Positions 1-64,000 of a stretch of DNA of 64,000 nt are shown one piece after another. Made by a program: the position numbers and the translations under genes. Every line of letters starts with the position of its first letter. Within the stretch, counting starts at the first letter, position 1. The notes under the pieces were generated by a model. It had not been told where the DNA came from. It worked only from the letters and a program-made list of their open reading frames with translations, and did no database searches. The stretch comes from Sipunculus nudus (lineage: Eukaryota > Annelida > Sipuncula > Golfingiida > Sipunculidae), in contig CM049314.1 in assembly GCA_026874595.1 (NCBI GenBank), forward strand, positions 52,437,812-52,501,811, written 5' to 3'.

Positions 1-104
1 GGAGGGGAGTAAATTAATATGCACATGCGCTCAGGCAGATCGTACAGGTGTGCAATTGTCCTCTCGCATGTCACTTTGAAGTTGGTGTAGGCAGTGGCCA
101 CACA

Positions 105-345
105 ATTTTTTTTTTAAGCTTGCTTTGCTAGCAAAGTGGTTGGTACTCCAGATTTGTGCGCCACCATTATAGGTTTGAATCCCAGACTGGCCCAGAATTT
201 TCCCCTGAAAAATTTGTCTTCGTAACAAATGGGGGCTTGTCCAACTTGATGGTAAGCTTTGTCTTGTGATATGGATGCAAGTGTGGATCAGGGACTTTAT
301 GCTTTGCCTTGTGATATGGACATAAGTGTGGATCAGGGACTTTTC
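105..345 (+). repeat. tRNA-derived SINE (putative)
   Basis: An A-box-like TAGCAAAGTGG at 129-139 and a B-box-like GGTTTGAATCC at 172-182 are spaced 43 bp apart, as in a tRNA-type RNA polymerase III promoter. The part after the B box contains two imperfect copies of a roughly 55-bp segment (GGATCAGGGACTTT at about 286 and 330). The ends are not defined and no tail is obvious. A chance tRNA-like match is possible. Confidence 0.5.
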
Positions 346-755
346 ATTTATTTCTGGAACCCTGCCCTGTGAAGAACCCACAACTCAAACCATGCATATA
401 GTTATGACAACTTAGTCCAAAATACCTTTAGTTTTATTTCACTAATATGTGGCTCAAAATTGAGACCATCCCTGAATTAAGAGTTACGGGCACTTTCCCT
501 GGCCCCAGTGCTGATCCAGTCAAGCAAATGTCACCCAAAATACTGAAAAATATTTGTCCAACATCAGTGGCCTTGCCAAGTGTCACTATACAGAGGGCAA
601 CAATACCTATTGATTCACTAGCTCCTCTGAAAGACTGGACATCAAGGGTGAAAAAGGCAGTAAATAGCCCTCTTGTTGTGATCATTATAACATTAAGCAA
701 GTAACATGCACAGTATCAATAGTTATAGAATATACATTATTATAATGTATTGGAA
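346..755. other. unassigned sequence
   Basis: Short open frames occur on both strands around 434-704, but they overlap each other and show no recognisable domain. I see no repeat or gene signature here. Confidence 0.5.
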
Positions 756-2045
756 GTGTAAACGTGATCTAGATGTAGTAGTGTTAATGTGATCTAAGTG
801 TGTGGTAGTGTTAAGGTGATCTAGATTTGTGGAAGTGTTAATGTGATCTAGATGTGTGGTAGTGTTAATGTGATTTAGATGTGGTAGTGTTAATGAGATT
901 TAGATTTGTGGTAGTGTTAACCCGATTTTGATTTGTGGTAGTGTTAACATGATTTAGATGTGTGGTAGTGTTAATGTGATCTAGATTTGTGGTAGTGTTA
1001 ACGTGATTTAGATATGTGGTAGTGTTAATGTGATTTAGATGTGTGGTAGTGTTAATGTGGTCTAGATTTGTGGTAGTGTTAATGTGATTTAGATTTGTGG
1101 TAGTGTTAATGTGATCTAGATGTGGTAGTGTTAATGTGATTTAGATTTGTGGTAGTGTTAACCTGATTTTGATTTGTGGTAGTGTTAACGTGATTTAGAT
1201 TTGTGGTAGTGTTAATGTGATCTAGATGTGTGGTATGGTTAATGTGATTTAGATGTGGTAGTGTTAATGTGATTAAGATTTGTGGTAGTGTTAACCTGAT
1301 TTTGATTTGTGGTAGTGTTAACGTGATTTAGATATGTGGTAGTGTTAATGTGATCTAGATGTGTGGTAGTGTTAATGTGATCTAGATTTGTGGTAGTGTT
1401 AATGTGATTTAGATGTGTGGTAGTGTTAATGTGATTTAGATGTGTGGTAGTGTTAATGTGATTTAGATTTGTGGTAGTGTTAACGTGATTAAGATTTGTG
1501 GTAGTGTTAACCTGATTTTGATTTGTGGTAGTGTTAACGTGATTTAGATATGTGGTAGTGTTAATGTGATCTAGATGTGTGGTAGTGTTAATGTGATCTA
1601 GATTTGTGGTAGTGTTAATGTGATTTAGATGTGTGGTAGTGTTAATGTGATCTAGATGTGTGGTAGTGTTAATGTGATCTAGATTTGTGGTAGTGTTAAT
1701 GTGATTTAGATGTGTGGTAGTGTTAATGTGATTTAGATGTGTGGTAGTGTTAATGTGATTTAGATTTGTGGTAGTGTTAACGTGATTTAGATATGTGGTA
1801 GTGTTAATGTGATCTAGATGTGTGGCAGTATTAATGTGATTTAGATATGTGGTAGTGTTAATGTGATCTAGATGTGTGGTAGTGTTAATGTGATCTAGAT
1901 TTGTGGTAGTGTTAATGTGATTTAGATGTGGTAGTGTTAATGTGATTTAGATTTGTGGTAGTGTTAACCTAATTTAGATATGTGGTAGTGTTAATGTGAT
2001 TTAGATTTGTGTTAGTGTTAATGTGATCTAGATGTGTTGTAGAGT
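756..2045. repeat. 26-bp minisatellite, about 50 copies
   Basis: Tandem copies of a 26-bp unit containing GTGGTAGTGTTAATGTGAT followed by YTAGATNTG. A recurring variant reads AACCTGATTTTGAT, and some copies are 2 bp shorter. The variants recur in the same order in blocks (for example around 1150-1340 and 1490-1560), suggesting block duplication. The array ends about 50 bp from the GPALPP1 exon 3 donor, inside the next intron. Confidence 0.95.
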
Positions 2046-2099
2046 AATGTGATCATTTGATTAGGTACAACAGTGATGATGACAGAGTTAATGACTAAC

Positions 2100-2192
2100 A
2101 TTGTACTGAGCAACCTCCTTCCCCAGCTTGGCATCCCTCTCTGAGCGGTGAGTTTTTTCATCATCATATTTCCTCTTTTGTTTGCCACCTCC
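2100..2192 (-). CDS. GPALPP1: GPALPP1 homologue, third coding exon
   Basis: Thirty-one codons beginning GGGKQKRKYDDEK and ending with ERDAKLGKEVAQYN. The second half matches the family block (G/E)RDKRLAEQVSSYN, so I take this as the next exon although it lies about 8 kb away. Acceptor TTCAG ends at 2193 and donor GTTAGT starts at 2099; both sides are phase 0, as the previous exon requires. The exon is an island between DIRS remnants on one side and a 26-bp minisatellite starting about 50 bp past the donor on the other. The remaining C-terminal part was not found in bases 1-2099 and must lie outside the window. Confidence 0.8.
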
Positions 2193-2700
2193 CTGAAGTT
2201 ATAAAAGATCAGCATTACCATGGTCAAAGGTGGCAGCACTGCTTCATTTACCTTTACCTTCGATAAATGGTTTCGGTAGTCGAAGTCTTGTTCCAGAAAT
2301 TGTGCTTAACTGTCGACCTCTGTTTTTTTCAGACATGGTCAAATATTTGGTCATCACTAGGGTAACCACTGACACTACTTCCTGTGTTAGCTTTGCAACC
2401 CAGGCACTTATTCATTGGGAGTGACCCAGGAAGCTCAAAAAAGCCCACAGCCAATCAGGGAAGGGAGAATGATGTATGCAGTAATGAAACAAGATGTCCA
2501 GTACTGAAACTTATTTTCAGAGGAAAAGGTTAATTTCATTATGTGGACTCTTTTTTTCCTGAAATGCATTGTGCTCACAACATCAGACTTGTGTAAACGG
2601 GTGGGAATTACTGATTGGACGGAGAATAAAGAGAAGAGCCCAAGAGAACTCAACCGGCAGCAACACCATCTGCAGCAGAGAGGGCACTTAGCTGCGGAGC
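2193..2700. other. intron sequence between GPALPP1 exon 3 and DIRS remnant
   Basis: No supported gene. It may include the flank or terminal region of the DIRS-like element that follows, but I could not delimit repeats. Confidence 0.4.
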
Positions 2701-4565
2701 CAGATCACGCAGATAAAATGAGCCAAAGGTATTGGAAGATTTCCAGGTGCCCTGCTCCAAATGATCCGTACGGACACCCCAAAGCGACTGTAAGAAACAT
2801 CACTATAGCCCTGACATCATGGGCCTTAACCCGAAGATACACCACTTGCACTGGAGCAGCATGGCGATGGGCCTCAGTGAATACATCTTTTACCCAACAG
2901 GAAATAGTGATTGGATTAATCTCAAGGGCAGAAGCCTCAAATGTGAGACGGGTGGTTTGGATAAACAGACAAGAGGAGGTGCCCTGTAAGGGAGCAGAAG
3001 AGTGGAGGTAGTAAGGAAAAGCCTGAACCGGACAATTAACCACACCAAAAATTGTGCTGGCCAATGGAAAGTGGCTAGCCTCCATGACACATTGGTTTTT
3101 CCGAAAAAATCCTTGTGCAGGTTGGAAAACCACGGACGAACTGTCAGAGGCAATAACTGTGTGAGCAAGATCCACCAAAAGCACACTACATTCCTCTGAC
3201 AATCTTGCCTGACAGAGGTGACAGATGATAGTACAAGAAGTCAACACTGGGTCTCGGACTGTTGGAATTAACCCTTACAAAGCACATCCGGCCAATCAGG
3301 AAGGAACCGAGGCCAGTCTACTTGCAGGTCTATGACGAGTGGTCCCCAGAGAGCCCAAATGGTACTTGCATTCCATATTAGGTGGACAGAGTGGGACTGT
3401 GCCAGATGTTGTAGGACACGAGGAACAAGTTTTGTCAGAGGAAACACATACAGATACTGGTGATCCAAAATAAGATCAAATGTGTCTTGGGGGACGGAGC
3501 AAGAGAAATGAACCATGGAAGTTGATGGTTCTCTGACGAAGTGAAAAGGTCAATCTTGGGAAACCCCAAAGTCTGGAAGAGCTCCTGCGCAAGTCGCAGC
3601 TGCAACTGCCATTCTGTTACTATGGGGCACTTTCGTCAGGAGAGAGCATCCACTAATGTGTTGTGAACCATTGCTATGTGACATGCCAAAAAGTGTTCTG
3701 AAGGTCGTGACAAAGACAGAGGAGCAACAGCATCTCGTTGAGGACAGATCATGACCACGTGCTGCCCTGGCGGTTGATATAAGAGATCAACATTGAATTG
3801 TCGCAATGAACAAAGATCATGTGACCCCGCTGGGACTCGCTCCAGGCCAAAATTGCCAGCCTGTGTCTCTAACAGTTTGATGTGGAGATGGGACTAGGGG
3901 CTGACCACCACCAGAGAGAGGGAACATACCACAAAGTGCCCCCCAATGTGACAGGGCGCATCTGTAAATATCCCCACAGGGGTGACCTGAACAAAGGACA
4001 CACCTGATTAAAGAAAGGGACAGAACACCAAGGACATGAGATGTGAGCTGTAGTCAGTTGTGACAATAGGTGGAGGCAATAGTGCAGAAAAAGCATTTGC
4101 ACTGGTCAGTCAAAGTAGCATGCACCAGTAAGGGACGAAACTGGCAGCCCAGTTGAAGTTGCCGTGAATCTCTGAGGCTCTGCTGGTTGACAGAAGATGA
4201 AGTCGAAGGGAGTGAGATGAAGTAGAGATGATTTTGAACGCTGATTCCCAAGGTAGATGAAATCTCCCCTTGGCTAGGTCTAAAAGGACCCCCAAGTATA
4301 GGACAGATTGACTGGGAATTAATTGGGATTTCTTCGATGACAGAAATCCAATCGTTGAGGTAAGGAATTACCAAAATTCCCATCGATCAGAGATGGGAGG
4401 CAACCTATTTGACTTAATGAATAAAAATCCATGGGGCCAGGCTAATGCCGTAAGGCAGAGCTCAATACTGATAGGCTAACCGGAGGAATGGCCTGCTGGC
4501 TGGATTAACAGGACATGAAAATAAACTTCCTGCAACAATGTCATCAATAGGTCAAACCATACTGA
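2700..4565 (-). pseudogene. DIRS-like tyrosine-recombinase retrotransposon remnant
   Basis: Read on the minus strand from 4565 downwards. First come reverse transcriptase pieces: a YFHV motif near 4515, an LTALA(W)P block near 4450, and YLNDW at about 4360, which corresponds to the YLDDW catalytic box of DIRS elements with Asp changed to Asn. An RNase H-like region follows (LVDALS near 3640; TLGFPKIDLF near 3580; YLYVFPLTKLVPRVLQ near 3450; LPDWPDVLCKG near 3270). A tyrosine-recombinase C-terminus lies at 3070-2705, with CPVQAFPYYL, then LRVKAHDVRAI, the HxxR box of the catalytic set. Frameshifts and stops separate the pieces, so it is inactive. The terminal repeats of the element were not identified. 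It lies in intron 2 of GPALPP1, same strand as the gene. Confidence 0.72.
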
Positions 4566-4863
4566 ACAAAACACCTACTTAAGGCACTGCATGAATTGTG
4601 GATCCGCAGAAGACATTTGGCCCTACAGGGATAGTGAAGGAGGATGGCTGAGCAGTGACTGCTCCTGGAGAAAGGCTGAGAGACAGGGAGTCAGCTGATA
4701 CTGGAGCAGTCATGGGAAACAGAGGATGACTCTGATAATTTAGGTGTTTCTTCTCCTTTCTGTTTGGTATGTAACAATGTATTAACCCCCCCCGGCTCCG
4801 GCTGCAAGAGGTACCCAATTTGACTAGACTTATAATACAAATCATATTTTTGTTGATTATATA
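4566..4863. other. unassigned intron sequence
   Basis: Between the DIRS remnant and the MITE. It may hold the 5' part of the DIRS element, but no motif is clear. Confidence 0.4.
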
Positions 4864-5288
4864 CTGTGGTTGGCTTCATATTCGCGAGGCTGAAATTTCG
4901 CGATATTTCAATTTTTAATGTTTCGCGAGGGTTTTATTTTCGCGATCTTACCAGAACCCAAATATTTGGTAAAGCCATACCTATGTGTGTTATAAAATGA
5001 GAATAAGTCATGAGTTTGTGATATTTTTCTCATATAACGATGGCCCCAACACAAAGCACAGGTAGTTTAGTTCAAATTAAGGGGAACGTTTTCCCTATAC
5101 CTGCATGGATGTAACTTATTATAACAATTCTCATTGTTCTAATCTATTCCCATACAAATACTGGCTACATTAAATAAGAAGGACGTACTACATTGGCCAA
5201 TTATTCCCGAGGGTTTCATTTTCACGATTATTTCCCATTCGCGAATATTGCGAAATTAAAACCCTCGCGAACAAAAAGGCAACCACAG
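4864..5288. mobile_element. TTCGCGA-rich MITE with TA target duplication
   Basis: The 425-bp segment starts CTGTGGTTGGC and ends with the inverse GGCAACCACAG, flanked by TA on both sides. The inverted ends continue with repeated TTCGCGA and AATTTCGCGA blocks. A TA duplication fits the Tc1/mariner superfamily. No coding capacity. Confidence 0.7.
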
Positions 5289-5339
5289 TATATACTCTCA
5301 AGTGGCAATGAAGGGGGTATTAAAAGGTGTGAAAAGAAG

Positions 5340-7080
5340 AACAGAATGTGGCGCCACTTGTCTTCCACAGAAGACACAGCTATCAAAGCTCTTCGGTCAA
5401 TTTGATATTTGGACCAATCCATGCATCCCTTATTGAGATATTTAAGAATTTTTGTGATTTTCACCAAATACAGAAATATTCAAGGTCAAGGCCACTCTCA
5501 TAGGAAAGGTCATGACCCCAATTTAACTAGAATATGGGTAGTCAACAAATGACTACGTGTATTTGCAACATCACAGAGGCATGGGTAAAGTAATCAATAG
5601 AATGTTCCTGACATGACACGACTCCAAATTTGTGGTACCAGTGATACCAATGACACTCCTCATATTGGTGAAATTTTCACAAATACAGATCTACAGATGG
5701 ATACCCCATGCACCAACTCACTACTGAGAAAAAGTGCATCAATGAATTCCATAAAAAAAGAACAGCAGGTGGCGCCACCTGTCTGGTCAACAACAAAGCT
5801 ATCCAAGGCCTATAAACATGCCAAAATTTCAGCCTGATACATCAATCCACCCTCAGATATGAGCGATTTTTACCCAAAGCAAATAGATGGATGGACACCA
5901 CCCATAGACAACTGTAGATGGCGCCACCAGTCTTGAATACAAGATGGAGGTATCCGATAGCTATGGACATGCACAATTTCAGGCCAATACGGCAAATCAC
6001 TTATGAGAAAAGGGCACTATTTATTCTATAAAGAAGGCAAGGTAGGGGGTGCCACCTGACTGGTCTACCAGAAAACTCTCCAAGACATATGTACATGCTA
6101 AATTTCAGACCACTACATTGAGAGATGAGCAATTTTCACCTAAATCAAATGTATGGATGGACGTCATAGAAAACAACTGCAGATGGTGCCACCAGTCTTG
6201 AATATGAGATGGAGGTATCAGAGATCTATGGACATGCACAATTTCAGGACAATACTGCAAATTATCTCTCATTCAAGGGCATGTATTTATTCTATGAAAA
6301 TGGTAAGGTAGGTAGCACCACCTGTCTTGTTGACAAGAAAACTCTCCAAGATGGATGTACATGCCAAATTTCAGACCAATACATTGTACAACTCCTGAGA
6401 TGTGAGCAATTTTCACCAGAAGCAAACATACAGATGGATGCCACACAAAAACAATAGCAGATGGCGCCACCTGTCTGGTCCAGAAAAAGGTATCCAAGGC
6501 AGATAAACATCGATCCACTCCTCAGATATGAGCTATTTTTATCCAAAGCAAATAGATGGATGGACACCACCCAAAGACAACTGCAGATGGCGCCACCAGT
6601 CTTGAATACACGATTGATGTATCCAAGATCAATGGACATGCACAATTTCAGCCCAATCTGTCCATTAGTTTTTTACTTATAATGCTCACAGTACTGTTAA
6701 GTGGTAATGATGGAGTATTAAACAGCGCAAAATCAAGAAAAAGACAAGGGGTGCCACCTGTCTTCCACAGAAAACAACACTATCCAAGATCTTCTGTCAA
6801 TTTGAATTTTTGACCAATCCATGCATCACTTACTAAGATATTTAGGATTTTGTGTGATTGTCACCATATATGGCAATATTCAAGGTCAAGGCCACTCTCA
6901 TGGTAAAGTTCATCACCCCAATTTAATTATATATCATTCCATAACCCATATCTATGTATATGCATAATATGAAAGACATCTGTCCATTAGTTTTGACTTA
7001 TAATGCTCAGAGTACTGTCAATTGGCAATGATGAGGGAATTAAAAGGCATGAAAACAAAATAGGTGGCTCCACCAGTTTC
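5340..7080. repeat. dimeric tandem repeat with GGTGGCGCCACC motif
   Basis: A module centred on (G)GTGGCGCCACCNGTCTNG recurs at about 5349, 5770, 5918, 6047, 6188, 6313, 6463, 6588, 6750 and 7063. The inner copies alternate between spacings of about 125-130 and 140-150 bp, so the true unit is a dimer of about 275 bp. One half reads '(A)CCTGTCTGGTC' and the other 'ACCAGTCTTGAATA'. The same module occurs inside the hairpin-ended elements at 12126 and 37345. Confidence 0.8.
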
Positions 7081-7730
7081 TGGTTATGAGAAGACTGTCC
7101 AAGATCTTCGGTCAACTTGATTTTAGATCAATCCATGCAAGATTTCTTGAGAAATTTAAAGAATATGCGTGATTTTCCCCTTAAATGGACCTATTCTAGG
7201 TCAAGGTCACTCTCCTAGAAAAGGATATGACCCAATTTTAAATAGACTTTGTCCTCTCACCCATATCTATGCACATGTCAATTTTCGTAAAGATCTGCGA
7301 AATGTTTTTCCAAGTTATCTAGCCTGAAAGAAATCTCTTCGGTGGCGGCACGACTGTGCCTAATCCATTGAATCCCGACTTTGTCTGGGAATACAATAAA
7401 TGAAGGAATTACAAGTAACAACCATGCCAGATACTCACCAAGAGGCCTGGCATAGGTCTAACAAAGACAGAAAGCCATGTGCATCCGCACAGGGGTAAGG
7501 CGTGAATAAGAGACTGTTGCGTGGCTGACACAGGAGGTAGCATCAGCGGTTGCCCTGGTGAGACCAAATTTTTTACCATGGCTGAGAAAACCAGAGGTTA
7601 AAGGTTAAGCACAATGCATACAACAACCAAGAATATAAATCAAATCAATGCAAGCTACAAGATCAATTCACATATACAGCTCACCCTTGCTTATTTAAGA
7701 AGTTCTACCACTATATAATCAGATATCTAA
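7081..7730. other. degenerate repeat and unassigned sequence
   Basis: The first 200 bp still resemble the preceding array (CAAGGTCA...CTCCTAG motif). From about 7330 I recognise nothing. Confidence 0.4.
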
Positions 7731-9800
7731 CAAGTGGCCCATAGGCCATGATGCTCAGCTGAATTTGACTGGAAGCTCATTTCTTTTATTAATGTTACAT
7801 ATCCTCTGTGAGAATAGCCTATGGTTAATGTGACTATGTTGTAAAATGGAGAGAAAATAAAAATTTCAGGATTCAAAGGAGACTTGTCAAGGACCCCCTT
7901 GAATTTCACAATAGAAAATCAAAAGAAAATGGATACAATTTGTACCCTGTCTGTCTGGGTGCTCAAAATCAAGTTTCTTGTCTATAACTCGCAAAATATA
8001 GGTCACCATGACCTAATTTCAGGTTTTCAAAGAGATTTGGCAAGGACCTACCTGAATTTTATGTTAGAGGAGTCATGGGGTAATGGATACAATCTGTGCA
8101 CTGTCTGACTGCTCAAAATCATGCTTCTTGTCAGTAGTTTGCAGAATATAGGTCTCCATGACCTTATTTTAAAATTCAGAGGAGATTTGCCAAGGACCTA
8201 GGCCTACTGCATACAATTTGTACTAATCTGACATTAATGGTGCTCAAATCATGTTTTTGGCATGTAATGTGCAGGTTTCCAGTGGGAAATTGCCAAGATT
8301 TCCTTGGATGTTGTGTTAGAAGATTTTATGGCTCAAGGATACCATGTGTGCCCTCTCTAACTGTATTTGACATACATGTATTATAAAAATTAAGTTACCA
8401 AATTTCAGGATTCAAAGGAGACTTGCCCACGACCTCCCTGGACTTACAATAGAAGGTTCCAAGGAAAATAGAAATAATTTGTACCTTGTTCATCTTGGTG
8501 CTTCATATTTTTGGCTCATAGCTCACAGAGTCACCATGATCTAATTTCACGTTTCCAAGGAGAATTGCCCAGAACCTCCCTGGATGTTGCATTAGAAGAT
8601 TCTGGGCCTAACAGATACAACTTGTGCCCTATTTGACTATCTGGTTGCTCAAAATCATGTTTTCAGGCCATAGAACACAGAATATAGGCCACCATGACCT
8701 AATTTCAGATTTCAAAAGAGATCTGCCTATAACCTCCCTGGATGCTGCTTCAGAAGATTCTAGGCCTAATGCATACAGTTTATGCCAATCTGACATTCAG
8801 GGTGCTCATATGACATCTTTTTTCCTGTAGGTTGCAGAATATAGGTCACAGTAACCTAATTTCATGTTTCCAAGAACATTTGCCTGGGACCTCCCAGAAT
8901 GTTATGTTAAAAGATTCTTTGCCTAAAGGATACAAATTGTGCCCCTTCTGCCTGGGTGCTCAAAATCATTTTTTTGGCCCATAGCCTAGGTCGTAAAATA
9001 AGGTCACTAAAACCTCATTTCAGATTTCCAAGGAGATTTGCCAAGAACCTCCCAGGATATTGTGTGAGAAGCTTCTTGCATTAACAGATATAATTTGTGC
9101 CCATTTGACAATTATGGTGCTCATGTATCTTTTTCCAATAGGAGGCCGAATATAGGTCACCATGATATAATTTCAGATTTCCAAAGACATTTACCCAGAT
9201 TGTCACTGAATATTATGTTAGAGGATTCTAGGCCTACTGGATACAATTTGTGCCCTGTCTAACTTTCTTTGTGCTCAAAATTATGTTTTTGGCCTGTAGT
9301 TCTCAAAATATAGGTCACCATGACATAATTTCGGTTTTCCATTTAGAATTTTTCAGTTTAGAACCTCCCTAGATGTTGCTTTAGAAGATTCTTGGCCTAA
9401 TGTATACATTTTGTGCCCATCTGACACTCAGGGTGCTCATGTATCTTTTTCTATAGGTCGCAGAATATAGGTCAAGGTGACTTAATTTCATGTTTCCAAG
9501 GACATTTGCCAAGGACGTCCAGAATGTAACATTAGAAGATTCTCAGCCAAATGAAAACAATTTTTGCCCCATATGACTTTCTAGCTCAAAATCATGTTTT
9601 CGGCCGATAGGTTGCAAAATATAGGTCACCATGACATAATTTCAGGTTTGGAAGGAGAATTGCCTCCCTAGATGTCCAGTTAGAAGTTTCTAGGTCTAAC
9701 GGTTACAATTTGTGCCCTGTTAACTTATGTGCGGGCAGTCAACCCGATGGACAAAGGGTGATTGCTATTGTTCAGATGACTTCCAGTCAGCTGAGCTAAA
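7731..9800 (-). mobile_element. hairpin-ended (Helentron/HINE-like) element, 155-bp tandem core
   Basis: On the minus strand the element starts at TTTAGCTCAGCTGACT (right edge, about 9800) and ends with the hairpin TGGCCTATGGGCCA followed by CTTG (left edge, 7731). The core is about 12 diverged tandem units of 150-160 bp. Each contains 'ATAGGTCACCATGACCTAATTTCAG', then 'GAAGATTCTAGGCCTAA', then a CAATTTGTGCCC block; starts are near 7997, 8148, 8683, 8842, 9001, 9150, 9308, 9465 and 9621. It lies in GPALPP1 intron 2. No Rep or helicase coding sequence is present, so it is non-autonomous. Confidence 0.65.
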
Positions 9801-10209
9801 TACTGATCAGAACTAGGTGATTTGTCATCCAAAATTACCAAGGGCAATGTCTGTGTTACAAGACAACATTTATAATCACAAAACCAAAAATACTGAAATG
9901 ATATCTGACAACCAACAAAAGGCAAAACAAAAACAAGGAAACATAACATTAAGAAAATTCTCAACTCTGGACCTCAATTATGACTGCATCACACAGTCAT
10001 CATCAGCAGATTGGTGTGGTTGACATCCACAATGAACAGAAATCCAACTAACATAAATTTACCAAGAAACATTATATTTTGTTTTTGTTCCACTGCCTGA
10101 TTCTGTCTCCTACATGACACCTCTCAGTATCACTAATAATTACAAAGTACATTAATCTGCCCATCTGAATACATGCCATGATCAGGATAAGTCACTTATA
10201 TTACCATAC
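9801..10209. other. intron sequence downstream of GPALPP1 exon 2
   Basis: No gene or repeat recognised; only short open frames without domains. Confidence 0.5.
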
Positions 10210-10371
10210 CTGTTCTTGTTTTTCTCGTTGTGCCGGTGTCTCCGTCCAGCCTGAGCTATCGATCTGGGTTGCACCATGCCCGAGTTTCCTTGCTGTTAAA
10301 CCAAGGTTCATAGTCCTGTTGCTAGGAGCCTCGGTCATCCATGTTTCCCTCTGTGCCGGCCTGTCTTCCTC
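10210..10371 (-). CDS. GPALPP1: GPALPP1 homologue, second coding exon
   Basis: Fifty-four codons, phase 0 at both ends. The acceptor is the AAG at 10374-10372 and the donor GTATGG starts at 10209. The translation contains RETWMTEAP, then LGLTARKL, then SGWTETPAQREK. These match the order of the family's central region: a WMTE motif, an LG(L/P) block and a W-T-(D/E)-TP block followed by a basic stretch. The phase fits the preceding exon exactly, so intron 1 is about 2.0 kb and holds a MITE and a hairpin-ended repeat. Everything up to the stop at 10201 is intron read-through. No internal stop or frameshift is seen. Confidence 0.87.
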
Positions 10372-10445
10372 CTTAAATACAGTCCTCACAAAACATAAAG
10401 AACATCTGACAAGTCTTCCAGGTATACTGCTTTCCGTCTCCTTCC

Positions 10446-10953
10446 TTAAAGGGACATAAACAGGAGCAATAATATGCCTATTCTTTCAAACTATCAGTTC
10501 AGTTTTGCTTTATACAAAAGTTTCCCAGCAAAACCATCCCAGCACAGTCTCAATAAATTACATATGGCTGTTTAACACTTAGTTATGGCTCTGCTTGTAA
10601 GTAAACACAGTCCATGTGTGTCTGTTTACCATAACAAAGCTGTGTGAATGCAGGTCCGATTGTGAGCCACAACACGCAGAGTTTCAGCCAGCAGTAACAT
10701 GTATTACATTTTTGGGGGGGCCAAGTCAGTGAGGGCATCTCCTGATTGACATGTGCTATGCCTCCACAATGCAAATGGCCCAACCAGCTGTGTTTATGTT
10801 GATCACGCCCAGTCCACTGTTTTTAACACTTGTTTACAAGAGTAAGCAAATGGTTTCAAGGCAATGTTTTGGGAGTTACCAATATATTTTAAAGGGAAGA
10901 AGCTATTTTTTGTGTTAATTCAACATGCTTTATAGCTGATTGGGCCCCTTTGA
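10446..10953. mobile_element. MITE-like repeat with TTAAAGGG ends, copy 1
   Basis: The left edge reads TTAAAGGGACATAA and the right edge, read inversely, TTCAAAGGGGCCCAATCA. An inverse, diverged copy of the whole segment lies at about 28010-28533. Both contain CTTTATACAAAAGTTTC near one end and a TGTTAAAACAGTGGACTGG block near the other (one read inversely). TTAA-type ends would fit Kolobok or piggyBac-like elements. It sits in GPALPP1 intron 1, about 75 bp from the exon 2 acceptor. Confidence 0.6.
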
Positions 10954-11353
10954 ATAAGAGGTCATGACCCCTTTTTATAAGGTTAGGGCTCGCATCCATA
11001 TCTTTCCACATTCTAAGTCTAATTGATCAAATATTTTATCTTGCTCACAAGAATTCTCCGTTGAAGTGTCAATGAAAGAAGTGCCATAGTGGGACCCAGG
11101 TAATGGTGCTGAAACCTGCCTAGCCTTACCTCCATGGGGTACAGTATTGGCTTTGTATGTACTTACCACAAACATTCACTAAGGTAATTCAATGAAGCTT
11201 TCATTATGTTTATTATATGCATCTCAAAGGGTTATTCTTTACTTCAGCAAATTCATCCAGTCACTCATATTATTTATAAATTCAAATACAGTTTACTTTG
11301 TCAAAATGCAAAAGTACCTTAGGGTAAGTTTTCAGTTTTAATTAATCTAAATA

Positions 11354-12360
11354 ACAAGTGACCCGTGGGTCGTGACGCTCAGCCGACTGACATGTTAATT
11401 GTTATCAATATGTCCTTTCACAGACAACTAATTAAGATAATGTAGGTGGCATCATTGTTCATGCATATTAGCTTAAGTTCAACAAGACCAATAATTCCCT
11501 GGATTTTAGGTTAGAAGATTCCAGGTCCAATGTTTATGATTTGTGCCCTGTTTTTGTATCAAATTTTTAATTATGATGGGGGGTGTTTATAAGCCCAATA
11601 ACTCAGAGAATATGGGTAACAGAGACCTAATTTCAGGTTTCCATGGAGACTTTTCATGTACCTCTATTGATGTAAAGTGAGAAGATTCTAGGTCTAGTTG
11701 TCACGATTAGAGCCCTGTTAACAGATGACCGCATCTTTTAAGGTCTCAAAAATAGATGAAGAAAGAGTAAAAAATTGAAAAAATAAAGGTGTCACCACCA
11801 GTCTGCAGAAACTGATGAAAAACTTCATGGTGAATATCCATGCAAAGAATCATGGTGATCAATGCATTAGTTGTTCAGATACTTGAGCTTTTGTATCAAA
11901 TTTTTAATTATTCTGGGGGGTACTTCCGAGCCCCATAGCTTGAAGAATATGGGTACCAGAGACCTTATTCCAGGTTTACAAGGAAACTTTTCATGGGCTT
12001 TCCTGCATGTCAAGAAAGAAGATTCTAGGATCAGTCGTTACAGTTTGTGCCCTGTTAACAGATGATTGAATCTTTTAAGGTCTCTATTTTAATAGAGAAA
12101 AAAATCGTAAAAAAAAAAAAAAAAAGGTGGCGCCACTGGTCTGCAAAAACTGATGAAACACTCAATGATCAATATCCATGCAAAGAATCATGGTGATCAA
12201 TGCATAAGTTGTTCAGATACTTGAGCTTTTGTACCAAATTTTTCATTATTCTGGGGGATACTTCGGAGCCCCATAGCTTAAAGAATATGGATAACAGAGA
12301 CCAAATTTTAGGTTTCCGAGGAGACTTTTCATGGACCTCTTACAGTCAGCTAAGCTAAAA
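11354..12360 (-). mobile_element. hairpin-ended element in GPALPP1 intron 1
   Basis: Minus-strand orientation: the 5' end TTTTAGCTTAGCTGACTG is at 12360 and the 3' hairpin (GACCCACGGGTC followed by ACTTGTT) at 11356. The inside is two to three diverged copies of a long unit. Each has 'CCTAATTTCAGGTTTCC', an 'AAGATTCTAGG' block and a poly-A/GGTGGCGCCACTGGTCTGC block, then CATGCAAAGAATCATGGTGATC. These blocks link it to both the 7731-9800 core and the 5340-7080 array. Confidence 0.65.
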
Positions 12361-12396
12361 ATAGTAACAGTGCAAGAACTGAAGTTTCAGAAATAC

Positions 12397-12801
12397 CTTT
12401 GTAGTCAATTTTTCTTTCATTCTGGCTGCTCGGTTTTCAAATTCTGCTCCAACTGAATAATCAACAGGTTGAGCAGAGGGCAATGGACCAATCACATCTC
12501 CTGCTTCCTCCTCATCAGAATCTGATTGGTTCAGCTGGAAACTAGGTGGTAATTGTGGACCAATGTTGATACCTGAAGCACTTCTGGAATAACCTGGTTG
12601 CTCTGACTCTTGCTCCTTTGAGAAACTCGGGGGTAAAGCAGGCCCTATCTGTCTGTCTGTAGTCTGTCTGTCTATGGCGGTGTCTTCTTTCCTTTGTTGT
12701 ATGCTATGTGTTTCATCATCTTCTGAATCATCCTCTGAGCTCATACCTGACGTAGCATTGAATGATGGGGGTAGAGCTGGCCCTATGAAGTTCTTTTCCA
12801 T
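12397..12801 (-). CDS. GPALPP1: GPALPP1 homologue, first coding exon
   Basis: Encodes the N-terminal 135 residues of GPALPP motifs-containing protein 1, a conserved animal protein of poorly known function. Visible in the translation are IGPALPPSF at residues 6-14, a second IGPALPPSF near 52-60, IGPQLPPSF near 80-88, acidic Ser/Asp/Glu stretches between them, and IGPLPSAQPVDYSVGAEF followed by NRAARMKEKL, which is the conserved block closing this region in the family. The start ATG sits in a good context (A at -3, G at +4). The exon ends AAAG at 12397 with donor GTATTT at 12396, phase 0; reading on gives 13 intron residues and a stop. A weak possible acceptor (TTACAG) lies about 20 bp upstream of the ATG, so a 5'UTR intron is possible. 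A hairpin-ended repeat begins only about 36 bp beyond the donor. Confidence 0.9.
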
Positions 12802-12819
12802 CTTGATGGCTTGTGTTTC

Positions 12820-13386
12820 TGTAATTAATGCATGAAGTTAACACTGCTTAACATAATGTAGAACTAGTACTATAGTCAGTTTAACCACGTCCACTTTTTT
12901 TTGTGAGAATATTTTGATACGTCAAAGAACACCAGTTGTTTTACCACCAAGACCAGAAAGAGGAAGACATTTGGAAAAAATAATCTACCTCATGTGATTT
13001 TCCTGTAAACAATTGAAACTATATTATGAGAAACTAGTATATTCTGTAGCAACATCTTACCACCCACTTATGAAAGAGACATGGCAGAGAACAGTGATGA
13101 CATCATAATAGACATTACCTACCAAAGAGGCACCCATATTCAAGGGACCAAGGATCATTAGCTGTTGACCCCTGTTTACAGTGAGGCATGTATTGTTCTT
13201 GTGCAGGTATTTAATTGTTACATTGTACACATTACATCAAAACCATATCCCTGAAGGACAATCAAAGGTCACTTGTTAGGGACACAATGAATTAAAGATA
13301 TTTTTAACAGACATGACAACCAGGAAAAATTGCAATTTATGCTAGTTTTGTTTGGTGAGTTTGTCTTACATGGAAATAATAAAGAC
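12820..13386. other. 5' flank of GPALPP1
   Basis: This region should hold the GPALPP1 promoter or a 5'UTR exon. I see no TATA box or initiator I would defend, and no CpG-rich stretch. Confidence 0.4.
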
Positions 13387-13539
13387 ACAAGTGACCTATG
13401 GGTCACGACGCTCAGCTGAACTTGATAATGATTGTGTATCATTATTTAAGAAAAGTACACAGTACACATATTTGGAGTTTTATGGGCTATATGAAAGATG
13501 CAGGAGCCTCTAATGATTACATATTTGAAGAATACAGTA
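13387..13539 (-). mobile_element. 3' end of a hairpin-ended element, interrupted
   Basis: Hairpin TGACC-TATG-GGTCA at 13392, followed by the subterminal GCTCAGCTGA. After about 150 bp it is broken by the DNA element at 13540. No matching 5' end was found before 14746. Confidence 0.55.
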
Positions 13540-14694
13540 CAGTGAAAGCCCCCGCTGCCGACACCCATCTGGGGCAGACACGGACAGTCTTGGGTACGAC
13601 CAGATGTTTTTACTACTTTAAGAACCCCTTTAGGGTGGACAACCCCGCTATTCAGGACAACAGACACTTTTTGTCCACCCAACAGTTAGAATCACCCCCA
13701 CTAATGAGCACCCAAATGGCTTCTTATTTGTTAAAACTTTTCATTATTTAGACAGGATGCAATGGAAATAAAACAAAAGACTTTTTCATTATATTTACCC
13801 AGCCGTTTGTCAGTAATTACCAAAACGTGCTCATACTTTCCCATTATGCCTAGCTTCAACTGAAGTGAAATATTCATCCTGTTTTAGGGCCATGTTATTC
13901 TTCTATCAGCCCTTGACCGAGGATGATAAAACTATTTGTCAGGTGTTACTCATTTGAAAGGTCACAGGTCATGACCTCCTGCCAGACTTGGGACTTTGTT
14001 TGGCTTTAGATGAGAGATGATCAAGAGTTCATTATGCACCTGTTTGGTGATTGATATGGTTATTCATTGCTCAATAGGAAGAACTTGTAAGAAGTTCATG
14101 AGTCAGCCCCTAAAATGAAGTTTTACAGTATGGATGATAACGTGATCCAAAGCCCTGACATGAGCCAGTCAATGATGGTATAACATACGCCTCATGGATA
14201 AGGGTCCCACGGGCCAATCACAGGAGACGTATAATACACCTTTAATTTATTCCTCTTTATTTCCTTTGCCATTGCAAAGAATGTTAACCTAAACAAAGAA
14301 AATTGGGAAATGTTGAGAGATGTTAGAAATCCCTTTTGTTAATCCATGATTCTTACAAAACTACGAAAAGACTGAATAAGTAAGAATTTTTACGGACATA
14401 CTGGAAGTATGTTGAACAACACCAGTCCTGTAAGTCCTGCCACTCTCAGTCAATTTAGGAATGTACATTATCCATCAAATAATGATGTTAGCAACCCAGT
14501 CAATTATTCATGTAACAGCCCCATAAATAAAAAGAATAAATGCAGTTTTTCCAGGGTGTTTATGTCTCTCGCTTAGAACATGAACATCTGGCCACAACAG
14601 GACTGAGGAGCCCGAACCCCTCTGGGGCTGACACCCAACCATAACAGATAAATTTTCTGGTCCCGTGACTGTACACTATAGAAGGGTTTCACTG
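13540..14694. mobile_element. pogo/mariner-type non-autonomous element with TA duplication
   Basis: Ends CAGTGAAAGCCC at the left and GGGTTTCACTG at the right, an imperfect inverted repeat, flanked by TA on each side. Inner parts of both ends share GGGTGTC and CAGCCCC/GGGGCAG blocks. CAGTGAAACCC ends with TA duplication are typical of Tigger/pogo and related elements. No transposase frame is seen in the 1155 bp. Confidence 0.6.
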
Positions 14695-14745
14695 TATTGG
14701 TATCTCAACTAAGTGACTGACTGTAATATGCATGTAATTCATAAA

Positions 14746-16349
14746 ACAAGTGATCCATAGATCATGAAGCTCAGCTGACTAGGAGGTCATTCACAAAAGG
14801 TATTTTATCATCTGAATGCCAAATTTTGTAGTTGATATCCCCATTCAACTGTAGCAACAAGGGCCCAGAGGCACAAATAGTCCCCCACCCCATGCATAAC
14901 TCAAATGTTGGTATTTTCTGTGACATGCTTTAATTGGGATTGGCTGAAATAGGATAATTCAGGATCTAAAGGTATCTTATGTGATGGATGCATCAATGCA
15001 TTTAACATTAAAGTTTAAAACATTAATGATATGCAGAATAACCCCTGACATTTATATTTGCCAAAAAAATTAAAGACCTATAGATTTATATTTTTCTGCA
15101 GTGCCAAATAAATTTTCTTGGTCTAGTAAAGGTTTCATTATCTTGTAATTTTATATGTGGATCATGAGAATTAACTTAAAGTGGCACATGAAGGGTGAGG
15201 AAGATTTTGACATTATTTATTAACATTCTGAAAGTCATTATCTGTAGACTGTTGGCACCTCATTAGTGAGCTCTGGTTTTGTGTCCATATGCTCATAATG
15301 GAGCTATCAGCTCTTGGCTCAGAATACCAGGTAAAGCCCAGATAGCTAGTTAAACTGGACTGGCACCTGTACACTGGTAGACTGTTTCAGTATTTTACCA
15401 TACCACTGATTTCATCTTGAGCATTTTCAATGATGTTACTGTGTGCGAAAATTACTACAACTTTGATTAAAAGAAAAATGAAAACTGCAAATATAAGAAA
15501 GGATGCTTTAGGGCCACTGTCACTATACTTATTAGAAAGATATGCATCTCAAAGGTAAGCCCAATAACATTCATTTTCTATTTCATATATACATTCATCA
15601 ATGCTATCCTTTAGAGTAGTCCGACACGTACGGACTCCATTTATCTGTGATATGGAGTCCGACCGTCTGGTGGTGAGAGTTCACCCTGTGGTACATGGAG
15701 GGACCTGTAACATGAAATACCACTGCTTGTGCGATAGAGAAGCAATCTCATATTCATATATAAAAATAAACTAAATATGTATCAAATTATATCGATATAT
15801 CACCTTTATGTGCACCTGTAGATGTTTTTGATCCTTTGAACTCCTGGGGTTCAGTTGTTGCCAGCGCAACAGGAAACCGCCGGAAAAGGAATCCCATGTA
15901 AACTAGGTGGGCAATCTATGCAAAAGAGGAACTCAGGGGGGCTTTTCCTAGGGATGCCAGTGCTGTGCACTAGGATATACCCTTATTTCATAAAATTCCT
16001 TCCCATCATACACCGCAGTATTGTCTATGATGCTACATTCCTATTGGCTGTTCCAACCTGGCTGTTCTAATACTGACATGTAGTTGAGCTTGAACTAATT
16101 AAAGTTACAATTATCTATAAGCAAAAGAACACCTATATGTGACACTAAGTGCAAAACATATGTAAACAAAGCGGAAACTACATGCAACACTATCTTAAAG
16201 TAAGCTTCTGTAATCTACACAAGCAGCTATACGTAACATCATGAGCAAAATAACATCTGTAAACAACTGTATGTAATATTAAATATGTGCATAAAAATGA
16301 TGTAGACAACATAAACAGCTATATATGTAACACTATGTGCAAAAATAAA
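14746..16349. mobile_element. 3' end of a hairpin-ended element plus unassigned sequence
   Basis: Hairpin TGATC-CATA-GATCA at 14751-14764 with GAAGCTCAGCTGACT beside it. The first about 90 bp resemble the element at 36819 (CGCAAAAGG...TTTTATCATCTGAATG). A stem-loop with arms GGACTCCAT and ATGGAGTCC lies near 15635-15660. A degenerate roughly 45-bp repeat (variants of TGTAACACTATGTGCAAAA) runs from 16085 to 16345. No 5' end or gene found. Confidence 0.5.
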
Positions 16350-17057
16350 CATGGGACCCATGGGTCACATCGCTCAGCTGAATATTGGAAAATATTAGTA
16401 ACTGCAAAATATTTTTATTTCTTTTGGTTTTTCATGTATATTATCATTAGAAAAGCTATGGCCCTGCTAAAATGAAACTCTGTATATTATAGAATAATGG
16501 ACATGAGCTAAACCATTTAGTGATGCACCAAGGGAAAAAATAGGCCTACGGTAAGTGTAATATAAAAGTAACATTTCATAAACAAATAATGTGTGAAGGT
16601 AATTAAGTTTTCAAAAGTTAAATATATGGCCATATGAGTTAAAAATTAATCCCACAAAGTTTGACCAATATTCCTAATTTAATACTAAATTAACAGTGTT
16701 ATTCACACCTAGGCCCTGCCAACTTTAAGAGATATGAATGAAATGCTACAAAGTATTTATATCCTCTTAAATCTTGTCAGTTAGCACTTACATTAGATCC
16801 TAATATTTTATCACATTTAAATATATTAGGATTAAATTCCTAAAATTTTTTTCTTAAAAAAAAATCAAAATTGTCAAGTCTCATCGAAAAGAATTTATTT
16901 AACATTAAAATTTTAAGATTCATCTTGTTTATTAATCCTGTGTATTGAAGGGGTGGGCTGGGGAAGGGGTCTCCGTTGTTACCGCTCGTTGCTGAAAAAA
17001 ATGTTAATTTTAAGATTAATCTGGTTTAAAGTACAGGTCTGTCAACAGAATAGGGTC

Positions 17058-17079
17058 GGGGGGGGGGGGGGGGGGGGGG
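17058..17079. repeat. poly-G tract, 22 G
   Basis: Uninterrupted run of 22 G on the plus strand inside the 16350-21312 element; length is prone to sequencing error. Confidence 0.9.
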
Positions 17080-17234
17080 CAGAGAAAAAGGCTCCCTGTA
17101 GTATGGTATTAACTGCAGACAGCCTGATCAAGCTCAACTTGGTGGAGAGAGGGCTTGCCCTAGTGATGGGATTGCATAACATTATGCCAACAGCAAATTT
17201 CAGATTTCAACAGATTAAATCCTTATGTGCACAT

Positions 17235-18792
17235 TAGGGCCCTGCGCGGGCCGAAAAATTGAACCCACACCCACCCCTGTAAGCCCGCAGCCCGCCCCGT
17301 AATCAAAGAAAAAAATTTAGCCCGCCCCGCCCGGCAGTTACTTTGATTCTTTCAGCCCGCACCCGCCCCGCAAAATTTTCTTTCAGCCCGCACCCGCCCC
17401 GCCCCGCATTTTTCAAGTGTCCGGCCCACAGTCCAGCCCGCAAAATAATTTTTTAAAAAGCTTTCGGATCCAAAGGTTTACATAGAATATTTTACAGCAC
17501 ATATATAAGCCACGGTTATCATTAATATATTTGAAATGTTTGATGATTGGAATGAAAAATTAATTTTAATACGTTTTTGCAATCATTCAAACCATAACTC
17601 ATGAAATATTTTAAAAGACATGTTTGATTGGTAAAATGGATTTAATATATACATAATAATTTAACAAACTTTAAATATGTTCTAATATTTTTCAGGGGAA
17701 ATAAATAAACCATTGATTTATTGTGTCTGTTTCTACTTCAATTTATAAAAAAAAAGTAAAGAAAAAAAATAAATTTCCTAAAAGTATGTGTACCCAAAGT
17801 TACCCTTTGGAATGGTATGGGCTAATCACAAGCCACCAAACTACTGAGGTGTGTTGCATGGTTAAAATCTTTTCAGTCATAATCTGCTAATTAGCTGAAA
17901 TTGAGACTAATCAGATGGTCAAGGGAGTAGGGGGGTAGTCTGACCTATGTGGCTTTAGGGTCAGTATGTTCATTGAAATAGACATAACCAGAGCGGTGTT
18001 TCTTATAGTAGTTATCACCACCTTATGGAGTGCCCAAACAGGGATTTGACCAGCCAGTGGTCAATGTCAGTTACAAATAGACAGCACATGGAGTTACAAT
18101 TAGATAAGGAGTCAACCTTAGGCTTTGTGAAGTTCTTTGTCAATTGAGTCGCCTAGAGAGCCAGCTGTAGCCACACACTGTCTATAACAAGATCAGAGGT
18201 AATCAAGCCCTTGCTTCTCTCCCAGTCATATTATGTAATATGTGAGACCTGACACAAATACCGGCTTACAGTCCATATACAACATCGATCAAGGTAACTT
18301 TATACAAAGTTATGACTAGCTTCCACTGCAAGGAAAATTGTTTAAAATCTAAATTTCAAATTAATGATGGATCATCTATTTTGATAACAAATTGAAGTTA
18401 TACCTAGAAAAGACACATATGCATAGTGTTGTTACAACTGTCAGTCAGTGTAAGGGGTTAACAGGAATAAATTAAAATTTATAAACATTTGTCTTTTCAT
18501 ATTACTATTTTTACAGCATGCACCTGAAAACATTTTATACAAAATTATCAATGTCTGAGAATGAAAGTTTTCTTATGAATAATTATATATTCAAGTTCTA
18601 CTGAACTGCCAGATCATCAACCCGCAGCCTGCCCCGCCCCGCACAGGCTTTACTTTGGCCCGCCCCGCCCCGCACTTCCATAGATGTAACCCGCCCCGCC
18701 CCGCAAAGAATCCTTTGCGGGGACCCGCGGGGGCCCAAGGGTTGCGGGCCCCCGCCGGCTGCGGGTCAAAACCTGCCCCACGCAGGGCCCTA
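17235..18792. mobile_element. non-autonomous hAT-type element with 8-bp target duplication
   Basis: Both ends read TAGGGCCCTGCG (C/T)GGG inwards, and the element is flanked on each side by GTGCACAT (17227-17234 and 18793-18800). Eight-base duplications are the hAT hallmark. The terminal 200 bp on each side are strings of CCCGCCCCGC, very GC-rich, around an AT-rich body of about 1.1 kb. No transposase frame. The host sequence is the hairpin-ended family; uninterrupted paralogues of the same site occur at about 58550 and 61080. Confidence 0.85.
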
Positions 18793-18800
18793 GTGCACAT

Positions 18801-20640
18801 GCTGTGAAAATTAAATCCACAGTACTTACTGGAAACTAGATGTGTCGGAACGACACGAATGCCCCCGCCTGGGGCAAATAAGAAACATTTGTAAAATTTT
18901 GAAAAATTTTTTAAGTTCAGGAGGTGTTGTATGGTCAAAAGTAGGTCAACAAGGGCAAAATGCAAACTCGATCTGTAACGGGTCATTATCAAGCAACACA
19001 CCAAAAATCATGCCAGTATATGCAGGCATTGTGAAGAAAAGTCCATACATGTGCGTTTTCCATAAAAATTTCTGTCTTTCATGAAATTTTCTATGTTTAG
19101 GAGCCGTTAAACAATGAAAAGTAGGTCAACCAGGACGAAACGCGAACTCGATCTGTAACTGTCATTATCTGCCCACACATAAAAAAATCAGGGTGGTATC
19201 TGCAGGCATTGAGGAAAAAAAGTCAGTACATATGCATTTGTTATGAAAATTTCTATTTTTCATGAAACTTTCTATGTTCAGGAGCAGTCAAATGGTCAAA
19301 AGTAGGTCAACTGGGACAAAACAAGAACTCGATCTGTAACTGGTCATTATCTGCCTACACACTAAAAATCAGGCCCGTATCTGCAAGGCACTGTGAAAAA
19401 AAGTCCATACATGTGCACTTTTTTATGAAATTTTCTATGTTAGAGCACCGTCAAATGGTCAAAAGTAGGTCAACTGGGACAAAACGCGAACTCGATCTGT
19501 AACTGGTCAATATCTGCCAACACACCAAAAATCAGCCAATATCTGCAGGCACTGCGAAAAAAAGTCTGTACATGTGTATTTGTCATGAAATTTCATATTT
19601 TTCATGAAATTTTCTATGTTCAGGAGCCCTAAAATGGTCAAAAGTAGGTCAACTGGGACGAAACGCGAACTCGATCTGTAACTGGTCTATATCTGCCCAC
19701 ACACCAAAAATCAGGCCAATATCTGCAGGCATTGCGAAAAAAAGTCCGTACATGTGTATCTGTCATGAATATTTCTATTTTTCATGAAATTTTCTAAATT
19801 AAGGAGGTGTAAAACGTTCAAAAGTAGGTCATCCGGGACGAACACGAACTCGATCTGTAACTGGTCATTATCTGCCTACACACTAAAAATCAGGCCCGTA
19901 TCTGCAGGCACTGTGAAAAAAAGTCCATACATGTGCACTTTTTTATGAAATTTTCTATGTTAGAGCACCGTCAAATGGTCAAAAGTAGGTTAACTGGGAC
20001 AAAACGCGAACTCGATCTTTAACTGGTCAATATCTGCCAACACACCAAAAATCAGGCCAATATCTGCAGGCACTGCGAAAAAAAAGTCTGTACATGTGTA
20101 TTTGTCATGAAATTTCATATTTTTCATGAAATTTTCTATGTTCAGGAGCTGTAAAATGGTCAAAAGTAGGTCAACTGGGACGAAACGTGAACTCGATCTG
20201 TAACTGGTCTATATCTGCCCACACACCAAAAATCAGGCCAATATCTGCAGGCATTGCGAAAAAAAGTCCGTACATGTGTATCTGTCATGAATATTTCTAT
20301 TTTTCATGAAATTTTCTAAATTAAGGAGGCGTAAAATGTTCAAAAGTAGGTCATCTGGGACGAAACGCGAACTCGATCTGTAACTGGTCATTATCTGCCT
20401 ACACACCAAAAATCAGGCCAATATCTGCAGGCATTGCGAAAAAAAGTCCGTACATGTGTATTTGTCATGAAATTTCTATTTTTCATGAAATTTTCTAAGT
20501 TTAGGAGCCGTAAAACAGTCAAAAGTAGGTCAACTGGGACAAAACGCGAACTCAATCTGTAACTGGTCATTATCTGCCCACACACCAAAAATCAGGCCAA
20601 TATCTGCAGGCATTGCGAAAAAAAGTCAGTACAACTGTTT
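18801..20640. repeat. about 178-bp tandem array with a three-unit higher-order repeat
   Basis: CTCGATCTGTAAC recurs at about 18968, 19147, 19328, 19491, 19672, 19850, 20012, 20192, 20368 and 20553, at spacings of 162-185 bp. Other blocks are TGAAATTTTCTATGTT, AAAAGTAGGTCAACTGGGAC and AAATCAGGCCAATATCTGC. Three successive units (19328-19849) recur almost unchanged as 19850-20367. Confidence 0.9.
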
Positions 20641-21467
20641 GATTTCGGAATGACGGAAGGACAGACATGGGTAAAACTGCTGAAATGGACTGTTAAATTT
20701 CGGACTTCCACAAATTTAATTTTTTTTCTGTACGAAATTTCACAGATTTTACGGTACCAATTTTATATTTTTGCCAATATTTAAACAAATTTAACAGATT
20801 TTGATCTAATTTTTGGTATATAATTAAATTTTGTTTAATTAAAGTTGTATTACTGAAAAAAAGTCCCTACCTTTAACACTCTTGGTCTTAAGTGACCAAA
20901 TATCTTCCTGATTTTTTTACAAAGTCCATTATGTTTGGGCCCATAACTTTTTTAAATTAAATAATACTGATTTAATTTCTGGCATGTACATAGGAATTAT
21001 ATAGAGGAATATTTATGGTAAATATGAAGAAAACCAGATGAGTGGTTTTGATATTAGGCAGTCCTGAAGTGTGAAAATAGATTTCTAATAAAACATTGAG
21101 GTTTTTCCTTAATATCTCAAAGGAATAAAGTCCTATTGACCCAATTTTCGGTATGGTAGGAGATTTTGGGGACATCTAAATGTATACTGAATTTCATATT
21201 GGTAGGTCCAATGGTGTCGAAACGTGCCAGTCTTACAGACGGACATCGGGACAGACGACAGGCAATGGACCACAACTATAGCTTAGATGACTTATAGTCA
21301 GCTGAGCTAAAAACTAGGCACTAAAATAGATGTAAATGTAATCCTATATAATATAAATTGATGAAAATAAGGTTTGCCCCACTACTTAAATCTAGACATA
21401 ACCATTTTTACAAACTTGGCCAACTTTGATAGTTGAAATGGGTCTGTAATATCAAACAATGCATTTT

Positions 21468-21800
21468 TTAAGTAAATGGTCTGCTCCAAAAATAACTGTT
21501 CAATAAACTAGATCTCTCCTTTTTAAATTGTGGACATTCAAATAAATAATGAAACTCATCACCTTGTTCATTAAAGTTACATAAATCACATATATCTGAA
21601 TAAGTCAAATAGTTATAATTATTACTTGATGCAGGTAATCTGTGACCGCCACAACGAAATTTGGCTAAGGTTATCCTATCTGTGTAATTAAGCTGTTTCA
21701 AGTATACATCTAGACCAAAATCCTGCTTAAAGATTCTAAAACTAGTACATAACCTGTTGCCTTCTAATTCATTGTGCCAGTCTTGTATACTAATCACTGT
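21468..21800 (-). pseudogene. LINE C-terminal fragment (zinc-binding end)
   Basis: Open for 109 codons. Contains NRLCTSFRIFKQDFGL, a LAKFRCGGHRLP block and CDLCN...GDEFHYLFEC, the Cys/His cluster found after the reverse transcriptase of many non-LTR retrotransposons. With the pieces at 22720-22938 and 27521-27725 it appears to be one LINE copy split by insertions. Confidence 0.7.
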
Positions 21801-21973
21801 ATACGATATTCCTGCATGACTGATACTTTAAGTGAACCATACCTCTATATATTATTTTTTTAAAGTAACTGAATGTAATTAATTACTTTGCCCAAGTAAT
21901 TGTAATTTAATCATTACTTTGTAAAATTAAAGAAATTTGTAATTGTAATTGGGATTTTTTGAAGTAATTGTAA

Positions 21974-22041
<68 letters not shown>

Positions 22042-22719
22042 CAAGGCCCAGATTGCGATCTGGACGGATCTAAGATCTGTCCAGCCCAAATTGCGATCGC
22101 AGTTCAGGCCGGCCCAAACTGCGATCGCAATCTGGGCTGGCCAGATCTTAGATCTGTCCATCCTATATTGCGATCGCAGTTTAGTCCGGCCCAGATTGCG
22201 ATCTTGTCTTTCTTGCTTCAGGATCACAATCTGGACTGGACAGATCTAAGATCTGACGAAACACCACGAAACACCTACTTAACTTCAAACCTGAACCCAA
22301 AATGTAACACCAATCAATAAATAATCATCATATGGATATATACCTGCAATTTTGTTTCATAAATTTATGACATAATGATAAAAACGAGTGTTTCATGCCG
22401 TGGTCGGTTCACCGGCCCCCACTGCAGCCATTTATGCCAGCTATGACCCTGCCCCCTAGTGGCGCAAGTCGCAATCAAGCAGCGCACTTGTCAGTTGCTT
22501 TCTTTTATTTTACAGAATAGTGGCACTATTCCACATTAACATATGCAACAAATGATGTTTTAATAACTGATTCCAGTGTTTTGCTTCAAGTTCGAATTTA
22601 AAAGGGTGTTTTGTGGTGTATCATCACACATACCCTAAACACTGGTGTTTTGGGTGTTTAGGCAGACCCGTAATTCATAGGTATATTGGGGTCCGTTTTG
22701 GTCTGTTTGGGTCCGTTGG
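21801..22719. repeat. insertions inside the LINE: (TA)n and GATC-rich palindromic cluster
   Basis: A (TA)n run of about 60 bp at 21976-22036 is followed at 22040-22250 by alternating direct and inverted copies of a GATC-dense unit. It includes CTAAGATCTGTCCA and its inverse, and three copies of GCGATCGCA with GGCC between. The rest (22260-22719) is unassigned. Confidence 0.7.
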
Positions 22720-22938
22720 GGTATTTCGTCAGACCCTACAATTAGCTGTTTTCCTAGGTACTTTCAGTAGATTCTTAAGGAAATTTCTTTCAAATATTTC
22801 GATATAACCCATTTTCTGAAAACCCCAAACTTCATATCCATATAACAGTATAGGGGTGACAAGGCTGTCAAATAGTTCACAGTTGATGTCAACTGGAAGT
22901 CTCAATTTACGTGCTATGGTGTTTAGACTGAACATGGC
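22720..22938 (-). pseudogene. LINE reverse transcriptase thumb fragment
   Basis: Contains LPVDINCELFDSLVTPILLYG followed by YEVWGF, a signature of the region just after the reverse transcriptase palm in non-LTR elements. It is cut at its N-terminal side exactly at the 9-bp duplication of the element at 22939. Confidence 0.72.
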
Positions 22939-22967
22939 TAGACCCAGTTGTGGCTCTGTTTAAAATA

Positions 22968-23421
22968 ACAGAGCCACAGGTCCCTGCCTTCATTTATCTA
23001 GCAGACATGAGCGCATGCAGGTGACAACGTTGTACCCACTTTGGGTACATTTAGCCTGTGGCTTAGCCCCGGGTGATTGGCTGGTGATTGTTTCAGGCTT
23101 ACCGTGTGCACTGCACTTCATGTGTTACATCATCGCTGCCAACTTACTAGCTGGCTCACCCAGCTGAAATTTTATACATGCGCCTGGCCAACTAAAACAA
23201 TCCAGTTTGTCACCTTGGTAACATCGCTGCCTGAAGGGAGTGGTCTTGTGACGTTGTGTATCCAGTGGTCAAGTAACAGGACACTCGCACCAGTGATGAT
23301 GTAACACATGCATGTACTGCTTAAAACAGTCTGCAAAGTGGCACTGGGATAGGCAGCCAACATAAGGTGTAGCCTACTCCCAGTCCGCTAGATTAATGAA
23401 AATAGGGACCTGTGGCTCTGT
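22968..23421. mobile_element. 454-bp inverted-repeat segment inside the larger element
   Basis: ACAGAGCCACAGGTCCCT at the left is the exact inverse of the sequence at 23404-23421. The left copy also pairs with GTGGCTCTGT at 22950, making a local hairpin. No clear target duplication, so it may be a subterminal fold of the larger element rather than a separate MITE. Confidence 0.5.
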
Positions 23422-24779
23422 GTTTACAACAGCGGAGTGCTTATTGACACACGGTCTGAAAGTCTCGGTTACCTTGATTTGGAAGTCTCGGTTACCATGT
23501 TTTGAGGTCTCCGGTACTGAGAATTGGGAGTCTCGGTTACTGTGTGTCACCAGTGGTCAGTCATGTGTACCGCAATTAAGCTGGCACACCGTTGCCCCAA
23601 TTAATCACTTTGATCACTGGTGTCCTAGATCAAAGGGCCAGGTAACTTCAAAGGCTACCAGGGAACTGGGCGTCATGAAATGTGGTGTTTTTTATCATTG
23701 CGAAGACGTTTCTTTTGCCTTATTGTAACAGGGGTTTTCCAGGGTAATTGTGTAATTAAATTTTTTTTTCAATGGCCTATTTTCCATCTTTAACGCAAAT
23801 TATAAACAAAAGTAATGTTCTGTAATGAAAAGGAGATGTATAATTTTACAAAAAATAAGCATTTTATTAAAGGTGGTGTTGTTTGAGAGTCATTGTGTAT
23901 CCTAAGTCGAATTTATCGGCTCAAACTTTGATCTACCACCATAACGTTATGCATGACGTTGATATTGAAAAAGTCGCTAGAAAAACATTGCATTGCATTG
24001 TACAAGCTATATTTGACTAATTTGAGCACATTCAGTCATAAAATATCAAATATGGTAGTTATTCTTATATAGATATCCATTTCCATTTATTATAGGATAA
24101 TACAAATTTGAAAATGCGTCAAAGATAATAAATGAAACAAGCCTTTAAAAATTCTCTAGTTGCATATTTACCTCATCCAGGGCCCCTGCATGGCAGAGCA
24201 TGCATTAGGAAACACTGTTCAGAGACCGAGAAGGATGATACTGAAGAAGACTGTATTGGAATATTTAATTTTATATGGAACTTGCTTGAATATTTATGTA
24301 CGGTATATTTTGTATATAATAAAAATGTATGCATGTTTGTGTCCGTATCTTAACATCTTTATATTGTGTATATTAATTGTGTAAATTTTATATAGCATGA
24401 TGAATTGTTTGGATTTTCTTTCTTTTTTTATTACAGAAACGTAGTACATGCATAACGTAACAGTACAAACATACAAACATACATATAGAAATTAATATTT
24501 CAATAACAATTTACATTGAATCGTGAAGATTATTCATGTAGAGGAGAGCAGGTTGGTGAGGTTTTCCCTTTTCGAATAATGTTGAGTTAATTTACCTCCT
24601 CAAAGTTTCTTAGCGATTACATCATATGTTGAATAAATCTGCTTAACATAGCTTATACATCCATGATAGTTTGGTAACATTTTGAGACATCTGCAATTAC
24701 AAACATACATTTTAGCAACCAGTTTTAGCATATTTAACCATCTATGTTCGCTTTAACCTAACAAAACTTCAGATACTGA

Positions 24780-25100
24780 AAACTTAACAGAGGAGTTTAA
24801 TGACGAATAATTCAAAACCTCTTGTATTTTAACCACAAGTTAGCGACAAGAGAACAATTCCAAAAAATATGTGATAAAGTTTCTCTTACTAATTTACAAA
24901 AGGTACCTGTAGGAGAATCTATTAGCCTACATTCAGTCTATGAAGAAATGGGTTTAACGTCACCCAACGTTGTAGTTCATAAAACTGAAAATTCCTAAGT
25001 GGTACGAAATTTGTTGTGTCATAAATCTTGGAGAATCTCATATAAACATTCTCCTCTGATATATCAATTAAATCTTGTTTCCATTTCTAAACTACTAAGC
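24780..25100 (-). pseudogene. L1/Tx1-like LINE ORF2 C-terminal remnant
   Basis: Minus-strand reading gives KWKQDLIDI, then RFSKIYDTTNF, then LRNFQFYELQRWVTLNPFL. After frame changes comes ETLSHIFWNCSLVANLW, the His/Cys block ending L1- and Tx1-type ORF2. Stops and frameshifts are present. Confidence 0.55.
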
Positions 25101-25324
25101 CTGGAGTGACTAAATGTTTCTCTTGTTTTCTCTCATCATTAGAGTGTAAGGGTTGTTCTTTTTTCTAACGGTGTAAAAGTAAATTTTTACACTTGTTCCA
25201 ACAGCGGACCAAGTATTCTACCAAAGTCTTACCGTTATAATTTATTAATTAAACCAACTGAATTGTTTTATCAAGTATAGGAAACTGCATAATTGTGTAA
25301 GATGTTTTATAATACAGAATTGTT

Positions 25325-25510
25325 AGGGGTTTGTTATATAGGCAGAACATTCAAAACCATTGTGCCTCTCATCTTCGACGTCACCGTTTTTACATATGAC
25401 ACAGCCCCTTGCTTCAGTGTTTAGGTTCTTGTTTTTATTTGGTGGTATCAGCCTATATATAGTGTCTGAAATCTGTCAGTTTAACTTCTCAGCGCAAGTA
25501 TTCCACACCA
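25325..25510 (-). pseudogene. second LINE zinc-binding fragment
   Basis: Minus-strand reading gives YRLIPPNKN and then CVICKNGDVEDERHNGFEC, a Cys-x2-Cys ... His-x4-Cys cluster of the kind that ends LINE polyproteins. It is a different family from the neighbouring remnant. Around it (25510-27320) the sequence is AT-rich and unassigned. Confidence 0.5.
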
Positions 25511-27520
25511 AAGCTGAGCAAGTGTACTGAACTTTGCTGTCGTCGATCGGGCCATATACTTTTTACGTATATACTTAATTATGTGCCGTGCACTAATAGC
25601 TGATAAAACTGATAAAAAAATCTTAATTTCAGAACTGATCGGTACTGTTCAAGCCATTTATGTTGATTATCAGAACGTAACTTCTGGTTCAGATTAGATT
25701 ATTTCATTATATGTGTGTATTAATATATATCAATGGATTCGAGTATCTTACTTCTTTGCATCTGAGCACTCAGTTATCCGCGACTTGCAAGGTTATAATC
25801 CAATATGAATACTTTCTTGGTTAGACTTGTGTAATCCATAGTGATTCCAAAACGGTAACATCTCAATCAAATGATATCTACATGTTAAACATCCAATGTC
25901 TCTTTTACAGCAGCAATTACACATGCAGAACATGTGAACACTTAAAAAGGTAACGGAGTGGTCTGTTTTGAATTTTATCACATGACGGGGTTTATGCATA
26001 TCCCCATAACTCAGAGGAATAATCTATAGGACTGTTACTACCATCATAGTATTTAAATTTGTAAAGGAGTCATATAAGTATAGTATCCTTAAAATTCTTA
26101 AACTTGCTCAATACTAGACCAAGAGATTACAATCCAACAGGCGCTAGGAAATCAGAACTTTTAGGACATAAAAAAAATGGATTTTATACCGACAAAAGGC
26201 TTTTTATTTTTTCTGCTAAGCCGTTAATACATATATATTAAACAGCGTGACGGATTATATCGCCTTGTACCTCACATAGTACCCCAAACCAATTTGTGAA
26301 AATATTATTACTTAATCATACATAAGCTAAATAACTACTGTATAAACTTTTTTAATGGCGTTATAGATTTTGTAATCAATTTTTAGTCCAAACAGCCGCG
26401 AGTGAAGAGTAGTTTCCTATATTTACCAATCAACAGCTTTTTTCCTGCATGCATGCACATGCCCACTTACTAGGGCGACGTGTTTCTATTCCTTGAGGCA
26501 AACGATAACTTAATAATGAAGTAACTAAAAAATATGATCAGGACAGGAGCGACCTTTTCGAACCCCATTCTGATCTTTGGCTATAGGGTTAAGTTTGTTA
26601 AAGTAAGACGCGTTATTCTATAATCAATCAGGCCACGATGATGAGTTGTTGATAAGGATATGACCATTCCATGGCTCGTAGTAACTTAGCCAATTTCATT
26701 TTCGGTTTGTTTCTCTGATTTTGAACATGTCCACTTTACATCGTGAAAATCTGGAAAAGTATACATCTCATAAAGAAGAATGTGACAAAATTCTCAGTAA
26801 TCACGTCTCTATTTAAATCAGAGTAATAAAGTATCCACTTCTCCAGGTTAATAGTAATTATTTAATTATTCAGTATCGATGTGCTTATAAAGTTTGTATA
26901 TTTAGTAATAAAAAACTATGATTAACTTACTATATTTTGTATTAATTTCAATAAAGCTTATTTGTTCCTATTATCCTTGTTTATTATTTTCTGATTAGAA
27001 AAATGATATTGAATAAAACGAGATATATGTATGTAAATAATATCTTATTTTTAAATTGTTGAATATATTTAAAATTTTGAAATGAGTTAAATAATTTTCA
27101 TCAGGGATGAAATTTTCATCCCCGAAATTAGTAGTACCCCGCCTGGTAAAAATAGCTTTTAAACTAATTAATTAAATATACCTAGGCGATGAAAGTAATA
27201 AACTATTATAAATGTTAAACATTTGTGTCAGAGATCAAAGGACCCCAATTGTAACACCTGATTAGTCCAAAGCGACAACTTCTCCTACACGGCTCGGTAA
27301 TTAAGACCTGCTATAGTAACAACAACTCGCGTTATTGACACACGGTTTCGGGTATCACGACAGGGGTTGTTAGTGACACACGGTGAACGCCCTGCCATCT
27401 AGCGGGAGTGTGACAGATTTGACGCATGCGCAGTTAAACCGTATGTCAATAAGCTGGACCTTATTGACACACCCCGTGTGTCAATAAGGGCGGCCTTACA
27501 ACAGGCCACAACTGGGTCTA

Positions 27521-27725
27521 GAACATCGCCAGCTTGGCTTTACTGACCTGTTTGCTTAAACTTAAAGCCTTGTTGTATAAGACCATTGTAAATGAAGGTT
27601 GTGCCCAGATAAACATAATCACCTACTACCGCAAGTATTTCTTTCCCAAAGAGAAAGGATGATGAAGATCTATTCTTACCCCTAGTAAATATTACCTCTT
27701 TCGTTTAACTGGTGTTGACTATTTG
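27521..27725 (-). pseudogene. LINE reverse transcriptase fragment left of the thumb piece
   Basis: Minus-strand frame with VIFTRGKNR, then KEILAVVGDYVYLGTTF, then SKAKLAMF, where it meets the inserted element; one TAA stop near 27710 and a small frame change near 27560. The continuation is at 22938, showing the insertion split one reading region. Confidence 0.65.
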
Positions 27726-28009
27726 TGTACGGCTGGTGTTGAGCGATAATTGGTCGGCATTGGGTACGGACTAAAACCCGGATGTCCGATGTCATATGTC
27801 ACATGCAAAAGTCTGTGGACTAAAACCCGGATGCCATTTCGGGATGTGAACTAAATAGTCTAAAACTCGGACTGACCCCGGATGCCAATATTAAGGGTTG
27901 AGACACAGGATGTCCGACGGCTTTCCAATTAATAATATTATATAATACGTGATCAGTGGGCCTTAAATAACTTATTTACAGAAGTTTAAAGCATTATGGA
28001 GTTTTTTTT
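27726..28009. repeat. ACTAAAACCCGGATG repeat, copy 1
   Basis: ACTAAAACCCGGATGTCCGATGTCA (in two parts) at 27768, a second partial copy near 27818 and degenerate ones to 27900. The same 25 bp occur inverted at 35115-35139 with one mismatch. Confidence 0.6.
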
Positions 28010-28533
28010 TAACCATAAAGGGGCCCAATCACCTATAAAGCATGTTGAATTAACACAAAAAATAGCTTCTTCCCTATAAAACAAATCTGTATCCGCCAAA
28101 GTATTGCCTTGAACTCGTTTGCTTACTACTGTAAATGAGTGTTAAAACAGTGGACTGGGCACGATCACAGGTGTCATCATAAACACGCGCGCGTGGGAGC
28201 GTGTGCATCGCGGAGCCACTACACTTGTCAATCAGGATATGCACTAACTGAATTGGCCAGGAAAATGTAACACATGTCCCACTGGCGGAAACACTGCGTA
28301 GTGCGGCTCACAATCAGATATCTGGTCACGCAGCCTCGTTATATATGGTGAACGGACTCACGTGGAATGTGTTTACCAATAGGCAGAGCCATCACAAGGT
28401 ATAAAACAGCCGTATGCGAGGTACTGAGACTGCGTGCTGGAATGGTTTTGCTGAGAAACTTTTGTATAAAGCAAGACTGAACTGATAGTGTGAAAGAATA
28501 TGCAATATATTGCTCCTGATTATGTCCCTTTAA
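28010..28533. mobile_element. MITE-like repeat with TTAAAGGG ends, copy 2
   Basis: Inverse, diverged copy of 10446-10953. The left end is TTAACCATAAAGGGGCCCAATCA (in two parts) and the right end TTATGTCCCTTTAA. It contains an extra stretch of about 100 bp with CACGCGCGCG near 28185. Confidence 0.6.
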
Positions 28534-29165
<632 letters not shown>

Positions 29166-29880
29166 CACCTTTAATTAAAAACACTCTCGGATGGCATCAT
29201 ACTTCCTAAGCAAGGGGAAGCGGTCGGTGGTAGTGAATGTTGTGAAGTCTCACTTCTTACGAGTCGATTCAGGCGTACCCCAGGGCTCTGTCGTGGGACC
29301 AAAACTGTTCCTACCATATATTAATACCCTGCCGGTAGGAATGACATCTTCTACCAGACCCTTTGCCGATGATACAGCTTGCCATAAGAGCATTTTCTCT
29401 CCAGGTGACCAGGATGATCTAAACAGTCTTGCCACCTGGGAGGAAAAATGTTGTTTCATCCACAAAATGCCCAGTCGTCCATATGTCATGCAGTGCACAA
29501 CAACCATGAGAGCATACAAATTACAGGGTCACAATCTGCAAGAAGAAAACCAAGTCAAGTACCTTTGGGTTGTTCTCAGCAAGGACCTGAAGCATCACTA
29601 ACAAGGCAAACGGAACCTTAGGCTTCATATGGGAAACCTTAAGATATCAAACAAGTCTCTAAAACAGGCAGCCTGCAAGGCCCTAGTCCGCCCTGTTGTT
29701 GAGTATGCAAATGAAGTATGGGATCCCTACCAAGCAGATGATATCAACACGCTTGAAAATGTACAACGCCGAGCGGCTCGATGGGTTAAGCTTAGGTACT
29801 GTCAAACATCGTGTCGACGACATGCTTGAGACCCTGAACTAGCCAAAACTGACCATGAGAAGAAAAAGAGCAAGACTGTT
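29166..29880 (+). pseudogene. LINE reverse transcriptase fragment (Jockey/CR1-like group)
   Basis: The frame at 29191-29601 holds SGVPQGSVVGPKLFLPYIN, then RPFADDTACHKS with the catalytic FADD box, then QVKYLWVVLSKDLK. The frame resumes at 29629-29829 with ALVRPVVEYANEVWDPY and LENVQRRAARWV, the usual thumb signature. One stop or frame change lies between them. Endonuclease and ORF1 are absent, so the copy is 5'-truncated, as is common for LINEs. Confidence 0.78.
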
Positions 29881-30171
29881 TCATTAGTTTAACTGTTTAT
29901 AAAACTTACATATAATGTGTGAGGAAAGTCCAAGCTTGCAACATATGCTACAAAGTCACTAAAGCAACCTGGTGTCCACTTTCAGCATCAATATCCATCA
30001 GTCCTATACATTGCCACATCCTTTGTTCCTTTTTCAGATATCAGGAATAAAAAATACTTATGCTATAATAAACTCTTTATCCTTACTTATAATTATGAAA
30101 ACAATTTTGCTTAAATGAACTGTTCATCCTTATTTTGTTACTTTCTGTGAAATATGATCACGTTTAATTTA

Positions 30172-33100
30172 CACTAAGTCTCTAAAGCGACTTGGTGGTT
30201 TGACCTCGCGTCCTGACCGTGCTTTTTTGCCGTCTTCTATTTCTGGATTTCTCATATTTGGTTGTTGTGGTGAATCATCAGTAACACCAGCGTGATCTCA
30301 TTCTTGGCTGGATGGAACATCACTAGTATTTTGAATATCATCAATTGCGCTATTCTGCCTTTATAAGGCCTTATGAAGATGCAAACAATTTCGTCATTTC
30401 TGACAACGCTTCATGGCCCATAGGTACACTCTAAATCAACATAAACCAGACCATTCGTTAGCATTTTTTTGTGATCTTTCTAATAATACCAAATATCATC
30501 GAGAAAAGTTCCTGTTTAACCCAGCATATTGGTAAACCCCTCGGCAAGTTTGTTGAATTTATGACCGCATGAACACAAGCATGGCTCGCACGGGTTACAG
30601 GAAACAGGCAACTTGCAGGCGATACAGGAAATGACCCGTGTCCATGGAGACGGTGTTTCAGTTTGGGTTGTGAGCTCACATGTATACTATTGTGTTTATT
30701 CACCGTTCTTAGCATAATATTGAGATTATTGGCCGTTTTCCACAACATGAATGCAACCAGATGCAAGACAACTGCGATACATTCCTCCATATTTCTAGTA
30801 TCACGACTCGAGTAGGCTTACCAGCCCAATTATCCGATTGCCTACTGAGTCGGGTTGTCACGGTTAGAATGGTTTCAGCCTAACCACATCTCCTTCATTC
30901 AACTCTGGTAGATCTCTGGCCGTTTTATTGCACAGCTGTGCTTGCTTAATCTGGCTGAGCTTCATCCTTTCCCTCTCTTTAGTGAGTACCTCTGCACCTC
31001 GTGGCTTTAGCAGGTTGGCTGTTGCAGGTAGAGTAGACCTTGTCCTTCCGCCTAGTTATTGCAGTGCTACTTCCTATAGCTTGTATTGGTGTATTTCTAA
31101 TCTCAAGAAGGGGTTTGGATACGTCATTTTTTCCTTCTTTACAGTTCTCATGGTGCGCTAGCACCCTTTACTGCGGCCTCCGCTTTTCCCTTGGCATTTT
31201 AGTGATAGGGTGAGCTTACCACATGCTCAAAATCCCATTCTCGCGCAAATTTCTAGAATTCATCAGAAATATATTGTGTCCCGTTGTCACTGACAACAAT
31301 TCTAGGAATTCCATTTCTTGCGAAGTGAGCTTTCATTTTGGTTATTTCTGCACTTGACTTATTACCATAAAGACGATCAATCTCCAAAAAATTGGAAAAA
31401 AATAATCCTTGACCACGAAATAATCTCTGCCTTCAAGTGAAAAAAGATCAGTCCCTATTTTCTCCCAGGGCCTTGTTGGCAGTTCATGTAGCATTAATGG
31501 TTCTCTAGGATTGCCTGTCTCATATGTCCTACAGGCATCACATTTCTGTATGTAGTTCTTTATGTCACTGTTCATACCTGGCCAGTATAGACATTCTCTT
31601 TCTCTCCGCAGACAACTTTCGATTCCTAAGTGTGCCTGGTGCACTCTTATCTTTCATTTCATCTCCCCGAATTCTGGGAATGACCACTCGTTCACCCCTA
31701 AGGATAATCCCATCATGGACAGACAGTTCATCACGCATACTGTGATATGGCAACACTTGCAGTGGGAGGTTATGTTTCTCCTCTGACCATCCTCTTTGAA
31801 TCACTGACTTCAGTATCTTTAAATCATCATCACTGTCTGTGTGTGCTTTAATCTTCTGTAATCGTACAGGTCTAACTGGCATGAACTGAACCATGTTGAT
31901 CTGCTAAAATTCACTGTTTTTACCATCATTGGGCAAATACAAACGTGACAACATATCAGAGACAAACATATTCTATCCCTTTCTGTACTTTATTTCAACA
32001 TTGTAGCCATGTATCCGCAGGAGCATTCCTTACAATCTCCTTGGTGCTTCATGCATTGGCTTTTTATTTGTCACAGATTCTAATGGCTTGTGATCAGAGT
32101 CACAACAGTCTTGCGCGCAAATACATACTGATGAAATTTCTCTAGCAAATATACAAAGGATAATATCTCTTTCTTGATTTGCGTGTATCTTGTCTCTGTT
32201 GGCGTCATAACACGACTCTTCTATGCGATGCGACTGCCACACTGCATAAGGACTGGGCCTGTACCACACTGGCTTGCTTCACACTCAATAGTGAGTTCAT
32301 TAGATGGATCATAATAAGCCAGTATAGGGGCCTGAGTGACAAGTGTTTTTATTTCTTGAATAGCCCTTTCCTGTATTTCTGCCCAGCACCACATGCTGTC
32401 TTGTCATCCAAGCGCTCTCAAGGGTTCCATTGTATCTGACAGTTTTGGTAAGAATCGCGCCAAGTAATTGACTGCTCCTTGCAGCCGCTGCACCTCTTGT
32501 GCATTGGTTGGGTTTTGCATCTGTAGGATGGCTTTGATTTTCTCATTGTCTGGTTTAAGCCATTCGCTTGTAATAGTGTCCAAGAAAGGAGGTTTCGCTT
32601 GTACGAAACTGGCATTTACTTTTGTTCAAACGTATAACCTTCTCCTTGCATCTTTGTAATAGGGCTGTCAGTTTCTGGTCATGGTCCTTGTTGGCTTGTT
32701 CGACATCATCTCCAGCTCCGGAGATGATGATGTCATCAACGACACAAATTACTCTATTTAGACCTTCAAGGTCCATATTTAGCCGTTTTTGAAAGATTTT
32801 GGAGCTAACATTCAGTCCGAAGGGTAGATGGAGCCACCTGAATCGACCGAAGGGGGTCACAAAAGTTGTAAGACGGCTACTTTCATCATCCAGCAGACAG
32901 TGCATGTAGCCATTCTGTAAATCTACTTTAGTAAACACTTTTGCCTTGGCAAGTTGTGGCAACACATGATCTATTACAGGTAATGGGTAAATTTCTCTTT
33001 TGAGAGATTTGTTCAATGCTTGTGGGTCCAAGCAGATCCGGAGATCATCGTTCCTTTTCACACTTATGGTCATCTGGGAAACCAAGTGTTTGGGTTCATC

Positions 33101-34535
33101 AATGGTTGAAATTACTCCTGAGGCAACCATTTCATCAAGTTTCTGTTTTAATTTGACTTCTAACCCAATGGGCACACGTTTTGGCTTAACTGAGCATGGA
33201 TCTGAATTTAGAGTAAAGTGCACTTAACCAGGAGGGTTCCTAGTGTTTTGGGGTCTCCTGTTATGACATCATCATAGTCTTTTATGATGTCATGTTCTGC
33301 TACACTGCAGCAAGTGAAAGTTTTCATAGTTCACTGTGATCAACTTCATGGCTTCAGCTGCCTTTCTGCTTATAAGGGGAGTCGGATCTTCGTGTACTAC
33401 TTGGAATTCGACATTGTATTTTTTCTTGTTTTGGGGATTTCACACTCTGAGCCTCTTTTTGCCAAAGGGCTTTGAGGTACCCTTGTTTCACATCTGCAAT
33501 ATAACATTTGTTCCTCATCTAGTGCATACCTTCTGGAAATGATATTGACTTCAGCACCACAGTCAACTTGAAATTTCACATGTTTAATCCTCTTTACAAT
33601 GATAATGTCTGCATATATGGGACCATCACAGCTTGTGGTTTTATCTTTAGCCACTCTGGATATGTCAGTGACTACATCAATTGTATATTCTGGACCGGTT
33701 GAGTCAGTATAATCTTCATCTTCAACTCTATGCACCTTACTGGTAGTATTAGTTGGAGAGCAGACTGCAAAGTGTTTTTTCCTCTGCACTTGTTACAAGA
33801 CTTTCCCCAGGCAGGGCACGATTTAATTTTCTTTGATGACTATTGTCACAAAACTTACACCTCAGTACTGGGAAGGTTTTGTTGTGAGAGTACTGAGCTT
33901 GTTCGGGCTTTTTTCCTACTTTAGCAACTGAAGTAGCTGAGCTAACATTCATCGACTCTAACCTCCGTTTAGTGGCCTCAGCCACTTTACATATGTCTAT
34001 AGGAGTCTTCAAAGTCAACTTTCTGGTTTGTAACAGCATTTTGCGGTTTAAATTGTCCTGGAACCCAGTGACTAACCAGTCTCTAATCAGTGAATCTCTC
34101 AAACAGTCACAAAAGTTACTTGCAAGTTCTCTGAGGGCTGATACATATGATTCTACACTTTCATCTTCATTCTGTTCCCTCTTATTAAATTTATACCTTT
34201 CATAGGTCTCATTTGTTTCACCTATTATGTGTTCATCAAACTTTCTAATTATGGTAACAATATCTTGTTTGTCCTCAGCAGGGGGGTTGTCATCTGGTCA
34301 TGCGGTTGCAAACACAAGACTGTTATATATTTTAATTCCCACAGTCCCAACACAATTTAGAAACACTGTACATTGGTATTCTTTTCCCTTTTATCCAGTT
34401 CAGATATGATCTGATAGCTCTTAAAGAGCTGTTTGAACATTTTCCAGTCCTCTACCATATTTGGACCAAGTTGCAAGGGAGATGGTGTTTGCACAGACAT
34501 GGGTGCATATGAAGTGTGACCATGACTAGCCATCA
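30172..34535 (-). pseudogene. Ty3/Gypsy gag-pol, degenerate
   Basis: Read from 34535 downwards. Gag starts near the ATG at about 34533 and includes ESYVSALRELASNFCD near 34150 and a lone CKFC knuckle. Protease: VDCGAEVNIISRRY near 33560 (Gly-Ala after an expected Asp-(S/T)). Reverse transcriptase 33223-32555 is open for 222 codons with the catalytic VDDI. RNase H with stops lies at about 32480-31900. The integrase zinc finger (HxxxH...CDAC) is at 31644-31500, with GTDLF of the catalytic core near 31450, but the rest of the core is missing. Pol-end motifs LNEGDVVRLKP near 30890 and SGREVKPPSRFRDL near 30190 are present. Several stops and frame changes. Possible PPT and LTR start (AAAGGA, TGTGGCAATG) near 30020; no matching second LTR was found. 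Confidence 0.82.
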
Positions 34536-35110
34536 TGTGATTGTATCTGCAGTTTCAGTTTAAATGCGGAGCACACAGTTGAATCAGTCACTTAATTAGG
34601 ATCATAGGGCAATCTCAGGCAGGAACTGGTATTTCCCCGAGTATTCCAGATCATATCTAATGTAAAGTCAAATGGCTCTAGCTAACAAGAGCACTGAGTA
34701 GAAGACAGGTAGGTTCTGTATCTAAAATGGCTTCATATCAATTTTCATGGCGAGCCACATTGGTGGGCGATAATAGAGGAAGCTACCGCATGGGGAAGAA
34801 AATACACGTTCTCACAGCTTGACAGTCTTTATAAAACAGTTCTAGGTTTTTCTGGCATATAAGGCTTCTGGTTACATCGTTGTCATCATGTTTCAATAGT
34901 TTAAATGTTCATAAAGCATTGCGCCTGTCGGCAGATCCACATATAGCGGGACTGTCTCATTAGGCAGGAATGTTATTTTTTTTTCACTGGAAGTCTCCCA
35001 AAGTGCATCAGATTCATCAATATGTTGATGTTGGCTCCCTAAACACAAGAAAAAGATGAAGGGTGTGGCATCCGACCACCCGAGAGGCATTCAGCGGACC
35101 ATCCGATTTG
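34536..35110. other. 5' leader side of the minus-strand Gypsy element
   Basis: Should contain the leader and 5' LTR, but no sequence here matches the region beyond 30172, so the LTR pair cannot be confirmed. Confidence 0.4.
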
Positions 35111-35144
35111 GCTTGTGACATCCGACATCCGGGTTTTAGTCGGG

Positions 35145-36041
35145 AGTGTGTAAAACCCGTACCCAACCGACCCCGGATCCCGGACCCTAAGAGGAATCGA
35201 ATTCTAAAAGAATCATTGGTAATTTGTCGAGATATTTAAGCAGAAAAGTATCTATAGACGTATTTTATATTTTGTTTGGTTAAAAAAAAATAAAAATAAA
35301 ACTTGCTACATAATTTGACAATAAGCACAACGGACCCTGACGCATGGACCTCGATCACAGATCCCACGGACCCCTTTTACTCGTTGTTTTACATATATTC
35401 TTCAGTACATATTTTAACATCACGATTAAATAAAGCACCCATGTGATAAAGTTACTGTGTTTTTGTATCCGTTTTTTTTTCATTTATTTCTTCTCTTTTT
35501 TTCAGATTTTTATATATTTGTTATTTATTCCATATGTTGACATTTTAAAAAAAGTATGGTTAATATGTAAAATCATTATTTTTGTACCGGTACATAACGT
35601 CGCTAGATATACAAGGGTTCTGATATCATGATCTGCTGTCTCAGGTCCGTAATGACCCGGACCGGTGGCGCACTTCGTATCCCATAAATCTCCCTTAGAA
35701 TGCCCGCACTATTTTCACTTAAAATAACAAATAATTAATCATATTCAATATAAAGTGTTAATTCTTTTCTCATTGAGTCATTTATAAAAATATGAGCTAT
35801 TATAGAGTTACTGGGGTCCACAAAAATTAAAAACCTCAAACATTTGGGGTCCGTCTTCACCAAAAATGTAACTGTGTTCTTAAATCTTTCATTGAATCGG
35901 TCATTTACAAAGCTGTAACTTTTAGGGACTTTGCGCTGTTCCTATATCAGTAACAAGGGTGTTTTTATCAGTATATATAATGGAAAATGTCGTAATTAAT
36001 TTAAGGGGTCCGGTATCCGAGGGGTCCGGGTTTTACACACT
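35145..36041. mobile_element. 0.9-kb segment with AGTGTGTAAAACCCG terminal inverted repeats
   Basis: The left end AGTGTGTAAAACCCGTACCC and the right end, read inversely, AGTGTGTAAAACCCGGACCC differ at one of 20 positions. Both continue with GATCCCGGACCC/GATACCGGACCC-like sequence. No convincing target duplication. The interior is AT-rich, with an (A/T)-rich stretch at 35440-35600, and no gene. Confidence 0.55.
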
Positions 36042-36057
36042 GACAAATAAGAAAGTT

Positions 36058-36703
36058 GCAGGTGGCAGATTACTATCGCGAATGGTCGCCTTGAAACACT
36101 GGTAGGCCTCAGGCGACATGGTGGCCTTGGAACACCGTGTGGCTACTGGCCACCAACCCGTTGTGCACCCTTCTCGATCTGTTTTCTCCCGCCAATATCG
36201 TAAATAGTTCCATGAAAGAACTCCGAATTCAAACTATAATATTTTGTTAGTATACTTCTTTCATTCCGTATATCCTGGTGGCCTAAGGACATCACAAGGA
36301 TGATACTGTTAGTGTATACCCTGGTGCCCCAAGGACATCACATGTATAATGCTGTATATCCTGGTGGCCTAAGGACACCACAAGAATGATGATACATACC
36401 CTTGTGGCCTAAGGACACCACAGGTATGATGCTGGTATATCATGATGGCCTAGGGATGCACTAGGTATGATGTCGTGTTTCCTTGTGGCCTACGACCACC
36501 ACAGGTATAATCCTGTATACCCCTTGTGGCCTGAGGATACCACATATATACTGCTGTGTATCCTGGTGGCCTATTTGCGGAAGGAAACAGATCGAGAAGG
36601 GTGCACCGCGGGCTGGGGTCTGAGGCCACCCGGTGTCCCAAAGGCACCATGGCCACCCTGTTGTCCAAGGGCACCACTCGCGATAGTATAATCTGCCACC
36701 TGC
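36058..36703. mobile_element. foldback element with 41-bp tandem core and 9-bp target duplication
   Basis: Inverted arms of about 130 bp start GCAGGTGGCAGATTA, pass CTATCGCGA and GTGGCC, and end near CCCTTCTCGATCTGTTT. They enclose about eight tandem units of about 41 bp (CTGGTGGCCTAAGGACACCAC, in variants) from 36265 to 36570. AAGAAAGTT flanks both sides exactly (36049-36057 and 36704-36712). A 9-bp duplication with long arms is typical of foldback or Mutator-related elements. No coding capacity. Confidence 0.8.
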
Positions 36704-36818
36704 AAGAAAGTTCGGTACTTGGTAAAACCTGGATTTGACTCAGGACTGGGACTCCACAGTTATAATCTCCGGACCCGGAAACAAAAGCTTATATATATTG
36801 TATAGATTGTTTCATAAA

Positions 36819-37685
36819 ACAAGTGACCCATGGGTCATGACGCTCAGCTGACTGGGAAGAGATTCGCAAAAGGAAATTTTATCATCTGAATGGTAGTATA
36901 TTCCCATTCAACTGAAGCATCAAACAGATTAACCAACAGGCCAAGATTGTGTCTGTATTTATATATCTCAAAAATAGAGAAAAAATGCGTAAACTTTAAA
37001 AAAATACAGGTGGCTCCACCAGTCTGCAGAAACTAATAAAAACACTTAATGGTCAATGTCCATGCAAAGAATCATAGTGATCTCTGCATTAGTTGTTCAG
37101 ATACTTCAGCTTTTGTATCAAATTTTCCATTATTCTGAGGGATACTTCTATCCTATAGCTTGAAGGATATGGGTAACAGAGACCTAATTTCAGGTTTCCA
37201 CAGACATTTTTCATGGGCCTCCTTGCATCACAAGAATGAAGATTCTAGGTCCAGTTGTAACAATTTGTGCCACATTAACAGATGACAGCATCCTGAAAGG
37301 TCTCAAAAATAGAGAAAACAATTCGTAAAAAATCGAATATTACAGGTGGCGCCACCAGTCTGCAGGATCTGATGGAACATCTCATGATCAATATGTATGC
37401 CAAAAATCATGCCCATCAGTGATGTAGTTAATGAGATATTGAAGTTTTTGTATGAAATTTTTTACTATTCTGGGGGGGGGGGGGTACTTTGGGGCCTCAT
37501 AGCTCAAAGGATATGGGTAACAAAGACCTAATTTCTGGTTTCCATGGAGACTTTTCATCAGTCTCTCACTGTGTCAAGAATGAAGATTCTAGGTCCAGTC
37601 TATACGATTTGTGCCCTGCTAACAGTTGTTCACATTTTTAAAGGTCTCAAAAATAGAGAAAACAATTCGTAAAAAATCGAAAAAT
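36819..37685 (-). mobile_element. hairpin-ended element, truncated by a LINE
   Basis: 3' hairpin TGACCCATGGGTCA at 36824-36837, then TGACGCTCAGCTGACT. Internal long units match those of 11354-12360: CAGGTGGCGCCACCAGTCTGC at 37342, CCTAATTTCAGGTTTCC at 37187, and a poly-G stretch near 37470. The sequence stops matching at about 37685, where LINE sequence begins; the missing 5' part was not found beyond the LINE. Confidence 0.65.
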
Positions 37686-40600
37686 ATTTCTGTCAGAGAC
37701 TACGGACTGAACAAAAGTAAATGCTTAGAGAAGAAGATCCAAGCAACACATAGAGAAAAAGACTTAGACGTTGATGTGAGTGAGTACCATATAGTTATAA
37801 CATTTACAAGTGCAGCTTATGAGCTATCAAAAAAGCCGTAAAAATTCACTATAATGACGAATACATAACCAAAAGGCACTGATACAAGAAGAAAATGATG
37901 TAAATAAAAGTCAAGTAGACCTGTGTCTGAAAAATAAAAAAAGGATATATAATTATACCAAAAATATGTACAAAACAACTTCTAGAATCATGATTAATGG
38001 TCCTGATTTAAAAAAAAAAATCTTGAAAGAGTTCAGACAAATTAGACAAATTATTAGGTATACCCCATTAAAGAACGTAAATGACATGCTCAAGTCTCAG
38101 TTACAGGAAGCTAAATAGCAACTGACCTAAACACCACCTTGGGCACAAAGTAACCATATCACACAGGGTCCTACTGATGTTTCTATTGTCTCTACTGAGG
38201 TTACTAATCAGCAGAATCAACACTCAGGTGAGAATAACTCTACTAGCCCTACATTTAAAGTGAGATGCAGTAAAAGAGAAGTGAAGAAAAAAAAGTAAGT
38301 GTGAACAGACAAATTCTGAATCATCAAAGCAGATAATATATAAAAAATAATATACCCCGAATTGCGATAGCGGGCCAGTTACAGACTTTTGCGAGGCAAT
38401 TGAATGTACAGAATGCCAGACTTTTATCCATATTTATTGAAACCCATATCTAACACCTGAAATATATGGAGAACATGAAGATGACGCCGATAAATTGTAT
38501 TACTGCCCAATGTGTGAGTACGATTTTCTAAACGAGACCAGTACAACAGGATGGTTATACCTCTGCTTCTCCACTGAGAAAAACTTTAGATGTGATAAAT
38601 TGTCCCTCTGGATTTTCTTGAGATCAAAGTCAGGAGAAACATAAAGAAAACATACAAGAGAATTTAGAAGCGGATGATGAAAAAAAAAATTGAAAAACCA
38701 CAGAAACTGAGATTACTGAAATTAATAGATATAGAAGTGATACCAATGAGGATTTGGATAAGATAAAAAAAGGGTCAAAGAAATAAAGAAAAGAGAGAAT
38801 TAATTGAACCAATGGGAGAAAAACATTAGGAAAGAACAGAATGACCTGAAAGATGTTAGTGAACAGTTGGCAGAATCAAGAATCTTCATGGAAAAATGGA
38901 AATATGAAATAGACCAATTAAAATATGCAAATGATAAGAAACAGTCTCTCATTGAAACATTGGAAACTAGACCTCAATATTGGATCTAGACCCAATATCG
39001 CCGAGAGATTATATGGGCAAATTCCAACTTATGATTATATGTCACCATGGAATGGACCCCCGACAAACTATACACCAAATCCCATATAGTATCAGGGTTC
39101 TACTCTTCATATGCCTTACGTCAATCATATACCGACACCATATTGGCAGATCCCACCTTTAAGTTATCACAGACCTCCATCCAACGGGCAGATCCTACTT
39201 TAGGGCAAATTATATACCGACAACATATTGACAGATCCCACCTCAAAGCAATCACAGACCTCAATCCAACGGGCAGATCCCACTTCAGGGCAATCATATA
39301 CCGCCACCAAATTGGCAGATCCCACCTCTAAGCAATCAAAGAACTCCATCGAACGGGCAGATCCAGCTTCAGGGCAATCATATACTGACACCAAATTGGC
39401 AGTTACCCTTTCAGATGTATCGAGGACAATATGTATCTATGGATCATTACAATGCAATGGCACGACAAGTACAGTTTGCACATATGTATCAAATGAAAGC
39501 AGAGATGGATTACATCATATTACGAAATTGGATGATTCTCCTTAAATTAAATAAAGTAAATCATCAGACATACAATACACAATTAAGAACAAATAATGTT
39601 AGTAGTGGGAATGACTAAGGTCAGAGAAGAGGGAATAGGACATATCAATCGAACTGGAACCATCAAAGGAACAATGATGTCAAACAGGTAACAAATCTTG
39701 GTAAGCGTCATTATCGTTATACAGATGATGAAAATAAATCAAGCGTAAGTACAGAAGCATCATATATAAGAGACAAAACAGAAAGCAAAACATCTTTACA
39801 GTCGCCCCCAAAACTTACCAACGTCATCATGAAAATGAGAAAAAATGAAAGAGTTCAGAGAAAAACTAGAACGGGCTGAGGATAACGACATACTACAGAA
39901 TATCCCCATAATATGTCATAACATAGCAACAGAAGTTGAAACATACCCATCTACTACAAAAGATCAAGGAAATTTTGTTCTGAACCGACCAGTTACTGCC
40001 ACAAAAGCAAATATCATAAAGGAAAAATTGAAAAACAAAATCGCCTAGGAAACATCAGAGGAAATTACCTGATATATCACCTGTGAAAACTCAGGCGAAG
40101 GAATTATTAGAAGAGGCTGTATTGTAGAAAACATGCTAACAGTGATTTCCCATAATGTTGAGGGCATTGCTTCAAATCATGCTTACACAAAAAAAATTAT
40201 TAGAGAAGTCTACATCATACTTTTTCTGTCTACAAGAAACCTGGCTGTTTAGCTTTCAATATAATAAACTGAAAGAGTTGTTTCCAAATATTATAGCATA
40301 TAATAAAGCTATAGATGATTAGGAACCTATACCTGTGCCCGCAATACCTCGAGGACATTGTGGAAAAATAAACTATGCACTGAGAATTTGTCACACAAGA
40401 AATCTTCACATAGATTACTGGTAACAATAACTGAAAACTTGGCAGTTATAAATGTATATATTCCATGTAGGGATAATACACTAATTCAGTTATTCAGGCA
40501 GAAATTGACCAGTTCATGAAAACTGCGAAAAATATAAACATTTTAATATAATAGTTGCAGGTGATTTCAGTGCTGACATCAGAAAATCAGATGATACAAG

Positions 40601-43500
40601 ATGTAAATATATGAAGTACCTTCTTAAAAAGCACGCAGTAAGTGAAGTATACTCAACCACTTACCCGACCTTCATACAAAGAAATGGAATACATCATTCA
40701 CATATTGACTATATTTTCCTTAATGAATCATTCAGGAAACAAATTATCTCATTGAATTATGAAGTCCTATTTGAGGATCCAATAAACTGTTCACCTCATA
40801 ACCCTATATTTTTGAAAATGCTCATATCAGAAAATCTGATCAGAACCATATCATCTGGTAAAAAGCAATGGCTAAGTAAACCTTTATGGGGTAAATTTGG
40901 AAAATTAGAATACGATTGTATGCTGGAAAAGTATCTTGATACAAACATACCACCTTTCTCAGCTGAACTAGCAATTGAATATCTGATAAAAGCCATTTCA
41001 TGTACTATAAAAGCTGTAGTACCCCACTCAAAATATAGACTTACAAAGGACCTTGGAATCCAACTATCTGCCAATACGTGAAAGAATCTAAGAAAGCACA
41101 TTGGGAATAGAAAATAGCAGGAAAGCCAAATCACCCGCATCCTATAGCCAAAAAACGCCCTAACGCAAGAAAATTACTCAGATCAGCGAATCTGCTATCT
41201 CAAATGCAAAATTCTTAAATAATAAAAATCAGGCTTCAGTAAATAACAAACAGCTTTTTTATACATCGGTCAAAGACAAGACACAAAATCAAAAACGAAA
41301 GAACTATTATATGACAGTCAACTTCATTGTCAGGATCTGCTGAGTGTATATTTAAAGCACACTTCTCAAATCTATCAGTACCTAATATCGAACCAAATTT
41401 AAAAAAACTGGAGATTTGACCTGGCATGCTAAAACACTGAGATCAATAAGAAGTTGCTAGATGATTCATATGAATTACCTATCCAAACAACACAATATGA
41501 GGTAACAAAATCAATAGAATCATTAAAGAAGAAAAAGGCCCAAGATGCCTTCGGATTATCTGCTGAAAATTTGCAAATGGCCTCTACCTCAGTATCTGGA
41601 TTCCTAACACCAGTCTTTAATGAAATGATAAAAACAGCTCATATCCCAAATACGTTGAAACTGGTCAACTTCTTCCTATAGAGAAAAAAGGAACCTAGTA
41701 ATTATAGAGGGATTACAATCTTTACCTTAATAGGCATAGTTCTAAGATAGAACTGAAAAACCAGAAATTAGCCACTCAGAGTCGGTTACACTTGTTACAG
41801 TTTGGATTCACCCAAGGAAGATCAGGATTACATGCTGCTTTCTTGCTCAAAGAGCCTATTGCAGGTGCAAAGGACAATAAGATTCCATTATATGTTGCCA
41901 CATTAGACGTTACAAAAGCTTTTGATGTATACATATATAGTACGTCATCGATCCCTCCTAGATGAATTATATGAACAAGGACTAAAGGTCAGTTCTGGAT
42001 GCTTAAAGCTGAATCTTATAAGAATCTAACTTGTTAAGTAAAAAAAAAAACTGGATGGTGAACAATCGGATTCATTTCCAACATTACAGGGCAATCGTCA
42101 AAGAGCATATCCGAGCCAAGATGGCTACCTATGCTACTTATGCGAATGTTTGAGATTAACGGAATCTACCAGTCTAGGTTATCATATAGGTAATACTATC
42201 ACTGCCACTCCTACGTGTGCAGATGGCATGCTTGTGGTTGCCTCCAGTTCATATCATTTAAAAGTACTCTTAGGCATCATTTCTACATATGCTAATTCTG
42301 AACATTATACAATACATCCTGAAAAGTCAATGGTCATACCTTTTACGTGAAATCAAATCAGCCAAAGAGATTATCTCATACAAAATAAACCATGGCAAAT
42401 TAACGGACAATCGCTCCCTGTCTCAAATAAGATAACACACAGAAGTATTACAAGAGATCTACAAAGAATAAAAGCAACTATAAACAATCGGATCAATACA
42501 GGAAGAAAGTGCACATATACACTTGTGCGTGCAGGAATTACCGGAAAAAAATTGCTTGTCAATCATGACCTCGATACACTTAAATAAAGTGTATACCCTA
42601 CCATTTGTTCTGTATGGTCTTGAATGTCTAAAAAATCCAGACAAATTGGAAGCGTTTCAACGTATGATCTTAAGAAATCTATTAAATTTAGCTAAAAGAA
42701 CAGCAGTTGTTATTTTTTTATATAGGACAGGACAGAGTCCAATAAAATATCATATACACAAGAGAGCAATCGCTTTTCTTTATTGATTGATTAAAGAAAT
42801 GGGACCAACAAGAGACATTATAATACATCAATACATCATGAAATCCAAATCTTCAAATAGCTGGATTATTTATATAAAGGACTCATTTAAACAGTATGAG
42901 CTACCAGGAATACATACGTTATTTAAAACAGTACCGTCAATAGACAAGTAATCACAAAATCACAAAATCAGTCCAATGAAAAGCAACCATGGATTTGAAA
43001 GAAGAGTGCTTGAGAAAATCAACTCTGACTTATTTGAATCCAAACCTAGTAAAAATGTAGGTCAAATATCTCTAAATGCTGCAGTACAAAATCAGAGGAA
43101 ATTTACAAGGGCAAATATCAAATAAAGAATGTTGACAGGGACTTATACGCTCCAAAAGTCGCAACAATCTTCTGTAAAAGCTTCCACAGCTTTATGTCAA
43201 ATGTGTGGTAAATCAGATGAAGACATAGTGCATTTCATTATGCATTGCAGTTATTTAAATATTCATGAAGAGACAAGAATGTTGCAACAGATAAATAACT
43301 TGATTCCATATGTATAAAAAAATCGTAACTTAATAATTTCAGACAGAAATAATTTGGTGCAATTGATCATAGATGATAGTCATCCACGTACTATCGACTT
43401 CACTAAGGACATTAGAAGCGAATGGGAATTTATAACTCGAAACATGGTCTTCAAAATACACAAAAGGAATTCTTAATATATTACTTCAGCCAATAGACGC
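37686..43500 (+). pseudogene. long decayed LINE: PHD-like ORF1, endonuclease, reverse transcriptase
   Basis: ORF1 region: a PHD-finger-like Cys/His stretch (FCEAIECTECQTFIHIY ... YYCPMCEYDF) near 38390-38535, a charged coiled-coil-like segment (38804-38985), then about 3.5 copies of an 84-bp coding repeat (39120-39405). ORF2: apurinic-type endonuclease with SHNVEGIASN near 40145, VAGDFSADI near 40558 and HSHIDYIFLNE near 40700. The reverse transcriptase start is IESLKKKKAQDAFGLSAENL at 41513. Further on come TLDVTKAFDV near 41905 and CADG (catalytic CADD with the second Asp lost) near 42215. A thumb-like LPFVLYGLECL (42600) and a final CQMCG...DIVHFIMHC cluster (43196-43251) complete it. Stops and frameshifts throughout. 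PHD-type ORF1 is known in CR1/L2-type elements, but the clade is uncertain. Confidence 0.75.
39118..39405 (+). repeat. 84-bp coding tandem repeat in LINE ORF1
   Basis: Units alternate CAGATCCCACCT(C/T)AAGCAATC and GGGCAATCATATACCGACA. Translated they give repeats of ADPTSKQSQTSIQRADPTSG followed by QSY and TDTKL. Length 84 keeps the frame. The block is Ser/Thr/Gln-rich and lies between the coiled-coil-like segment and the endonuclease. Confidence 0.7.
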
Positions 43501-43541
43501 AACTTGGAAGTGCCTATTAATGAGTATATGAAACCGTGAAC

Positions 43542-43698
<157 letters not shown>

Positions 43699-43908
43699 TT
43701 TCACCATTCTGTCTACGATATACCATTTACTATATTCACTTATAACTTGAGTTCTATTATACATGGAGGGTAACTAAGGTTCATTTCAGATCTAGTTTTA
43801 ATATACCAGATGCCATGTGCTTTATAAATTGAGATGTAATATAGCAATCTCATTGACCTATAGTTGATCCTCTGTGCCTTTCTCATTTTGTTAATAGTTG
43901 ATAGAAAT
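43699..43908. other. spacer between LINE and Gypsy element
   Basis: Nothing recognised. Confidence 0.4.
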
Positions 43909-44005
43909 TGTTGTATTATGTGAAACATGTATTATGAGGTACCTCTGTATGTGGCGACCCTAAAGAGAGTTATGTTGTTAATGATGGAGTCCGGTGTGTT
44001 TCACA
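43909..44005 (+). repeat. 5' LTR of Gypsy element
   Basis: TGTTG...TTTCACA, 97 bp, matching 49240-49345 apart from several substitutions and a missing CTGCCGGTA-type 9-base block. TGGTTGCAGCGGCGG follows directly and is the primer-binding-site candidate; I cannot name the tRNA. Confidence 0.75.
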
Positions 44006-44740
44006 TGGTTGCAGCGGCGGAAAATGGACTAAAATAGCCGTAATAGTGATCGATACCTACACATAACGGCCCGAGTATAGAATCCGGCCTACATTTCTAA
44101 GATGGGTCTAAACTGACTGGACCGTCTCATATTAGTAGTAATCAACATGAGCCATGACATGCCTGATGATATGACATCCACATGCCTCTTATATTCTCCA
44201 TTACATGAATCCTAAACATCATTTCGTCCCTCCATATACACCCATAACCTCGTCCATGTAGGCCGAATTCTATACTTGCTCCCAGATAACGGAATCATTT
44301 CATTCCTAAGGACCCAAGGAGAGTGAATAACCGAACCTATAGGGTTGACAGTCTATGGTGGTGCGAGATTATCCATGTTGTTCTGTGGACATTATCAGCG
44401 GAAAACACCACGACTCCCATTATCGCTCACTACTGCAAGGCGAGAGGCTCACAAAAGGAGCCGCACAACTCCTACAGTGTTTAAAATATCCGTAGCAACC
44501 AAAATAGACTTTAAACTTTCAAGATAGCCCATCATTGTTATTCAGAAACAGAATTAACTGTCTGAACACTATCAATTAAAAGAAAGCCGCCTCAAACTCG
44601 AATATTAAAGCCCGTCAGTCGTTCATAGCTTTCAGTGGGGTTAGGAGATACCAGACAGTGCATAGTAACTCAGTAGCCAGGCTACATTAATCGCAGAATA
44701 GGGCTATATACTGATATTAAAGGGTCCAAAATCTGTTAAG

Positions 44741-45620
44741 ATGGCTACATACCAGATCCCCACGCCCAACAACGTCATTAAAGGGCGACTTTGTGGAGAA
44801 CTGGCGTGAATTTGAGAGTGCCTGGGAGAACTATTTAGTTGCTACTGAACTTAAACTTAAGCTCAAAAATGAAGATGGGACTGACAATCCTGCTGGGATG
44901 GCTATTGTTGCAGCCGCCCTATGCTTTGTAATGGGGGCAGAGTGCAAGAGAGTACAAAAAAAACCGGGACCTCCAGACAGAGGACAGAAAAAAATCCCAT
45001 CAGAATAATAGTGGTACTGAGAACATATTTCATACCACAACGGAACGTGCTATATGAAAGGTTTCTCTTCAACACCGCTTTGCAGAAAACTGGAGAGACA
45101 GTTGATGAATATGTTTTTAGATTGAGGCAACTTGCAGACTCGTGTATATTTGGTGACCTAAAGGACTCTCACATCCGAGACAGGATAGTAACAGGCACAA
45201 CTGATGATGGAGGGAGAGAGCGAATCCTTAGGTAGACACCAGTACCTAGTCTTGAAAAAGTTGTTGAAAACTTGCGGCAGCAGAGGTCTCACACACCCAC
45301 AAACAGGTTATTTCTGGACTCTCACATCCGAGACAGGATAGTAACAGGCACAACTGATGATGGAGGGAGAGAGCGAATCCTTAGGTAGACACCAGTACCT
45401 AGTCTTGAAAAAGTTGTTGAAAACTTGCGGCAGCAGAGGTCTCACACACCCACAAACAGGTTATTTCTGGCACAGGTGAGACTGCAGTAAACTATATGGG
45501 ACGACATAAGCGGTATAAAGACAGGAAATATCAAGCAGAGGTCTTGAAAGATGAAAAGTGCTCGTCAGAGGTCCAGGAGGAGTGTCCTTGTCATATCTGG
45601 TAACAGGTGAAATAAAGGAA
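44741..45620 (+). pseudogene. Gypsy gag, broken
   Basis: ATG at 44741 is followed by a stop after about 20 codons. The frame resumes with ENWREFESAWENYLVATEL and continues after another shift with QKTGETVDEYVFRLRQLADSC, a standard Gypsy capsid pattern. A 153-bp segment is duplicated in tandem at 45163-45468. No zinc knuckle array or Asp-(S/T)-Gly protease motif could be found between 45500 and 45950, so the protease region seems lost. Confidence 0.7.
45163..45468 (+). repeat. 153-bp perfect tandem duplication in gag
   Basis: 45163-45315 and 45316-45468 read the same as far as I can check, starting GGACTCTCACATCCGAG and ending GGTTATTTCT. The length is 51 codons, so the frame would be kept, but each copy holds an in-frame TAG near its middle. 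Confidence 0.85.
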
Positions 45621-45953
45621 GCAAATATTAGCATCGGCGAGAGTCAACACACATAAATAGGGTACATCATGAAAGGCCATTCACCGAATCTCTTATCAAA
45701 GGCAGCCATTCAGGCTCTAAATTTACTGAAACCTGATCCTGTTGTCTACAGTATTGAGAGTACACCAGACTTTAAACAACAGTTTTGAAAACTATTCAAG
45801 GGTTAGGGACTTCTTAAAGAGGCCTATAAGATTCCATTAGAGGATAACGCCATGCCTCACTGCTTGTAAACTCCACGGAAAGTTCCACATCCACTACTCC
45901 CAAAAGTCAAGGATCAGTCGGTTAAAATGACTTACCTGGGAGTGATATCTCTA

Positions 45954-46411
45954 GGTTAAGTAAACCTATTCCACGTGCGTTTGTTGTGTGATGGGAGGAT
46001 TTCACCCAGATCCCAGATTTGCCCTGATTTGATTGGCTGGTACACGTGTGACATCATGGACTGAGTTTTATCAACAACTCAGATCTAGTAATGCATGTTG
46101 TTTTTATTCTCTGTTGAAAATTTGGGACTGACAGAGGCGGAAATACTGTGCTTTTACTGAGATCTAGAATTTTTAGTCACAGGGGATTTCCCAGTGTGTG
46201 ACGTCACTGCCGATTTGACAGTGCTCATAGATGTGCCCATAGTTTTTGAACAAATCACACAACCTCATGTTTTTAGTGGAAAAATAGATAGAAAAAATGT
46301 TTTTCCTCCAGGAATTGGGCTCATTTTATGTAAAATCTATATTCATATTTTTTTCATAGGCAATTATGTTATATGATAATATAATGAGATTTGGAATACG
46401 TTTGCTTGACC
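45954..46411. mobile_element. 458-bp MITE inserted in Gypsy pol
   Basis: Inverted ends GGTTAAGTAAACCTATTCCA (left) and GGTCAAGCAAACGTATTCCA (right, read inversely), 17 of 20 alike. TCTA flanks both sides (45950-45953, 46412-46415). Gypsy reading sequence on the two sides is in the same frame across a single TCTA, supporting the borders. A 4-bp duplication leaves the superfamily open. Confidence 0.75.
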
Positions 46412-46415
46412 TCTA

Positions 46416-48720
46416 GTGACAGAGCCTACTGAGTGGTGTTCTTGATTGGTCATAGCACCAAAGCCAAATGGCCAGATAAGACTCTGTGTTGACGCGATTA
46501 AACAAAGCGGTGAAATGTGAGATTTATCTCATGGCAACCGTGGACGAGAATTTAGCAAAACACCAAGGGAGCACAGTTTTCACGAAGTTTGCTGCTAATT
46601 CGGGGTTTTGGCAAATACCCATCGATCCATCATCACGTCAACTTACAATATTCGTGACTCCATATGGCCAGTTCCTCTTCAACAGACTTCCGTTTGGAAT
46701 CAGCTCCACTCCCGAAATCTTCCGGCGAACCATGTCATAGAAAATGGAAGGTTTGGAAAGAGTGATTTGTCACATGGACGACATCTTAGTCCATGGGCCT
46801 AAACCGTTAGTTCATGACCAACGAGTACGGGGAGTACTTCCAAAGCTCCAGGAAGCTGGCTTAACCCTTAATGAGAATGTGAGTTTTCCAAAAAGAAAAT
46901 AACCTTCTTAGGTAACATCAAATCGCCAGAAGGCATTGGGGCAGACTCTGAAAAAACACGGGCCGTCCAGGAATTTCCAACCCCAAAAAAATGTCACAGA
47001 ACTGCAGAAGTTTAAAGGGATGGTCCATCAGTTGGCTAAATTCCTACCAAATCTGTCCAAAATCAATGAGCCACTTCGTCAATTACTTAAGAAAGAACAA
47101 CAGTGAATATGGAATTCACCACAGGAAACCGTGTTTCAGAACATTAAGACAAAACTAACTTCGCCAGAAGTACTTGCTCATTATGACCTGAATATCAATG
47201 CATCGTGGCGGCTGACTCCAGCCAGTACTGCCTAGGGGCAGTTCTCCTACAAGAGGATGCAGAGGGAAATCGGCGTCCAATTTCGTATACCTCACGATCA
47301 CTCAATGAGACAGAGATGAGATACGTAGTCATAGAAAAGGAAGCACTAGCAGCAACATGGGCTTGCGAGGAGTTCTCAGACTATGTGCTTGGAACAAGTT
47401 TCACTCTAGAAACGGACCATAAACCTTTAGTCCCTCTACTCTCGTCATCAGGTCTGTTCAAGCTACCAGCTAGGACACTGCGCTTTAGACTGCGTCTCAT
47501 GTGATATGGTCCCAAAGTTAAATATGTACAGGGGTCAACCAGAAAACAACAGACACACTATCTTGTGCACCATCAAGCAAGCCAGTACAGGAAGACTTGA
47601 TCATGATAGAGGAGACTGAAGAATTCAAAGCCTTAGTCGTTAAGCACCTTCCAGGAACAGACAAACGACTTATTGAGATCAAAGAGGCTCAAAAGACTGA
47701 TGCCATATGCGCTCAAGTTAGGCAATAGGTCGAGGAAGGATGGCCGCCCATTATGCCAAATCTCCCTCGTGTCAGGCCGTTTTGGGATAACGGACAACAC
47801 CTCACAGTGAATGGTGACATGCTTATGTTCAACGATCGCATAGTGTTACCTCAAGCTCTGCAGCTGGCACTCCTAGAAAAAATCCACGCTGGACACCTTG
47901 GCATCACTAAATGCAAGGGAAGAGCATATAACAGTGTCTGGTGGCCTTCCATGACGTCACAAATTGAAACTATATGCAACAAATGCGTTACCTGAGCGTA
48001 CATCGTCCTGAGTGGAAAGAGCCGTTGCTCCCACGGGGACCATGGGACCGGATAGGCACGGACTTGTTCGAGTTGAACAAGAACGATTATCTGGACATCG
48101 TAGATTATGGTTCAAAATGGCTTGACTTTAAGGAGTTGCCCTCGACAACTACACAAACAGTCATAAAAGCTCTTTGTGAAACATTCGCCACATGGGACGC
48201 CCAATGTGACAATGGACCACAGTTTTCTTCGAATGAGAACCAGAGCTTCGCTAAGGACTGGGGGTTTACACACGTTACCTCTTCACCCAGATACCCCCAG
48301 GCCAACGGAGCAGCAGAGAAAACTGTGCAGACGACTAAGAATATCATTAAGAAGAACTCAAATTCCTACCTGGGGCTAATCGCGTACAGATCAGCAACAC
48401 TACAGAGAAGGGAGACTCCGTCATGTCACGTCTGCTGCGCACAAATCTGCCTACACTTACACCTGAGTTAGTGAAGCAGGAAGACTTCAGGGAGAAGGAC
48501 GAGGCGTATAAGCAAATTTACACACAGGACTACAATAAAAGCCACAGAGTGCTACATTTGCCATGCCTGAAACCAGGCGACAGAGTTTACATTAAAGATC
48601 AATGCCGTCACGGAGAGATCGTCGAGAAACTGGACCATCCCAAATCTTATAAGGTTTCTATGGAGAACGGCAGTGTAATCAGGCGTAATCGAGCAGCCCT
48701 GATTCACATCGGGATAGACA
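46416..48720 (+). pseudogene. Gypsy pol: reverse transcriptase, RNase H, integrase
   Basis: Reverse transcriptase: IAPKPNGQIRLCVD near 46450, VTPYGQFLFNRLPFGI near 46660, then the catalytic HMDDILVHG near 46770. RNase H: VLAHYDLN near 47180, then AADSSQYCLGAVLLQ, EKEALAATWACE and TDHKPL to 47440. Integrase: zinc finger HAGHLG...CNKC to 47990; catalytic core with GTDLFEL (48055), CDNGPQF (48205) and the Glu in NGAAEKT (48305); then a C-terminal KPGDRVYIKD block near 48580. About eight frame breaks separate these pieces. Confidence 0.82.
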
Positions 48721-49239
48721 GCGGGACCTCACACGATACAGTCGCGGCCCTACAGGGGATTACCTCGCAAAGCCACCCCCGACTCAACTCTCTCGCCGTC
48801 GTATTCCTGAGTCTACTCAAAACCAACCAGGAAAAATGCCACTACCTCATCAGTAGCAGACACCAGCGACCAAACCATAGGCAAACATGTCTGTCAACAA
48901 GGTCAAGTGGAACGGTCAAATCTTCTCGCAGACCTACAATTACAAGTGAAGGGGCAGAATAATCCCCAAAGCTCTGAGGTTAGTCTGCCGATGAAGAGCT
49001 TTATTATATAAGTCGAAGTTTTATGCCGTTTGAGATATTAAGAGGTGGTAATAAGTAATAAGTGGACAAATTAAGTTAAGCTATTATTAAGTCAGTAATT
49101 CTATTGGTTGATGATAAATGAATAAACCTCTACTTTTCTGAGTGCATAAGCTGTGAAGAGACATTTGCATGTTATTGGATGCCTGTGGGACACTTTATGT
49201 TTATTTAAGATAAATCTTTAAATAAGCCTGAAAGGGAGA

Positions 49240-49345
49240 TGTTGAAAATGTGAAACATGTATCATGAGCTACCTCTGTATGTGGCGACCCCTGCCGGTAA
49301 TAAAGAGAGTTATGTTGTTCATGATGGGGTCCGGTGTGTTTAACA
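49240..49345 (+). repeat. 3' LTR of Gypsy element
   Basis: TGTTGAAAATG...TTTAACA, 106 bp, directly after the purine tract. Contains AATAAAG near its middle, a possible polyadenylation signal. Confidence 0.75.
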
Positions 49346-49883
49346 GGAACTGTGAATTTGTCAGCTTGTTAACGTGAATTGAACATTCATTTGAATTAAT
49401 TATCAGTTCAACAACTCATGACCTCTATATTTAATTATATAATTTCTATCCTGTTGAAGGAGCTTTCAGAGCAGGGTCTTTCCTGGATTTATTTGAACTG
49501 AATCGATGTAGATGATATAGGACCGCACACCGGTGTCGTATATAGTCGAGTCCTATATAGGCCTATATTGTGATGGCCCCGACCAATTCAGAGTCTATAC
49601 AACCTTAGGACTCTATGTTAGAAATGAGTTAGCCAATGAGGTCATTATTATTAATTTTTTTAAGTAACGAAAAAATTAAGCTGCATGAAACATTTGTTTA
49701 GCAAATAGAAAGGGGAAGAATAAAAATTATTGTTGTGAATGCGATTTGTTTTGTTACTGGGTTATGCCATATTGCTTTTCACCATTATACTTTCAAGAAA
49801 CATATTAAATATATAATAAAATATAATAAACCATATAAAATTTTTATTAGGACAAAATGCTGCGACACGAGTACTATAACCTA

Positions 49884-49942
<59 letters not shown>

Positions 49943-52900
49943 TATATATATACAGCATAGTTAAATCTTTTGAAAGCCAAATAAATGTTCTTTGAAGTAT
50001 GTATTTTATGCAAATTCCCTTGAAAAAGGACAGATTCCACCTAATATATATGAACCCTGCATCCATAATAGCATATCATAATATGATATTTAGTAAATAA
50101 AAATCATCAACATGTATCCTTAAACTATGAGAAACCCACCTTCTCAGACAGAAAATGCCCTGAAATATCTGAAAGAAAAATATCATCATCATCACAATCA
50201 AAAAGTGAACTAATTTATGGCCCACTGAAAAAGTAGCAAGCTAATATTTCACTAGAAAATAAAGGTTTAACTTTGACATTTAACCCGAAAATTCTAAAAT
50301 GTGCACATGGTTTAGTCTATATGATTAAAACCTTTAGGCATCCATCAAACAAAGATTTCTTCATTAAAATCTTTGTTTCAGGATATTTTGGAAAATGTTG
50401 GAGTTTTAAAATACTTCTTCTATATTTGACTATAATTTGTTGCAAAAAAAATATGCCCATGTGTCAATAATGAGGCTGCATTATTTATGAAAAGAATATG
50501 TCTTATACATTTAAATATATTGCGGTCGATTAAACTTTAAATGATATTCAACATAGTGAAAACTGCGGTAAACATGCAGGTATAAAAACCTTAAGAACTA
50601 TTCACGGGTATAGATAAAAAATTGTCGGACCTTTTAATTGCCAATTATTGTAATGGAAAACACTTGAAAACCGTTCCATCAGTGTAAAGGCTAATTTTGG
50701 AAAATTAATGAACGAAAACAAAGCGAATATCACATGAAATATGTTAAATATTCAGCAAGTTGGAACATCATTATGTCTGGTCATATTTTGACCACTCTTA
50801 CCGGCCCGGCAGTCACAGTTTCATTCGTTATATTTACGATACTTTCCGAGGAGACGGATATAAAGGATGGTTGAATAAAGTGTTTACAGTTGACTGATGA
50901 TAGCATCTGATATACATTGTATATATGAAAATATTCATAATATTATCGCAAGTGTTATAGCCACTCAATTCCACTATTTAAATGTTCGATTTCGAATTAA
51001 ATAATCAAACTCGGGTCTTGGATTCATTTGGTTGGTTATTACATGTTTCTATAAATATTCATATTTTGCACGGTCTGCTGTGTGTGTGATTATCGGTTGT
51101 GTTTAATATATGCATAAACTTAATGAAAAATCATGTAGAATAAAAGAACATTTACAAAACCTATAATTTAAATGATAATAAAAATAAATTAATTTAATTG
51201 TTTTCTATAAAATAGGCCGGACCGCTTGGACCGGTCCATCCACTGGACCGGGCCGTCTTATATGCAATCACTAGCAGATAGGGGTGGTCCGGTCCGGTCC
51301 ACACTTCTGTGTCCGAATATTTACGAGGAAATTCCTGTTCAAATCAATTAACCCGAAAATGTAACTAATAGCGGTCGTTCTGAATATTGACCAATTAACG
51401 TGTAATTATGTCAATGGATAAAAATAAGTTATGTGGATCTGTATCAAGGCCGTTTTAGGGGCAGTCAAATTTATTGATGTTCTTGCAAAGTCTTGGAGAC
51501 TATTTTACCTGGGCTGTCTTATATGGAAATGTTTCGAAATGCGGGAAAAATATTTTCCTCGAGGCCATGACGGAGAGACAGTCTCGATCCAACACTGCTG
51601 CACACTGTGGCAGGACGGCGACCGAACCCGCACATGTACACACGTGTACGTGGCAGGGTCCCTTTTGACTCCCGACTCTTTACCTCCGCTTTTTCCCCAA
51701 AACCACACTGCATTGCTCCAACTTTTCCTGAGATACTCCAAGATTTAGCATGTACACCAAATCATACAAACGTGACCAGGTCGATGACTGATGACCAGCT
51801 GACCAAGATCTGATGAAAACTGAAAATGGACGAACACACGAGAAAACTCCAACCAAATCCGCTCAGCGAGGCCAACTACTTGTCACAACTATTTTTCTGG
51901 TGTGTGTTTTCAGGATATTGCATAACACTATCTGAGGCCAAAACAAAAAGGCATGATTCTCAGTAGCCCATAAGAATAAACTCCACAATTGCTTTTTACA
52001 GTGACTGACTAAGTGTGGAGTCCATAGATTGCACCTGCAGTTAACTGTGATTATAACACTCCATACACAACTGTGAGATTTAACATATATCCATTGATTA
52101 ATGTTCAGTACATCTATGTGTATTGTATATTGGACCACTAGAGAACATTACTGTTCTGTTCTCAGCCCTATTTTGCACCAAGGAAGTAAAAATATGAACA
52201 ATAGTACACAGGCCTAAAGCCTTAACAGGCCTGCCACCAAATGCAAGATGTCTACCAGGGCTGTTAATGCTTCAATTCTCTCTGGACAAATAATATCAGT
52301 TGTTGATGTTACAGGTACTTCATGCTTTCCAGAATGGTTATTTTTTATAACAGGCCTTTCGACATACAACATTATGTGAACATTGGTTTGTTAAAATCAT
52401 AGGAAATATTTTTATTTAATTTCCTTTCTAAGAGTAACAGATCATATCGTTCTATAACCCCAGTTAGCCCTTTGGTGGGCCGGTGATGCAAAAGAAACCT
52501 GAAACCTGTTGCGTCGCCGTCGGCGGCGAGATTCTCAGGCACTTTATTTCAGCCAGAGAAATCGCAGGGGTGAATTTTCTTTTTACCACTTCAAGTATTT
52601 TTCTTGTATGTTTCAATCAAAATGTCATATGATCAGGGAAAAGCATGATAATAACAGATTTTTTTTTTGCCAAGCAGGTAAAAGTACTTCATATCTAAGG
52701 AAATCTTATCAAAATTGTTTTATTTTATCTTCTTGAAAGATGAAAATCAAAATGTTTGATGTTGGGGGGTTGGGGGTTAAATTGACGCAGGCAGTGCCTG
52801 GGAACCATACCTTTTTTTTGCCTAATAAATATATGTTTATGCTAATATGGTAATAACCAGTGATAACCACTTCCTTTGTTGCTGAATAAGTTGACAGATC

Positions 52901-53400
52901 TATTATTGAATAAGAGTAAATGCAATCATTCTCCACACCCCTCTATCATTTATACTATAGCTGAATAGTTATAGTATAAATATTCTGTATATCTTATCAA
53001 ACAACAGACCAGCTATGACCACAGTCAGTAGACCAAAGTGTATTGTCACTCCAATACTTCCACCCTTCCCTGATATAATTGCAAAAGCTGACATTTTGGG
53101 CTGTTGAAAAATGAAATTCATGTGTAAGCTAAGATATCTCAGTAATGATCGCATGGTCCGGCATGGATCTTTCTGAAACTCAGTAAGCTTATTATCATGG
53201 GTAGCCCTTTAACGCTGTCATTAAAGTAGTCAGTAAACTCACAAAACAAAGTGAAAACCCATCTCTGTCGTAATATGTCATTTCCTGTGTTGCATGTAAG
53301 TCCAGATGCTTGCTTTAGTCCAGTAATCTGTATGAGACATTATTGTATTCATGCAGTCAGAATTCAACAAATTGTATTGGAATTTACCAGTATCCTGAGT
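49346..53400. other. AT-rich non-coding region upstream of the ABCC4-like exon
   Basis: Holds a (TA)n tract at 49886-49955. A GGACCGGTCC-rich stretch at 51220-51305 ends TAGGGGTGGTCCGGTCCGG and may be one end of a hAT-type element. A more GC-rich stretch lies at 51535-51760. No first exon of the transporter could be recognised, and no promoter element I would defend. Confidence 0.5.
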
Positions 53401-53403
53401 TTA

Positions 53404-53515
53404 TTTTTAGCTCAGCTGGCTGTAAGTCATGGAAAGACCTATAAACTGCAAGCTAAGGTCAAATAACATGATTTGAGCATGTTGAACATCACATTTTTTG
53501 CTCAGTTGACCATAA
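53404..53515 (+). mobile_element. 5'-end fragment of the hairpin-ended family
   Basis: TTTTTAGCTCAGCTGGCTGT AAGTCAT matches the family's 5' end; the match is lost after about 50 bp. A second TTTTTTGCTCAGTTGACC lies at 53496. It sits in the intron just before the ABCC4-like exon. Confidence 0.45.
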
Positions 53516-53535
53516 TACTTATTTCTGTTATATAG

Positions 53536-53646
53536 GTGGTTGAACCCTTTGTTTCGCTTGGGTTACCAACAGAACCTTGGTGTAGAGGACATGTATGAAG
53601 TAGAGAAGGAAGATTCCTCACAATACCTATGTTCCAAATTAGAAAG
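53536..53646 (+). CDS. ABCC4-like: ABCC4/MRP4-like ABC transporter, internal exon
   Basis: A 111-bp exon between acceptor GTTATATAG and donor GTAAGC. The reading frame is one base, then 36 codons from TGG at 53537, then AG carried to the next exon. The translation opens WLNPLFRLGYQQNL and continues VEDMYEVEKEDSSQYL, ending SKLE. This is the characteristic N-terminal cytoplasmic block of ABC subfamily C exporters, just before the first transmembrane segments: WLNPLF, then DMY.V, then EDSS or EDRS, then L. It fits ABCC4 best. If the intron were retained the frame would stop at once (AGG TAA). No preceding or following exon could be found in the window. A 57-bp minisatellite begins within a few bases of the donor, and a 5'-end fragment of the hairpin-ended repeat lies about 130 bp upstream. 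Confidence 0.7.
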
Positions 53647-53649
53647 GTA

Positions 53650-54692
53650 AGCCCTCTCTCTCTGTTCTTTGTGCATACATTAACAAAACAAAACAAGGGT
53701 AACTGTCAGTTTCTCTCTCTGCTCTTTGTGCATACATTAACACAACAAAATAAGGGTTATTGTCAGTTTCTCTCTCTGCTCTTTGTGCATACATTGACAC
53801 AACAAAATAAGGGTAACTGTCAGTTTCTCTCTCTGCTCTTTGTGCTTACATTAACACAACAAAGCAAGGGTTACTGTCAGTTTCTCTCTCCGTTTTTTGT
53901 GCATACATTAACACAACAAAACAAGGGTTACTGTCAGTTTTTCTCTCTGCTCTCTGTGCTTACATTAACACAACAAAACAAGGGTTACTGTCAGTTTTTC
54001 TCTCTGCTCTCTGTGCTTACATTAACACAACAAAACAAAACAAGGGTAACTGTCAGTTTCTCTCTGCTCTTTGTGCATACATTAACGCAACAAAATAAGG
54101 GTTATTGTCAGTTTCTCTCTCTGCTCTTTGTGCATACATTAACACAACAAAATAAGGGTTACTGTCAGTTTCTCTCTCTGCTCTTTGTGCATACATTAAC
54201 ACAACAAAGCAAGGGTTACTGTCAGTTTCTCTCTCCATTTTTTGTGCATACATTAACACAACAAAACAAGGGTTACTGTCAGTTTCTCTCTCCGTTTTTT
54301 GTGCATACATTAACACAACAAAGCAAGGGTTACTGTCAGTTTCTCTCTCTGCTCTTTGTGCATACATTAACACAACAAAGCAAGGGTTACTGTCAGTTTC
54401 TCTCTCTGCTCTGTGTGCTTACATTAACACAACAAAACAAAGGTTATTATTAGTTTCTCTCTCTGCTCTGTGTGCATACATTAACAAAACAAAACAAGGG
54501 TTACTGTCAGTTTCTCTCTCTGCTCTGTGTGCATACATTAACACAACAAAACAAGGGTTACTGTCAGTTTCTCTCTCTGCTCTTTGTGCATACATTAACA
54601 CAACAAAACAAGGGTTACTGTCAGTTTCTCTCTCCGTTCTTTGTGCATACATTAACACAACAAAACAAGGGTTACTGTCAGTTTTGCTCTGG
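53650..54692. repeat. 57-bp minisatellite, about 18 copies
   Basis: Unit: GGGTTACTGTCAGTTTCTCT, then CTCTGCTCTTTGTGCATACA, then TTAACACAACAAAACAA. Because 57 is a multiple of three, long frames stay open on both strands (274 codons on plus). One unit has a 5-bp insertion near 54020. The array starts within about 10 bp of the ABCC4-like splice donor. Confidence 0.95.
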
Positions 54693-54973
54693 GATCTGTT
54701 GATGTTTGATGTGCAGTGGGTCAAAGTGATGTGCAGTGATACTAAATATATCTGAAAAGTGATATGATTATGACAGACACATAGTTGTGTATAAGTCAAT
54801 TTTAAACTGCTATGATCGGTTGCTTGTTTTCTTGATATGTACAAAATTTATATGAATCATATAAGTTCATACTGGTATTCAGAGTCATTTTCATGACACT
54901 CATTGATCATTTTTTCGCAGTTATGTTGTAATTTAATTAAGTGTAGCTTAAAGCTATTGGACTGATTTCTCCT
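54693..54973. other. unassigned intron sequence
   Basis: Nothing recognised; no next transporter exon. Confidence 0.4.
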
Positions 54974-56784
54974 TTTTAGCTCAGCTGACTATAAGTCATC
55001 TGAGCTATAGTCATGGTCCATTGTCCGTCGTCCGTCCGTCTGTCCGTCCGTCCGTCTGGATGTCCGTCCGTAAGACTGGCACGTTTCGACACCGTTGGAC
55101 CTACGAATCTGAATTTCGGCATACAGTTAGATGTCCCCATAATCTCCTACCATGTCAAAAATTGGGTCAATAGGACTTCGTTCCTTTGAGATATTAAGGA
55201 AAAACCTCAATTTTTTATTAGAAATCTATTTTCACACTTCAGGACTGCCTAATATCAAAACCACTCATCTGGTTTTCTTCATATTTACCATAAATATTCC
55301 TCTATATAGTTCCTATGTACATGCCAGATATTAAGTCAGTATTATATTATTTAAAAAAGTTATGGGCCCAAACATAATGGACTTTTTAAAAAAATCAGGA
55401 AGATATTTGGTCACTTAAGACCAAAAGTGTTAAAGGTAGGGACTTTTTTCCAGTAATACAACTTTAATTAATCAAAATTTAATTGTATACCAAAAATTAG
55501 ATCAAAATCTGTTAAATTTTTTTAAATATTGGCAAAAATATAAAATTTGTACCTTAAATTTTGCCCAACTTTGGCCATGGCACGTTTTTTTCCTGTAAGT
55601 ACTGTGGATTTAATTTTCACACCATGTATACATAAGGATTTATTCTGTTAATATCTTAAATTTGAAATTAAAAGCTGCAAAATTAGGCTAGTTATTGAAT
55701 TTTTTATGGAGGCTCTTGTTGTATTCCCTTACATTGTCAAGCAGTCCACTTTGATGACTGTAGGTCATTCAGTGCACATCTCTATGCTCCCCAGGCTGTT
55801 GACATAATTTTAGATGTCCCCAAAATCTCCTACCTTACCGAAAATTGGGTCATTAGGACTTTGTTCCTTCGAGATATTAAGGAAAAAAAACTCCGTTTTC
55901 CATAAAAAAAGCCATTGTTACACTTCAAGGCTGCCTAATATCAAAACCACTGATCTGTTTTTGATCGTATTTAGTATTCACATTCTTTTATACATTTTCT
56001 GTGAACATACCAAAAATTAGGTCAGTATTGGGTATTATTTTGAAGTTATGGGCCAAAACATAATGCAATTTTTTAAAAAATCAGGAAATATATAGCTTGG
56101 CCACTACTAGCAGGCTTCCCCTCTGCACTGCACTCATCCCCCCGGCTGGTGCATAAACTAGATGAATGTTATAATTTTTCTGTATTTTATTTTATTCTTG
56201 GACATGCTACATTTTAGATTTTGTATTGAACCACCAGGGTTACAATGATTAAAGTGTGCATTTAATTGTGTCCACAAAGTGGTGTATTGCTGTGAAAGTG
56301 TGGATGTTCATGAGATAAGTAATTCCTTACTTCAGAAGAGTAAAAACTTCACCAGGTGTGAAATTGACTATTAATTCCAGTAATTAATTAAAACTGGGAT
56401 AGTAATTAGCACAATGATATTGTTTGTCCCTCATTCAACCAACAGTGTGTATACTTTATTTGAAAAGATGTTTTATTTTATCAAATTTACTTTTATTTTA
56501 TTTTGGTGAATAAAATTAAGCATGTCCTGAAAACTCCAATGTGCAAAACTTTTTAATAGTGATTCAAGGAATATTCTTGTAGATGCCATGTTGTGGCATT
56601 ATTTTCTTTTAAAATCAGTTTAAACATTTATGATTTAAAAATAATAAAATATATGTGTATGCATAATATGACCCAATGTTTTTTACTCTGTATATATAAT
56701 GATTGCAACTTTTGCAACAATTCTAATATTTTAACTTATATTTTCAGGTTTTTTAATTAAAAATTTATAAACCTGTAAATAAAA
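54974..56784 (+). mobile_element. 5' part of a hairpin-ended element
   Basis: Starts TTTAGCTCAGCTGACTATAA, followed by GTCCGTCCGTC simple sequence to 55075. An internal segment is repeated with divergence at about 55105-55560 and 55800-56090 (AAAATTGGGTCA(A/T)TAGGAC; CTGCCTAATATCAAAACCAC). The 3' part matches 62216-62900. It is cut at 56785 by another copy in inverse orientation. Confidence 0.65.
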
Positions 56785-58600
56785 CAAGGGACCCATGGGT
56801 CACTGTGCTCAGCTGAAGTTGACCTTAAAGGTAAAAATCTAAAATAATATCAAATGGAGATAAAGTCTATGAGGAAGAGGTAATATGGGCCATGGTTGGT
56901 TTATATGATTTGTTTGGACTGATAAGCAAGAAATTGTTGCAAATAAAATTTTTTGATCTGACCATGGGTTTTCTAATGTTGAAACTGAAGCATGGGAGCA
57001 GTTTGTGAACAAATGATGTGTACTATTACCATGACCATTAGTTGGCTTTTTGATTAACTGTTGACATTTCAGTAGTTTACACATTTGTTCAACTGAATAT
57101 ATTTTTTTATAATATGTATTATTAAATATATGTTTTTTTTTTATTTTATGAAATGTATACAGTTGAAATATAACTAATATCCCCAGTCCACAGATGAAAG
57201 GACTTGGTGGTGGTGGGGGGGGGGGGGTTGGAATGGTTGGAGTTACAACATATCTGTATTATTATAGTGTATATACATAGGATTTTCACTTAATTCAACA
57301 ATGCTTACAGGATAAAAAAGTTCATTCATTATTACTTAATATTTAAAAAAAGACAGACAGACTGGTAGACAAACAAAGCTGATAATTTAAGTTTCAATTA
57401 TTTCATAATTTATTTATTATATCAAATTTGTTTAAAGTTTAACATCTGCAATAATACACAACTGAATATATAATTTGCTATCAAATATCAGACTTAAATA
57501 GCTTAATTCCCAACACATACAGCATATGAAAGTTTTTTCATCAGTGCTGATAGGAAAAATTTCATAATTAATATATATTTAATGATAATGGAGAGATGAT
57601 GGACAGAGCTGATCACTTTATGTTCCATTCTCCTAAGGCAAGAATATGTTTCAATAAGGTCTTAATTTTTCTAATCCTATTATTATTTTAATATAAATAA
57701 ATTTTACACATTTGCAATAAAAACTAATGTCCCAGTGCACAGGAATCAGTGGCAGCTGGGGGGGAGGATGTTGGGATTAAAAACAAAGCCTTACCTCCAA
57801 TTCTGCTGAGGCAGAAAAATAATGAACAAATGATTGTATTAGATCCTCCTTTTTTTATCACATCAGTTTTTTTTTATTACAAGTTTATAATGCTATACAT
57901 TTCCAATATTACATATATATCTGAATATAAAAGTTGATTCATAATTCTAAATTGCATCATCATTAATCTCAATCCTGTCAGATAACAGCACATCATGCAT
58001 ACAAATGTTTATTTTTTACCACAAAAATATATATCTTTTAAATTTGCAAAACAATAAATATTTAAAAATAATACTTGATTCAGATTTCACAATTGTAATT
58101 TGTGCCTTTATTTATCCATAATTTGCTTCATTTTAGCATACTGATTGGTTTAATTATATTTGTTAAAATCATTTAAGAGAAAACAGATTTCTTTAAAAAT
58201 GCTACATAAACACAACATAGCATCTTCTGGATTACACCATGAATGACTTTTTCAAGGAAAGTTTTTGTATATTGGAGTGGAAATAGCATTACAATTAAAG
58301 AGATACAGTGAAAACAATAACAATTACTGCATAACACTTGGTGGGTTGGGTTTCTGGGGGATGGGGGTGGTGATATGAGAATAACTGTAACAAATCAGAA
58401 ACCCTGGCATAGCTGACTTCCAGTGACCTGGAGTTGGACCTTGCATCTGGAAAAAGGAAATGACTACAAAACAGCCTCAAGAAAAAAATCAATAACTAGC
58501 CTAATTTTCAAGCTTTCATTTTCAAATTTCAGATTTTAACATATTAAATACTTATGTTTACATGCTGTGAAAATTAAATCAATTGTACTTACAGGAAAAA
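56785..58600 (-). mobile_element. 3' part of a hairpin-ended element, inverse orientation
   Basis: Hairpin GACCCATGGGTC at 56790-56801 with TGTGCTCAGCTGA beside it. It runs to about 58600, where a further copy is inserted. Includes a poly-G tract near 57216 and AT-rich sequence. The last 100 bp (CAGATTTTAACATATTAAAT onward) match the family's middle region. No gene. Confidence 0.55.
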
Positions 58601-61600
58601 CAAGGGACCCATGGGTCACGGCGCTCAGCTGATCGTGATTGGACTATAAATGTTTCTCCACTGTGATACTATATCGAGTCAATAAAGCTTATGAATATCA
58701 TGTACATGTTGGGCTATTATAAAGGAATGTAATGTAATATGTGAGTAAATGATAAATGAAATTACCTGACTGATGGATTAATAGAGTCAAATAAAGTGGT
58801 TTATTTTTTATTTATTTAGGAGGGGTTGAAAATTGTGATATATTTGAGCAAATATGAATGCAATGACAGCAGTAATAAGCAGTAGTAGATGATAAGGCTA
58901 TTTGTTAAAGGATCTAAAGTGTATGGTAGTCTGCAAGTGTTCAATTTGACAGATATGATGTTATGATTAACTATGCTGATGAAGTGATTTATGAATATGT
59001 GACTGTATGACACAATATCTCTTTAGTCTTGACAAGGTACATTATTGTGATGCCCACTATGTCTACATATTACACAATATTGACATAATTTCTGGCATGT
59101 ACATAGGTACCTATGGACGAATAGTTATACAAAATATTAAAGTATGAATATATCTGATTCATCTTGTTCTTGCTTACTGAGGCTGACTTTGGGATGGGGT
59201 TCGGAGAAGGGAAAAGTGAGGGCAGCACGAAGGTGGATGTAGAAATATTCTATTGTAATGTTTTTCATTTATATAAGAATATGAAAAGCTAAGAGGAAAG
59301 GGGCCCTCCTACTTGGTTATAGTAAAGTTCTAAATATATGATTGCAAACTAATACTCTGACAAGACTGTCATGAAGAAAAACAGTAAAAGTTTTGAGATA
59401 CTGTGTTGCATACGAAAATTTACAGATTGACAGGCAAGTGGACAGAATGGACTAATACCTTTATTTCACTTTCAAGAGAATAATGCATTTAAGTTTATAT
59501 ATAATCCTATTTTTTTAAGCAGATCCACTTTTTCCATTAAGAAGTTTTTATCTGTATCATTTTTTTATTTACTGGTTTATAAATTTTTAATTAAAAAACC
59601 TGAAAATATAAGTTAAAATATTAGAATTGTTGCAAAAGTTGCAATCATTATATATACAGAGTAAAAAACATTGGGTCATATTATGCATACACATATATTT
59701 TATTATTTTTAAATCATAAATGTTTTAACTGATTTTAAAAGAAAATAATGCCACAACATGGCATCTACAAGAATATTCCTTGAATCACTATTAAAAAGTT
59801 TTGCATATTGGAGTTTTCAGGACATGCTTAATTTTATTCACCAAAATAAAATAAAAGTAAATTTGACAAAATAAAACATCTTTTCAAATAAAGTATACAC
59901 ACTGTTGGTTGAATGAGGGACAAACAATATCATTGTGCTAATTACTATCCCAGTTTTAATTTATTACTGGAATTAATAGTCAATTTCACACCTGGTGAAG
60001 TTTTTACTCTTCTGAAGTAAGGAATTACTTATCTCATGAACATCCAGACTTTCACAGCAATACACCACTTTGTGGACACAATTAAATGTACACTTTAATC
60101 ATTGTAACCCTGGTGGTTCAATACAAAATCTAAAATGTAGCATGTCCAAGAATAAAATAAAATACAGAAAAATTATAACATTCATCTAGTTTATGCACCA
60201 GCTGGGGGGGGGGGATGAGTGCAGGGCGAGGGGAAGCCTGCTAGTAGTGGCCAAGCTGGGCCAAGGTAAGCTGCCTGGGGTGGGTTACATAATGCAAGTG
60301 AAGGCTGTACTACTAGGTGGGCTAGATGTAAACAACACCTGACATGGTGTGTGAAAACATGAATAAAAGCTATTCATTCCAATCAATTTCTTTTGAAAGT
60401 TCAGATTTTAAAAGATTAAATCCTTATGCATATATGCTGGGAAAATTAAATCAACAGTGCCAAAGTTGGACAAAATTTAAGGTATTGTTTTTTATTTATG
60501 CTAATAACTTGAAAAATTTGCAAAATTCAGATCTAATTTTGGGTGAACAATTGAATCTTGATTAAATAAAGTTATATTCCTGAAAAAAGGTCTCTAGGTT
60601 CAGCAATTCTCATGTGAGTAAATATATTTCCTGACTTTTTTAAAAATTGCATTATGTTTTGGCCCATAACTTCAAAATAATACTCAATACAGACCTAATT
60701 TTTGGTATGTTCATAGAAAATGTATAAAAGAATGTGAATACTAAATACGATCAAAAACAGATCAGTGGTTTTGATATTAGGCAGCCTTGAAGTGTAACAA
60801 TGGCTTTTTTTATGGAAAACGGAGTTTTTTTCCTAAATATCTCGAAGGAACAAAGTCCTAATGACCCAATTTTTGGTATGGTAGGAGATTTTGGGCACAT
60901 CTAAAATTATGTCAACAGCCTGGGGAGCATAGAGATGTGCACTGAATGACCTACAGTCATCAAAGTGGACTTCTTGACAATGTAAGGGAATACAAGAGCC
61001 TCCAAAAAAATTCAATAACTAGCCTAATTTTGCAGCTTTTATTTTCAAATTTCAGATTTGAACAGATTAAATCCTTATGTATACATGGTGTGAAAATTAA
61101 ATCCACAGTACTTACAGGAAAAAAACGTGCCATGGCCAAAGTTGGGCAAAATTTAAGGTACCAATTTTATATTTTTGCCAATATTTAAAAAAATTTAACA
61201 GATTTTGATCTAATTTTTGGTATACAATTAAATTTTGATTAATTAAAGTTGTATTACTGGAAAAAAGTCCCTACCTTTAACACTTTGGGTCTTAAGTGAC
61301 AAAATATCTTCCTGATTTTTTTACAAAGTGCATTATGTTTGGGCCAATAACTTTTTTCAATTATATAATACTGACTTAATATCTGGCATGTACATAGGAA
61401 CTATATATAGAGGAATATTTATGGTAAATATGAAGAAAACCAGATGAGTGGTTTTGATATTAGGCAGTCCTGAAGTGTGAAAATAGATTTCTAATAAAAA
61501 ATTGAGGTTTTTCCTTAATATCTCAGAGGAACAAAGTCCTATTGACCCAATTTTTGGCATGGTAGGAGATTATGGGGACATCTAACTGTATGCCGAAATT

Positions 61601-61736
61601 CAGATTCGTAGGTCCAACGGTGTCGAAACGTGCCAGTCTTACGGACGGACATCCAGACGGACGGACAGACAGACGGACGGACGACGGACAATGGACCATG
61701 ACTATAGCTCAGATGACTTATAGTCAGCTGAGCTAA
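58601..61736 (-). mobile_element. complete hairpin-ended element, 3.1 kb
   Basis: Minus orientation: 5' end TTTTAGCTCAGCTGACTATAA at 61736, GTCCGTCCGTC-type simple sequence, two diverged copies of an internal segment, then the 3' hairpin GACCCATGGGTC at 58606-58617 followed by CCTTGTTTTT. Its 3' 2 kb are nearly identical, in inverse orientation, to 61861-63870. It is the best reference copy in the window. Confidence 0.75.
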
Positions 61737-61860
61737 AAATGATTCAAATAAATACTTCTTAATGGAAGAAGTGGATCTAATTAAAAAAATAGGATTATAT
61801 ATAAACTTAAATGCATTATTCTTTTGAAAGTGAAATAAAGGTATTAGTCCATTCTGTCCA
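61737..61860 (+). mobile_element. fragment of a hairpin-ended element's 3' region
   Basis: ACTTCTTAATGGA(A)GAAGTGG to CCATTCTGTCCA matches 62915-63031 in the same orientation, and 63911-64000 again. It joins the next copy abruptly at 61860. Confidence 0.55.
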
Positions 61861-63874
61861 AGAATTGCTGAACCTAGAGACCTTTTTTCAGGAATATAAC
61901 TTTATTTAATCAAGATTCAATTGTTTACCCAAAATTAGATCTGAATTTTGCAAATTTTTCAAGTTATTAGCATAAATAAAAAACAATACCTTAAATTTTG
62001 TCCAACTTTGGCACTGTTGATTTAATTTTCCCAGCATATATGCATAAGGATTTAATCTTTTAAAATCTGAACTTTCAAAAGAAATTGATTGGAATGAATA
62101 GCTTTTATTCATGTTTTCACACACCATGTCAGGTGTTGTTTACATCTAGCCCACCTAGTAGTACAGCCTTCACTTGCATTATGTAACCCACCCCAGGCAG
62201 CTTACCTTGGCCCAGCTTGGCCACTACTAGCAGGCTTCCCCTCGCCCTGCACTCATCCCCCCCCCCCCAGCTGGTGCATAAACTAGATGAATGTTATAAT
62301 TTTTCTGTATTTTATTTTATTCTTGGACATGCTACATTTTAGATTTTGTATTGAACCACCAGGGTTACAATGATTAAAGTGTACATTTAATTGTGTCCAC
62401 AAAGTGGTGTATTGCTGTGAAAGTCTGGATGTTCATGAGATAAGTAATTCCTTACTTCAGAAGAGTAAAAACTTCACCAGGTGTGAAATTGACTATTAAT
62501 TCCAGTAATAAATTAAAACTGGGATAGTAATTAGCACAATGATATTGTTTGTCCCTCATTCAACCAACAGTGTGTATACTTTATTTGAAAAGATGTTTTA
62601 TTTTGTCAAATTTACTTTTATTTTATTTTGGTGAATAAAATTAAGCATGTCCTGAAAACTCCAATATGCAAAACTTTTTAATAGTGATTCAAGGAATATT
62701 CTTGTAGATACCATGTTGTGGCATTATTTTCTTTTAAAATCAGTTAAAACATTTATGATTTAAAAATAATAAAATATATGTGTATGCATAATATGACCCA
62801 ATGTTTTTTACTCTGTATATATAATGATTGCAACTTTTGCAACAATTCTAATATTTTAACTTATATTTTCAGGTTTTTTAATTAAAAATTTATAAACCTG
62901 TAAATAAAAAAATGATACAGATAAAAACTTCTTAATGGAAAAAGTGGATCTGCTTAAAAAAATAGGATTATATATAAACTTAAATGCATTATTCTCTTGA
63001 AAGTGAAATAAAGGTATTAGTCCATTCTGTCCACTTGCCTGTCCATCTGTAAATTTTCGTATGCAACACAGTATCTCAAAACTTTTACTGTTTTTCTTCA
63101 TGACAGTCTTGTCAGAGTATTAGTTTGCAATCATATATTTAGAACTTTACTATAACCAAGTAGGAGGGCCCCTTTCCTCTTAGCTTTTCATATTCTTATA
63201 TAAATGAAAAACATTACAATAGAATATTTCTACATCCACCTTCGTGCTGCCCTCACTTTTCCCTTCTCCGAACCCCATCCCAAAGTCAGCCTCAGTAAGC
63301 AAGAACAAGATGAATCAGATATATTCATACTTTAATATTTTGTATAACTATTCGTCCATAGGTACCTATGTACATGCCAGAAATTATGTCAATATTGTGT
63401 AATATGTAGACAGTGGGCATCACAATAATGTACCTTGTCAAGACTAAAGAGATATTGTGTCATACAGTCAGATATTCATAAATCACTTCATCAGCATAGT
63501 TAATCATAACATCATATCTGTCAAATTAAACACTTGCAGACTACCATACACTTTAGATTTTTCAACAAATAGCCTTATCATCATTCTACTACTGCTTATT
63601 ACTGCTATCATTGCATTCATATTTGCTCAAATATATCACAATTTTCAACCCCTCCTAAATAAATAAAAAATAAACCACTTTATTTGACTCTATTAATCCA
63701 TCAGTCAGGTAATTTCATTTATCATTTACTCACATATTACATTACATTCCTTTATAATAGCCCAACATGTACATGATATTCATAAGCTTTATCGACTTGA
63801 TATAGTATCACAGTGGAGAAACATTTATAGTCCAATCACGATCAGCTGAGCGCCATGACCCATGGGTCCTTTGT
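61861..63874 (+). mobile_element. 5'-truncated hairpin-ended element
   Basis: Begins inside the family's middle (AGAATTGCTGAACCTAGAGA) and runs to the hairpin GACCCATGGGTC at 63857-63868 and CTTTGTTTTATT. Mirror image of 58601-60612. Confidence 0.7.
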
Positions 63875-64000
63875 TTTATTAAAAAATTTATAAACCTGTA
63901 AATAAAAAAATGATTCAGATAAAAACTTCTTAATGGAAAAATTGGATCTGCTTAAAAAAATAGGATTATATATAAACTTAAATGCATTATTCTCTTGAAA
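63875..64000 (+). mobile_element. partial repeat copy at the right edge
   Basis: AAATTTATAAACCTGTAAAT onward repeats 62887-63000 in direct orientation and runs off the window. Confidence 0.6.

Follow-up and report, generated by a model that had tools for sequence, protein, structure and literature searches.

The window analysed here, a 64,000-nt stretch of the Sipunculus nudus genome, carries nine copies of a repeat 3' end in which a subterminal TCAGCTGAGC is followed by a short palindrome and then by CTTGTT or a near form. The first-pass annotation had noted all nine, and motif matching combined with reading located each of them in its place—eight on the minus strand and one, the 63857 copy, on the plus strand. 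The ending it had described, TCAGCTGAGC...CTTGTT, recurs as an exact TCAGCTGAGC...TTGTT in six of the nine, but three ends deviate. On the minus strand, the ends lie at 7729..7762 (the 7731 copy, with subterminal inverted repeat [subTIR], TGGCC/GGCCA palindrome and CTTGTT), 11353..11386 (11354, carrying TCGGCTGAGC), 13386..13419 (13387, ending CTTGTG), 14745..14778 (14746, with a TGATC/GATCA stem), 16348..16381 (16350, ending CCATGTT), 36818..36851 (36819, with a TGACC/GGTCA stem), 56783..56816 (56785) and 58599..58632 (58601); the plus-strand end occupies 63842..63875. These nine ends are not independent, as 58601 and 63857 sit in copies that are 99% alike; the bases ahead of the 3' subTIR are common to 14746 and 36819.

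Element anatomy and genome-wide abundance

Read in order, a copy consists of a 5' subTIR accompanied by its inverted copy, a GTCC-type microsatellite, tandem repeats, the 3' subTIR and the 3' palindrome; in anticipation of the classification argued below, we refer to these elements as HINEs. The subterminal inverted repeats expected from the annotation were indeed found at both ends (GCTCAGCTGA at the 5' end and TCAGCTGAGC at the 3' end). The GCTCAGCTGA sequence was located at 54976 (plus strand), 61736 and 21310 (both minus strand), and in worn form at 9799 and 12358; the inverted copy adjoins it at the first three positions, is worn at 9799 and is absent at 12358. In the 54976 copy, the 5' subTIR and its inverted copy fold with an energy of -10.6 kcal/mol (z -5.8).

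Three minus-strand copies could be delimited at both ends: 7729..9801 (E1), with tandem repeats of ~157 bp, a worn GTCC-type microsatellite and its 5' end at 9799; 11353..12360 (E2), with ~338 bp repeats and the 12358 subTIR; and 16348..21312 (E5), with ~180 bp repeats and the paired 5' structure at 21310. No 5' end was recognised for the 13387, 14746 and 36819 copies, the last of which is accompanied by repeats spaced 344 bp apart at 37109-37795. The plus strand carries the 5' end of a further copy at 54973..55071 (subTIR, inverted copy and GTCC microsatellite) and a lone 5' end (TTTTTAGCTCAGCTGGCT) at 53405..53440, for which no matching 3' end was recognised. As the annotation had stated, the window holds no Rep or helicase: Helentron proteins match it at E 0.35 at best. 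An endonuclease-like frame at 40509-41081 was considered as a Helentron remnant and rejected (E 6.2).

To gauge abundance, we scanned 1.43 Gb on both strands with a stem-free pattern (TCAGCTGAGC-N14-30-TTGTT), using the reversed pattern as a control. The pattern returned 23,251 matches (11,234 + 12,017), against 3 (1 + 2) for the control. By-eye reading of 100 matches listed assigned 89 to 3' ends and 11 to 5' ends or double counts, and ends of this kind number roughly 20,000 in the genome; HINE ends occur at ~1 per 61 kb on either strand. The window is thus rich in 3' ends, since this density predicts about one copy per 64 kb.

Pairing and covariation in the 3' palindrome

A stem of at least four pairs is present in all nine window ends. 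The annotation had taken TGACC/GGTCA as the usual stem, a description that fails at the outermost position: the outer T-A pair is missing in five of the nine copies, being retained in 7731, 13387, 14746 and 36819 and replaced by T.C in 16350, 56785, 58601 and 63857 and by C.A in 11354. Among 88 unselected genomic ends, the same position is T-A in 25, G-C in 1, T.C in 57 and otherwise unpaired in 5.

The annotation had further proposed that two paired stem changes, in the 7731 and 14746 copies, reflect retention of the fold. This holds for one of them. The TGGCC/GGCCA stem is a genuine coupled change and marks a large lineage, coding elements among its members; given a changed left arm at this pair, the partner was changed in 85 of 100 cases among the copies listed. 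The TGATC/GATCA stem is not: of 254 copies with the changed left arm only 2, the 14746 copy among them, also carry the changed partner, about as independence predicts, and with no excess it was ruled out as a second compensated lineage. The covariation check that had been proposed gave a divided answer, in that two of five whole-stem measures rose above shuffles (3/500) but the number of doubly changed pairs did not (111/500). Fisher tests on pair 16:25 were set aside because the copies are related rather than independent. In essence, then, the stem covariation comes down to one pair and perhaps to one event.

These observations leave considerable room, short of even chances, for an account in which the loci do form a HINE family but the paired change owes nothing to selection on the fold. 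The palindrome would instead be bound as duplex DNA by a dimeric protein, or template switching within it would have produced the change, which one lineage then inherited. Such an account sits well with the conservation of stem and loop letters besides the pairing, with a lineage-level double change at only one pair and with the weak single-strand fold of the 3' hairpin, whose energy is no better than that of shuffles. It sits less well with the abundance of all three stem types (with the outer pair, without it, and with GGCC arms) and with the stems of fly DINE-1 elements, which according to PMC2374699 vary among species yet stay self-complementary.

Insertion sites and the coding partner

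The insertion mode can be read most directly at 56783..61738, where a minus-strand insert (5' end at 61736, 3' ends at 58599, internal, and at 56783) interrupts a T tract—A on the strand shown—of a plus-strand copy. Its paralogous empty site lies at 62880..62935 (plus strand), with further empty paralogues at ~59564 (inverted) and 63906. Seven A residues occur in two of the empty paralogues and four plus five flank the insert, which limits any target duplication here, at the one filled site for which the window also offers empty paralogues, to two ambiguous A/T residues. Two half-sites likewise fit insertion into a T tract without duplication, and the first flanking base is T in 72% of 36 ends. 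That copies enter T-rich sites without duplicating the target is thus upheld at one filled site and two half-sites; a joined-flank search of the sequence examined in this analysis found no empty paralogues of E1, E2 or E5.

Elements encoding a Rep, a helicase and an endonuclease and bearing a matching 3' end, the comparison being made at that end, do exist in this genome. Their coding content comprises a tegument-like protease, Rep, a PIF1 helicase and an endonuclease, domains that were found on C1 and on C13, where they occupy one open 2,420-aa frame; a Helentron Rep match also lies on C17 (35630192-35630653, minus strand). The C1 element carries a HINE-type 3' end, and short stretches of it are 76-84% alike to window repeats at 5767-6471 and 8545-9059. 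No HINE-type 3' end was found in the 6 kb past the 2,420-aa frame. Of one Helentron-type end, 21 copies were compared with the endonuclease matches: seven follow such a match in sense orientation at a distance of 1,150-1,281 bp, and in one of these seven an open 2,342-aa frame is present at the Rep match as well as at the endonuclease match; the other 14 have no adjacent endonuclease among the matches listed. Six more stretches that follow weak Rep matches were read: three have a HINE-type 3' end, and in the other three none was found. The high-scoring Rep elements L069/L070 and L071/L072 were rejected as partners because they showed no HINE-type 3' end; L069/L070 is a sister of the partner, with an endonuclease region 89% identical. 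A candidate Helentron 5' end at ~L073:1370 was also discarded, since homology with another copy runs through it uninterrupted and, with a third, reaches further upstream.

On the strength of their common 3' end, these coding elements are the likely enzyme source for the HINEs. That HINE ends merely happen to be nested beside Helentrons is conceivable given their frequency, and at L083 a HINE end and a Helentron end are indeed no more than about 10 nt apart, but seven same-strand coincidences in a 131-bp distance band among 21 ends, together with examined ends that agree in the palindrome and the bases before it but not beyond, make this very improbable. Equally improbable is a family of cut-and-paste MITEs that carries subterminal repeats and depends on a DDE transposase. 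In its favour, each subTIR is the inverted copy of the one at the opposite end; against it, the ends are asymmetric, no target duplication exceeds two A/T at the single site with empty paralogues, and the same 3' end occurs on Rep-helicase-endonuclease elements.

The coding element with the same 3' end and the T-tract insertion without duplication both support the Helentron reading put forward in the annotation, and we are confident in assigning the loci to HINEs, which are the non-autonomous counterparts of the rolling-circle transposons known as Helentrons. In the corresponding mechanism, a Helentron protein combining a Rep HUH nuclease, a helicase and an endonuclease would nick one strand and presumably peel it away from the 5' subTIR; peeling would stop at the 3' subTIR and palindrome, with the hairpin as the putative terminator, and the product would be inserted between T residues. 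The same protein would mobilise HINEs in trans.

Relation to known elements and significance

Canonical Helitrons begin with TC, end with CTRR and insert between A and T (PMC4067079), whereas the 3' ends described here run to CTTGTT and insertion is into T tracts. The closest parallels lie elsewhere. By its described anatomy, Cg_HINE of Crassostrea gigas (PMC7492417) has the same succession of 5' subTIR, inverted copy, GTCY-type microsatellite, 3' subTIR and 3' palindrome, along with 140-180-bp tandem repeats, T-rich insertion without duplication and some groups with unrelated bodies but similar ends. Relative to that description, some repeats here are ~340 bp long, and the genome also holds Helentrons that share the 3' end. 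Bivalve Pearl elements, which PMC7492417 describes as a non-autonomous Helentron class with ~160 bp central repeats, resemble the present copies in anatomy. The HINEs and Helentrons of mites and mosquitoes (PMC4067079) and fly DINE-1 (PMC2374699) are described as sharing subTIRs, a 3' palindrome, TT insertion and a Rep-helicase-endonuclease partner. The mite 3' subTIR is placed 38-60 bp from the end (PMC4067079), against a start at 34 bp in the present copies. For DINE-1, a 2008 paper (PMC2374699) had already suggested that stem changes are compensatory and that there is a terminator role; compared with these accounts, the paired change reported here lies within one genome. Helentrons with a herpesvirus-tegument-like protease (PMC9741609) likewise carry the protease in one frame with Rep, helicase and an AP-type endonuclease; that work, as described, concerns the protease domain, whereas element ends are examined here.

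Neither this type of element nor the idea of a terminator is new to the literature. As a tentative extension, and one we hold to be possible rather than probable, one Helentron lineage within this genome may have exchanged a GACC/GGTC terminator stem for GGCC/GGCC through a compensated change, taking about a thousand matching HINEs along; each lineage may then have a terminator of its own, recognised by the Rep protein of that lineage. More broadly, a non-coding repeat of very high abundance is now linked with the elements of its own genome that probably supply its enzyme, one of which has an open frame of 2,342 aa. Because the stem varies naturally, in forms whose copy numbers are known (GACC, GGCC, with or without the outer pair), what the 3' hairpin does is open to direct test.

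A dispersed HINE family with common ends

All nine 3' ends reported in the first-pass annotation (at 7731, 11354, 13387, 14746, 16350, 36819, 56785, 58601 and 63857) were recovered in the window (C9:52437812-52501811 in the 1.43-Gb assembly), eight on the minus strand and one on the plus strand. Read in element sense, these ends consist of TCAGCTGAGC—replaced in one of the nine by a variant subterminal inverted repeat (subTIR), TCGGCTGAGC—followed by a four-base linker, a palindrome close to GACC-CATG-GGTC and, last, CTTGTT or a close variant of it. A genome-wide search with the pattern TCAGCTGAGC-N14-30-TTGTT, which left the stem unconstrained, returned 11,234 + 12,017 matches, against 1 + 2 for a reversed control pattern. 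The window holds six exact 3' ends, whereas at the genome-wide density a stretch of 64 kb should hold about one.

Matching 5' ends are built of AGCTCAGCTGACT, its inverted copy and a GTCC-type microsatellite. This full form was found at 54976 (plus strand), 61736 and 21310 (both minus), with a worn form at 9799 and an end lacking the inverted copy at 12358; in the element at 54976, the 5' subTIR and its inverted copy fold with -10.6 kcal/mol (z -5.8). Element bodies carry tandem repeats of ~157, 180, 338 and 344 bp, and subfamilies have their ends in common while differing in the 40 bases that precede the 3' subTIR. This architecture corresponds to the HINE plan as outlined in reports on Crassostrea gigas (PMC7492417) and also on mites and flies (PMC4067079, PMC2374699). 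Elsewhere, the window contains retrotransposon remains, i.e., an RVT_1 reverse transcriptase frame (32555-33223, minus strand, 71 bits) and an rve integrase-like frame (47968-48471, plus strand, 28 bits, under its cut-off), together with a 27-bp array of 48.7 copies (751-2053), a 57-bp array of 18 copies (53655-54684) and a perfect 153-bp duplication (45163-45470).

A probable Helentron partner

The first-pass annotation had proposed looking for a Rep-helicase element with the same ends, and an element that shares the 3' end exists in the genome. A Helitron_like_N search yielded at least 143 matches (150 of 195 candidates scored), and a weak one led to an element on contig C1 that encodes, in a broken frame, a tegument-like protease (a component already described in Helentrons; PMC9741609), Rep pieces, a PIF1 helicase and an endonuclease. 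The 3' end of the window family follows this Helentron in sense, at position 4963 of the fetched stretch L074. Its sister on C13 encodes all the same domains without interruption in a single frame of 2,420 aa, and its Rep has a PHIH motif; the family 3' end was not found in the 6 kb after that frame. The first candidate for the partner's 5' terminus proved wrong, and the endonuclease-like frame at 40509-41081 in the window (plus strand, Exo_endo_phos_2, 21 bits, under its cut-off) was rejected by comparison as part of this Helentron.

At least 151 places match the C1 element at its helicase-endonuclease end (150 of 813 candidates scored). A 26-base query that closes with the 3' subTIR of this element, allowing three mismatches at most, hit 21 places and no controls. 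Among the matches listed, an endonuclease match precedes seven of the 21 in sense, at a distance of 1,150-1,281 bp (on C1, C5, C8, C9, C10 and, twice, C17), and the remaining 14 have no such match beside them. The linked copy on C9 sits ~90 kb from the window, and another of the seven, at C17:35.6 Mb, shows a stop-free 2,342-aa frame at its Rep match as well as at its endonuclease match. Seven more Helentron-type ends, six of them from endonuclease-linked Helentrons, agreed up to the palindrome, continued with an exact CTTGTT in four cases and diverged beyond. Downstream of other weak Rep matches, the 3' end was present in sense in three of six stretches (L075, L076 and L079) and was not found in the other three. 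In a further stretch, L083, a second HINE 3' end lies ~10 nt past that of a Helentron.

Short stretches of the C1 Helentron are 76-84% alike to window repeats at 5767-6471 and 8545-9059. Beyond the 7731 end, diverged tandem repeats (5350-7244) include stretches 76-84% like the 5' part of this Helentron, and another worn element may therefore lie there.

Insertion sites and composite copies

A plus-strand copy starting at 54973 is split by a minus-strand insert (56783-61738), and paralogues of the site at ~62908, 59564 (inverted) and 63906 are free of it. Two of these empty sites read GTAAAT-A7-TGAT; at the filled site, GTAAAT-A4 precedes the insert and A5-TGAT follows it, so that any target duplication there spans at most two A/T. 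The 3' ends at 58599 and in the fetched stretch L028 fall at different points within the same T7 tract of a common repeat, and the first base past the 3' end is T in 72% of 36 ends. For the joined flanks of three other copies, an empty paralogue was not found in the sequence compared.

The insert itself is composite: from its 5' end at 61736 it reaches an inner 3' end at 58599 (GCCG linker), continues into bases resembling element body and closes at 56783, after another 1.8 kb, with a second 3' end (ACAG linker)—an arrangement that could reflect copying that ran on beyond the first terminator, or two nested copies that lost the DNA between them. Additionally, the copies at 58597-60610 and 61861-63877, oppositely oriented and 99% alike along 2 kb, make up a large inverted repeat and suggest recent activity.

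Paired stem changes and the role of the hairpin

With positions counted from 0 in the 34-nt end, we examined 88 unselected ends that all lie within the initial 3 Mb of C1. In 82 of them pair 16:25 was A-T, in three it was G-C and in three one-sided or broken; a double change was not found at pairs 15:26, 17:24 or 18:23 in these ends. The outer pair (14:27) was T-A in 25 and G-C in one, and was unpaired in the rest, as T.C in 57 and in other ways in five. Across 44 distinct ends, 3 of 500 shuffles reached the observed covariation score and likewise 3 the doubly changed cells, 22 reached the percentage paired, 111 the doubly changed pairs and 120 the pair types—figures to be read in light of kinship, which alone can push related sequences above shuffles without structure.

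The first-pass annotation had taken both the TGGCC/GGCCA stem at 7731 and the TGATC/GATCA stem at 14746 as paired changes; the former stands and the latter does not. Direct search of the genome found G at position 16 in 1,228 copies, the partner being C in 85, T in 12 and another base in three of the 100 listed, compared with 133 copies with a right-arm GCC and an unchanged left arm; TGGCC/GGCCA is therefore a real coupled form, and the coupled change may be a single event. The form also occurs on the Helentron-linked ends in L075 and L076, and an endonuclease match at C1:63.91 Mb is followed, 721 bp downstream, by an end with the same left arm. As for the second stem, T at 17 occurs in 254 copies (G at 24 kept in 16 of 17 readable) and A at 24 with C at 17 in 274. 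Both changes meet in two copies genome-wide, one being that at 14746, which is no excess over the three to four predicted by independence among ~20,000 ends, as estimated from the genome-wide pattern count.

For DINE-1, Yang and Barbash (2008) proposed that compensatory mutations maintain the stem, which may end rolling-circle copying (PMC2374699). Our data agree with both stem maintenance and a terminator role but do not prove them. The same pattern could arise from a double-stranded dyad site or from template switching; the letters of stem and loop are conserved too, and in six ends tested the single-strand fold of the hairpin was weak and did not surpass that of shuffles.

No description of this HINE family was found in the open-access literature searched, a negative with little bearing on print at large; the letters GCTCAGCTGA were met in a razor-clam gene-family paper. 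The window loci are real, abundant and explained: they are HINEs of a known kind, and their probable Helentron partner resides in the same genome and shares the 3' end.
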